A stretch of DNA of 64,000 bases from Neckera pumila (Eukaryota; Streptophyta; Bryopsida; Hypnales; Neckeraceae), in the NCBI GenBank assembly GCA_963969595.1, contig OZ018409.1, positions 29,153,282 to 29,217,281 of the forward strand, read 5' to 3'. Shown in pieces: positions 1-64,000 of this stretch. A program made the position numbers and the translations under genes. Numbering within the stretch: position 1 is the first letter of the stretch; each line of letters begins with the position of its first letter. The notes beneath the pieces are model-generated. The model ran no database searches. It saw nothing but the letters and a program-made list of their open reading frames with translations, and was not told where the DNA came from.

Positions 1-784
1 GGATAGATATCCCTTCCATTATAATGGAAGATTGAGATTGAAGAGAGACGGATAGTCATAATTATGTGTTTATTTGGGACCAATGTGATGCCTATTGGCG
101 TTACTTCACTGGCCAATTTTGGGAGGAACAAGGCTAGGTAGAAAGGTCAAAATCTATCAATCTAAGCAAATTTTGTCCAAAATAAACATATTGATCGTAA
201 AGTTTCTTTAGTCTTCGGGGATCATTTTGTACCTTTCAAGATTAAAAAAAAATCTCTTAGTGAAATGTGTTTTTGTGACAATATCCTTTAGTATTTTGGA
301 TAGGAAAAAGGAACTGAAATTATCAATGTTAAATAAAATTTCTTCATCATCTCTTTTGCATCTCCACGATCATGACAATATTGAAATAGATTGATTGCTT
401 CTAAAAATGAAGAAAAACGCTTAAATATACTGTTTTTATTTGTGTCTAAATATTCAATAAATTTTGAAATTGAAGGCTATATTTAAAAGAACTTAGGCAA
501 GTCACACATGTATGATGGTTTAATATATGTTAAATGAAAAAAATTAACCACAAACCTTGATGACTTCTAAAAACATTGCTAGATTGTTGTTGAATATTAT
601 TATAGTGCCAAAAAGCAAAATTAGACTATATTAACTACAATAGTTCTCATAAGCCCTCATGACTCAAAGGACCAATTTTGGATTCCCTAGTAGAAAATTT
701 AATTTTTCTGTTGATTTGGTCGCGTTGATTTAGTCTCAGTATACTATACTTAACAAATATCTCTAATATCAACCAAAGTTCATC
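1..784. other. AT-rich intergenic sequence, nothing recognised
   Basis: I see no convincing exon, RNA gene or bounded repeat here. Short open frames lack any recognisable motif and match the background expected of AT-rich DNA. Confidence 0.5.
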
Positions 785-1514
785 CTAACCCCTAATGACC
801 CAAGCGACCATTTTTTCTGAGTTGCTTGTTCTTAAATTTTGAGTTTTTTGAAAATAAAATTTATTTCTAAAAATAGACTGCAATACAAATCCAATGGCGG
901 TAGGGTCATCAAATTCCAAGTTAAACTTTGCCTTGTGGAATTCTGCAAAGTTAAGTGGTGCAATGTAGTTTATAGCTCATTTTTTTTGTGTTCGGTTTGG
1001 GCATGGACTAAAAAGTCAACCAACCAATGTGCTTCTTGTCCACCTCATGAAAATTAGATCCAAGGAGTTCAAGGAGAAGACAAGTGTCCCATTCTTTTTT
1101 CTCTTGCAAACACTACTCAAATTTCACTGACCACCGTACATTGCAAACTCCACTATAAATTGTAAAATTCTTGGAATGTTATGAAATTTTACATGTATAG
1201 TTTCAACTCTCTTATCTTTCAATGAGCACAAAAAAGGCATCCTTTCAAATATTCTCATAAAGATATGCTCCTTCAAAGTGCACTACCTTGTATTTCCATC
1301 AATCTAAAGAAAAACTTCAGAATTATATATCTCCTAAATCATGCGGTCAAATAATCTGAAATTTTTTGAGGTGCTTAATTTCAACTTTAACTTTAAGATC
1401 CAACAATTACATTCTATCCAATCTCAAGAAAAAAATGAGCAAAAAAATTGCTCAAGTTGTTGGCAATTTTGGCCCATTTTGAAGAACACCCCCCTTTGGT
1501 CATTTAGGGGCTAA
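785..1514. mobile_element. CCCCTAAAGG-family element with CTAA duplication
   Basis: The left end reads CTAA|CCCCTAATGACC and the right end GGTCATTTAGGGG|CTAA. The ends are inverted repeats and CTAA is repeated directly on both sides. The 730-bp body encodes no transposase. The ends match the TTAA-flanked family common in this window, so this looks like a copy that used a variant target tetranucleotide. The CTAAATGA-type terminus is shared with the member at 16288-17028. Confidence 0.7.
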
Positions 1515-1660
1515 TATAAATACTTGTATAAATAGTTGTATAAAACATTGGCCTAAAGTACTCTCACACTACAACCAAAGGTCAAGAGGTCGTCAATTTC
1601 CACCAAATCACATTGTAAGAAACTAAAAGTTCATGATGACCTCTCAAACTTTGGCCACAG

Positions 1661-2045
1661 TACGGGTAATCACAGCATGTTCAGAGCCATGGTGAACAAT
1701 GTAGAGTGTTGGGTGGAACCAATGAAGAGTCATGTTTTTTGAACATGCCGTGACCACCCTCTTTGGTCGACTGGTCAGAACAATGAATAATCGATAATGG
1801 AGCCACTCGTTGGTTAGATGGCGGTAATTGGCGGGACTCCCGGAGTCAATAAAGAGGAAGCAAAAGAATATTCTTAGCGTGCTATTGCTTGTTCACCTTC
1901 AACCTTCACCTCCGCATGTGGATGTTAAGCGTGAACAAACAATGTCACGCTAAGAATATTCCGACCAAAGAAAGCCAACCCTATGCCGCCACGGCATGAA
2001 TTTTCATTGTTCACCGCGGCTCTGAACATGCCGTGACTACCCCTA
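1661..2045. mobile_element. Foldback MITE with ~40-bp terminal inverted repeats
   Basis: The left arm (1663-1701) and right arm (2005-2043) are near-perfect inverted repeats that share TGTTCAGAGCC and GGTGAACAATG. TA flanks both ends (1661-1662 and 2044-2045). A second inverted pair lies inside: AGAATATTCTTAGCGTG near 1865 against its complement near 1945-1961. An extra copy of the right terminus, GAACATGCCGTGACCACCC, lies near 1741, which suggests internal rearrangement or nesting. There is no coding capacity. It sits about 0.6 kb upstream of the synthetase start codon and might form its promoter boundary. Confidence 0.8.
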
Positions 2046-2474
2046 GTGTTTGGTATGGATATTGGTATGGATATTGGAACACTTCAGGTTAAATGAACCA
2101 CATTCTAAGATTTTCCAATACGAATATCCCATACCATTCAACTCTCTGTCGTGCTCCGTCGTCGTCTTGCTCCGTCGACTTTGCACCTTGTCGCCCACCG
2201 TCCGCAAACCTAAGCTCCAAGTTTCGTCATCGCCATACTTGGATTGTGCCTACTCTTGAGTGTGTGAGCCAGCCTTTTGTGTCACCAGGTGACGATCCAC
2301 CGCGTGTCTCGTTCTTCGATTTGTGTTTCATCAACTTCAGTTTTTTCTGCTGTGAGTTGGATCTTGCGGCTTTCAGGGTCGTTGAATTGGTGCTGGCATC
2401 GTTTCTAGGAATTGAGACTGCAGGAGTGGAGTGGGTGCTGTTTTCTCAGGAATTGTGGTTTTCGTGATTGGAAT

Positions 2475-2500
2475 TTTTAGGGTTTTAGGGTTTAGGGGTT
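2475..2500 (+). promoter_or_regulatory. telo-box cluster upstream of the synthetase gene
   Basis: Three adjacent TTTAGGG-like units occur about 170-200 bp before the start codon. In plants, AAACCCTA telo-boxes are characteristic of promoters and leaders of translation-apparatus genes, which fits the downstream product. The transcription start is not visible, so this could be promoter, 5' UTR or a leader intron. Confidence 0.5.
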
Positions 2501-2669
2501 GTGGATTGTCTGGGGTTTCAATTAGGGTTAGTGTTCATGGCATAATGATTACTTGTCTTTTATTTTCTATTCTCTATTTGTTGGCAGTAATTTTGAAGAT
2601 TCGAGAGTCAGTGTGGGCTTATTCCTTAACGTTGGTGGTGGATTTTTGAAGGTATCGTTGAGAGCCGCA

Positions 2670-5600
2670 ATGCCGACTGTCAGCGTGGGCCGCGATCGCT
2701 TGTTCGCTGCCTTGGAGCAGACTTACAGTAAGGGTTACTTTGTTTCTTGCATTTGACCTCTACGGTAATGTCTAGCTTAAGAGATTCTAATTACACTGCG
2801 CTCACGTTTTCGTTTACGTTGGTGCAGCTGACCAAGAATTCGATGAGCTCTGCTTTGATTTCGGAATTGAACTCGACGATGTGGTATGCGGGCTGTCATT
2901 TTTAATGGCATTTGTTACATTGAGATTTGGATTTAGGGTTTAGGGTTTAGGGTTTCGGTTTTAGGTTCCGCAGACGATTTTGGATAGGGTCAAATTGTGA
3001 TGTAAGTTGAATTCGTGCAGACCACTGAGAAGGAGGTGATCCGTAAGGAGAAGCATGTGGATGAGGAGGCAAGTGCAGATGAGGAGATCATTTACAAGAT
3101 CGATGTGCCTGCTAATCGGTATGTAGTGTGACCCCTGCTGCCTTCATCAAAGATTTATTTTGGAGAAAATGCAGGGGATTGTCGTAAGGTCTCCAATTGC
3201 AGGGATTTGGAGGCACTGACGAGCCCTTGGAAGTCTCACGTAAACTTTTGGTGTTTGTATGCAGTTATGACTTGCTGTGCTTGGAAGGCTTGGCGAAGTC
3301 ATTGAGAGTATTCACCTTGAAAGATCCTATTCCTACTTTCCGCTTGTCTGATATTCCAAGAAGCTCAGTACAGAGGATGGTTGTGAAATCAGAGGTGTGT
3401 AATAATCTGAGCAATATATTCCATTATATGAAAGTCTTCACAAAATCACACTGTCTGGCCAGCGAAATTATGTCTTTTTCTGAAAGTTCTGCCATCATAA
3501 GGTCTCTTATCTGCTACTTGGAGATAATATAAAAATCCTGGGGATGATGATGTCACAGACGTGAATGTGCAGACTTCGTTAATCCGACCGCATATTGTGT
3601 GCGCTGTACTCCGTGGAGTTACTTTCGACGAAGCGCGTTACAACAGTTTCATCGACCTTCAAGACAAGCTTCATCAAAATTTGTGCAGGTTTACTTTTCG
3701 CTATTTCCAATTAGCCCCTCATGCTTTGTTGGCGTGTGTGGGGTCAATCAACCATCGGTTCTGATGCCTGAGCAAATAGCGTCGTGAAACATTGTTTACA
3801 GCGTTTTCAATGTACTTTTCGTATATTTGGGCCAATGAGATTAGATGTGGCGTATCGCTCTGCTACTGATGACTTTCAATCTGTAACTCAGAGACGTGTA
3901 TCATCTTGGTTGCATGCAGGAGGAGGACTTTGGTTGCAATTGGAACCCATGACCTTGATACTCTTCAAGGTCCTTTCACTTATGAGGTGCGGCCTCGTTT
4001 CGGTTAGAATAAGTTTCCTTTTCGTTGTCGCATTTTTTCGCAACATAGCAGGCGTCCTAGTGCATGGGAGTGATTGTTCAACTCATATTCAGCAATCACT
4101 TTTAGTCCTTGGTACGCATCATACGGCGTAGTTCTCTATGATATTTAAGAGGACATGGGCTTGCTCACTTGGATAACTTCAGACTGAATGTTTTGACATG
4201 TATTTCTGCAGGCTCTACCACCAGCCGATATCAAATTCGTTCCTCTGAAGCAGGTGGACCTGTTTTTACATCCAGATGTTGATAAACAAGAAAAAATCGG
4301 AGGTTAATGCTAATCGTTGGTTAGATTTATGGGGTTTTACAGTTAGCTTAATGGATTAGTGTATGCCCTTCATTCTCACGTTGGCTTTTGTGTATTTGCA
4401 GACAAAAGAATTTAATGGTGTAGAGTTGATGGAGTTCTACAAGGTGATTCCAGCGTGACTAATCGTAAATTATATTTTGGTTTTCAGTCTAGAAAATGGG
4501 AGGTTATAACGAAGATTGTAGTTGCTGGAAACTGTATCAAGAATGGACAAGGGTTGGATTTGTTGGCTCTCGGAGTTTATCTGAAGCGACAGAAATACTC
4601 TGCAAGGCGTGAATTGATTTGTTGTGCTGTCTTTACAGTCAGACATAAAATTGAAGAAGTTTTTACCCATCATTGAAGACTCTCCCGTATATCCTGTAAT
4701 CTACGACAGCAAGAGGTAATTAAATGAGGTTCTTTTTAAGTGTTGCAGGTGTTGGAATTGACCGTAGCGCTCCCTGTCTGATGAACGAGATTCCGCAAGA
4801 ATTCTATTTGGTATCGCAGTTTTCATGATCTTTTGCTCCTGAGGTAGAAGCAATCAGAGCTGTTTCTTACATGAAGACATTAAAAACAGAGTTTTCTGTT
4901 TGGCTGTGGTTCACCAGGACGGTTTTGTCCTTACCCCCAATCATCAATGGAAGACACTCTGCGATTTCCCTGAAGACAAAGAATGTTTTTATCGAGTGCA
5001 CAGCTACGGATTTGACCAAGGCAAAAATCGTGCTCAATACTATGGTATGCTCTTGGGTTGCTTTGGCCTTTTGTACTTTGTGAAATTCAGTCCCTGCTTT
5101 TCTAGTTTAAATGACCAGGACCTGATGAATCCGTGTTTCTGCGTTGCTTCTATGTGGCAAAGGTTACTATGTTCTCGCCGTTCAGCAATCCCCAGTTTGA
5201 AGTGGAACCTGTGGAGGTGATCACAGCCGATGGAAAGTCCAAGCTTTACCCAGATCTTTCACTTCGTAAGTTCGAGGTTGACATGGAGTATATCAATCGG
5301 ACTATCGGAACTTCATTAACTGCAAAAGAGGTGAGAAAACTAGATCATCGCACAAATATTATTTCCAACAATCCCTATTCAATTACCGGTCGAAAGATTC
5401 TTCTTGACGGAAGAACCAGTAATCTTTTGCTTGCAGTTAGATAATTTTCTTCGCAAATGGATGTTTCACTAGTAAGTTTACGAAATCTGATTTTAACTAA
5501 AGCTGCGGTTCTACATTTTGGGTGCAATAAAATCTGCAACCCAGTTGATGTAACCTCGATGGATGCGCTAGCTGTGATCCAAGAGGTTGAGTGCACGAGT

Positions 5601-7549
5601 TTGTGACATAGTGAGCTTGGTGAGACTTGTGCTAAATTTATTGTGCTATATCGTTTTGTGGTAGGTCGCAAAGTTGTTGAACAAGATGCAGCTGCAAACA
5701 GAGGTGGAATCTCAGACAAGAATTCGAGTATCTGCTCCGCCCACAAGGAGTGACGTCCTGCACGCTTGTGATATTGCCGAGGTCAGCATTATTTTCCGGA
5801 TCAAATTGTTTGCATTATGTTTTTAGCTGTTTGGGAGCGAATGAGTACTGAAGGTGTCGCGCTTTCAGGACGTTGCAATAGCGTATGGTTACAACAACAT
5901 CACAAGGACATTGCCGCAGTCACACACTCAAGGCAAAGAACAGCCATTGAATCACTTCACCGACTTGATAAGACAAGAGGTACGAGTCTTTTCTCGTGTT
6001 ATATCTCGTATGTTCTGAGGGTCTCTAGCATTGCTTATTCTTTTGAAGTATGTGCTCGTTTAAGAGGACATATCATTCTTTGAATATGATCAAATTTGTG
6101 GTTGACACTCATGTATTCATCTTAAGATGCTGCGGATGGTGTTGCTGTTTCAGGTTGCAATGGCAGGATTCACTGAGGTAGTGACCTGGATATTGTGCTC
6201 TCTTGAAGAGAATTTTAAGATGGTGAATCGTAAAGACGATGGAAATACAGCTGTAATCATTAGCAACCCGAGGTCGGCTGATTTTGAGGTGACTACTGTT
6301 GACCTGATATATATGTGTGATCTTGTTGGCGACCCATTGGCTATCACGGTTGCAGTCGACATAATATCATTACGGCCTGCAAAGCGAGGCAATATGTTCG
6401 TTGCAATAGCGTATGGTCAACGGACTTTAACCGTTATTACAATTATCTTTATGTCTATCATTGTTGCAGTCGACAGGGTATTATCAGAAGTTTTTTCTAG
6501 GGTGGATACTTAAATGCAGATGCTGCTTGTACCATGGCAGGTTGTACGGTCAAGTCTGCTTCCAGGCATGCTGAAGACCATGGGTTCAAATAAAGACGCA
6601 CCCCGACCACTGAAGGTTTGCCATTTAACCTTCCCCTCTGTATTTTCCTGAGTTCTATATTCAAAGCTTTAGAGTAGTGTGGATGCTAAGAACTGATAAA
6701 CTGGTATCTGTGATTTCAGCTGTTCGAGGTCTCTGATATTGTGAGAGTGGACAGCAAGAAGGACGTGGGTGCTGCTAACAGACGCCATTTTGCTGCTGTG
6801 TATTCGAATTTGAACTCTGGTTTTGAGGTTCGTTAAAATTGAGTGTACATCAAGTGGTTCTATGTAATGTTTGTCGAGGTCCCAATTCAAGACTTTGAGT
6901 ATTTTCAGCCCTTCAATAATGTGTTTTTAATTGCTGCACTGATGCTTTTGGTTTCGTGATTCTCTCTGGATTGATGGTTTATCTTGCTTGGAAGGGCGCT
7001 AACTGGATTGCTTTGTCCATATGGAAATAGGTCATTCATGGCCTTGTTGACAGACTGTTCGAAGTAATTGGTGTTCGACCTGCTGAATTTGACAAGACGT
7101 CAGGAACCTACAGTGAAGATGGTTATTACATTACTCCATCCCAGGTACATCACTCTATTCCCTCTTTTAAATGTCCTGGTCAATTATAGACTTCTAAAGA
7201 TTCTTTACGTGGCAGATGTCCTATAATGGTTGCAGTAACGATCTACATAATTGAACTGATTTTCTTTCCCTGCAGGAGCCTGAGTATTTTACAGGACGGC
7301 AAGCCAACATCTATTACAGAGGTTCTTGCATTGGTTCCTTCGGCATCGTCAGCCCGGAGGTCAGTGCTCTGGATGAGCAAAAATCTGTTTTGTTGACGTT
7401 GTTCAGTAATCTCGTGTGACACTACCGGTATACCGGCTTGAGTTGTGCTCTGATCTTGTTTATGTTTTGAGCAGGTTATGCAGCGTTTTGACATCACGGA
7501 TCCGTGCTCAGCCGTGGAAATGAACGTTGAACCGTTTTTGCAACTTTAG
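2670..7549 (+). CDS. Phenylalanine--tRNA ligase beta subunit, cytosolic (19 exons)
   Basis: Beta subunit of the heterotetrameric cytosolic PheRS, which charges tRNA-Phe. Inferred exons: 2670-2727, 2828-2883, 3021-3118, 3265-3394, 3573-3688, 3920-3986, 4212-4253, 4402-4443, 4639-4715, 4918-5044, 5163-5330, 5665-5781, 5869-5979, 6154-6288, 6541-6615, 6720-6827, 7031-7144, 7276-7359, 7475-7549. All junctions are GT-AG and keep frame, giving 599 aa, the usual length of the eukaryotic subunit. Family landmarks: [18 protein letters not shown] near residues 16-33; [11 protein letters not shown] and the [18 protein letters not shown] block of the B3/B4 region; [10 protein letters not shown] and [16 protein letters not shown] before residue 271; the B5 region ending in [16 protein letters not shown] near 366; then the catalytic-like C-terminal domain ([38 protein letters not shown]). 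The start gives the standard [13 protein letters not shown]-terminus. The gene looks intact. A Met in exon 1 is the only plausible start. Introns are short (95-360 bp), unlike the repeat-filled DNA further on. Confidence 0.96.
2932..2955 (+). repeat. Interstitial telomere-type repeat (TTTAGGG x3) in intron 2
   Basis: Three perfect TTTAGGG units lie inside the second intron of the synthetase gene. This is the Arabidopsis-type plant telomere motif at an interstitial site. It could act as a telo-box or be a chance expansion. Confidence 0.8.
6400..6417 (+). repeat. 18-bp echo of exon 13 inside intron 14
   Basis: The intron holds GTTGCAATAGCGTATGGT, identical to positions 5871-5888 in exon 13 that encode VAIAYG. 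The flanks do not match well. The same intron has a second internal repeat, GTTGCAGTCGAC, near 6351 and 6465. It may be a decayed partial exon duplication; splicing does not require it. Confidence 0.6.
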
Positions 7550-8450
7550 CGTCCTCAATTTACTTGGTTGTTTCGGCGCCGAAATTCGTCGCAATATTGT
7601 AGGCGGACTTTTTTCCTAAATATTGCTTATGTAGAATATTTGCACCTGGATATTGCAGAGTTCCGTGTATTTGGACTCGGAACCTCCAGGCAGAGGTTTA
7701 GGTCGTTATGTAAACGACTCAACGTAGTAATTGGATTCATGCGGTGTCGAAATTGTTTGAAACGTCGGTACTTGTAACTGAGCAAGTTTCTGAGGGCATG
7801 GTGGTCCTTTCCCAATGACTTTGACTTGTATTTTTTAACGACAAGGACGACTTTCGAGCGTTGGGAACTGCGAGTGATACGCCCACACTAGACTTTTAGC
7901 TCATAGCAGGAACGTATGCCGCTGTTGTACTGTATATTGGCAATATTTCTGGATGTTTGCTTGATTGCAATATTTGATGGGTTTGATTTATACAAATTTT
8001 AAGTATCGACATTGGACAATGTCATGATATACTAAATTGGTTATGGAAGTCAACTTTTGCCCATGCAGGTACATTTTCATGTGTAAATCTCGAGTGTAGA
8101 ACATTTTGAATATCTGAGAAATCATCTGTACACTCTTAACCCCTCAGCACTCTGACATCCAAAATCTGGACAATGAACATAGAGGTTCCAAGGGCTATTT
8201 CTACCACAGAATTTCTCATTTGTCCAAACCAACGCTCGACTTAATTGAAAATCACACTATCTATATGATGAATCTAATAAAATTGAGGTAAATCATATAT
8301 ATTTATAAAGATACAAACAAAAATATGCAAAAATTCAAGAAAGGATTCAAGCATTCAAGGAAATAACTCCCTTAACCCCATAAGGACGTTGGGGACTAGA
8401 GTGGTCTAATGGATGACTTCACTAATAATTGTACAGAAAGAGAATGCACC
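7550..8450. other. 3' flank of synthetase gene and intergenic DNA
   Basis: The first few hundred bases are probably 3' UTR and terminator, but no clear polyadenylation signal can be fixed. A TTAACCCCATAAGGAC motif near 8375 resembles one end of the TTAA-flanked element family, without a clear partner end. No other feature is supported. Confidence 0.4.
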
Positions 8451-8936
8451 TAAGGTAACTACACCTAAAATCGCACAAATAAGCTCTATGGCATAACCAA
8501 TATGTTTTAGAAAATGAACAACAATTTTTGCACATTGGTGAAGGACTATGTATCAAAATGCAAGTAGTTCCATAGTTTTTGGATCCATTGTGAATTAGTT
8601 ATAAATTTTCAAAGATGGAAGGTGTAAGGTGCTAAAAGTGTCATATAGGTGATGCCAACATCCATTTGATGCAATGAAGAAATGACACGATTAGTATCAA
8701 AACACATCATATAGAAGAAGTTAAAACAACAAAAAGTGTACCAAAAATTGACCGCTTACAAGGTTGCCACCTCTATAGTACTATAAATAGAATTACACAC
8801 TATTCAAAATGACCCCCAATTCCACCGAAGACTTGTCTTTGTATGTGCACCATTTTGCATATCCTCCCGATTCAGTTTCCCTTCAAAAATAGGAGTTGAT
8901 TTTGAGAAATGGTTCATTTTAGGTGTAGTTACCTTA
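8451..8936. mobile_element. MITE with TA|AGGT ends
   Basis: A perfect 21-bp inverted repeat bounds the element (8451-8471 and 8916-8936), including the duplicated TA. The core ends read AGGTAACTACACC and GGTGTAGTTACCT. The 482-bp interior has no coding capacity. It belongs with five other AGGT-ended MITEs in this window. Confidence 0.85.
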
Positions 8937-9854
8937 TTGGTCCAATAATTGGAGTATTTTGGTGACTACCTTGGTGGTGGAGGGTCGTGTCCTTCTAAAG
9001 TTAACCCATAAACAACGCGGCGGATGTTTGGTGACCGATGAATGACAAAGAATTCTTACATACAGACAAAAGCGCGACTATTCATCTTCAGAATTTTGTT
9101 GTGAAAAAGGGAGGTCTTTCTATGACTTTCAATGAGTGCTTTTGCATTTTTTTAAATCAATGATTCTTCTGGTATCTAAAAGAATGATTTCCACAATCAC
9201 CAGTCCATCCCTTAAAGGGTAAAAATGATTTCTTGACAATTAGTCATAGTAAAAGTCAAATAGCTTGAATGTAAGACAAGTGTGCTCCAGTCAATAACAT
9301 TGTGGCAAGTGGGCAAGATATTCTGGAATGTCAATGGAGAAAGGGAGACGGTTGAGATAAGTGAGAACTTTTGGAGGTTGTCTGTTTTCCCATAAAACAT
9401 CCCGTTTACGTACTTCTATTTCATCATTTGTTTGTTTCAACTTTCAAATGCCTGTCAACAAACCGGTTGACACCTTGTATTGGACAAAAATATTATTATA
9501 TCTTGTAGGTAACAAAAGAGACCTTTATACACACGGTCTCTTATGAAAAAAAGATGAGCACATCTACCAGTAGCTCTTGAGCTACAGAGATTTCTCACTT
9601 TGAATATGAGCCCAGAGTTTCGAAAGAGAGAAGTTTGCTCTTCTACACATGCTAGAAAACGCTCCCTACCTCCTGGGTTGCAAGCTTTCGTCACAAGGAG
9701 AGCGCAGGTGAGGATGACGACCGCTGGTTGGTTTCTCACCCTCGGATTATCAAAAAAAGTCGAGGTTATCAATCTTCAAGTCTTCAGCAATTGCACTAAA
9801 AGGGGCACTGCTTTCAATTGAAATTGGTTCTCCTTGTCAGTTGCGACTGATCGA
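8937..9854. other. Intergenic sequence with a dispersed repeat fragment
   Basis: Positions 9245-9335 hold a diverged copy of a sequence found near 21127, 22570 and 23132; its core reads TTGAATGTAAGACAAGTGTG followed by GGCAAGTGGGCAAGATATTC. The rest is unrecognised and probably includes the 3' flank of the minus-strand hydrolase gene. Confidence 0.45.
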
Positions 9855-11281
9855 TCAACTTGCGTAAGTCCCTGCAATTTGCAGTAGATGTTGGTGAAGC
9901 TCCTTGGGAACCGAAAGGAAGGGAGAATGGCCCGAGTCAATTGTTCGGACTTCCTGGGGACGGTTGCGCGAAATGAACAGGTCTTGGAACTTGGGTTGCA
10001 GGCACTTATCCTGCGAGGTTTTTATGTACACGCGCGGCACGGAGTAATAGCCTTTGGCTGTGAACGTTGTGGCATCGTCAGAGACCATTGGCATGGGCTT
10101 CAACAGCAGCACGCCCAACTGCACATCCTGCATGTGCACACAGCATTTCGGTTACAAGTTAACGCAGAACTGAATTGGCCGTTCGAAGTGCTTGGAGCAA
10201 GACAGTTGCAAATGGCAAAAAAAAGCAAGGCATGGGACTCACCGTTGGTGAGCAGGTGCTAAAATAAGCCCGTTTTGCAGCTTCTTCTTCCACCCAACCA
10301 GAGGTAGGCATTGTTCCAGCTCCATTCGCAAAATGGTATCTCACGTCCTTCTTGGACTCGCTGAACACCTGGACAGACGAAAAAAGCTTTGCTCTTAGTA
10401 CATACTTTCGGGAGTGAATCCTAAACTTGGATCATGACGCAAGGTGATTCCAAGAATGACCGGTTTCTTGAGTGCCATGCGCGATACTAGTCTCATCTTA
10501 TTTCGGTAGTAAGTTTTGGAGTTGTATCTGGTTGACGAGAAATTTGAACCATCGATGAACACCCCCCTTTCAAATTGCACAGAGTAGACTTTACATTTTG
10601 GCATTAAACCAAAGTGTAAAGAGCAAATCGGGCCCAATTAGATGTCAAGCATAGCACACTACCTTAGTATCCAGTCAATTCTTAGAATTCACTTGCAAAG
10701 TAAGTAAAGAGAGTATTCCCAGAATGATTCAGCTGACCTCCTCATGGACATCGCCAAGGGCCTGATCGCTGCACAGCATGGGCGCCGCAATGTACACTGT
10801 AACGTGAATCTTGCCAGGGTACCTCTCTGAAGCTCGCGCTACCGACTGCCCTCCGTAACTGTGACCCACTAGAATGACCTGCACGCAAACGGGAATGGTT
10901 TAGAATGGAACTCGAGACCGAATGGTTAAGAATGGCACTCGAAGAACTGATTTCGAGGAGGTGCGGACGTCGCGAATTGATTACCTTTTCAGATTCTTCA
11001 AGGGATTCAAGGACGGTGTAGAGAGGCTGGTTGTATTGGTCGAAGGACTTCACGTCATCGGCCCTCACAGTGCTAATTCCCGCGCTTATCAGCTCCACCG
11101 CCGTCACCCGATGGCCCGCACTTTCCATCAAGTGTTTGGTCTTGAACCAGCACCAGGCTCCATGCTGATACCCGTGCACCAACACAAAATGATTCCTTCC
11201 CATTCTTACAATCAACCGAGAGAACCGACCTTGACAGAAGAGAGTGAGCTGCTGCTGAAGAGCCAACCAAAGGGTAGCCAA
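9855..11281 (-). CDS. Methylesterase / hydroxynitrile lyase-family alpha/beta hydrolase (4 exons)
   Basis: Plant MES-type carboxylesterase, a family acting on methyl esters of salicylate, jasmonate or auxin, with hydroxynitrile lyases as relatives. Exons on the minus strand: 11281-10985, 10878-10738, 10368-10243, 10127-9855, all phase 0 with GT-AG junctions. Starting at the second Met (11203) gives 252 aa, the family norm; the upstream Met at 11281 adds 26 residues and would give 278 aa. Numbering from 11203: oxyanion segment VLVHGYQHGAWCW near residues 7-19; nucleophile elbow VGHSYGG with Ser80; Asp202 in SQDKCLQP; His229 in GHSPF. The full Ser-Asp-His triad is therefore present. FVLVHG and GHSYGG are strongly diagnostic of the family, but the substrate cannot be read from sequence. 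No signal peptide is seen if the inner Met is used, so a cytosolic enzyme is likely. The gene stands alone with no cluster partners. Confidence 0.9.
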
Positions 11282-12952
11282 TCAAGCAAACCTGGCGAAC
11301 GAAGCTCCCTTGATCATTCGAAGAGAAATCCTCGCTCGAGCTTGACCTGCTGGACTCATCACGTACGAGGATTAGATCAGAGCCGGAATGAAACTAAACA
11401 CCATCCTCCAGTCAAAGACCTCGGTCCTCCAAATCCTTCCAGAGCGCAAATACGATCTACAGTAGCAAGTGCCACATTTGGAGCCCCAAAATGCTCAACG
11501 AAGCAAGCAGAGGGACTAACACCCTCCAGCTAGAGATCACTCCGGAACTTCGTGTACACGAGTGAAAGATCAATGGCGTCATTTCCAGAGCCTAGGACGT
11601 CGAGACACCACGAAGTTTCCACTACAACTTTCAATTTCAATCATGGTAAAAACTGGTGGAAGGGAGACAAAGACGGAGGCAAACAACTCTGATACTTTCA
11701 AAAAACTCCGAGCTAGTTACCGCACTACTGCAACATTTGCCTCAATACCTTGACACGAAGGAAGGTAGCCTGTCTGCGACATTGTTCCAGAAACAGAAAA
11801 CGGTTTCTCAACACCCCCGATCCAGAGTCCAGACAAAGACCTACCTCAAAACGCCAGAAAATCGAGTGCGCTCCTGATAACAACGCTGCTGCCGCTGCTG
11901 CTGCTAATGTTACAGATCTCGATGTGAGAGATCTCAGAGAAACCGTTGTGCGCACTAACTTAGTTTGCACCCAACCGAGAACTCCGGGTGGTTGTTTTGT
12001 GATGAAGCTTGAGCACGAGTGCGCAACTTATATTGATCATGTGCTGGTGTAGCGAAAACGTCGGTTGCGGCGGAGTCCGCCAGGAATGATGCACCAGCTG
12101 CCCAGGGAATCAAAGGGAGAATGTCCAGAAATGGAACAGTTCCATTAAACTATTTGGATTCTTGTGTTACTTTGGAGGCGCGGGAGGGATGGCGCGCTCC
12201 GTCTTTCTGGTAAGGGTGGAAGGTAATTACTGTATGCTCACCTATACTCGTCACGAATTACAACAGCGCAATTTTACTTTTATCAAACATGGTTTTATTT
12301 GATTTTAATTGAATCTTGTTGGCAACTACTGTACAAGAGGGTTAGTTCTAAGGCACTTGTAGCATGCATTTGTTTAGATCACTGTTTGCAAAAAAATAAC
12401 GAATTTTCAAAAGGATTATCTCTAGATGTCAGTACCGAAATTCAACAGGCATTAGGCTCTCATAGACTCTCATGTTCTGGATTATCTACAGTACATCTTA
12501 TGAAAGTAATATGGAAGTATTTGCAGCCCTTCTCTTGGTCCAAATGAGTGTAGATGTTGCAGTAACAAGGTCAGTGCTGATTTACATGGGTGTGTACTAG
12601 TAGTGCGTACATCCTACGGTACATACCTTCGATATTACGGAGCCAGTAAGTTGTTAAAAATTTGCTGGGACCCTGGTGGGGAGTGGATGGATGCTCCGAA
12701 CTCCCTCTTGTGCCACGCACTCTTGCCTTGAGATTGCGTGTCGCGGGTTGAAATTGTGCCTTGGATGGGGGTGATCCCACGGTGCAGCGCGTTTTGTGAG
12801 TGTGCCCTCGTGACGAAGTGACGGCCGGGCCTTGTCTGAGTGGATCGGAAAGGTTCCATGAAAGTAACGGCCGGGCTTTTGGGGGGTGGGTTTCCTGACA
12901 AGTGTCTATTCCTGACGACTGCACGGTCTGTATTTTGGACGGAAGGATTGGG
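11282..12952. other. Intergenic region with an unassigned poly-Ala open frame
   Basis: Base composition is less AT-rich than the repeat sea. An open frame at 11750-12052 (+) contains a run of seven alanines encoded by a GCN repeat near 11885-11908, followed by an unrecognised sequence. No intron structure or family motif supports it as a gene. The first few hundred bases are the likely promoter of the minus-strand hydrolase. Confidence 0.35.
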
Positions 12953-13324
12953 TTAGAGCATCCCACCCGTCTTGCATATTGGATGACTTGTAGCCACCGG
13001 CTTGCAAAATTGCCCCACCCGTCTTGCATAATGGATGAACTTGTCAAGAGGCCAAGCCAAAAGTTTTCGGTGGCTTCCAAAACCGGGCTCTTTTGCAAGC
13101 CAAAAGGTGGCTTGCAAACCGGCTTGCAAACCGCATGAGACAAGCGCCTTTTCCACTTTCCCAAAAAACAAGGACATGATCCGTGAATGTGGACGTAGCT
13201 CATTGAATGGTGATGGCTTCTTAAGAGGCCGTGGGTGGGGCGACCCTTCTTCCCTAACTTGCAAAATGGACTGCCAGGCTTGCACCTTGGCTTACATTTT
13301 GCAAGCCGGGTGGTGATGCTCTTA
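12953..13324. mobile_element. PIF/Harbinger-like MITE, TTA-flanked GAGCATC ends
   Basis: The element (12956-13321, 366 bp) begins GAGCATCCCACCC and ends GGGTGGTGATGCTC, with TTA directly repeated on both sides. A 3-bp TTA target plus GAGCATC termini fits the PIF/Harbinger (Tourist-like) type. The interior has several CTTGCA/TGCAAG motifs in both orientations, which create long but meaningless open frames. A relative lies at 58224-58638. Confidence 0.82.
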
Positions 13325-14362
13325 GGACTCGTTTCCAAGGAGGCCTGGAGGGGTCCAGAATTAGATCTCCAGGCCTCCAATGCTGCATCTAGCGCAAACA
13401 GAGTTGGATGGACAGGAGCATTAATCAAAGGCCTTCTTCTAAATTGTACGCCGGGTGAACATTTCTAAGATTTTTTTCTCCGGTTGCCCATGGTCAGCTT
13501 GCCCCCCCCCCCCCCCTAGTTCCAACCTCCATGGAAATTGACCCTTAGAGACTTAGAGTCGAGCTATTCGCATGCAAGGCTGGACTCGGAGATGGTCCAG
13601 GCCTCGGACTTCGAGGTCTGGTCCATGCCACATCTTGCTTTCGGATGTGAACCAGTTCTCAAATTTCCTCTTTTTTTGTAACGTTTGGAATTTAGTGGCA
13701 TGTGGCAACCAATGAACAAGGTAAGCCACGGAAGCAAGTCTTGGAATAGGTGAGACAAAGACACAAAAAGGAGAAAACTTTTAGAAAAATAGTAAGTTGG
13801 ATTGATGGAAAGGAGAGCGGGTTTGAAAATCCTACATTCAAGGATGGGAAGAACCAGAGTTCCATATCAGAAATCAAGTTGCGAAAGTGTTCATGCGGAC
13901 CATCTGTGCCCGGTTGAAGAGCGGGTCAAGTCTCTACATGCGAATAGGCCCTCAGCTCTTTGCTTCCAGGAACTTTGGAATTCAATACCTTAAGTTTGTT
14001 TGTTTGTTTGTTTGTTTGTTTTGTTACGGTGAGATCTCCCCGACCGTGCATGCCCTAGTGGTTTGCTTGGTATCGTCGGAAAGCTCTCAATCAAGAGGGG
14101 TGGACAGGCTTGGTTTTGTGTCGTTTGACCTATGATGTGGAAGTTATCAAATTTCGAAGTTATTATAGATTATAAATTATAAAATTACTTTATTTTTTTA
14201 CTATTTGGCTGTGGTAGCGGCACAAGACATGCTAGTATTAAGTATAGAACACCCATAAGTCCAAGTAAACAAGTCAGCATAGTTGGAGGTACATGTTTCA
14301 ATAAATAAATATTTTGTAGTATTAGCAATTGAAATTATGAATTTTCAAAAAGAAGAAATATG
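13325..14362. other. Intergenic sequence with hairpin and microsatellites
   Basis: Perfect 11-bp inverted arms GGAGGCCTGGA (13339-13349) and TCCAGGCCTCC (13368-13378) enclose an 18-bp loop. A run of 16 C lies at 13502-13517, and a TTTG repeat at 13995-14021. No gene is recognised. Confidence 0.55.
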
Positions 14363-14688
14363 GCGAATTTCGTTAAAATGGCGGTATTCCTAGTGCCATT
14401 TTTTCCTTGTGCCATATTCCTTATGCCATTTTTTCAGACCATCCACTCTAAATATCTAGAATTGGTATATATTCTAGACATCTAAGACTGTTGTAGATTT
14501 CAAACATCTAGGAACCATATAGATTTTAGATTGACTGTTCTAAAAAATCTAGGATTGGTATAGACTTTAGATATCTAAGAAAAGCGTAGATTTTCAAAAT
14601 GTACTACTGGTCTAGATTTCAGAACAGCCGTTCTGAACTGAAATAACATGCCCTTGGAATGGAATGCCGCCATTTTAACGAAATTGAC
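14363..14688. mobile_element. MITE with GTTAAAATGGCGG ends, copy 1
   Basis: Inverted ends TTTCGTTAAAATGGCGG (left) and its complement (right) bound about 326 bp. The interior repeats a degenerate motif of about 35 bp around ATCTAG and TATAGATTT. A second copy with the same architecture is at 18090-18390. The target duplication could not be settled. Confidence 0.75.
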
Positions 14689-16064
14689 CATAAATTAGAA
14701 TTTTTGGATAAGATATGTAATTACAATGGAATTTCATAGTAGATTCTAAGTATGAGTTCATATTTTATCCAAATCTTGATTTTCCTCTTGGAGTTGTCTA
14801 ACTCTAAATTCCAACACACTTGTCTTCATCTAGAAGTTGTTGAACTCCAATGTACTTATTATCCACGTGGAGTTGTTAAACTCGAGTGCACAAATCTAGC
14901 ATCTGAAAATATCTATCTCCAAGCAAACTCTATTTGCACACTAGTATGCATTTCATCATTAATTCATTGATCCATCAAATCTCATAACGCTCCATCAGGG
15001 GTTATGAAAGTTGAAATTCTAGAAAACCTAGTTTTTCTCTTGGTTTGTGAAGAGTCACCACTAGTAGGGCCTTAAACTTTTGGATTTTCTCAAAATCTTG
15101 TTCCTATGTTGGATCTTGCTACAACCCAAAAGTTTGAGGCCACACTTGATAGCTCTCTTTGAACCAAGGAAAAAATCAAGTTTTCCAAATGCCAATTCTA
15201 ACGCGCCCTAGTGTGTATGAATGGACTTTGATGTACATAAATTGGCTAAGCTTTGCAGAAAAGACAAAAAGAAATTCCAGAATTCTACATAGAAGCACAA
15301 TGTCTAGGAAGAACCAAATTTTAGTGTTGTTATATATTCTTGACCAAAATGTCTTTTGAAAGGCTTTGCTACATATTTGTCAACATATTATCGTGAATTT
15401 AATAAGTTGAAAACAAATTAGAATTTCTATTGATTTAATTAAAAATGGTCAGAATTATGGTTGGTTATAATTGAAATGAAGAGGAAATTAAATAGGATAA
15501 GGGTAGACAATAAATGTTTTTGGCTAGCCAAAATCCGGGGCAACAAGATGCAAATCAACCAATTTAAAGCCATGGATGGTGTAAGTTCTCAAAGAAAGGC
15601 CTATGGCATGGTAAGCCCAAATTCTCTCCAAACCCTGTGGAAGTGTACAACATTTGCAAAAAGAGAACTAGACTGATTGTTGACTAGCAAAAATTTGGAG
15701 AGGACAACTTTTTGATTTTTTTCGTAAATTACATTTAACAAATAACAATAGACTTGAGTATTTTGGTTGCTTATGTTTGACAACAAGGCAAAGCTACTGC
15801 TAAAATGTAGTTTCACCCTACTCACATTGAAATGAAAACATCTTGAAACCTAGCAAAAGCAATTTCGACTCTATAAAACTTGGAAACTATTTTCCAATTC
15901 TAGCACAACAACCAAAGTCATACTACTAGATTGAAAATTTTAGTGCAAGTTGTATTAATTTCCACAATAATAAAAAGATTTAGATGATTCTAATTTCCTT
16001 CCTTCACTATTCAAACAAATAGGTGTAATGTGGGCAATTAATGAAAATGTTTTGCAATTGAAAC
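14689..16064. other. AT-rich intergenic sequence
   Basis: No gene or bounded element is recognised. Short GAGTTGTnnAACTC-type motifs recur near 14790-14885, without clear periodicity. Confidence 0.4.
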
Positions 16065-17053
16065 TACACTATATAGTGAAATTAGGCTGCTCTATATTAA
16101 TTTCTTGATATTGGACACTATATTTATATGTACAGTTATTGTGAAAAGATGCAGTAATGAAGGAACCATGTATGTTGTATAGGTTGGTGCATTGTTCATG
16201 GCTTGGAGTTTAGAAAATTGCATGCGCCTCCATGTGGACAAGCAATGAGTCATGAGCTAACTTCTTTCAATGAAAGCAACCTAGTTGTTAACCCCTAAAT
16301 GATGGACCCATGACCATTGATTTCAAACCGTACTGCCTATCACTCAATTTGCTACCATTTTGCCACTAGATATGTATGAATTTTTTATTTTTTTTCAGAG
16401 ATGAAAGTACATGTCTTCTTTACTATAGAAAAAACTTAGATATTTTTGTGGAAAATTAATTTTTTTAAGAATTTTTTAAAAAAAAGTGAAGAAAAATTAT
16501 ATTAAATAGAAAAGTATTTTAAAAAATCTGAAAATTTCACCATAAGTGTATATCACGATGACAAACATCATGGTGTAAACTCAATTTCCGTGTCATTCTA
16601 TAATTAGAAGATAATAGACATTGAAAATACACCCAATGTTCAAATTGCAGTAAAATATGCAATATTAGGAATTTTTTCAAAATTCAAATTGGAGTAGAAA
16701 CTAGAGTAGATGAGCTTCATTTTGTTAGTTTGACTCAAACTCAAAAAATATCATTTTTGTGGAGAAATTTCAGATTTAAAGCAAGGAGCAACAACTTCCC
16801 AAAATACTCTAAAATAGCCTATTTTGTGATCCGTTTTTTTTAATAGCTTCTCATTTCCATGAAGTCAAAAATTGGAAAGAGTACAAACTCAATTGGATAC
16901 TCTTTATAACTCAATGTGAAAGGTCAACAAGGAAAAGGAAGATGAAAAAATGCTTTTGAACTCCTCTTAGCTCCACAATATTGTCATCGGAACGCCACGG
17001 AATGGCGTTCACTGCGTTCCAGGGTTAAGGCAACTTAATTTTACCATTTTGTA
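16065..17053. mobile_element. CACAAAATAGTG-type MITE split by a TTAA element
   Basis: This copy lies in the opposite orientation to those at 23.2-23.8 kb. It starts near 16067 (CACTATATAGTGAAATTAGG). It runs parallel to the 23583-23835 copy, sharing CATGCGCCTCCATGTGGACA and CATGAGCTAACTTCT, as far as the TTGTTAA at 16285-16291. It resumes at 17029 with GGCAACTTAATTTTACCA and ends CATTTTG|TA. The gap is filled exactly by the TTAA-flanked element at 16288-17028. Confidence 0.8.
16288..17028. mobile_element. TTAA-flanked element (subfamily D) nested in a MITE
   Basis: TTAA at 16288-16291 precedes CCCCTAAATGATGG, and TTAA at 17025-17028 follows CGTTCCAGGG. Removing it restores the MITE reading GTTG-TTAA-GGCAAC, where the related copy has GTTG-TTGA-GGCAAC. 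This is direct evidence for insertion with a 4-bp duplication. An internal stretch starting near 16678 (AAATTCAAATTGGAGTAG) is related to one near 60230 in the member at 59561-60364. A small palindrome, GAACGCCA/TGGCGTTC, lies near the right end. No coding capacity. Confidence 0.8.
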
Positions 17054-18089
17054 GATTAAAGTTATAAAAACTCCATGACCTACAACAACAACTCAAACAA
17101 TTTGCTTCAATAAATAATTCAAAAAAAGAATTCGATTTTATAAAAGCAAACTCAAGAAGATTTGTCTTTATGAAGCTCAAAATCACTGAATAATAGACCG
17201 AAGACTAACAAATTTGAAAGAATATTTTTTTCACCCTCAAACTCAAGTGTTATTATAGCGTCAGTGTAAAGAAGGATAGATAGGATCAACTTACATGTAT
17301 CGGTGGCCGGGCAATTGCATAGGGCTTGCTATAGAAAAAAAATAGAGTTTGCACTTTCATGTGGATCCGATGGGTGGAGAGGGAAACAATAAATAAGTCA
17401 CACACACTAGTCTCCACCCAAATGAGATTGTCCACCGATATCGGTACAACTTCCACTCCTCCTTTCTCGCTTGCCCACCCAAGCACCACAATTGATGAAA
17501 CCACTTTTGTCCTCTTGCTTGAATTAGTTGGAAACTTGCCCACCGGGTGAACATGTAAAGAGGCCCATAGCACCTTCTACCAAATTATTTTCTTTTTCCC
17601 GAAAATTAAGGTTTGATAGATGCTTAAAAAAAAAAAAAAAAAAAATTGTTTTGCCAATCAATACCTCCAATACCTCCAACAATGCGGCTTGCCAATATAC
17701 CGCCCAAAGTGCGTCTAAATTTAGTCGGTTTTCAGTGTTTCCGACAAGCTGGGGAGCCACCAAACTCAAGCCAAAATTACTGTTGGCCGGATTGCATGGC
17801 CGCTGTATTTGGAATGAGTTCGCCTGCCATGATCCTGGCCATGCGTGGCCTCAAGTGATTGGCTCAGAAGGCTCCCCAGCCTCCACGGAAGTACCAATTT
17901 GGATTTTCAAAAATTTGAGAGATCCACGTCACCCTACCCCTAGGTAAAGCACCAAGTCACCAAGCACATAAGAAATCTTGGGTGCTTGTACATGAAGTCA
18001 AAATTGGTACGACCTTCAGGAAAATTTGAACACATATTGGTTTCTTTGGTAGGAATATCATTTTTTTCTTCTAATTCAATGCCCTAATA
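17054..18089. other. Intergenic sequence with an 11-bp inverted repeat
   Basis: GCTGGGGAGCC (17748-17758) and GGCTCCCCAGC (17870-17880) are perfect inverted arms bounding 133 bp and may be the ends of a short MITE. A run of about 20 A lies near 17625-17645. No exon structure is recognised. Confidence 0.45.
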
Positions 18090-18390
18090 GTCAATTTTGT
18101 TAAAATGGCGGTATTTCATGTGCCATTTTTCAAAAAGTGACATCTTGGTTTGGTACAGATTTCAGAAATCTAGGATAATTATAGATTAGATTTCAAAAAT
18201 CTAGCACAAATATAGATTTTCAAACCGCATGGTCTAAAAATATAGGATCTTTGTAGATTTCATATATCTAGAAGAATTATAGATTTCAAGAATCTAGAAC
18301 AAGTATAGGTTTGAGACCATTTTAGACTCCACAGTCTGAACTGTTAAAAGTGCCAAACTAACAAAATACTACCATTTTAACAAAATTGAC
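18090..18390. mobile_element. MITE with GTTAAAATGGCGG ends, copy 2
   Basis: The left end GTCAATTTTGTTAAAATGG and the right end, its exact complement, bound about 301 bp. The interior repeats ATCTAG/TATAGATTT motifs as in copy 1 at 14363-14688. Confidence 0.8.
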
Positions 18391-18658
18391 CATCCTAATC
18401 AAAAGTTATGCATGTATAGTTAGTGTACACCCTTAGTAGGAATATCATTTTCTTTTCCGATCGGGTGGGCTAATAAAAAATTATGCTACCTTGAATTTTT
18501 CAAGTAGTTTGGGTATAGTATGCAAAACTTACCCTCTACTTCTCAAATTTGACAAGTATGCAACTAAAATGATATTTGATGCAAGTGTCCAAAACCTTAA
18601 ACCGTATCGTGCAAAAATCTCAATCTAGGAAGAGTGAAAAGTCTGCTCATCATCAATC

Positions 18659-19588
18659 TTAACCCCTAAAGGACCATTGTCCCTTCGGGGGACAAATGGG
18701 ATTTCGGGCAGGTACCTATGGGCTGAATTTTTGTCGTAATTTTTTGAAACGTTTTTTGAAGATAGAAAAACTGCTATGCTTTGTGGTAGTATAATTTTTT
18801 TTCAATCGGTGCCCAGAAAAAAAAGTTATACCCAAATAAGCTCAAAACAGGGGACATGGGGCAGCAAAAAAAAATTCAATTTTCAATTTTCAATTTTTTT
18901 TTCTTTTTTTTTTCTTATAGATTATATTTTTGTCTATTTGGAAAGCTTTGATTCATTTGATTTGGATTTGTTATGAGAAAGTTATGGACAATCTTGTTTT
19001 TCGAGCACTTAGAGCATCTTCCTGAAAAAATAACTTGTAGGATTCATTTCTAAATGCAATTCTTGCAATTTTTCAAAAAAAAAAGTTCCACAAGGTTTAG
19101 TTCTTTTGCTAGAACAATCTTACCATTGAGATTAGTGCTTTTTAATTCCATATAAAAGATATTAATATTTTAGATTTTCCTTCTATCTTGTACCTACTTC
19201 TACTTAACAATTTTTTTAGTAATAAAAATTAAGTTTTTTTGTATATATTTTTTTTCCCTAGACTCTCAACTCAATTCTCCACTATAAAGATTAAAAGCTC
19301 AAAACTCTGTAGTGCAAGACATTTAACCTAAAAATGTTCAAAGTCATAAAATCTAGTCCCGCAATGTGCTGAAATCTTGTTTTTTTCACTTTAAATGCAA
19401 ATATCTTGTAATTTGTGCGGTCAAAAATTCTGAAATTTTTTCCACACATTGTTGTACTAGTTGGATATAAGATCCTACGGTTATATGTGACAAAAAAACA
19501 AATTTCAATTCTTTTTACTCTTTGCTATAGAAATGGCAGTTTTGAGTGTTTTTTGGCAGAAAAATGGCCTTGGTCCTTTAGGGGTTAA
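18659..19588. mobile_element. TTAA-flanked element, type B, full length 930 bp
   Basis: The ends read TTAA|CCCCTAAAGGACC and GGTCCTTTAGGGG|TTAA, an excellent inverted repeat. Internal landmarks shared with other type B members are GTCCCTTCGGGGGACAAA next to the left end and AAATGGCAGTTTTGAGTG near the right end. It shares its right TTAA with the short element that follows. No transposase is encoded. Confidence 0.9.
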
Positions 19589-19815
19589 CCCTTAAAAGAC
19601 GACGGGGTGACCCTGGAAATCATCCTTTTTCATTATCGTGTGACATCATTTACATTAAAAAATCTAAAAATATCTATTGGAAGTCAAGCTACTGTACAAG
19701 ATCTCCCCTTTTTACAACAAATTGGGAGGATGAATAGGCGCACTTCTATCCTATGCAATTTGATATCCTGTCATCCATCGGCCACAAAATGGCCTCCTCG
19801 TCGTTTAAGGATTAA
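19585..19815. mobile_element. Short 231-bp TTAA-flanked element
   Basis: TTAA|CCCTTAAAAGACGACG and CGTCGTTTAAGGA|TTAA form an imperfect inverted repeat. The left TTAA is also the right flank of the preceding element, as expected when a TTAA-targeting element uses an existing duplication. The interior is unlike the 930-bp members. Confidence 0.75.
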
Positions 19816-19822
19816 CAATGAC

Positions 19823-20035
19823 ATAATCGGTTGTTGACTTTTCAACGTTAACTTGGCTTTGTCCCATTGGCAACCCGTCACCATTGCCATTACAAGTTGC
19901 AACTCATAACCTTCTTTCCTTTCAACTTGCTTCCTACACCCTTGGATCATGAAGATCAAAGGTTGTGATTGAAAAATGTACGTACAATCGATTATTCGTC
20001 GCTAACACAGCTCATTGGTTATCTAATATGGGAGT
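19823..20035. repeat. Dispersed ~210-bp repeat, copy 1
   Basis: It matches 20640-20860, sharing long stretches such as CCATTGCCATTACAAGTTG and CTACACCCTTGGATCATGAA. The copy at 20640-20820 has CATAACCGGTTGTTGAG and CAACCGGTTATG as inverted ends, so the repeat is probably a MITE. This copy is more decayed. Confidence 0.7.
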
Positions 20036-20117
20036 ATATAACAAATCAACAAATCATAGGGCTCCTAGATTTCTTGGATGGTACAAGCTGCTTGCATATA
20101 GGCCGCCATGCTCCAAC

Positions 20118-20461
20118 TAAGGTAACAGGTCCAGAAATCACCCATTTAAGAGTTGAAAGTGAATATTGGGACGGCAAAGCTTCTTATAATCAATTTTTAG
20201 TAAATTTTCCTTGAAAGACAAGAGGAATTGGCATCGAACCCAAGTCGTTTCATATTTTATGGAGCTTTCTCAAATTTGTTATGAAATTTTGAAGTTGAAT
20301 TGACATAGGGCTCTAAAATTGCCCACCCCCTAAAATGTACACTGCTTGTACATTGTTGAAGGCTATGAAAAAGCAACATGTAACAAGCAATGTACATTTG
20401 AGTAAAGTGGGCGATTTCAGAGCTTGTGCGATTTCAAAGCCTGTTACCTTAGTTAATGTTG
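20118..20461. mobile_element. MITE with TA|AGGT ends
   Basis: AGGTAACAGG (from 20120) and CCTGTTACCT (to 20459) are inverted, with TA on both sides. Subterminal sequences mirror each other: AAATCACCC on the left against GCGATTTC on the right. Core 340 bp, no coding capacity. Confidence 0.82.
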
Positions 20462-20639
20462 TGCTCGGAGCTGCACATATCCATCCTCGCCGATCGCATT
20501 GGCGGTAAATTGACGGAGGCCACGTACAGCGGCACTCCAGATTTTAATAACAATCGAAAAGACTGCTAATAACTTAAGCTTAGGTGCATTGAAAGCCTGA
20601 AACAGTGAAGCCAAGCTAGAGTCCAACGCTTATACTGAT

Positions 20640-20860
20640 CATAACCGGTTGTTGAGTTTTCAACACTCACGTGGCACCGGCCCATTGGCAACCCATCACC
20701 ATTGCCATTACAAGTTGTAACTCATAACCTTCTCTCCTTTCAACTTGCTTCCTACACCCTTGGATCATGAAGATCAAAGATTGTGATTGAAAAGTGAACA
20801 ACCGGTTATGTCCGATAACCTACTTGCCGCTACCGCGGCTCGTCGGTTATCTAATACATA
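20640..20860. mobile_element. MITE-like ~210-bp repeat, copy 2
   Basis: CATAACCGGTTGTTGAG (from 20640) and CAACCGGTTATG (to 20820) are inverted ends. It is absent from the equivalent place in duplicate copy 2 (about 22200), so it is an insertion into copy 1. Similarity to copy 1 of this repeat (19823-20035) continues to about 20860. Confidence 0.68.
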
Positions 20861-21248
20861 TCAATCCGAGATGCTCAACCAACCTTCATGCAGTGTTGTG
20901 AATGTGTTGGCCGCACAAGGTTGGCTCTCGGTTGCCGCGCGCCTTGCATTAGCACAACTAAAATACGGAATTCAGAACGTTGACAACCAGCTTGACTGCG
21001 GAGAAGAGTGTATGTAGCTCACCACACTCCAATGCCTGAGACAGTCACTACACTAGCTCTACAGACATACAGAGTGTGTGGAGGAATGGAACCGATCTTT
21101 TCTGTGCTCTACAGTGCATTGAATCTCACAAATAAGAGTTGAATGTGAGACAAGTGTCCTACAAGGAATGATATATTATAGCATGGCAATTGTGCAGGAT
21201 ATTCTTCAATTGTGAGGAGAGGGTGAGAAGAATCCCTGGAGTCCTAAG

Positions 21249-21524
21249 TAAGGTGGGTACACCCAAAACCGCCACAAATTGGTACTGTGCCTAGTTACTG
21301 TTACTAGGTTGGTCAGATTTTCATACAGTCTTATTGGCAAGTGAAAGGAGGTTCCAACGCACTAAAGAATGTAGCATTTGGATACTGTATGCAAAAGTTA
21401 TTAAGGAACAAAGTTTGGTTCTAAAAGAGTTTCTTCCACATAGGTACAGAACTGATTTTGGAGATGTACATAGAATATAGATGGCGGTTTAAGGTCAATG
21501 GCGCATTTGGGTGTACCCACCTTA
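21249..21524. mobile_element. MITE with TA|AGGT ends and visible empty site
   Basis: Perfect 19-bp inverted ends, TAAGGTGGGTACACCCAAA and its complement, include the TA on each side. The duplicate at 22855-22875 lacks the element (GTCCTTAGTGAACGCCC against GTCCTAAGTA...TAAAGGGC), so the insertion and its TA target can be seen directly. Confidence 0.9.
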
Positions 21525-22074
21525 AAGGGCACCCTCTTTTCATCAAAAACCACTCCAAAAAATGGGTGGGACCATGAACCAACTGGTGTGCAAAAAATAA
21601 AAAGATAGATATGTAGCCACCGCTTTCATGAAACTGTCAAATTTTAGCTGCTTGTTATTTTGAATCCAAGACTAAATAATACCCAACTTGAGGAAGGCAA
21701 ATATCATTCTTGGACAATACTTTAGGGTTGGTCGTTGAAGGGCTCCGAGTGCTTGGGCAAGTCGAAGGCATGCAGGTATTGGTTTAGGGTTGGTCATAGC
21801 AGCCACCCCCACTTGTTGTTGTCTGTGTCTACTCGATGTAATGAGATTTGGAGTTTTGTTTTCAAAACCGGCTTGTCTACTCTTTGAGAGAGGAGGATTG
21901 TAGCCACTGCAAATTTGAACGTGTCTAGTGAGAATTTGATATTAGAGGAAATGAACAAGAGATTTTGATGATGGGAGAGGATGCAACCGGTGCCGGTGAA
22001 AAAAAAACTCAGCTCCTTCTACAAAGAGGAGGAGGCAAATTACAAGGGCAGCTCCCAAAACTTCCCGAGCTGCA

Positions 22075-23090
22075 TACTCACTCCTCTCATTGGCGGTAAC
22101 TTGAGGAGGCCCCAGCCCCAGCGGCACTCCGGATTTGAACAATCGGAGGACTGGTAACTTGAGTGCAAGTGCTGCAAACTGACAGTCCAACGCTTCTGAT
22201 ATGAAGCTCAAGGCTCCCGGTTACCATTAGCACAACTGTATTACGTATAGGGCAATGCCCGACGATAAGGGTATTGCTCGACGTAAATCACGATTGAAAG
22301 AGGAGATAAAATTGGATGAAACGATGAGCTGGATGAAAAATCCGTAATCCCCGATTACACGGTTTTGCCCGCGTAATCGGGGATTACGGCACGGAAGCTT
22401 CCCGCCGATTGAATGGGACGGGAACTAGAGTGGTTTACGATGTTGACAATCGGCACCTTGGCTGCGGATAGGAGAGTGTAGTAGCTCACCGTACAAAGGA
22501 GAAATCTAACTTAACTTACAGACAGATTGTGTGGAGGACAACAAAACCACAACTTTTCTGTGCTCTACAGTGCATTGAATCCCACAAATAGGTTGAATGT
22601 GAGACAAGTGTCCTACAAGGAATGATAGCATGGCAAGTTTGCAGGATATAGTTAGAACTTTTCTAAAGTAACAACCTCAAGTCCCCTATAGTCCAGAATC
22701 TCAAAGAACTTCTAGGATGTGTATATCTAGGATTGGGCCTAATATGGGACCAAGAAATCAATATTCCATCACTTTAAAGTCTAAGTCATTGCCTTAGAGA
22801 AGTTCTATTGTTTCTAGAATGTCACTTTGAAGGAAGGGTTAGAATAACTCCTATAGTCCTTAGTGAACGCCCTTTTTTCATGAAAAAACGGTCAAAAAAT
22901 GGGTGGGATCGGCAATCAACTGGTGTGCAGAAAACAAAAGATGGATGTGTAGCCACTACTTTCATGAAATTGTTAGATTTTTAGTCGCTTGCAATTTCAA
23001 ATCCAAAGGTAATACCCAAATTGTTGGAAGCAAGTATATTCTCAGAAAAGGCATATATTACCTTAGAGTTGTCCATTGAGGGAATTCAAG
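22075..23090 (+). repeat. Segmental duplication, copy 2
   Basis: Partner of 20480-21720. It lacks the two MITEs of copy 1 but has gained about 200 bp at 22240-22440 that contains a strong hairpin. A third partial copy of its GAATGTGAGACAAGTGT block follows at 23093-23200. Confidence 0.75.
22342..22389. repeat. Strong 20-bp-arm hairpin
   Basis: CCGTAATCCCCGATTACACG (22342-22361) and its complement (22370-22389) differ at one position and leave an 8-bp loop. It lies in a segment unique to copy 2 of the duplication and is clearly more GC-rich than its surroundings. It may be the core of a foldback element; no gene lies next to it for it to terminate. Confidence 0.85.
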
Positions 23091-23223
23091 CGCTTGGAAC
23101 CAGATCTATTCTGTGTACAGTACTCTTGGTCCCACAAATAGTTTGAATGTGAGACAAGTGTGCTCCATGCAGAAGGATAGCATGGCAAGTGGACAAGATA
23201 TTCATGTGTCACTTGTTGTACAG

Positions 23224-23584
23224 TACACAAAATAGTGAAATTAGGTTGCCTCAACAATTAAGTTGCCTTCACTGACAGAAGTTAGCTCATGAGCCATTGG
23301 TTGTCCACATGGAGGCGCATGCAATTCTCACTACACAAAATAGTGAAACTAGGTTGCCCTAGAATATAGTTGACCATGTCTGAAAGTGTTAGATATGAGA
23401 AATTAGTGTGGGGCAACCTAATTTCACTATTTTGTGTAAACCCGAGCCATACACACTACACCAACCCAAACAACACACATAGTTCCTTGATTACTGCATC
23501 CTTCTGCAATGACCACATATGTTTATATAGTGTTGACTGTCTAGAAATTAGTATGGGGCAACCTAATTTTACTATTTTGTGTTA
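23224..23584. mobile_element. CACAAAATAGTG MITE, copy A (with nested copy)
   Basis: It begins TA|CACAAAATAGTGAAATTAGG and ends CCTAATTTTACTATTTTGTG. Apart from the nested 105-bp insertion it aligns along its length with copy B, which abuts it directly. Non-coding. Confidence 0.88.
23332..23438. mobile_element. 103-bp MITE nested in copy A
   Basis: TA|CACAAAATAGTGAAACTAGG and CCTAATTTCACTATTTTGTG|TA bound the insert. Copy B shows the empty site: GCAATTATCTAAACAC against GCAATTCTCACTA...TAAACCC. So a MITE inserted into an older member of its own family at a TA. Confidence 0.9.
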
Positions 23585-23835
23585 CACAAAATAGTGAAAT
23601 TGGGTTGCCTCAACAATTAGATTGCCTTCACGAACAGAAGTTAGCTCATGAGCCATTGCTTGTCCACATGGAGGCCCATGCAATTATCTAAACACAAGCC
23701 ATGTACATTGCACCAACCCATACAACACACATAGTTCCTTGACTACTGCATCCTTCTACAATGATTGTACATACTTATATAGTGTTGGAAGTCAAGAAAT
23801 TAGTATGGAGCAACCTAATTTCACTATTTTGTATA
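23583..23835. mobile_element. CACAAAATAGTG MITE, copy B (intact)
   Basis: CACAAAATAGTGAAATTGGG (from 23585) and CCTAATTTCACTATTTTGTA (to 23833) bound 249 bp; TA follows. It shares the TA at 23583-23584 with copy A, so the two insertions lie head to tail at one target. It is the reference for the empty sites in copies A and C. Confidence 0.88.
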
Positions 23836-24024
23836 GAAGGGAGAGTCAAAATAATCATAACATTGTTAACCAACTCTAGGGGGGGTCCCTTTTGCTCCCT
23901 GCAAAGGCGGGAGCCCCCAACATCGCAACTTCTGGGTTTATTATAGTCACCAGTAATTGTAGCCAATCTGGTTCGCCATGTAGCATTGTGTACCACTTGT
24001 CCGACATATTGCAACACCACTAGC

Positions 24025-24957
24025 TTATCCCCTAAAGGACCAAACATTGATTTTTGGCAACATAGCGATTTTGGGCAGCTCACTACAAATGGAAATTTAT
24101 TTATGTTTCTTTGGAAATTTCACACAATGTGTGCCCGAGGAGTAGCTTTAAGGCCCAACAATTTTTAAAACTTTTGACTACATAGTTAAAAAGTTATTGG
24201 ATGATATGTCATTTTCAACGGTCAACGGGCAGCTCAAAAAAATTCTGAAAAATCACTTTTTAAAAAAGTAAAAATTTAAAATTGGTTCTTTAGATTTATA
24301 TATACACATAAAACGTTGAATTATTCCATTTTGATTTATGAGATAAAAATTATGAGGTGTTCTACTTTGCGGGCGGTTATGGATTCCCTACTCTAAAATA
24401 AACTTAAAAGTCCTTTATTTCATTCAATTTTTAGTAATTTTTGAAAAAAGTAAAAGCATAGGATGTATATTGTTTACTGTAACATTACTACTGTTGGGAT
24501 TGACATTTTTTTATTCCATAATTAAATTCTTAACAATTTCATGTTTTGAATCATTCTCTACTTTTTTCTACAACCTATTTTTTTCCTATATGTTGTACAA
24601 TTCCAAATGATCTGAATTTTTTCAAGCATGTAGCCAACTGGCTTTGATGAGTGAATCCAAGGAGTAACCACCATTTTGGACATTTTTTCATTTAAATGTG
24701 ACCTTATGAAGTGCAGTTGCCCGGGTTTCCAAAGGGCCAAAGAAAGGTTTTTTGTCAATTCAAATGCTAATATCTTGCAATCTACATGGTGGAAAATTCT
24801 GAATTTTTTTCTACATATTTTCAAACAAGTTTACTACAAGATCCTACGGTTACATTTGTCCAAAAAAGTTTTTTTTCTGGAATTTGATACTTGTACTAGA
24901 AATGACAATTTTGGAGTGCTTTTGGTGAAAACATAGTCTCCGACCTTTAGGGGTTAT
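24025..24957. mobile_element. Type A element, TTAT-flanked, 933 bp
   Basis: TTAT|CCCCTAAAGGACCAAA and CGACCTTTAGGGG|TTAT. The direct repeat is TTAT on both sides, so this copy apparently used a variant target. Internal landmarks of type A are GATTTTGGGCAG near the left end, CAAATGCTAATATCTTGCAA, GATCCTACGGTTACAT, and GAAAACATAGTC at the right end. No transposase. Confidence 0.88.
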
Positions 24958-25077
24958 TGATGAGTCACAAGCTGACCAGCCAATAGTTTCTTTTGTATTA
25001 TAACTGAACTTGTTGCCAGGCATCTAGAGAGGAGTTATTCTTCCTTTGAGGGAGAATGATTCAACCCGCTTAGCATG

Positions 25078-25889
25078 TTATAACTCCTAAAGTCCTCAAT
25101 CAAGGCCCCTTTTTTCATCAAAAATCATCAAAAAACTGCCATTTCTGTTGCAGAGTGCAAAAAAATTTACTAATTGATTTTTTGGAGGGCATATCTAACT
25201 GGAAGATCTTGCAGTAGACTAGTATAATAATGTGGAGAAGAAATTTTAGAAACTTTCACCTCGTAGATTGCAAGATAAGTGCATTTAAAGTGAAGAATGA
25301 AAGCAGGTTTTTGAGCACGTCCATTGACTAGATTATTTGACTTTGAATATTTTTATCTTCAAATTTTTGCACCAAACATTTTTATTTTAAAACTTTTTTG
25401 TGTTGAAGTTTTGAGTTGAAAGTCTATGGAAAAAATTTCAAATAAAAATACTTGACTTTAATCTTTAATAAATTGTTAAGTAGAAATTGGTACAAGATTA
25501 AAGAAAAAACTAAATCATGAATAGCTCTAAGATGGAATCAAAACACACTAATCTCAGTAGTGAGATTGTTCTAGTAAGCATATCTAATCCTACTGAACTC
25601 ATTTCTAAAAATGGTAAAAATTGAGTTCTGAAACAAATCTAATACATTATTTTCTCAAGAAGTTTTTATAATTGCTCGCAAAACAAGAAGCTCTATAACT
25701 TTCACATCACTAATATAAAGAGAATGACGCAAAGCCTTCTATGTAGACAAAAATATAATCTTCGAGTGAAAAAAATTTAATAAAAATTTTAAATTTTTTT
25801 TAATTTTTTCTGTTGCTTGGTCTTCACCTAGTAATTTGTTGTGGTTGTGCATGATCATGTAATTGATCGGTGATGCTTTAAGAGCATCT
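25078..25889. mobile_element. Type B element, left part only
   Basis: It starts near TTATAACTCCTAAAGTCC and follows the type B body (AAAACTGCCATTTCTGTTGC, then TTTAAAGTGAAGAA). It stops where the next element begins, and no matching right end is found beyond 26782. Truncated or rearranged. Confidence 0.6.
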
Positions 25890-26782
25890 TTAACCCCTAA
25901 AAGCCCAAGTGTCCCTGGGGGGGTGTTTTGGTACTTTGGGCAAGCTCATGTGACCTCAATTTTTCACATGATTTTTTGAAACTTTTTTGGGAGATAGGAA
26001 ATCACATTAGCTTCGTGGGAAGATAAATTTCATCAAATTCCGACTTATCCTCCAAAAGTTATGAGCATTTGAAAGTTAATTTCAGTTCGGGAATCTGCTG
26101 CCCCTCAGGAATCTGACTTTGACTCCCAAAGGGGCAGCAGAGGTGGCAAGAGAGGAGAGGTGGCAAGAGGTGGCAAGAGAGGCTATTGTTGTGCCTATTG
26201 GGAGGTCACATGAGGCTTTAGGAGCTTGTAAATGTTAGAGATTTTGACATTTTTCAAAAAAAAAACTTCCTACTTCTAAAACACAAGTGCATCTTTCAAT
26301 CCGTTGTTCAGATTTCCTAAATCAAAAAATGTGTGATGGGAATTTTTTTTGGAAAATGGCCTATTGTATTGTCATTTCTTGGGACATAGTGGCAAACTTT
26401 TAATTTTTTTGATTATTGGGATTGTCTTGGATTGCCTTGAAAATTGGCATGCACATGCCTAACATGTTTCTCCATAAGAAAAAATTATAATTTGGAGGTC
26501 TGTAGTGGAAAAAAATTCAGCAAATGGCGGTCAAAGGCATCTGAAATTTTCGGGCACAGTGGAAAAAAAAAAAAAAAAAGACTTTGAATGCAAATATCTC
26601 CCAATCTTTATGGTCAAACCTCACAAAATTTTTACCACATGTTCTCACACAAGTTAACTACAAGATCCAATGATTACATTCCCAAAAAAATCAATTTTTC
26701 AAACATTTTTGATGAATGCTTTAGAAATGGCAGTTTTGGATGTTTTATGAGATAGAAAAGGCCTTGGGCTCTTAGGGGTTAA
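25890..26782. mobile_element. TTAA-flanked element, type B, 893 bp
   Basis: TTAA|CCCCTAAAAGCCC and GGGCTCTTAGGGG|TTAA are matching inverted ends. The interior has the GGTGTTTTGG/GGGCAAGCTC variant of the type B left arm and AAATGGCAGTTTTGGATG near the right. It contains a short GAGAGG/GGTGGCAAGAG tandem duplication near 26140-26185. Non-coding. Confidence 0.85.
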
Positions 26783-27610
26783 AGTAATTGTAGCAGTACC
26801 TCAAAAAAGCCTACCATGGTGTTTTTTGGATCAAAAGTAAACAATAAATGCTTGATCCTACCAAAATATTATCATGGGCACAACAAATATTGCAATTTTA
26901 TTGGAGATAGCAATTCAATGAAAACTACTTTTTACAAATAGTTGGTTGGATTAGCAATGATGGAGATTCTTTTGGTTTTAGGCCACTAGGAGCCTTGATG
27001 TAGTTTGGTTGGAAGACAAAATAGCAAGTTCTACTAGTGGGACAAACAAGAAATTCTTGTAACCAAACAATGGCTTTGTATTTTGTCAAGATGATATTTT
27101 TCCATATTGCTAGCAATGCTCTTCATCCAAGCCTTTGTCACCCTTCAAAGTATAGATTTATCCCGCCTTCAAACTCAAGACATCTATTTACACACTCTAT
27201 ATATAGTTAGTGGACTCCTAACAATTATCTTATTTAGAATTTAAATAAGATTTCTTCAAAAGTTACAATCAAGTAAAAGAGTCCATGACCCAATTTCAAT
27301 CTGAGAGGGTGGTTGGAGGTCTTGACACCTCTTCAAATATAGCAACTTGATTTGAAGCTCAATATGGAATTGCCTATTTTAAAGTAGGTGTAATTCATTT
27401 TACTAAGTGTTAGACTATGTTGCAATCCTAAATTGAGGATGCTCAAATATTAAGAATGAAGGACTTGTATTAGCCTTTATATATAGAGAGAAAGAGACAC
27501 AAACACACATACACAAACACACAGATTTCTTTCATTTGTCATTTGTCTTTCAAAAAAAATTTACTAAAAAACATTTCAAGAAGTCCTCCCTCCCAATTGT
27601 GAATCAACAC

Positions 27611-29599
27611 TTTACCTCTAAAGTCCCAAGGTCATTTTTTTGTCATAAACCACAAAAAAATGCTATTTTTGTTACATTCCTCCAAGAAATTAGGAATTTT
27701 TTTTTTAGAATCTAACGGTAGAATATTATACTTCACTTGTCTTAGATCATTGGTAAAATTTTTGTGAAGTTTGACTTTATAGATTGAAAGATATTAGCAT
27801 TCAAAGTTAGAAAATAAATATTTTTAAACATTGGCCTATAATTTTAGATGACTTTGACCACCATTTGTGGAAAAAATTGGAAGACATTAATGTTCAAAGT
27901 GGAAAAAATGGCTTTTTAAACGTTGGCTTGCAATTTCAGATGACTTTGACCACCATTTGTAGAAAGATTGGAAGATTTTAGCATTCAAAGTTGGAAAAAG
28001 TCTTTTTAAACGTTGGCTTGTAAGTTCAGGTGACCACCATTTGTGGAAAAAATTTGCACTATGGACTTTGAATTAAAAAAAAATTATTTAAAAAATTGAG
28101 TTGAAATTCTAGAAAAAAAATTCAAAAAACATGCACCTGATTTTCATTCTTTAGAAAACTATTAAATAGAAGAGGTCCAATATTGAACAAGAAATTGAAT
28201 CATTAATAGCTCTAAGATGGTGAGATTGTTTCAAAAAAAAATACTTAACCGTGTAAAACAGTGTTTTTTAGAAAATTGTGAAAATTGCATTCAAAAATGA
28301 ATCCTATATATTATTTTTTCAAAAAGATGCTTAAATTGATCGAAAAACAAGATTGCCATAACTTTCTCATTAGCTGTTTAAATGAATTGAACCAAAGCTT
28401 CAAATGTATAAAAAAACATATAGGAAAAATATTTAAGAAAAATATTTTGACTTCTTAACCCTTAAAGTCCAAGGCCATTTTTTTGTAAAACTGACTCAAA
28501 ACTGCCAGTTTTGTTGCATTCATCTAAGAAAAGAGAAATAACAATTTTTTAGAATCCAACCGTAGGATCTTGTACTTAACTTATCTAAGACCATGTGGTA
28601 AGAATTTCATAGAGTTTGACCGTACAGATTAGATGACATAAGCATTCAAAGTTACAAAAAAATATTTTTTTGAACACTGGCTTGTAATTTTAGATGACTT
28701 TGACCACCATTTGTAAAAAAATTGCACTGCAGATTTTGAATTTAATTTATTTTAAGTTGAATAAATGTATTGAAAATCTAAGAATTAAAATAAAATAAAA
28801 ATGCACTTAATTTTCATTCTTTAAAAAATTATTAAATAGAAGTGAATCCAAGATTGATAGAAAAACTAAATCATATATAGCTCTAAAATGGGATTAAAAC
28901 ATTATAATCCTTATAGTGAGATTGATTTAGCAAGCAAACTTGGCCTTGCCAAAAAATGTTTTTTGAAAAGTTGTGAAAATCGCATTCAGAAATGAATTCT
29001 ACGAGTTATTTTTTCAAAAACATACTCTAATTGCCCAAAAATTAAGATTGTCCATAACGTTCACATAACAAATCCAAATGGAATGAATCAAATCTTTTCA
29101 TATAGATAAAATTACAATCTATGAGAAGAAAAAAAAATTTAAATTTAAAAAAATAAATTGTGAGAAGATTTCTACCCGCCGCACCGAAAAAAAGGGACCT
29201 TTTGTGCCATAACTTTTGCTACCGGGCACCGATTGAAATAGAAATTATATTTTTATAAAGCAAATGTGTTTTTCTATCTTCACAACAATTTTCAAAAAAC
29301 AATAATGAATATTTAGGCCGTAGTAGCTTGCCCGAAACCCATTTTGTCCCCCGAGGGAACAACGGAACTTTAGGGGTTAAAATTTTTTTGTTTTGCTCGC
29401 CCACCTACACTTGTTTTTAGCTCATTGAAAAGCAACATTTTCTCCCAAGTACTAGTTGATATAAAGAATTTATCCACAAAAAGCTAGTGTGTTTTTCTAG
29501 CATCACAAAAAATTTGAAACAATCACAATGATTATTGAGACTGTTCAAGCCTATCCAAAGTCCCATTCTTTGTCCCCTCTAGAGACAATGGAACTTTAA
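27611..29599. mobile_element. Type B element interrupted by another type B element
   Basis: It starts TTTACCTCTAAAGTCCCAAGG. The body continues to 28454, is interrupted by the TTAA element at 28455-29380, and resumes with AATTTTTTTGTTTTGCTCGCC, the same position reached in the 40978-41909 member (GATTTTTTTTGGATTGCTCGCC). It ends CAATGGAACT at the TTAA where the next element begins. The left part has a ~92-bp unit repeated three times (27782-28050), each with GACCACCATTTGT. Confidence 0.75.
28455..29380. mobile_element. TTAA-flanked element, type B, 926 bp, nested
   Basis: TTAA|CCCTTAAAGTCCAAGG and CGGAACTTTAGGGG|TTAA. It lies inside another type B element. The pre-insertion site can be read from the 40978-41909 copy: TTGACTTTCTATGATTTT against TTGACTTC-TTAA-AATTTT. 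Non-coding. Confidence 0.88.
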
Positions 29600-30527
29600 C
29601 CCCTAAAGGTTAGAGACTATGTTTTCACCAAAAAGAATCCAAAACCGCCATTTCTAGTACAAGTACCAAATTTTAGAAAAAAAACATTTTTGAACACATG
29701 TAACCGTAGGATCTTGTAGTAAACTTGTTGAGATTATGTAGAAAAAATTTCAGAATTTTCCACCTTGTAGATTGCAAGATATTAGCATTTGAATTGACAA
29801 AAAACATTTTTTGGGCTTTGCAAAAAGCAAGGCAGCTGCACTTCACAAGGTCACATTTAAATGAAAAAATGTCCAAATTAGTGGTTACTCCTTGGATTCA
29901 ATCTTCAAATCAAGTTGGCTACATGCTTGGAAATTTGAAGATCATTTGAAATTGTACAACATATAGGAAAAAAATAGGTTGTAGAAAGAAGTAGAGAATG
30001 ATTCAAAATACGAAATTGTTAAGATTTTAATTATGGAATTGGAAAATGTCAATCCCAACAGTAGTAATGTTGCAATAAACAATATACATCCTATGCTTTT
30101 ATTTTTTTCAAAAAATATTAATAGTTGAGTTAAATAAAGGACTTCAAAGTTTACTTTAGAGTAGGGAATCCATAACTGCTTGCAAACTAAAACACCTCAT
30201 AATTTTTGTCTCACAAATCAAAATGGAATAATTCAAAGCATTACACGTATATATAAATCTAAAGAACCAATTTCAAATTTTTGTTTTTTTTAAAAGTGAT
30301 TTTTTAGAAAAGAATTGAACTGCCCGCCAATCATTGAAAATGACATATCATCCAATAACTTTTTAACTATGTAATCAAAAGTTTTGAAAATTGTTGGGCC
30401 TTAAAGCTACTTCTTGGATACACAATGTGTGAAATTTTCAAAGAAAGAAATTAAAATTTCCATTTGTAGTAAGCTGCCCAAAACTGCTATGTTGCCAAAA
30501 AACGCCGTTTGGTCCTTTAAGGATTAA
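29596..30527. mobile_element. TTAA-flanked element, type A, 932 bp (reverse)
   Basis: TTAA|CCCCTAAAGGTTAGAGAC and GGTCCTTTAAGGA|TTAA. In reverse orientation it aligns through its whole length with 24025-24957. It abuts the type B element on its left and uses a TTAA at that element's end. Non-coding. Confidence 0.88.
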
Positions 30528-32320
30528 GGACTAAATGAGCACTCTTTATGGACCTCCTACTTTAGATGATGCGGATGAAGAAGACTTTTTGAACTTTGTC
30601 TAAGGACAAAGAAGGGATTAAAAAATTCACCATGCAAATTTCTTTTCCATTTCCTACTCATCAATGTTCAAAATATTTTTTGAGCACTTTACTAACTAAT
30701 TTTCCTTTAATTCCTATATTGAACTATTTTTTCCAACTATCAAGTCTTCTAATTGTTCTCTCCATTCTTTAATCTAAATACAAATTTTATAGATTTTTTC
30801 ACCGTTTTTTCGCCGATGTTTTCAAATTGCAACCGCTCTTTCTTCAATGTACTCATTGCAATCATTCCACCGGCTAACTTTGAACTTTGAACAAGCCGCC
30901 GGTTTAACTCCTTTTAAGACTGGGTAGGACGGCGCAGGACCACTTGGGAGGAAATCTCAGTGCCATACACTTAATGGTTTGGTGGACCCTCAGACAAACA
31001 GACAGGCTTGGTCAGGTTTGTAATTTTAGAGCCACGTGGCAGGCTCTTTCAGGAAGCTGTTGGTTTTTATTTGGACTCTCACAAGTGGGGAATCATAATT
31101 TAGGGGCTCCTTTTAAGAAATGGGGCCAGCCACCAGTATAATATCCAATGTTTTTTTATTTATTTTTTTAATTCCTAGAATCCACTCAAGCAAGTCCGAC
31201 AAATCGTCCAATTTTGAAAATCCATCCATCACTCATCCACAATATTACCCGAGAATGATAAACTTCTTACAAACTAGTGTGCCATGTGCAGTTGCAACAA
31301 TCCAAATAAAAATTAATGTAATATTTTTTATCTTTTTTTTGTTTATAAAAATTTCAAAAATCAATAACTTTTTCATTATAGGTCCAAACACTACAAAACA
31401 AAACCCGTGCACCCCTTTTCACATAGAACTTTTTGATGGTATCAAGAACATGACCAAGGGATGTATGGTTGTGCAGATCTCCTCGTAACAAACAAAACAC
31501 ACAAACAAACTGATTTTAAGATATGGATATTGGTAGATTTCATATTTCTTAGAGATGGTTTTGACAATTTCATTCACCTTTTTTCCTTTTTATTTCCTAA
31601 TGCAAAGGGAATCAAGTTGAAAATCAAGTAAGATTTTATTGGCAATTATTCGCCAACAAATATTTCACTACCAACTAATATGTCTATGAAGTCTTTTATG
31701 ATTATTCCATTATTCATTGGTATGTTTTGATTACTTATTGCATTTTGACTAGGAACAATAGTATTTTTGATGCATATATGGGTATTTTTTTACTTCAAGG
31801 ATAGGATTGTAGAATTCTTTGTACATAACCTTAATGGTTCCATCTTAGGACAAATTTATCATAATACTTTTGAACCTCAAAGTAGGTGCCCTTTTGCTTT
31901 TCATGAATAAAGACTCCTTTCTCTATTGAACATCTTTAACTCCAACCCAAAAGACTTGATCCATTGTGAAATGGTCAAACTTTCTCTACAAGTTAAATTT
32001 AGGCTTCTAGATTGTGCTCAAACAAAAATCTTATATTTTTATTATTTGAAAGTGTGAATTATATATCACTATGCAAATTTTCAATTTTTTTTGTAAGAAA
32101 ATTATAATTTTTATCATTTTTGTTGCAAAAATTGAACATAAATAAGTAAAAATAGCAAAAAACAATTTAAATTATTTAAAAAATTTCTAAACAAGTACAA
32201 GTAGCAATGAAAATTAGTGTGAAAAAATTTCAATTGGTTGTTAAATTTTTTACATCCAAAATAGCCACAACAAAGACTTTGAAGTCAAATTTGACTATCA
32301 AACCAAATTTATCCTTTTAT
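30528..32320. other. AT-rich intergenic sequence
   Basis: No gene or bounded element is recognised. 30930-31130 is locally less AT-rich and has a short open frame without a recognisable motif. Confidence 0.4.
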
Positions 32321-33637
32321 TTAACCCCTAAAGTTCTATAACTATGTTTCCATTGAAAACGCTCAAAAATTGTCATTTTTAGAACATTTACCAAATTTTC
32401 AAAAAAAACTTTTTTGACACATCTAATCGTAGGATCTTGTAGTATGTTGACTTGGAAATAAGTGGTAAAATTTTTAGAATTTACCACCGCGTGGATTGCA
32501 AGATATAAGCATTCAAATTCATTAAAACCTTTTTTTTGGCCTTGCGAAAAATAGGGCAGCTGCACTTCACAACCTCACTTTTCTATGAAAAAATGTCCAA
32601 AATGGTGGTGCTTCTTTGGATATTGTTTCCTAGACAAGTTGGCTACATGCTTGAAAATTTTTTCATCATTTGGAATTATACAATATATAGGAAAAAAATA
32701 ATTAGTAGATAGTAGTATAGAATGATTCAAAATACTAAATTGTTAAAAATTAACTTATGGAATGGAAAAATGCCAATTCCAATGCAATGTTGAAATAAAC
32801 AATCGTCATTGTATAATTTTATTTTTTTCAAAAAGTCTTGAAAATTGAGTAAGATAAATGACTTCAACGTTTATTTTTTTTGGCAAGCAGAAGGCCCAAA
32901 AATTTTAGTTCAGCAAGCAAAAAAAAACCTTACAAAAATTTGAAATAAAATTTTAAGAGTTTCTTTCTCATAGATAATATTTTCATCCACATGGGCTTTT
33001 ATGCATACCATATGCATTTGTTACGAGAAAGTTCTGGACACTCTTGTTTTGTGGACTATTAAAGCATCTTCTTAAAAGAAAACTTGTAGGATTCATTTTT
33101 GAGTTGAATTTTCACAATAAAGAAAAAAAAGTTTCTCGAGGTTAAGATCTCTTGCTGGAACAATCTCGCCGTTGAGATTAGTGTATTTCAACTCCATCTT
33201 AGAGCTATTAAAGGTTTTGTTTTGCCTTCAATCTATAATCTATTTGTACTTACAAATTTCCAATGAGTGAAAACTTAAGTGTTTTTTTATTTTAGACTTT
33301 ATTTCAAGACTTTCAACTCAATTCTTCAAGATAAAAAATTAGAAATTCAAAATTAGTAGAGTAGCAAAAAATTTAAGTTAGGAAGGTTGAAAGCCAAAAA
33401 ATCTAGTTGAACAAGGTGCAAAAGAAAATGTTTTCTTTACTTTAAATGCAAATATCTTGCAATGTACGTAGTCAAAGTTTTGAAATTTCTTCCACGCATT
33501 ATTTTACTAGTCTAAATAATATCGTTGGGTAGATATGCGAAAAAACATTAATAATTTTTTTAAACTTTTGCAATAGAGATGGCAGTTTTGAGTGGTTCAA
33601 TTTTGATGGAAAAGGCCTTGGAACTTTAGGAATTAGT
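32321..33637. mobile_element. Chimeric type A / type B element, ~1.3 kb
   Basis: The left end TTAA|CCCCTAAAGTTC and the first ~550 bp follow type A in reverse (ATCGTAGGATCTTGTAGTA, GGCTACATGCTTGAAA). From about 32875 the sequence follows type B in reverse (TTACGAGAAAGTTCTGGACA, GAGATGGCAGTTTTGAGTG) and ends GGAACTTTAGGAATTAG. The right flank is decayed. It could be a recombinant or one element partly inserted into another. Confidence 0.65.
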
Positions 33638-34979
33638 TAATATTTTTAGAGTTTACTTTGAGCCATCCATTTTGACATTGAAATTTTAACAAACTTATTA
33701 CTTTTGCAATGTACTGCAATGACTTCAAACAAAGCTTCATATATAGATTAGAATGATTAGTATTGATCCTGAAAATTTCATGCAAAAATTCTAAATTCTA
33801 AAGTCAACAAATCATGTCGGAGTTTTTCAAAACCCCAAAGTGGCCTCTTTAGTCTTTTAGAAGTTAATCGAGATCTAGAAGAAGGGCATCATAACGCTAA
33901 ACCATCCACATATTATAGAAAAGAACACACCTCCCATCAAAGATGTCATGAAGTTTGGTTTATATATGTTTATATATATATAAAATCAATTCATTTTCCA
34001 TCATATTGACTAAAATACATAAGCTACGGGACACTGATGTATTTTTTTTTAAATGTTGAAAGACAAAACTTCACCTTTAGGAAGGGTTAGAAAACACTAT
34101 ATTTTGAAGTTTAGGCACATTGAACTAGCATTGATTTGTGGGGATATTCACTCTAAAGTTTGAAAGGATGTATTTGAACAAGTTAACTAATTAAAGGACT
34201 CTATCGTTTAATTTGTTAGCTAAAGTAGAAAACAATGGCCAAAGGAGCTAAACATCTCTAAATCGATATAAAACATATTTAAATCAACAAAAAGATGTCC
34301 AAATCAACAGAAAAGATGTACAAACCAACAAAATATTATTATGTTAATTCATGTCCAAATCTAGTTGTCCAAAGCAATAAAACATATTGATTTGGACATT
34401 GTTTTCTACTATGATAGTGTAGTGACTACATACATATGAAGATTTTAGCTTTGCTTAGAAGATAAATATTTGAAGCAATTTGGGGCTTCTAAACATCTAA
34501 GAACTTAATTCCTAAAGTTCTTTGATGTTTAGAATCATCCAATATTGAATTATGTCATATATTGTGATAGAAGAGTCTCATTATGATTGATAATATGTAA
34601 CATCCTTCACAGCTCATGGATTAGCTTGTTATTTCTCATAAAGAGATTTTGCTTTTACATCTCCTAGTCCATGGAGGCACATTACACTAAAATGTCTATT
34701 TTGTGTCTCATAACTTATATTTTAGTATATTAATTATACAAATGATGCCATCCAAACCCACTTTTTTGTTGTTGATAGTGTTTGTAACAATAGAAAACAG
34801 GTGCCTTGGTCCTTTAGGGATTCATATATATATTCAACCTTTTCAATTGTTCATGTAGGATGACTCAACATGACTGAACTTCAAGAATTTGATTGTCAAG
34901 GCGCTTGATTTGAGAATAAAAAGAACATATTTTTTAGAGAACAAAATTAATGGATCAAATAGAATAAAGTTACTCTTCC

Positions 34980-36911
34980 TTACCCCCCTAAAGGACCAAA
35001 ATCTGTTTTTGAGCTACATAGCAATTTTGGGCAGGTATATGTGACTGAAGATTTGCATATTTTAAGCTGAAATTTTAGTAGAAGGTGGGGACAAGGGATA
35101 TCTTTCATGTGCACTAAATTTCATGACATTTGGAAATGTGAGTCAAAAGTTATGGCCTAATGTGTTACTTTTTTTGTAAATGGGCAGTCCGAACAAATAA
35201 AAAATAATCACTTTTTCAATAAACAAAAATTTGAAATTGGTTTTCTAGAGTTATATGTATGCGGAAAGCTTTAAATATTCTATTTTTACCAATGAGATGA
35301 AAGTTATGAAGAATTTAAGTTTGCGGGCAATTATGCATTTTCTACTCTTTTCTTCCTTTTATCCAAAAATGTTTTAAGGTATTTTATAAAAAGTATAACA
35401 AACATATCGTACAATAAACATTGAAGTCCTTTATCTTAATCAATTTTCAATATTTTTTGACAAAAATAAAATCATAGGATGCAGATTGTTTAATATAACA
35501 TTGCAACCATTGGGGTTGGCATTTTTCAATTCCATAATCAAATTCTTAACACTGATTTAGTATTTGAATCACAGTCTACTACTATTTATTTCTATACGTT
35601 GCACAATTCCAAATGATCTGAAAATTTTCAAGCATATAGCCAACTTGTCTAGGAAAAAGAATCCAAAGAAGCACCACCATTTTGGACATTTTTTCATAGA
35701 AAAGTGAGCTTGTGAAGTGAAGCTGCTCTGTTTTTCAAAGGGCCAAAAAATGATTTTGGTGAACCTGAATGCTCAGGGCCAGTTTATACTTGGCTTCGGG
35801 TCAGATGGAAGGCCAACCAGATTTGCCTTCAATCTGGCCCTCAATCCGGCCCCAATTCTTCCATCCAGCCCCGATTAATGTAAAGCCCTTGGGCCGGATT
35901 CTAGGGCTGGATTTCCAATTCTTCCATCCGGCCCCAACTAATGTAAACCCCTTGGGCCGGATTCTAGGGCCCAATTTTCAATTTTTGTGCTCTTGATTTT
36001 TTCAATGCTCAATTAAAAAAAATATGAAAAAATTAATGTTTTCTATTTTCTTCCTTTCTTTTCTATTTCAAGAAAAGAAGAAAATTTTATTTATTTATTT
36101 ATTATTTCTTCTTCCTATTTATTCTATTTCAAAAATAGAAAAAAGAATACCAAACTCAGCCAAATTTATTTTGTTTTAACCAAACTCAGCCAAATATTAA
36201 ACATCATTGGTAAACTTACTAGGTATTATCTAATTTATATTTTCATAATGCTTGCAAATTAACTTCATTTAAACCTCTAAACAATAACAAGATGATAATT
36301 TTACTTGCATTTATCCTTCACATATTACTGTATTGCATCTTGTTAACTTGAGCAAGCCTGGGGGATTGACAGTACTACAGCAGAGCCCCAAAATTTCAGC
36401 AATGCAAATGGAAGGAAGTTTCCTGAGAATACAATTACCAAGCATGTAATAAAAAAAGAAAAAGAAAAGACTTTGCATTAATAGTCGGTGGAGGTTTATA
36501 CAATCCAACGGAGGGGCTCCATCCGGCCCAAGATGAGAGTTCGGGCCACCCAAAACCTCGTCCCGATTGTTCCGTTGGGGCCGGATGGTTTGGCGCCAAA
36601 ACTATGCCACCTAAGGCGACACGTAGGATGAGTTGTAGTTCCGGCCAGCCCCAAGTATAAAGCTCTTGGACCGGATTTGGAGAAATTGAGTGATTCTATT
36701 GGTTCAAACTTAGAGAGTTCTGGCCGGCCTTCAATCTAGCCCCAAGTATAAACCAGCCCTCAGTATATCTTGCAATCCAAGAGGTGGAATTTCTGAACTT
36801 TTTACCATATGTTCTGAAGTCAGCATACTACAAGATGTTACAGTTACATGTGTCAAAAAAGTTTTTTTTTCAAAAAATTGGTAATTATAGTCATGGAATT
36901 TTAAAGGTTAA
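34980..36911. mobile_element. Type A element split by a 984-bp insertion
   Basis: The left end TTAC|CCCCCTAAAGGACC is decayed; the right end GGAATTTTAAAGG|TTAA likewise. The body aligns with other type A members (GCAATTTTGGGCAG, GAACCTGAATGC, then TATATCTTGCAATCC) once the GGGCCAG element at 35776-36759 is removed. Confidence 0.78.
35773..36762. mobile_element. GGGCCAGTTTATACTTGG-ended element, 984 bp
   Basis: GGGCCAGTTTATACTTGG (from 35776) and CCAAGTATAAACCAGCCC (to 36759) are inverted ends flanked by TCA on both sides. A 63-bp unit occurs twice in tandem (35852-35977), each with CCAATTCTTCCATCC and TTGGGCCGGATTCTAGGG, and related GGCCGGA motifs recur inverted near the right end. The insertion lies in the type A sequence GAATGC-TATATC. 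A 3-bp duplication would suit PIF/Harbinger, but superfamily is uncertain. Non-coding. Confidence 0.8.
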
Positions 36912-37211
36912 TTGCTTTTCAATCAAATAGTACTTCCACCCTTCACCTTTTAAAGCATTGTATAATGATGCATGCTCCTCCCACCCATATTTGTCATTGT
37001 TCGTCATAGATAGAAGGATTGCACGTAATTAACATGAAAATAAGAAATTCATTGTTTATGCAAACAAATGGATGTCTCCCAAAAGTGTCCCGAGAAGTAA
37101 ATAGGATATTATAAATATTTGGTATTAAGAGTGGTGCTAGCTAACCAAATCTAGTCCGTAGGTGTATTTAAATTTGTTCACAAGACTCATGCTAACACCA
37201 CTATTAATACC

Positions 37212-38019
37212 TTAAGCCCTAAATGCCTGAGGGACCATACTTGGTCGCTGTGAAATTTCAAGCTTGTTTTGGTGTGGGCAATTAAATTCCTTTGACCGTT
37301 TTAAAATTTGCTACAGCCAGTTTTGAAGGTTAATTTTTATTTTTCACTAAAAAAGGTAAATATTTGATTTTTGAGAGCTCCTCAAATGCATGGATGTCTC
37401 ATTGTAGAAGAGTAAAGCTTACAAATTTTATTTTATTTCCCGACTTTAAACAAAGCTTGTCAATTTCTCTTGAATAAAGATCTAAAAAATTGTATTTATT
37501 TGTTTGCTTTGTAAAAGGGCCCAATTGAAAGAATAAAGTGTTTTCATGATTTTCACCATTGAACATTTAAACATGCAAGTGTTAATTTGGAATTATTTGC
37601 AATTTCTACTTATTAAAAAAAATGCATTTCAACAATTGTAAGGTGGATTGTTTAATGAGTTTGGTAGCATTTCATGTGAAATTAAGTTTTTTGAAAGTGA
37701 ATTTAAGTGTGCTAACATGATTTGTAGTTGTTTGTGTCACCTCTAATTCCAAAAAAAATTTGTATGCAAATTTCTCAAACATTGTGGGAAGGGGCAGTAT
37801 ATTAAAAAAAAAATACATATTTTACTTGTTATAATTTCACAACTCCTATGTAATTTCACACTCAAAATTGGTGTGCGTACTAATAATCAAGCTCTTTAAA
37901 CATCTATAAGGTTAGATTATGAAAAAAAAAAAACTTGCTTCATTGGGGATAAATATAAGTTCATGCTCTTTTTTTATAGGAAAAACACACTTGGAAAGGC
38001 TTAGGCATTTAGGGGTTAA
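37212..38019. mobile_element. TTAA-flanked element, subfamily C, 808 bp
   Basis: TTAA|GCCCTAAATGCCTGAGG and GCTTAGGCATTTAGGGG|TTAA. The TAAATGCC terminus separates it from types A and B and links it to 58041-59080. The interior is not clearly related to types A or B. Non-coding. Confidence 0.78.
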
Positions 38020-39164
38020 TCCAAAGTTATGCTAGTATGTGAGCATAGAAACTATGAATCCATGAGCTTAGGAGTCTATATTATAGATACATTCTGCAGT
38101 TATAGGTGTCTGTTATAGATACCTATATTACAATGTACCTATGTTATAAACACCTTCAAATGGTTGTAGGTACATACCTACAATTAGGTAAAGGTGCACA
38201 AGCTCACATTTTTGCACTCAATGCTAGCATTGTTGCTTTAATCCGTAAAAGACAATAGAATCCCTTAGAGTTTTTGGAAAACTTAAGTAGGATCATATGA
38301 AGACAATTTTCATCAATATCTTTTGAGATTTTTAAAGAGATTAAAGCTTTTGGTTAGCCCATAACTCAATTAATGCATACTCACAAGGTTAATCTATAAA
38401 GAACGGAGCATATGACCACGTGATCAAAATTCAAAATCCTTCAATTTTTATAATCTATTTTGCAACTAAACTTGGGACTTCCGAGAAAAATCACACCTTG
38501 TCAATAAGTAATAAAATTTCAGATATTTTTATAAAAAAGTGAAATTAAATTGTGAACTTTTCAATATGTGTGAAAGTATATATATATTTAATATAATACA
38601 GAGCATCTAAAGGATCTAAAAATAGGAACCACATGTGTATATTGTGGTGTAGAATATTCTTTGAGGATTCATGATGGGCAATGGATTCCATTATAAAAAC
38701 AACCTCTCTACCTTTCATTTCCATCGTGTAAACCAACTCTCTGTGTCATTCTACTAGAAGAAACTCAATAGATCGCAGATGCAAATCAAGACATGTCACT
38801 TTCAATGGAAGAGCTGTACTACTTCCTCCACAAATCCCTTGAAAATGGTCAAAATAAATTTAAATTTTAAAGTCGTTGATTCCTCCACAAACCTCTTTAC
38901 GTGAATCCTATTTTCTCAAGAGTCACACTCACTACCTACATTTGTGTGTCATAGTTGTAGCAAAGTTAGCAAAACTAAGATAAAACTATTTGTGTCACAT
39001 AATGTGGTTGATATTCCATTCATGTGCCATTTTGCACGAGTAGTGTACATTTTAAATCTAAAATGTACACATTTCTACACTGAATTTCTACACATTTCTA
39101 CTATGCCTAAAGGAGGTCTGAAATTCTACTTTGAACACAATTTCTATGCTTTAACTTAACCTTG
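38020..39164. other. Intergenic sequence, possible decayed palindromic MITE
   Basis: 38034-38235 is rich in palindromic TATAGGTGTCTRTTATAGATACC motifs and has ATGCTAGTATGTGAGC at one side and CAATGCTAGCATTG at the other. A similar layout occurs at 51945-52165. Ends cannot be fixed. No gene is recognised. Confidence 0.35.
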
Positions 39165-39316
39165 AGCAGGGATATTAAGGGAACCAAATAATTAAAGGGA
39201 CCTTTCTTTAGAAACTATACATATTTGAGACAAGATGTACACACCCAATAGATATTTATATAGTGTGGAATGTCGATTAATTAGTATGGGTCCCCTTAAT
39301 ACCCCTATTCAGTGTA
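39165..39316. mobile_element. ~150-bp MITE with GGATATTAAGGG ends
   Basis: GGGATATTAAGGGAACC on the left faces GGTCCCCTTAATACCCC on the right. The right subterminal part (TATAGTGTGGAATGTCG, TTAGTATGGG) matches the same region of the CACAAAATAGTG MITEs (TAGTGTTGGAAGTCAAG, TTAGTATGGA), so it is a derived relative with altered termini. Confidence 0.65.
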
Positions 39317-39654
39317 GTTTATAATAGACGTAAAATGGCACAAATAGTCACATGATACAAATACAGATAGGGTGGCTTACCTTGCCTTCAAAATAGATTT
39401 TTATAGGTAGATACAACACCGCTTGTTGGTTTTCAGACACAGTTGAAATAAGGTAGCATTTGAAAAAATTTCAGCCCTCGAAGGGACCGCAAGTTTTACC
39501 CATAAGGTGTAATTATGGAATTAAATAAAAACAAAAAAGGAATTTTTATTTTAAAAAAATTGGATGCTGATGTGGCACTATAGTGCCATGCCAACGCCAC
39601 ATCAAATTTTTTGATTTTTGATTTTTGATTTATTTTTTAATATTTTTTTCCAAA

Positions 39655-39846
39655 GAAGTATCCTTTTAACAAAAAGTATCTTTTCAACAAAAAGTATCTT
39701 TTCAACAAAAAGTATCTTTTCAACAAAAAGTATCTTTTCAACAAAAAGTATCTTTTCAACAAAAAGTATCTTTTCAACAAAAAATATCCTTTTAACAAAA
39801 AGTATCTTTTTAACAAAAAGTACCTTTTTAACAAAAAGTATCTTTT
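39655..39846. repeat. 18-bp minisatellite, ~11 units
   Basis: The unit AACAAAAAGTATCTTTTC is repeated about eleven times with few changes. Eighteen bases equal six codons, so both strands stay open and give repetitive peptides (KSIFST; KRYFLL). There is no start context or flanking gene, so I do not call it coding. The unit is itself nearly palindromic around AAAAGTATCTTTT. Confidence 0.92.
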
Positions 39847-40785
39847 AATTCTTTCTGTAATTGCACCATGGGGGTGTCAAAAATTAAAAAAAACCCGCAA
39901 CCCTTTAAAGGGTTTAGAATTTTTGTAATGGAAGTCCTTAAATTAAGCCGATTCTAAATGTGCCTCCCATCTAAGAATGAATGACATGTTCTTTGAAATA
40001 TCTATTACTGTCATTGATGAGGTAGGGACTAAGGCTTAAATGGGTGATTTATGGACCTCCTACCTTAGTGGTTATAATGACTCAAACAAATTGTTGTCCA
40101 ATGAAAAAAGGTCCCCAGGTAGTTTCTATGAAAGTTTTAAGTGGTAATTGATTGAAAGTAATGACCTTTAAAGAGATTTCCAATAAAATTTTACTGAAAA
40201 TACAAGTGTTTGTAGTAAATTTTTACTGAAAATCTCCTTAAAGGTCATTATATATAATCTTATGTCTAGGATTATAAAAACTCACTTAAAACATCCTTTC
40301 TCTTGTACATATCTATTCTAGAAACAACGTATGTCTAAGTCATGAATTTTAAAAGTAATGTCTTTAAGTGTACCAAAAAAACAATACTTAGAACTCATAT
40401 TTTGATTGTGTACATCTTGTGTCATCAATATCTAGTTTTTGTGACGCCTTTTTGGTCCTAATATAGGTGTTATTTTCAAGACAATGTTGATTGTAGGTGT
40501 ACATACCTTAGTTGTAACATTCCTATTCCATTTAAGAATATTTCCACACTTGAACTTCATATCTAGATTTGTTGAAATTTCAATCTATACTTGAGAATAC
40601 TTCAACTTTTCTATTCACATTCACCAAATGTATTCACCAAGTACTTAATGAATCAATCATTTGTCAAATGTACACTAGGATTCCATACATCTCTAATCTA
40701 TTACAAGAATGCAAATAAACTTAGATTTGAATGGAGGATAAGATTCAATCAATTCTTCAATGTACTCTTCAATCTATTACAAAAT

Positions 40786-42148
40786 GCAAGTAACTCTAGA
40801 TTAGAAAAATCTTTGAATGCAAGAAAATTTAGATAGGAAGAATCCTTGAATGCAAATAAATCTAGATTTGAAATACCCTTGAGTGCAAATAAATCCAGAT
40901 ATGAAGAATCCTTGAATACAAATAAACCTAGGTATGAAGATTCCTTGAATGCAAGTAAATTAAGATTTGAAGAATCCTTAACACCTAAAGGACCAAGGTG
41001 ATTTTCCTGTCAAAAACCACTCAAAACTGTCATTTTTGTTGCAAAGAGAAAATAGCTTTAAAAATTGTTTTTTTTTGCATATCCAACCATAAAATCTTAT
41101 ACTTGACTTGTATATGAATACGTGGAAGAAATTTCAGAAACTTTGACCATATAGATAGTAAGATATATGCATTTAAAGTGAAGAAAATAAGTTTTTTTGC
41201 ACCTTGCTTGACTAGATTTTTTGGCTTTGAATCTTTTTAGTTCAAATTTTTTGCACTACAAGTTTTGATTTTCTACTTATTTATGTTAAGTAGTTGAGTT
41301 GAGAATCTACCAAAAAAATTTAGGACAAAAAGCACCTAATTTTCACTCGTTAAAAAATTGTTAAGTAGAGGGGGGTTCAAGATTGAAAAAACTAAATTGT
41401 TAATAGCTTTTAGATGGAATTGAATCACAATAATCCCAATAGTAAGATTGTTCTAGCAAGAAAATCTAACCTTGTCTACCAATTTTTTTAAAATTCTAAA
41501 AATTGCATTCAAAAATGAGTTCTACAAGTTATTTTGTCAAGAAGATGCTTAGATTGCCCGAAAAACTAAGATTGTCCATAAGTTTCTCATTATTAGTCCA
41601 AATTGAATGAAATAAAGCTTCACATGTACTGTAGTTGAAAATATAATCTTTGAGAAAAAAATTTGAAAAAAAATTATTTTGACTTTCTATGATTTTTTTT
41701 GGATTGCTCGCCAAATGCCATTTTTGCTTATTGTGCCATAACTTTTTCTTCCGGGCATCAATTAAAATAAAAATTATATATTCACAAAGCTCTTGCAAAA
41801 ATACACAACTCCAAGAAATCCCAAAAAAAATCACTAAAAATTGAGACAGTCGGAACCTGCTCGGACCCAAATTGTCCTTCGAGGGGACAAACGGTCCTTT
41901 AGGGGTTAAATGCAAAATAAATCTAGATATAAGGAGTCCTTGAATGCAAATAAAGTAAGATTTGAAGAATCCTCAAATCCAAAATAAATCTAGATATGAG
42001 GAATCCTTGAATGCACATAAATCTAGATTTGAAGAATCCTTGAATGCAAATACACCAGATTTGAAGAATCCTTGTATGCAATAAATCTACTGTAGGTTTG
42101 AAGAATCCTTGTATGCAATAAATCTACTGTAGGTTTGAAGAATCCTTG
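40786..42148 (+). repeat. 33-bp minisatellite interrupted by a TTAA element
   Basis: Units of about 33 bp follow the pattern TTGAATGCAAATAAATC + TAGATTTGAAGAATCC. About five or six units lie at 40786-40977 and seven at 41906-42148. The break falls exactly at the TTGAA/TTAA position of a unit and is filled by the element at 40978-41909. Confidence 0.9.
40978..41909. mobile_element. TTAA-flanked element, type B, 932 bp, inside a minisatellite
   Basis: GAATCC-TTAA|CACCTAAAGGACC ... GGTCCTTTAGGGG|TTAA-ATGCAAA. Deleting the element plus one TTAA gives GAATCCTTAAATGCAAA, a regular minisatellite unit (usual form GAATCCTTGAATGCAAA). This is the cleanest pre-insertion site in the window. Type B landmarks: AAACCACTCAAAACTGTC at the left and TTGTCCTTCGAGGGGACAAA at the right. 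Non-coding. Confidence 0.93.
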
Positions 42149-45043
42149 ACCGTCAGACCCTCCCTTGTGTCAGTTTGAAGATGCTCAAATGCTGCAGCAC
42201 AAGTCAATCACGGAGACAGGAATCTCAACAATTTAGCACTTGATAGATTGTTATGTAAGCTTACTGTAGATTTGTTTTTGAGGGGATAGTCAAGATGTGC
42301 ATTCCAAGCTAGGAATTATGTGTGATTGTGGTTGCCCTACAGAGGCCCATTAGCTTTTTTTTTTCCTTTACTCTGCAGACTTTAAGACTTCAACACCCCC
42401 ACCCATCCTCCAAAAAAAACTAATTCAGACACCTCACCTGTATAAGAAAGGTGAAGAAGCGTTTTGGAGCATCATGTCGGGTAATGATATTCTGGAGCAT
42501 ATCTGTAACTACACTGGTACTACCATGATGGAGTTGCTACGGCCTGGTTTGGAAGAAACGTTCGTGATTCAGAATAACAAAAGCGGTGTGAGACAAAAAG
42601 ATGCAGAACAGTTCCTCCGAAGTCCAAAAACCTTCCTCAAATTACATGTGTTCATTCTGCACTCCGTGGCTGCTTAGAAGATGAACACCAAGCCTACCAA
42701 CTCTACCACCGTAGTGGTGAACAAGTCATCCTCCAAGGACAATGTAGACAAAGTGAGGAGGATAGGTTTCTCCATCAACAGCAACTCTTCTAAGTAATCT
42801 TGTGCTACTCAGTTCAGCACAAATTGATGCAACAAGCTCGTGTAATACTCACTAACAACAAACGCAGGGACTACTAGAAGGTGGCAGAGACATACTCTCA
42901 AGAGAAAACTGCAAGGAGCGTGAGAAGAGGAGCCGTACAGGAGCAGGCACAGAATCCTTGAGTGAATCAAATCGGGAGAGACGACGAAACCCTAGTTCAC
43001 TGAAACCCTGCGCAAATCCATAAACCCAAGCGTATCCATAATCCCTGCGTATAACTTTTTGAATTATCAGCCCAGGTGGACCCGCTCCGATTTTTAATAT
43101 TCAGTACCCCAAGCCAGCCTTCCAGGCTGGTGTTTTCGAGAGGATAGTAAGCCCTCAATGAGCAGATTGTCCACAACAAACCTGTCAACCCAAAAGACAC
43201 GAACACCAACGCAGAGAAGAGCACAAAAAAGTACTCCGTATATTGTTTCTGAAAGGCAAACAATGGATAACCGACTGCAAAGGAAGATTCCAAATTCAAT
43301 GACAATATAATCTCTACATTGTATTTTCAAGCTGGGATCAAGTGCCATACATTAGCATCAGTCCGCTCAGAAATCTCTTGTCCCTAGATATCCCTGTTCT
43401 CAGCCCGATTGATTCTTCAAATGCCGTGAATTTCGTGGGCAAAAAATGTGCATAACACAAAAATCTACCCAAATAAAAAGTTTACAAGAAACTGGCTATA
43501 ATTTCCTTAACCAATGAAGCACTTGGCATCTTCAACTTTGAAGTGAGTCAGTCAAACAATGTACGTGGCAGAAATAAACCAACTCCCTCTTTTAAAGTAA
43601 TCACAAGTAAACTCAGACAAGCAGCGATGGTAGCGTACCTCGACAATTGTCGCCTCTTCATGAGTTTGGTGTCGATCACAACAGAGATGACATCAGCAAT
43701 TCTTCTTTTCTTGAACTTCTTGCGTATGTCTCAAAATTAGGTCTCCAAAACGTATCAGAATGTTAACGTCTCTTGGAAACAAAGGAAGACCGTGGGTAAT
43801 TCTGGTAGTTTCCCTCTTTGAACATCGAAAATTATGTGAATAGCTATGGTATGACATGTTGCGAGATTATCGTGGTCATCAAATGAAGAACATCTTGTTA
43901 AATCTCGTAACACGTCATGCCATTGCTATACACATCCAATTCCCGTGTAAACTATCATGAGAAATCTTTCCTTCGAGTTTTGAGGTATACCTCCATTTCC
44001 CCAAAGCTCAATTCTCATCACTATCACCAAGCATTCAAAATCAGAAGTGAAATACATTTCAGGTTATGAAACTTTGAGAAATCAGAGACCGGTTGGACAA
44101 GGAGAGGAACAGGCCAATAGCAGATAAACAAGAGAAATCCACCAACACACATATCGACGAGTGATGAACGAGGAAATTACTAAGTACGAATTGACAAAGT
44201 AAGAGAAGCGAATACTCGCATGGACCGTCACTACAATTTGGTCCCAACAAAACTTTTTTACAAGTTCTCTGCATACACATATACTATTTAGCTTAATTAG
44301 CTTAATAAAAATTCATTGGATTCAAAAATCATCTAGTTTTGAGAAAGAAAACACCACACAAATCTGCTTCTGTCAAGAACAGAACACTTTAACCTTCACG
44401 AACTTCCAATTTAACCGAGGCAGTGAGAGAACCATACGAACTCGAGCAAGGAACACTAAAACTCAAAAGGCAAATTTGAATGAGCAAGATATACATACCA
44501 TACACGTTACAATTTCCTTCCATCAAAACTTCAAAAAGAAGCTTACCCTAAGAGGCGAAGTGCAACCTCGAGAAGTCCGCCCCGCCTCGTTTCCCACATC
44601 ACAGCCATCCGCCACGATTAAGATACGACGACGTCCTGAACAGTAAGCTTCATATCTTTCACCATCCAACGCCTTATTAGTGATTCAGGAAAGCGTTGTT
44701 AATAACGGCCATTGCTGCTTGAGTAACAAATGCTTACAACTCGCAACACGGCTTTCCCGTCATCGTCTTCTCTCCTAAAAAAAATGAAAAAATGAAACAA
44801 AAAACAGAGTATTCGCAAGAAAATCCATGTCAAACAAATGCAAGAGACCAACACGGCAGCTAGACATCGACTAAGCCGCGACATTCCGAACAAGAAGCCG
44901 CCATAACGCAAAGACGCTCCTGTCGAAAGAGGCTTAGAAACCCTAAAACAGCGAAGACCTAAAATGAATTATATATGGAGAAGAAAACTGACCACACTAT
45001 ATGACCTGGCTCTCACTATTATGTACACAAAATTATTGAGGGT
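42149..45043 (-). other. Less AT-rich stretch, probable unresolved gene
   Basis: This stretch lacks the mobile-element signatures that surround it and is less AT-rich. AAACCCTA motifs occur at 42983-42989 and 44940-44947. One convincing minus-strand exon lies at 43639-43729. An open frame at 42474-42677 (+, beginning MSGNDILEHICNYTG) has no family I recognise. I could not assemble a complete gene. Confidence 0.4.
43639..43729 (-). CDS. Putative internal exon of an unidentified gene
   Basis: Read on the minus strand, the segment is preceded by an acceptor (TTTTGAG) and followed by a good donor (GAG|GTACGC). Its only open frame gives IRKKFKKRRIADVISVVID followed by TKLMKRRQLSR. The basic, helix-like, well-behaved sequence looks protein-coding, yet I do not recognise the family. 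A neighbouring minus-strand exon might lie at 44546-44609 (MAVMWETRRGGLLEVALRLL), but the phases of the two do not join directly. Could still be chance. Confidence 0.3.
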
Positions 45044-45049
45044 CTGTGC

Positions 45050-45990
45050 AATTATTGTGGGTTTTTTGTTTTTTTTGAACAAATGGAAAGAACCATTGCA
45101 CTAAAAAAACAAGAATCACCATACAAAACGGCCAAGCCAAGCAGGCTGGAGAATGAAGAGATAAGAGCACAAAGAAAAAAAAAAAAAAAAAAATCCCTAG
45201 CTAAAGGAGCAAGAGGGAAGGGCCCTAGTGTTCCAAGTGATAGTAAGGTAGGATGCTCTAAAAGCAACCATTTAAAAGCTGGTCCGCCTTTTTCGTAGGT
45301 TTGCATAAACAGAAATATTTTTTACTCATTTTTCAGAGAAAGACAAATGGATGAAGAACGTAACGCAAGTGGTTTTATATTTTTCAAAGCATTTTTGAAT
45401 TAGTTATGAGTTTTCTAAGATTTCTGTTGTAGGTACCTATTTGTGACCCTAGGTCTCCCAAAATGTGTCCACTTATAATTTCTAAAGTGATTTGAAGAAA
45501 TCAAGGCCTTTGCAATAAAGAATGCTTTTTTGGAGGGGTCAATCAATGACTAAAGTGGTCCATTTAAAGACCAACTCATATCTGTTCAATACCATTTTGT
45601 CGGGTTGATTTGAAGAAGCTGGTCGCTTTTAGAGCAGCCTACCTTAGTACCAATCCTGTGAACTAGGACAACAGATTTGAGCCAAATGCTACCAAGCTTA
45701 GCCCAGCAAGTTTCCTTGATTTGTGGACGTTGTCTAACCTTAATACGGATCTTCAGCTGAGTAGCTCGCCCTGAGTCCAGAAGTGCCTCCCAAATGGTCT
45801 TTTGTGTGAATTCTAAAGGCCAGCGGTCTTGGAAGAAGACCTTACTATTGCGGGAGATCCATATAATTCATAGAGATGAGCCCCTACGTAAAGACCAAAT
45901 AGTCTTGAAGTCTTGGAATTCGCTTGGAATCAAGGAGCCAAAAAAGCATTGAGAAAAATCCCATCTTGCCAAAGAGTCCAGCAAAATTAT
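45050..45990 (-). mobile_element. Degenerate LINE (non-LTR retrotransposon) 3' end
   Basis: On the minus strand, 45985-45650 translates with frame breaks to WSLRRGSSL, IIWISRNSKVFFQDRWPLEF, TQKTIWEALLDSGRATQLK and a WAKLGSIWLK-like tail, which resembles the C-terminal region after the reverse transcriptase of plant LINEs. Downstream comes a non-coding tail ending near an A-rich run (45060-45077 on this strand). It carries stops and is split by the MITE at 45244-45646. Only the 3' part is present, as usual for 5'-truncated LINEs. The family assignment rests on pattern recognition. Confidence 0.55.
45244..45646. mobile_element. MITE with TA|AGGT ends, nested in LINE remnant
   Basis: AGGTAGGATGCTCTAAAAGC (from 45246) and GCTTTTAGAGCAGCCTACCT (to 45644) are inverted ends with TA on both sides. 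Core 399 bp, non-coding. It splits the LINE remnant, so it is the younger insertion. Confidence 0.85.
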
Positions 45991-46056
45991 TGTGGATCTT
46001 ATAGGGGTTGTATAAGTGTAGGTTATCATTAAGGGCGGCTCTCAATAGAACTGGTA

Positions 46057-46441
46057 TAAGGTAGAGATACCTATGTCTAATAACTTAAGCATTTCAATTT
46101 GTAGGATATAAGAACTTTGTTGAGAAATTGAGCTCAATGTGTGCAAACATAAGGACGGGGAATAATGCAAAAAAAATAATAGAATTTTTTTTCCCAATAA
46201 TAAATATTTTATACAATATAAATGTGGATTTTTCATTTGGACTCATCCAATCTCATATTACAATTAGCTTTAGCACTTCTCCCTTAGCAAAGGAAGGAAG
46301 AGACATGAGTGGACAAGAAGGTATAAAGAGAGAATCTTTTTCAATGAACAATGCATCCAAACATTGTCAACAATAGGTCACCCCACAAAGCCATTATGGG
46401 GAGACTGTCATAAATAGGTACCTTTACCTTACTACCCCTTC
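46057..46441. mobile_element. MITE with TA|AGGT ends
   Basis: AGGTAGAGATACCTAT (from 46059) and ATAGGTACCTTTACCT (to 46439) are imperfect inverted ends flanked by TA. Core 381 bp. The interior has no transposase. Confidence 0.7.
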
Positions 46442-46495
46442 AAATATAATTTTAACTTTTCACTGCTTTGTAATTAGAACTTCAAATTTCTATCA

Positions 46496-46745
46496 CATTA
46501 GAGGGAATTTGGAAGTCTTGGAGGGCTGCGGCTTACCCTGCGTTCCCAGACTACAGGAATACAGCTGCAGTAGTTGGCTGATGTGGTACAGTGACTGCCA
46601 TGTCATTTTGTAAAAAAAATTGACCTAAAATGATATTTTGGTAAAAAAAAAAATTTGACATGCTCGTACTGCCGTTCACTGAATCTAGCCAAGCTGGGGA
46701 ACAGGTCTAAAACAGCCCTCCAAGGCCCCCAAATCCCCTCTAATG
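46496..46745. mobile_element. MITE with CATTAGAGGG ends, 250 bp
   Basis: 33-bp inverted ends (46496-46528 and 46713-46745) match at about 28 positions and share TTGGAGGGCTG. If TA is the target, the core is GAGGG...CCCTC with TA at 46499-46500 and 46741-46742. Non-coding; single copy here. Confidence 0.82.
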
Positions 46746-46917
46746 TTGGAAATGCATTCAAAATTGCTTTGAAAAAGTAAAAAGAACTCTTATTTAGACA
46801 TTGGAAAACAAAAATAAATTGTTGTAAAAGCTAGTTTAAAGACAAAAATTAGTTCTTTCCTAGGAACAATTATAATAGGAAGCTATCATAATTGTGCTTT
46901 GACCAACTAAGGTAGAA

Positions 46918-47331
46918 GCACCAGTAGTTGATCATTTAAGCCATTTTGGAGCAAATCATGTGTAGTAAGAGGTGGTGGAAATTTTTCCCATGTAGAAAGA
47001 TAGGAAATATAGGGATTGCAAACTTTTCAAAATTTTATTCCCAAAATTGAGATTACAGTAAATTTTCAGAGCCAAAAAGTGCATTTCACCAATAGCCAAT
47101 ATCTAGACTCTTCCGATTCCGATCATCCAAGGAATACTTTCCCGCTCACTATTTCCTTTCTTGTTCACTACTTGGAAACATGTGTCATAACATTATTAAT
47201 ACCAACCTTGGAAAGGACCAAAAAAGCACATTCCCAGCTTCCTTTAAAAATCAATTCCAACTTTAGTTGGAAATATTCCATCTCTAAAGGTTGGGTACTT
47301 GGCGTGGTTGACTACTAGTGCTTCTACCTTA
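46918..47331. mobile_element. MITE with TA|AGGT ends
   Basis: AGGTAGAAGCACCAGTAGTT (from 46920) and ACTACTAGTGCTTCTACCT (to 47329) are inverted ends with TA on both sides. Core 410 bp. An open frame at 47016-47318 falls inside and has no recognisable domain, so it is not called. Confidence 0.85.
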
Positions 47332-50300
47332 TAATGTGCCTTTTTTTTTTCCAAAAACTATTTGATCAAAATTAATGTGACTATTTATGTAATTTGCCAT
47401 TCTATTGTAAATTTGTTTGGCCTATATATGTTCAACAACTCAAATGACAACAATTGCTCATCGAACCTTGTTAGATAGATTGGAGTAATTATTTCACCCA
47501 AAAAATAAATTAGGTATGTATATTTTTTGCCAAAGCTTCTTTGAGGGCTTGATATGCTATTTGCCCTGATTGCTTTATATTTGTCATTGTATTCTGGACC
47601 TCTAGATACTTTCTTCTTAAACTATATCAAATTCCAAACATAAGAGTAGCAATTTTCAAAAATCTATGCACTTCCTAATATTGTGCTTTATTGCTAGGAA
47701 CAAAGCTTTTGGAATGTATAACTAAAGTATAATTATCCAACATGTACTTGGTACATATAAGCATTTGGCTTATAGAATCTATAGTAGTCCCAACAAGTGT
47801 TGGTAGTCAAGCTACTTCATAGAACACTTGTTAAACTCATTTTAGTTTGTCCACGTGTGACTTGGTATTTGTGGTATGCTTTGTAGAACTCCAAAGACTT
47901 TTTGTCCACAACAAATTTGGAATTATTTACATTTTTTCATTTGTTATGTAGAATAAAAGCAAGAACAATTAGAGGCTTTTAGTGGTCATGTCAAGGATGT
48001 CAATTGTAGAGGTGAATTGCTCTTTCATTTCACATTGAAATATTGCATAAAATATGGGTGACGCAATAGCCGACACGCTTTGATATAGCCAACTTTAGCA
48101 TTGAGGGTGATGTCTCTATGAAGGCTTTTTTTCAACATAAGAACAAGGATTTTGAACATTTTGTCTTGATAGCTTTCCTTCCTACCTCCAACATGTATAG
48201 TGCTAAATACTTTGAAATGTCAACGTTGGATCCCATTGCTGACATGAGTTGTTATTAACTACCTCTACAGCTATTACCTATTCCTACAATTAAAAGGTTG
48301 TTCCAAAGCTTCATGAACATCCACATAATAAATTGATTTTTTTTTTATACAATAGTGACATACTAATGTCATCTTATCAATAATGTAAAATCTAACACTT
48401 CAAGTACAAATATTAATAATTGCAATAAAGAATGGTTAAAAAAAGTTCTATCCTTCAATCAATATCATTCAATGCCATTTTCACTTCAAATTACATTGCT
48501 CTAAAAGAATATAAAAAGCTGGACAAACTTGCATTTTGCTTATCAATTCAAAATCCCTTCCTTGAATTTTTTTGGAAGACTTCCAGGTGAATAATCATGA
48601 TGATGGAAGTTTCATGACAATAATAATTTTCATTTGAAAGGTAAGAATGTTAATGTGGTTTTCAATTGGAAGTAAGTTGAAATTAGAAAAAAAAACATGT
48701 AGATTCTAAACAAACAAATTTCAAATTTAGGTTAATCTTCAAAATTCATTCAAACCAATTCAATAGAACCAATTCAATAAAAGTAGCATATCTTTATAGA
48801 TGTAATATCACTAAACTTGTCAATATAATATTTCGACATCGAAGTTGTATTTTTTGGGATTTAAAATCTTTTGCATTTTCAAAAGTTGAATTCAATTGAA
48901 AGTAAAAAAGTAGAATCTCTAAAAGATGCTTTAATGAGAATAGTTTGACAAGAACAATGACCAATGACTAAGTTCTAGCAAAGGTGTGGAGCAGTCATTA
49001 GTCCACAAGCAATCAACTCTTGACTTCTACAAAGTACATTACTCCATACAAGTTGATAAACATTCTATAATTTTATATAGAAGGTTTAGAATGAAAAAAT
49101 CATTAGTTGTTATCAGCTTCCAAAAATCTCAATTGAATCTCAAAGCTTAGTGAAAAAATAAACACATAAAACTATATATAAACCATGCTTTTTAAAACAC
49201 AAAACAACACAATTTGCAAGGGGGCTAAGGATTTGTGCAATGAATTCTTATTCCCAACTATGAAAGAGGATACCTCCAAAAATATTTTTCTAATATCACT
49301 TGAGTTCAAGCTCAAAGTTACAATCATGTATGACTCTTCTTACAAGAGATTACAAATTCTATTGCTATCAATTATACATCTATTTTAGAGCAAGATTTGA
49401 AGTTAGGTTTTTAGGGTCATCAACACTATAATATATACCATTTAATCCCTAAAAGATCATAAGACCACCAACTGGCTTCTATAATTACATTTGTAATAAC
49501 TTTGAAATGTGAATTGCACTAACAGTCTATGAACAATAAAGAGACCTTGGACAATTTTTTCTACATAATCCATCGATGCAATCTGATCTAGAAACAATTG
49601 ACTATGCAATTTTCAATGAATTTTTAGTGAATGGAGAAGGCACTCTTGTTTGTCACTCTAGATACTCAAATATTTGTTCCTCACCTCAAAATGATCTAAT
49701 AAAATTACAAATCAAATTCATGGTGATATGCCAATACTTGCCTAATGTAAAAAAATTTGTTATGAGAAAAAAGTATTGATGTTTTCATCCTTAAATCTTT
49801 TGTTGTTTTGTTCAAATCATAATATTAGAAAACCTTTTAAAATGGCTATAAATACTAAATTGTATTTTTAGTGAAAAGCATATTATGATAAAAAAGATTG
49901 AGGAATCTATATTCTTTACCAATATATCTTAATTTTATAGAATAATCTTTAGGTATGTAGGTGTTAAATATGACAATGCATTTATGAATAGCAATAATGC
50001 ACCAAGTAAAATCTAAAGGGATAAATTAAGGGATTGAAAATTTAAAGTTTATGGGGACAAAATATTTTTCTAACAAGTTTAGTTCAACCTAAAATTGAAA
50101 AGAAAATATTGTGTGACTATTGTATATTTCATTACATTTTTAAAATTAAAAACTTATAAACTATTGTAAGCATGTAATAAATGAAAAATATTATATTTTA
50201 TTGCTTTTCAAATTTGAAATGTATTGGTTTGATTTCTATTTGTTCAAATTTATAATTCTTCTCATTTTTGTCCATATATTTGATATTCTAAATCTTCCTA

Positions 50301-50345
50301 GTCTTCTTAATTTTCTCATTTTTCTCATACTTGTCTTTTTCCTTT
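47332..50345. other. AT-rich intergenic sequence
   Basis: No gene recognised. A lone TTTAATCCCTAAAAGATC near 49440 resembles a decayed end of the TTAA family without a convincing partner. Confidence 0.4.
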
Positions 50346-51277
50346 TTAACCCCTAAAGGACCGGACTGTGTTTTTTGGACTTATAACTTTTTTGGGCAGG
50401 TGCATGTGAGCAGAGATTTGTACATTTTGGGCTGAAATTTTAATAGAATGTGGGGACGAGGAATATCTTTCATATGCTCAAATTTCATGACATTTGGAAA
50501 TACGAGTAAAAAGTTATTGCACAATATGTTGTTTATTTCTCAACTCGGGCAGTCCGGGCAGATCTGAAAAAAACACCTTTTTAAGAAATAAAAATTTGAA
50601 ATTTGTTCTTCAGATTTATATGTACTCAAAAAGCTTTGAATCATTGCATTTCAATAGTTGAGACAAAAGTTATGAGGCTTTTTAGTTTGCGGGCAGTTAT
50701 GGAATCCCTACACCAAAAAAAACTTTGAAGTCCTTTATTTTCCTGAAATTTCATTATTTTTGAAAAAAAATAATGCTATTGGATGTATATTGTTTATAAA
50801 AACAATTCAACCATTTGGATTGGAATTTTTTAATTTTGTAAATTAGTTATTAACAATTTAGTATTTTGAATCATTCTCTACTTCTTTCTACTTACTATTC
50901 TTTTCCTATATGTTGCACAACTCCAAATGATCTGAAAATTTTCATGTATGTAGCCAACTTGCCTTGAAGAATGAATCCAAAGAAGCACAACCATTTTGGA
51001 CATATTTTCATAATGATTTGACATTGTGAAGTGCAGCTGCCCGATTTTTCGCAGTGGTCAAAAAAAGATTTTTGCCACTTCAAATGCTAATATCTTGCAA
51101 TCTACATGGTGGAAATTTCTGAGATTTTTTCCACATATTCTCAAACTAGAGTACAACAAGATCCCACGGTTACATGTGTCAAAAAATGATATTTTTCAAA
51201 AATTTGGTACTTGGACTAGAAATGGCAGTTTTGGAGCATTTTTGGTGAGAACATAGTCAAGGAACTTTAGGGGTTAA
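50346..51277. mobile_element. TTAA-flanked element, type A, 932 bp
   Basis: TTAA|CCCCTAAAGGACC and GGAACTTTAGGGG|TTAA. Internal order matches 24025-24957: TTTTTGGGCAGG, GGGCAGTTATGGA, GATCTGAAAATTTTCA, CAAATGCTAATATCTTGC, CACGGTTACATGTGTC, GAGAACATAGTC. The length equals that of the 29596-30527 copy. Non-coding. Confidence 0.92.
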
Positions 51278-53272
51278 GTTATATACTTTATTACCTCACA
51301 CTTTAGCAATGACTTTCAAAAAGTTGGACTAAATAAAGTTGCTTTTGTGTAGTTCATTATTTTGCTCTTGTAGTACTAACCGATAGCAAGTAATCACAAA
51401 GCAATGTTTCTACAGCCCCTTTTTGCTTGAGAAAATATGGCCATAAGAAAATCCATCCAATTCCACTATATCTTGAAAAGTACAACCACCCCAAAAATTA
51501 AAAAACGTTTGCCACCCGCGTGAAAAAATCTTGCCAATTTCCCCTCGGCCGTCAACTTCTAATTGTGCACAAAATGAACTCCCCCCTAATTACTATTGAT
51601 CCTAGGTTGTTAGCAAAGAACCTAGTGTAATGGATGCAAAGTTTCTTGGAACTAATGTAGATGATGGTCCTAAAACCATAATAAGCCGCTAGTATACACT
51701 TCTGTAGTTCATAGTGATTATAACTTAGCCAACAATTTTTTCCTTTAGTTTTCGGAGCCTTAACATAGTTGTGGAACTTTTGAAATATCTACAACATTTT
51801 TTGAAACACTTGTAACATTTTTCGTGTAAGTAAATTTTTTGAAGTTGTTTCTTAAAAAAAGAAAAATAAGCTTTTGGTGGATTTGTTTCAAATTTTCAAT
51901 TGTTCTTCATTTTATAAAAAATTGACACGTGTACCTTCAACAATGCTAGTGTATAAGCATGAAAATGCAAGCACATAAGCCTTGAGTGTATGTATAAGTA
52001 GATATCCTACTACCATTGAAGGTGTTTATATTATAAACATCTATAATGTAGGTATCTATGACATAGTTACACTATAATTATGAAAGGTTTCTATAAACTA
52101 TAGACACCTATAATATAGGTGTATAGTCTTTTAGGCTTATAGACTCACGATTTTAGGCTAACATAATAGCAACCTTTTGTATATCCCTGATATTTTTTTA
52201 ATGGATTTTGATTTTTCAGGATTTTGAGCGACTATTTTTCAAATGATATACAAGACACCATTGTGTGATTCAATTCCAATGCCAAGCATAATATTTATTT
52301 GCAATTCCATTTCCATAAAGTAATCAATGTTGATTCAAGTTGTAAAATTTAGTATTTCTAAATTTCTAAAATTGAAACCAACAATTCATAAGGTTTAAAA
52401 GCTTCAATAAAATGTAATTAGACCATGATATGATGATCTTTAGTTACTCAATTACTCTATTCTTTTTAGTTCTACTTTGTCAAAATTGTAGTATATTGTA
52501 CACTAGGTCCTATTCATTGAGATATTCACTAAGATAAACATTTACTAGCATAAATCAATGTTTTGAAAGGCCTTGATTTTAGAACCTATTTAAATTCAAA
52601 TAAAGTACCTTGCAAAGTTGGCTAATCTCATTGTCCTTGTTGCTAAGATTCTGCAATTCATTGACAATATTTATTGAAATTAATTACTTTTGCATGCAGA
52701 CTTCTAATGAGATGTTCTTGAGTGCTTTGGATGTGTCCTAGAAAGGTGGATATGATCTATACATTTTTTTTAACTCCTAAAAATCTTTTGCATTTTGAAC
52801 CATTTGTGAGATTTATATAGGCTATATAGCTCAACTTCAATATTAAAAGCTGTAGAAAATTTTAGTATGATATGGATGCTTCGGTTGAAAATTACCACTC
52901 TAAAGGCCAAAATTTAAATCTACTTTGTAAAAGATTTATACACCTAGCATTATTGTTAGATTCTTTTATGCAAAGCAAAACATTAAGAAATGTTTGTAAA
53001 TTCACCAAAAGTTCAAAAAAGACTTGTTCTAGAATCCAAATGGTGGATCATAGTAGTAAAATTATATAAAGTAGGAAAGGAAAAAATCAATATTTCTTTT
53101 CAAAACACAATTTCTATAGACTAAAAGGTGAACTCTTTTGCCATTCCACCTCAGCACCCAATTTTAAAAATTTTAAAAATTAATTTTTGATTCTAATTTT
53201 TTCCATAATTGCAGCGGACGGATGCAATTATCTCGTGGCCTTGTGGAGGGCTGAAACTTTTCCTAATGAATT
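51278..53272. other. AT-rich intergenic sequence
   Basis: No gene recognised. 51945-52165 has palindromic CTATAATATAGGTG motifs like 38034-38235 and may be a decayed MITE. A TTTAACTCCTAAAAATC motif near 52770 resembles a lone end of the TTAA family. Confidence 0.4.
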
Positions 53273-54297
53273 TTAACCCTTAAAAGACCAACATGCATTT
53301 TTTGGCTACGTAGAAATTTTGGGTAGGTATATGTGACTATAAATTTGCATATTCTTAGCCCAAATTTTAAATGAAGGTGGGGACAAGGTATATCTTTCAT
53401 ATGGAGATATGAATCAATTTCATGACCTTTGGAAATATGAGTCAAACATTAAGGCCTAATATGTTACTTTTTTCTGTAAACGGGGTAGTCCATGCAAATT
53501 AGCAAAAAATCACTTTTTTCAAATTCAAAAATTTGAAACTGGTCTTTAAGAGTTATATATACCTGAAAAGCTTTGAATCGTTCCATTTTGATCAATGAAT
53601 CAAAAGTTATGAGGAATTTTTGTTCGTGGGCATTTATAGATTCTCTACTCTAAAATACACTTTGAAATCCTTTGTCTTACTTAATTTTAAATATTTTTTG
53701 AAAAAAATAAAATTGTAGGCTGTAGATTATTTATTACAACATCGAAATCATTGGGATTGGCATTTTTGAGTTCCATAATTAATTTCTTAACAATTTAGTA
53801 TTTTAAATCATACTCTATTTCATTCAACTTACTATTTTTTCCTAGTGTTGTACAATTCCAAATGATCTGAAATTTTTCAAGTTTGTAGCCAATTTGTCTA
53901 GGAAATAGAATCCAAAGAAGAACCACCATTTTGGACATTTTTTCTTAGAAAGGTGAACTTGGGAAGTGCAGCTGCTTGTCTTTTGTAGGGCCAAAAAAAT
54001 GCAATTTCCATTGCTCGGTAGGTAAACCTAGGCAATTCAGAAAACTTTTTTAAAAATAAATTTAAGAAAACAATTTTAGTGAATTTGAATGCTTATATCT
54101 TGCAATCTATGTGGTGGAAATTTCTGAAATTTTTAACCACATGTTCTCAAGTCAGCATACTATAAGATCCTATGGTTATATATGTCAAAAAAAAAACTCA
54201 AAAATTTGGTACTTGTTCTAAAAATGACAATTTTTCTAGAAATGACAATTTTTGAGTGTTTTCAATGAAAACATAGTCATGGAATTCTAGGGGTTAA
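53273..54297. mobile_element. TTAA-flanked element, type A, 1025 bp
   Basis: TTAA|CCCTTAAAAGACC and GGAATTCTAGGGG|TTAA. Type A throughout, with an extra ~90 bp near 53990-54080 and a small duplication of the AAATGACAATTTTT motif near the right end. Non-coding. Confidence 0.87.
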
Positions 54298-57200
54298 ATA
54301 ACAAACCATAAATTATATAGTATATACAATGATCTTCTATTATCCCAGATACAAAAGGTGACAAAAGAAAAAGATAAAGAAATGGTCAAGGTGGAATTGT
54401 ACAAAAAAGCATAGAAGATTTACTTAACCCATGGCTACAAAAATTATCAATTTCTAAATGAATAGAAAAAAACCATTGATTTAGTATTAAAGATTCAATG
54501 TTCTTTGTACTACCATGAATGCTTCCAATTGTTTGAAATTATAAAATCTTGAAACTGATAAAATTGATAAAATTTAAAAATTCAAAATTCAAAAATATGA
54601 AATTTGTAGACTCTTTATAAAGTTTGAACAAAATTATGTGTCCTATCAAGTATTCTATACTTGACTAAACTACTATTATTACAAGAAATCTACTAGATGT
54701 GATAATGCCAAAAAATTTCTTTTCTTGCATAGATTGAAGGATTAGTGTTGTTGCTTCATTAGGTCACCATCGCTCTATTTGATGATATGTATGATCAACA
54801 TATGACTATGAAATTTTAAATTATTAAAGATACTAAATTATTAAAATTATACTTTAGAATTATCATTTTAGAAAACTATATTCTATACATTCAAAATTCA
54901 AAGTTTAAAGATTAATTGTTTTTTTGTTTCATTAAATTTCTAAATGTTTAATCATTCTTAGTTTTAGTAAATTTTAAATTATTTTTAATGAAATAGTCTA
55001 TAATTTCTATTAAACTATTTAAAAATAAATATAAAATAGCTTTAAAAATGTAGGCCAATGGCCAACTCTACTAGGTTGATCAAAGAAGAAAGTCATACAA
55101 TTGAATACTCTAAATGCCATAAAATATCAATGTCTACATCCGACATACTCTATTGTAGATCTCTCTGTTTGCAATTTGGATGTCTATTTTAGTCTTGAAA
55201 TGTTCATATGCATTGCTTAATATATAACAACCTTGAAGGCTTGCGTTTTCTAAAAGAAACTTGAAGGCTTACTTTACAATAGAGGACCAAATAGCCTTGC
55301 ATTAGCAAAAGGTTTCTCCAAACAAAGAACAAAATCTGAGTTTGGAAACTATTCATTATACACTACAAGAGTAAGGGGTGTTTTAAGTATAATTCTAGTA
55401 GTATAGTCCTATTAATAATGATATTTTAGGGGACTTGAAATTTTTGAATGCAAGTTCAATCAAGCAAAAATGCAGACAACTTTGACTTCTTCAAACATTA
55501 TGATAATCATCTCCAAAATAAGGTTTGAATATTCAGAATCACCATTCATAGCAATTAAGTAAAAAAAAAGTTGGAAACTGAATACAGGAATAACGCCAAA
55601 AATTTAAGCAAATACAAGAGAAATGAAAGTAGAAAACTTAAATTCAAAAACAAAGGGATGTCTGCTTCTAATGTTTAGTTTACTAAACCAGAAATGATTG
55701 AAAGCAAGGCAATGTACAAAATATGCACATCACATAAATGAAAATAATATGAAGAATATACAAATTGTTGGATACATAAAATTTCATCTAATGCAACAGT
55801 ATACTAAGTCCTCTTTTGTCATTTATGCTTACATTTAATTAGGTGTTGATATTGAAACAAGATTAATAATGGGTGTTCATGCCTTAGTACAAGTTCTTAG
55901 TACAAGTTCTTAGTACAAGTTCCTATAGCTGGCACCCTTAAAAGATTCATGTGTTTGAGTAGTTGCAAGAAACACTTGCCGGTTTTGGCTCAAAACGGCC
56001 TCAGTATTGGAGTACGATGACTTTTGGAATAAATTTTCTTCAAATAAAATAAAATATTTGTAAAGCACTCAAAATAGTATATATGTGAAAATTCAAACAT
56101 AAAAAAATTTATCTCTAAAAGTTATGCACATTCTAAGAGTGGTGGAAATGCAAAAAAATTAATAGTTTGGGATTTGGATTTTAGAAAATAATAATAAAAA
56201 AATATTAGAGAAAAAATCCATTTTTCCTAACTTGAAGGTACTTTTCTTCAATCATTTTTACTTTCGGGAAAATACTATTGTATTCTCTGCACATGCGCAA
56301 AGGTAGTACACTTTGAGCATATGTGGAAGGTGGACACTTTATTATTTTTGAAAAATTTTCTTTGTAGGCTTGTGTAACTTTAGTAGATCTCTTTGCTTAC
56401 CAATTTTCACCTTCAAATTTGAATTTTTGAGTTGGAAATAGTACTAAACCCCTCTAAAATGGCCAAAGTAGACATCTAATCGAGGGCAATTTAAAAATAG
56501 TAAACTAATTTTTAAAATTGAAGAAAATTCTACAATGTCCAAAACTATTACATTTACCTTCATTTCAAATTTCATGAGAAAAGGACAGACGATGCAAAAG
56601 TTATGAGCGAAAATGTATGTGTCCAAGGCCAAGGTGACACCTAAAACAACAAGTGTTTCTTGCAACGACCCTTTTATTATTTTTTGTCATGACATCATCC
56701 CAACTTCCTAAAAGTATGTTTGCACTTGATTTAAGGATGGTGTTAGAAAAATGTGTCCAATCTAATGGTGTATCCAAGTTAGATATTGCTATTAATGCAT
56801 GGTCCATAATGAGTGCTTATATACTAATGCTAATTGCTTCAACAACCTCAAAAAAACCAAGTCTCTACAATACTCAGTTGCTCAATTTGCTAAAGCTATA
56901 TTCAAATAACATTTGTGGTTAAAGATAGTGTTCGTGAGCAAAGTGAATTAGGTCTAAAGATGTGTCAAACTTAGGCATCGCTATTGATGAACAATTAATA
57001 TTACATCTGCATACTTTTGTGCAAATTGCTATCTCAAACAATTCCAAGTCAATCCCTTCATTCAATATCCCTATCTCCATTTGCAACTTGCCCAGTCTGT
57101 TCAAAACAATCACAATTACAAGGTGTGGCCTCCTACTTCTCTAGCCCCAACCAAGGAGAATTGACCCCCTCACTGCATACCCCAACCAAGGGTAATTTTT

Positions 57201-58040
57201 AAAAATTACCCTCTATTTTGTGCCGCGTTTTTTAGTATTTCTTCACTCTCCTATTTAATTAAGGGCTTGTGATTGCAAATATGAATTCAAAATTTCTAAT
57301 TTTATCATATGTTGCAAATAAAAAATTCTAGTGTTTTAAATTGCGTAACAATGAAGAGAACTTCTTCAGATCTACAAAGTTATTGTCGGCATCATAGACC
57401 AATAGTTAAAGAAGAGTCTTCCTCTTAATGAAGTATTCTTTCTTTGTTAAGACAAACAACAAAGAATCTCGTTCCTTGCTATGATAGACAACAAAGACTC
57501 AAGCCAAGTCTTCCAATGTCATGTAGAAAAATAATCAGAGTTTTTGGAGTGCTTTTGACTATTCCAATTTCAACATTCCAATTTCAGCATATGTACAAAG
57601 TACCACCTAACTGGACAACTTACAACTTCCATCAATCTTGAAAACGGTGGCATTTTCTCAAAAGCTGTGCTATTTTGTCGATCTTATTTTCATAAGAAAG
57701 CTACATAAGCCTTTTTTTATTTCAATAATGGCAATCATCAAAATTACTTTACACGAAGGAAGAACTATGCTTGTTACAAGAACTAGTCAAGAAATCAAGA
57801 GCTACATCCCCTCCTTTAAGAGTTAATTAGGTCAATTTCTTTGAACCACTTTTTGAAGCCAAAATTATAAACTAAGTTTTTTTTAATTCCACCTTCAATT
57901 TCTACAAATGTAATGATTTGTTCTAATCCCTACTTCTTCTATAATAGTATTAATTAATTCAATGATTCTATTTTAAGTGTATGTCAAAATGAACCTTCCA
58001 ACTACAAGAAGGCAGCTTCGAGGCTTTTTCTAGAAACAAT
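54298..58040. other. AT-rich intergenic sequence with a 13-bp triplet repeat
   Basis: TTAGTACAAGTTC is repeated three times in perfect tandem at 55884-55922. No gene or bounded transposon is recognised over the remaining 3.7 kb; open frames near 56653-57202 have no recognisable domain. Confidence 0.4.
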
Positions 58041-59080
58041 TTAAATCCTAAACACCCAGGGCTATTTTTGAGCTTCTAGGAATTTGCTCTAAATTGAACA
58101 AAAAGCCAACATTTTGATAAGTTGTATCAAATTTTGTTGAATTGTAACCATACAATTCAAACTAGACATGTTAGAGATCAAATAGGAAAAAAAACACAAC
58201 AACATTACTTATGGATTGAAAGGTTAGAGCATCGCCAACGTGGGGCAGTCAAATCTCCACGGGAAACAACTCTTCCCGGGCATTGCCTGCAACCCAGGCA
58301 CTAACGGTCTCCGAGTCCCTGGTGTGGTCTAGCCAAAGTGGCCCGCTTGATTCATTTTTATTAAGGTTTCAATCAACTTCCAATTCAATTGTTCATCTGA
58401 CATGCTCTAAGGGCTTTGAATAGCAATTCCTTGCAACAAACATGGATAAGTCTTCAAAAAACTAACAACTCTGGGCCCTGTTGAAAATTGATCGTGCCCT
58501 GGAGCAAATTGAATCACCTTTGGCAAGCCTGATGCTTCGATATTTGTTCGCCATGCCCAAATAGAGGGATATTTGGCTTCTGGATCTAGCCTATGGCATC
58601 TTGGCTAGGGAGGCCAAGCCACGATGGCGATGCTCTTATAATGTTTGATTATAAGATGTTAAATCTATGAAAGTGATTTTAAGTCTCTTTTTGCATGTCA
58701 AATCTAAAAAGTTGGGCCCCCAAAAAATATGAGTTTAAAAGGCAAAACATATGTAATCCAATCAATTATTAGCTTCTCAAAATCTTCTCTACGATTTTTA
58801 AATGAATTTCTAATGTGATTTTTTCTCCAAGATATTACGGCTCATTTCTGGAAGTCTTCAACACTATGGAAAGTCAAGATACCAATGGACCCCCTTGCAT
58901 AAAATCTTGAATAGAAAAATCATAATCAATCATTTTCAAAATCAAATTTTTGATGCTGAAATTGCACTTCAAAAAAAACTTAAAAATACAAATTCCTAAA
59001 AATAGCACTTGATTACGTTTTATTTAACTTCAAAGTATTGTCAACAACAAAATTTGGTGCCTCGGGCATTTAGGAGTTAA
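58041..59080. mobile_element. TTAA-flanked element, subfamily C, carrying a nested MITE
   Basis: TTAA|ATCCTAAACACCCAGGG and CTCGGGCATTTAGGAG|TTAA; the right terminus matches the subfamily C member at 37212-38019. Minus the nested MITE the element is about 630 bp. Non-coding. Confidence 0.7.
58224..58638. mobile_element. PIF/Harbinger-like MITE, TTA-flanked GAGCATC ends
   Basis: GAGCATCGCCAACGTGG (from 58227) and CCACGATGGCGATGCTC (to 58635), with TTA on both sides; core 409 bp. It is clearly more GC-rich than its host element. Same family type as 12953-13324. Confidence 0.87.
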
Positions 59081-59560
59081 TTGAGTAAAGGCATAAGTTA
59101 GAGACTACTAAAGCAATTGTAATGCAAATGTTAATTCATCATGTCTTATGGTTAACATATTACCACTATGACTCATGTTAATTCTTCACTTATCTTATCT
59201 TGAACATGTACCAATTGGTATCCATATTAACTATTCTTATTTTAATATATACCACTATGGCTTGAATAACAACCAATACTCCATTCAGGAGGTGGTCAAT
59301 TTTAATGACCATTGTGTATCAACTTCAAAAATTTGTAACCAATTCTACAAAGGTCCAAAAAATATGAAATGACTTGTATTAGATGCCAATTCCATTTTTC
59401 TTCCTACAAAAATTTACTGAAAATTGTTCCAAGGAGTTTCGCTTCTCTAAAAAGGCAATCAGCTCTTAAATGGTCGGTTTAAGAACAGAATAATTTAAGA
59501 TCCAAAGAATATGAATATTTTCATGAGCCATAAATTTTAATAAACAATCACAAATATACT

Positions 59561-60364
59561 TTAACCCTTAAAAAATATTTTATGCCCAGGCTTAGTCAAA
59601 CTTCATTAAATTTCTACGTAAAAACACACAATTCAAAAATCAGATATTTTTAACATGTAGTAATATATGTCTAAAATTTAATATCATTTTTTCCTAATTA
59701 AAAATATCAAATTGATTTTATATTATTTTTTAGAAGAATTTCTATATAAAAATCATAGTATTTACAAAAATGCTTAAAGTAGTATGAAATTTTTGAGAAG
59801 AATGGAAATAATAGTTTCAAATGCCATGGAACAATTGGCTAGGGTGAACCGATCTCCTTGCTTGGTCTTTGCTTTTAACCCTCGAAAAAATGCTGAAATT
59901 TTTTATTTGCCATACATAATAAAATTTGCAAATTTTGAATTTATGTTTGCAATTAGAGGTCCTACATTAGCAAGAAAAGGTGTAGAAGATAAATCAATAA
60001 AAGACAAAATAGAAGGCCTTTTTTTAAATGTACCCCTAAAATGACTTACATAGAATGAGATGGAGGTGGATTCATCCCAGCCATATAATTGATATACTCC
60101 AAGATGTGCTTAGGGATCACACCAAGAGAAATTTAATACAAAAAAGTTCAAAATTGGTATACTTTAAACTTTCAAGATGCTAACTTTAATGTATCACAAA
60201 AATTACAATTTTAACAATTTAAAAAATTCAAATGGAGTAAAAAGTAGATTATTGGAGCTACATTTTTTTAGTCAAGCTTCAAACATTTAAAATCAAGAAC
60301 CATGTGAACAGTTAGGTTGTGACTTCTAAATTGTCCGTGGAGTGCAATGTCCTGTAAAGGTTAA
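59561..60364. mobile_element. TTAA-flanked element, subfamily D, 804 bp
   Basis: TTAA|CCCTTAAAAAATA and GTCCTGTAAAGG|TTAA are weak inverted ends. Assignment rests on an internal match with 16288-17028 (AAATTCAAATGGAGTA, then AGTCAAGCTTCAAAC against the earlier AGTTTGACTCAAAC region). An open frame at 59784-60044 lies inside and resembles no transposase. Confidence 0.6.
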
Positions 60365-62018
60365 AAGTTTGGTTTTGTATTTTCATCTAACTGTTTTTTA
60401 ATGATTCTTGTTATCTCTAATGTGTTTAGCGTATGATTCTTATATATGACCAATATATATATATATGTTATTTCTAACACACTTTACATAGAAATAATAT
60501 AATTCCCTACAAATTTAGACATGCATTTGTACTAATGACAAGATTCTATGAAGTAAGACTTGTGTAAACATTCCTCTTTTATTATCAAAAACAAAGTTGC
60601 AATATTTAGTGACTGTCCAACTAGTTGGAAGACCTCTATCATATCTAAGATAAGAGACTATTTGCACCGCTTCATGGCCACTATGTACCAATGAAGGACA
60701 TTTAAAATATTAGAATGTACACCATTAACACATTGTGACACAAATAGGGTCTCCTACCTTATGCCATATACAACAACATTAATACCAAGTTATGGTCGTT
60801 GAAGATGCATGGTAACCCGAATGCTTAGCAAAAACTTGTTAGAATTGCAAGTACTTTCCCTGACACCTTTGTAGTTGCACCCACAGACCAATAAGATGCA
60901 GAACTTCCCAAATCTATCACATTCAATGCTACTTTGTACAAACAGGCTTCTTGGGGATTCAGGTCAGCCATCCTATTAGGTGCCATCGAAATTGTCCAAG
61001 AAGGAATTGATAAGGACCAACCGAGAACCAAGAGAATGTGTTGTCATTGATGAACCTCCCTCACCTTCTGCGATGAGGAAATAGATTTGTTTGGACAGCA
61101 CAGAGTGTCATCCGGACTGCGTTCGTGCTAACACTACCATTAATCCTCCCTAGACCATGAAAAACCCTTCGTGAACTATTCAGTCAGTCTCAAAGTCACC
61201 AATCCGAACTAATTTCTGTTCGAAGCACCTGTCCCTATAATAGAGAATGTTGGTCTATACGGCTGCTAGAAGTCTGCTAAGCTGTGCCGTTGGGACAAAG
61301 CAAACTCTACATCTGAGAATTTCTAGGAGCTCGAAACAGCGCATCAGTTGGTCGTACCCTAGGTACTTACAAATTGTGTAAATGCTTGCGCATTTAGACG
61401 TGCAGGATATATGACGGGACTCACGGAAATGTGGAAAGATTCCCGGGGCAATGGTGACAAACCACGGTATGTAATTCATGTATACAATAAGGTAACATAC
61501 CCTACCTTGATCACTGAAATGAGGACTACCATAGAACGAATCTCACTTTCCCTCTCAAATGTCCTGAGAATTGTCCTGATATCAGAGCAAGGGTTAGAGA
61601 TCTCTACCCTTTCAGTAAATTTATCATCTAGGTGTTAAATACGTTCAATATTATCAGTACAGAAAAAGCAAGATATCTGCAAACCGTTAACTGATATCAT
61701 ATCCCCCTGATACACACACTGATACGCGCAGCTCGCAATTGATCACACCACTGCAATGACGGATAAAAAATCCGCACGCGGTTGCAAATACATATGCGAG
61801 GGTTGCAAGAAAACCAGGGAAGGATGTCGCAAACAAACGAAAAATACAACTGCAAGGACGATCAAGAAAGGCTCGCGATGACAATAATCTTATCACCGAG
61901 GATGATGATACACTGAACACTTTGAGATGATTCCAATCGAAGCGCACTATACAGATTACTATGATTCATATACTGACAACAATTTACTCTGATCACACCT
62001 TGATGGGATGTGATGCTT
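60365..62018. other. Intergenic sequence upstream of the psbX stop codon
   Basis: An unrecognised minus-strand frame at 60825-61031 (with SIPSWTISMAPNRMADLNPQ and DLGSSASYWSVGA) has protein-like composition but no family I know. The last ~100 bases should be the psbX 3' UTR. Nothing else is supported. Confidence 0.35.
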
Positions 62019-63313
62019 TCACCGCCTGGAGACGGGGTCGAAGGTGGAAACTCCGGCCACGGCCACCCCCAAGACGGTCACCACCACTCCTCCGGCGACG
62101 ACGCTCAGAAGCAGGTTGCGGAGTGAGTCGGACACGCCGGGTTGCGCTGCTTCGGCGATCTCGGGCACCACGGAAGCGGCGACAAGTGCCAGACCGGTGA
62201 GGCCGACGACGTTGTGTTCCTTAGTAGCACTGTCAGAATGCCACAAGACTGCTGTCAGAGGTAGATTTATATCTTAAGATTCCACTATCGCTTAAAACAA
62301 GAACAGAACTCCAAAACTTATAAAATCTTATAAAATTTGCAAGGTCGCTAGAGAGAATTCCGAGAGCAAACACTAAGCCGAAAATTGACATCAAGACTGT
62401 GGCCATAGCCATAGCCATACGAACAACGGACATGCACACGAAGAGAGCTCAAAAGCTTAAATGGCGCTACAAAATCGCGCGCGAGATCTCCTCCAGCAAG
62501 TACGAAGTCGAAAATTGGGATCCAGATTGTCGCCATAGCTAAAGGAAAGATAAGCATCTACAGCACGAGCTTGCATATCAACGAATACTCTGTTCACGGC
62601 TGCAAATAAAATTACTCTCCCATTCCTCAAAGAAGCTAAAAGGATTAAATATCCGGCGGTTCACATACGCATAAAATTGACCAAAAGAAACTAAATCGCA
62701 AGCAAAATAGCGACGTCGAACCACGCACCGGAGCACATCCTAAACAGCCAAATCCTCACTCGCATTTCACAGTTCTGCATTGACGAAGCCACACATCGTA
62801 TTTCTCAACTCCACCACAAACCGATTACCACTACTAAACACATCCTCTCTCCATGAAAACATCTAAAAAACCATGAAGCCAAACCGCGCGCATTTCTCAA
62901 CTCCACTACAAACCGATTACCACTACCAAGCACATCCTCTCTCCAAGAAAACATCTAAGAAACAAACCGCGCGCATTTCTCACCTCCACATCAAACCGAT
63001 TACAAAAATCATCCTCTCTCAAAAAACAAACAAACTACGAAATCATGAAGCCAAGCCACTCCCATTTCCTAACCGATCACTCACTCCTATCATATCATCT
63101 ACCTCCACATACAAATCAGCAACAAAATAACAGAGAGAATCACACAATCACGTACCTCATGGAAACGCGGCTGCCGTTGGACACACCGAGCGCCACCTGC
63201 TTCCTCGACATGAGCAAAACTCTCTTGTTTTTCCCCCCGGGCGCCTTGGCAGCGACTCCGCGGGAGGCCAAAGCGGCCACAGCAGTGGTCGACGTCATAG
63301 CTGCGCACGCCAT
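62019..63313 (-). CDS. psbX: Photosystem II reaction centre protein X precursor (2 exons)
   Basis: PsbX is a small single-span thylakoid membrane subunit of photosystem II near cytochrome b559, encoded in the nucleus in land plants. Exons on the minus strand: 63313-63156 and 62229-62019, with GT-AG junctions and a split Ser codon, giving 122 aa. Residues 1-52 form a Ala/Ser/Lys/Arg-rich chloroplast transit peptide. Residues 61-80 ([19 protein letters not shown]) are a hydrophobic thylakoid signal ending in an AEA cleavage site, leaving a 42-aa mature chain. Its membrane span is [20 protein letters not shown] and the C-terminus [11 protein letters not shown] is the family signature. An in-frame Met 13 codons upstream (63352) is possible, but MACAAM gives the more typical transit peptide. 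The gene looks intact. Confidence 0.93.
62801..63020. repeat. Tandem repeat (3 units, ~83-92 bp) in the psbX intron
   Basis: Units starting at 62801, 62893 and 62976 share TTTCTCAACTCCAC, AAACCGATTAC and CATCCTCTCTC. The 926-bp intron has a second duplication: a ~117-bp period repeat around 62380-62540 with CGAAAATTG and GCCATAGC. Confidence 0.85.
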
Positions 63314-64000
63314 CGCTACCGACTCCTTCGACAACAAAAAGTCCTCAAACAATCCCGAACAAGAATGTGTAGTTGCTACGTTCTGTGATAATAACTTGAC
63401 CTGGAGTGAGTGCGCACTAGCTTAGCTTGTTGTTTTGGTGCAAAGAACACACGACATAGCCAACAGGGGCAAATTCCGAGAAGGATTTATGAAACGGAGT
63501 TCCAAAATCGACGGACCAGCCAACCGCGAGTTGGATGAGGGGATCAAAAGGAAGGAGCCAGGCGCGAGCGGAGTTTCAGGTTGGGGGAAGGGAACGCGGG
63601 GGGGAACTGGGAACACTGTGATTGATGGGCGGGGAGCGTAATTGATCCGGTGCAGGGGAGGGAGGGCGGGGATTGGCTAACGGGGACCACGAGCGCGTTG
63701 GCGGGTGGTCTCCGCCAGTTGGGGAGGGGGATTGCGGATGGGAGCGTCGTGTGTTATCCTCGTCCCCCGGCGCTATCTTTGTGAGTGGGTCCTTTGCTCT
63801 CTCGCCCGACGGGAGCAGCCAAATTTTGATTGGTCAATTTTTCGTCAGTATCTCATTTCAGTTTTCTTTTTCTGTTTTTTTTACACAAGTAAAGGTACCT
63901 TTATTGCAAGAAAAAGAGTAACAAGGACCCAGATGCAAGCGGCCTAAGTAGGCAAGCATTAGAGAGAATTCGGGCCGTATAAAGGGCTGCGAGTTCCCAC
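63314..64000 (-). promoter_or_regulatory. Upstream region of psbX
   Basis: Probable 5' UTR and promoter of the minus-strand psbX gene. It is much more GC-rich around 63540-63800 than most of the window. No single regulatory motif is called and no further gene is recognised before the window ends. Confidence 0.4.

Follow-up and report, generated by a model that had tools for sequence, protein, structure and literature searches.

Analysis of the window, a 64,000-nucleotide stretch of Neckera pumila DNA, confirmed all 15 elements that a preliminary description had located there; together they cover 14,875 bp (23%) of the window. The six near-full-length copies described as 926 to 933 bp long measured 930, 933, 926, 932, 932, and 932 bp. 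By BLAST, ten of the 15 form a related group, which comprises elements of type A and type B. Type A elements lie at 24025..24957 (plus strand, 933 bp, TTAT/TTAT duplication) and, with TTAA/TTAA flanks, at 29596..30527 (minus strand), 50346..51277 (plus strand, 932 bp), and 53273..54297 (plus strand). A further type A element at 34980..36911 (plus strand) is interrupted by approximately 1 kb of other sequence at about 35757-36764 and is preceded by TTAC plus an extra C and followed by TTAA. Type B elements, all flanked by TTAA/TTAA, are positioned at 18659..19588 (plus strand, 930 bp), 25890..26782 (plus strand), 28455..29380 (minus strand), and 40978..41909 (minus strand, within a local tandem repeat). 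The element at 32321..33637 is a composite with a type A left part and a type B right part; it has TTAA on the left, and its right end is diverged, with an unmatched duplication.

The other five are likewise non-autonomous but revealed no substantial DNA match to the ten-member group. The single family originally proposed is in fact several related families. These five are located at 785..1514 (CTAA/CTAA duplication; a single 41-bp match to the group) and, with TTAA/TTAA flanks, at 16288..17028 (within a dispersed repeat), 37212..38019 and 58041..59080 (each a separate subfamily), and 59561..60364. The last has weak ends, and an alternative left end at 59875 fits too, which makes it the least certain member. 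The list was also incomplete: a 231-bp element with TTAA/TTAA flanks at 19585..19815, which shares a TTAA with its neighbor and matches positions 2362-2585 of locus L033 at 78%, had been overlooked.

The elements carry inverted ends of about 13 bp (CCCCTAAAGGACC and variants), and the subterminal sequences differ between the two ends. The shared end was originally given as CCCCTAAAGG(A/T)CC; among the 30 ends of the listed elements, only 6 have this exact form. TTAA/TTAA flanks, attributed to most elements, were found at 11 of the 15. With the element at 785-1514 (CTAA/CTAA) and that at 24025-24957 (TTAT/TTAT) included, 13 elements have equal 4-mers on the left and right, the two exceptions being 32321-33637 and 34980-36911. 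CTAA and TTAT are named as the predominant noncanonical piggyBac sites in the part of PMC6651600 consulted. For comparison with chance, converging near-matches to the end that lie 150 to 1500 bp apart and have equal 4-mers were counted in the window and in 30 first-order Markov sequences. The window contained 17 such pairs, whereas the Markov sequences averaged 0.77 and never exceeded 3. Thirteen of the pairs are listed elements, and two of the remaining four overlap listed ones as alternatives.

Genome-wide, the end CCCCTAAAGGWCC occurred 14,158 times, versus 14 occurrences of the reversed control, and an exact TTAA preceded 12,348 of these ends (87%). The preliminary description had considered that the ends might be internal to a larger repeat. 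The boundaries of the elements at 18659..19588 and 50346..51277 were therefore compared with those of 39 other best-scoring copies each (86 to 93% identical to the window copy for type B and 95 to 98% for type A). Homology ended no more than 12 bp from TTAA in 77 of these 78 best-scoring copies; in the single exception, it crosses the right flank, at which a different element starts in the window. A second outcome considered there, the lack of a 4-bp duplication, was not observed either, as the matched noncanonical 4-mers and empty sites indicate. Empty sites were found for two of the window elements and also for two autonomous copies that lie within short elements. For 16288..17028, the uninterrupted copies of the surrounding repeat lie at 23586-23762 and 23227-23329; for 40978..41909, other units of the tandem repeat supply the empty site. 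The empty copies for both mostly read TTGA, not TTAA. Matches resembling empty sites of 28455-29380 were discounted because the alignments were gapped and AT-rich. A caveat comes from the separate subfamily II (loci L032 and L040), in which homology runs beyond one TTAA into a 348-bp satellite. Since the right end of L032 adjoins this satellite, L032 was left out as proof, and L032 with its upstream DNA, considered as the source of a left end, was ambiguous.

A tblastn search of the window with 21 transposase frames revealed no transposase coding sequence at an E value of 1e-3. Longer relatives with the same ends and a DDE transposase, which the preliminary description had proposed to look for, were found elsewhere in the genome. 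Two 7.3-kb elements, L038 and L039, are 99.4% identical, have different flanks, and carry TTAACCCCTAAAGGACC at both ends; their inverted ends start with CCC, CCCCTAAAGGACC being present at both ends of each. L038 contains an open piggyBac transposase frame of 900 codons. Three 5.63-kb elements (L029, L030, and L031) are 99.2 to 99.4% identical, and other lineages of 5.4 to 5.6 kb bear related ends. Both ends of L029 and of L038 match window elements over about 40 to 430 bp, with only about 67 to 89% identity for the closest autonomous ends. Both ends of 18659..19588 match L038, the right part of 25890..26782 matches the last 429 bases of L029 (72%), and the 1461-1514 end of 785..1514 matches the right end of a possible 7.3-kb element in L034 over 55 bp (78%). 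For type A, the direct parent is missing, since none of the autonomous elements found has ends close to this type. In their middle, the short elements are mostly unmatched by L038 and therefore did not arise from it by simple internal deletion.

Taken together, the ends, duplications, and empty sites, the recent copies, and the full-length partners that have an open transposase frame identify the window elements, almost certainly, as non-autonomous (MITE-like) piggyBac transposons that exist in this moss alongside autonomous piggyBac lineages with the same or related ends. The partner transposase would bind the ends common to the long and short elements, excise the short ones, and reinsert them at TTAA, and this process may still be ongoing. 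A less probable reading, which nevertheless deserves weight, is that the burst is over and that the elements, although recent on an evolutionary scale, are now immobile relics. Many transposase copies do contain stops; among the full-length L038-type frames, of which four were found at 95 to 100% identity, three have one or two stops. The best-scoring type B copies are 86 to 93% identical to the window copy. Against extinction stand the long open frames in L029, L036, and L038, the 98.9 to 99.4% identity of full-length copies to each other, and the high identity of the best-scoring type A copies.

The assignment to piggyBac follows from the full-length elements flanked by TTAA and ending in CCCCTAAAGGACC, which encode a PF13843 transposase. 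At first look, transposase sequences were detected at 872 places in the genome; 116 of these were scored, and all exceeded the cut-off. PF13843 (DDE_Tnp_1_7), which we take to be the piggyBac family in line with the sequence match to solved piggyBac, scored 273 bits on the L029 protein. This enzyme matched piggyBac (6x67; E = 3e-35) and piggyBat (9c0f). The catalytic residues were located by alignment to 6x67, and the DDD triad was intact in all 20 aligned domains from this genome, five of which have one stop elsewhere in the domain. The predicted structure of the homolog P0001, used in place of the moss protein itself, aligned with 6x67 (E = 2e-29; TM score, 0.76 by target and 0.53 by query; rmsd, 7.8). 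Cys/His pairs, which could belong to the cysteine-rich C-terminal domain expected of piggyBac transposases, are visible at the C terminus of L029 and L038 and in a 60-row consensus, but a Pfam scan of L029 matched no zinc domain. One scan of viral contigs for the transposase found nothing.

A TTAA duplication also marks Kolobok, the other superfamily with this duplication, and would fit elements dependent on its different, THAP-bearing transposase. The preliminary description had allowed for such an origin, which now appears very improbable: the transposase encoded by complete elements with these ends is of the piggyBac type, and a Pfam scan of the L029 protein at E values up to 0.1 gave PF13843 only. 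Tc1/mariner or PIF/Harbinger MITEs (Stowaway- or Tourist-like), common types in plants whose TA or TWA duplication could be misread because TTAA includes TA, TTA, and TAA, can practically be dismissed, since all four TTAA bases precede 87% of the exact ends, TTAT and CTAA are duplicated as whole 4-mers, and the linked enzyme is piggyBac.

The piggyBac superfamily is best known from animals, is rarely described in plants, and provides a standard gene transfer tool of insect origin. The moss elements resemble piggyBac of Trichoplusia ni, whose ends likewise begin with CCC, and piggyBat in the DDD core, the TTAA target, and sequence; the predicted fold of P0001 also resembles both (6x67 and 9c0f). 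They differ in their host, which its phytochrome marks as a moss, and in the identity of 21 to 23% in the P0001 fold alignment. The moss elements are 5.4 to 7.3 kb long, with frames of 894 to 999 codons (stop to stop, the start codon not being fixed); for bee piggyBac, the portion of PMC10140906 consulted gives about 2.2 to 3.5 kb and about 580 amino acids. The superfamily and its presence in plants are already in print. A passage of the review PMC10004981 claims piggyBac MITEs for angiosperms, assigned by target site duplications and related features. The short moss elements are likewise non-autonomous, but partners with the same ends were identified for them, whereas that passage names no autonomous partner. 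It is fair to say, as the preliminary description did, that accounts of such elements from land plants are scarce, but the superfamily is already listed for land plants and angiosperm MITEs have been claimed. In PMC10619864, the one hit displayed proved to be the word "piggybacking." A search of open-licence literature, in which a pairing of piggyBac with a single moss name could be missed, turned up no account of a piggyBac family in a moss, of its amplification, or of recent autonomous moss copies.

These results show that the piggyBac superfamily is able to reach abundance in a land plant. There is somewhat less than an even chance that mosses possess a large and diverse piggyBac clade of their own. 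It would include several autonomous lineages whose elements are unusually long, one or more of these lineages being still mobile, and short derivatives in the thousands would make up a main part of the intergenic DNA; no earlier piggyBac system would have been found naturally mobile in a land plant. The open-frame, near-identical autonomous copies and their thousands of derivatives provide candidate plant-adapted transposases, and the L038-type enzyme and the 930-bp substrate form a defined pair for cross-mobilization testing. Metagenome and sequence-archive piggyBac proteins (e.g., P0001, P0002, and P0241) are 61 to 73% identical over 66 to 100% of the query; unlike for the moss elements, no transposon ends were seen for them. 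In a tree of 106 rows that did not include P0241, P0001, P0002, and the moss copies fell together into a single clade comprising 64 rows (SH-aLRT, 100).

Analysis of the window confirmed the 15 short non-autonomous elements of the preliminary description (785 to 60364), including six near-full-length copies of 926-933 bp. The flanking 4-mers were equal on both sides in 13 of the 15: TTAA in 11, in line with the TTAA flanks described for most elements, CTAA at 785-1514 and TTAT at 24025-24957. Among the 15, matched flanking 4-mers were not found at 32321-33637 and 34980-36911. The CTAA and TTAT pairs are informative because the full 4-mer is duplicated on both sides. A passage of PMC6651600, citing Li et al. 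2013, says that CTAA/TTAG and ATAA/TTAT predominate among noncanonical piggyBac sites; further noncanonical 4-mers appear among that paper's own results. End pairs with equal 4-mers numbered 17 in the window (13 being the listed elements), compared to a mean of 0.77 and a maximum of 3 in 30 simulated sequences.

The common ends proposed for these elements are related, not identical, since the exact 13-bp end was present at just 6 of the 30 ends. The proposal of a single family held for 10 elements, which formed one group by BLAST; the other five were separate. This group comprises type A (elements starting at 24025, 29596, 50346, 53273 and 34980), type B (18659, 25890, 28455 and 40978) and a composite element (32321). 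Partial copies of the 930-bp group lie beside full ones at 25101-25819 and 27611-28450, indicating clustered insertion. A second type of ~225-230 bp with related ends is located at 9001-9222 (a degenerate copy) and 19585-19815, and also flanks the transposase region of another stretch of the genome (L033) on both sides.

The assembly containing the window (339.5 Mb, 18 contigs) was searched for the ends. This search revealed 14,158 exact matches to CCCCTAAAGGWCC versus 14 for a reversed-pattern control, and exact TTAA preceded 12,348 of them (87%). The first 100 places listed included 13 pairs of converging neighbours spaced 747-942 bp apart (end to end, TTAAs included); random placement of those places gave an average of 1.0 pair and a maximum of 6 in 2,000. 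To locate the copy boundaries, element 18659-19588 (type B) with 100 bp on either side was used as a query, yielding 12,329 first-look candidates, of which the best 40, including the query itself, were scored. Both boundaries lay within 12 bp of TTAA in 38 of the 39 other copies. In the sole exception (C3:24442427), homology continued across the right flank, where another element starts in the window. When type A element 50346-51277 was tested likewise (9,636 first-look candidates genome-wide), 39/39 other scored copies stopped within 12 bp of the boundaries, with identities of 95-98%; copy identities are biased upward because the best candidates alone were scored. In each search, five short additional pieces lying next to scored copies were left out of the count. 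Based on the 14,158 exact ends, the genome would contain ~7,000-14,000 recognisable copies, corresponding at 0.93 kb each to ~2-4% of the assembly, to which diverged copies would add.

The proposed 4-bp duplication was borne out by empty sites and by the matched noncanonical 4-mers. One autonomous copy (in stretch L029) is nested within a type A element and another (L030) within a type B element. Uninterrupted copies of these host elements, e.g., L007 1782-2040 and L029 854-1159, have a single TTAA at the insertion point; others have diverged 4-mers there. The insertion site of element 40978-41909 is a local tandem repeat, that of 16288-17028 a dispersed one; the empty copies of both repeats have one 4-mer at the junction, mostly TTGA. 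The overlapping stretches L005 and L006 were not treated as independent in this comparison. Of the 21 copies tested, the remaining 17 had no empty site among the sequences compared, the hits for 28455-29380 being discounted.

A search of this genome with the piggyBac transposase family PF13843 gave 872 first-look candidates; the best 116 were scored, all above the curated cut-off, and 0/14 control genomes had a match. The longer transposase-encoding relative anticipated from the ends was found, and it is of the PF13843 piggyBac type. The elements at L038 1183-8495 (7,313 bp) and L039 1182-8481 (7,300 bp) share 99.4% identity across 7,314 aligned bases, have different flanks, and both carry TTAACCCCTAAAGGACC at start and end. 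L038 contains an open frame of 900 codons with the transposase. When this frame was searched against the genome, four full-length frames of its type at 95-100% were present among the best 51 scored of 1,289 first-look places; that of L038 has no stops, and the other three, including L039, have one or two. The elements in L029, L030 and L031 (5,630-5,634 bp, 99.2-99.4% identical) have the ends CCCCTAAAGTCCC. A third type of 5,371 bp, in L035 and L036, has the ends CCCCTTGRGGACT, a shared stretch 98.9% identical and, in L036, an open frame of 999 codons. A single copy at L034 57-7384 (7,328 bp) may represent a fourth type. Comparison of 20 transposase domains revealed about eight groups; identity is 75-78% among the L009, L012 and L017 types and 38-58% for the other groups. 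All 20 domains keep the three catalytic aspartates.

Both ends of the L038 and L029 elements have matches in window elements. In element coordinates, L038 1-204 and 7213-7313 match 18659-19588 at 69% and 80%, and L029 5206-5634 matches 25890-26782 at 72%; the L038 match is absent over most of the short elements' middle. The family combines shared ends, TTAA duplication, empty sites, a linked transposase and recent full-length copies. The transposase would bring the two ends of an element together, excise it and put it back at TTAA, and the short elements would be mobilised by enzymes from related lineages. Among the autonomous elements identified in the genome, none was recognised as the direct parent of type A.

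Several further observations concern the long elements. At ~1533, L035 and L036 each lie exactly at a TTAA bordering a different short element, and elements of this type may prefer such sites. Window 45326-45456 (131 bp) is 75% like bases 3322-3453 of the 7.3-kb candidate element in L034; tblastn found no transposase coding match to it. In copies of the separate subfamily II on different contigs (L032 6937-9000 and L040 7013-9000), the right TTAA end adjoins the same 348-bp satellite (~94-96% identical), which may therefore be part of the element or be amplified together with it.

Sequence matches of the L029 protein include piggyBac (6x67, E=3e-35) and piggyBat (9c0f). The predicted structure of a homolog, P0001 (mean pLDDT 82), likewise had its best fold matches in 6x67 and 9c0f, followed by Tn5 transposase. 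Protein database searches returned 152 homologs (120 listed) and 29 homologs, respectively; every listed protein that carried an organism name came from an animal, and none from a plant. A quick tree of 106 rows was built from 20 own sequences and 86 of the 120 listed matches; 34 with a profile coverage of 80% or less were left out. In this tree, the moss copies grouped with 44 proteins listed without organism name in a single clade (SH-aLRT 100) and were interleaved with them (at least six label changes). A phytochrome of the same assembly was nearest to mosses (Hedwigia, 91%; Ceratodon, 89%; Physcomitrium, 86%).

PiggyBac is an established superfamily. A 2015 survey places it among the superfamilies present in every taxonomic group studied, land plants included (PMC4438587), a 2023 paper reports it in plants (PMC10140906), a 2024 review lists it with plant class II superfamilies (PMC10794571), and another review names angiosperm piggyBac MITEs (PMC10004981). 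Passages of assembly papers give 1,230 copies (0.00% of the genome) in a fern (PMC6890710) and one copy of 75 bp in a grass (PMC8319324). In the passages cited here, no autonomous plant element with these ends is described. A moss case was not found among the best-ranked open-licence matches on plants and mosses, and a lower-ranked paper could exist. The elements therefore represent a new instance of a known superfamily, with a notable host, abundance, length and recency.

The window also contains exons of a phenylalanyl-tRNA synthetase beta gene on the plus strand (3188-6510), with PF17759 at 29 bits (6106-6510) and PF18262 below its own cut-off (3188-3529). An alpha/beta-hydrolase exon on the minus strand (10745-11281) is below Pfam cut-offs and methylesterase-like by eye.
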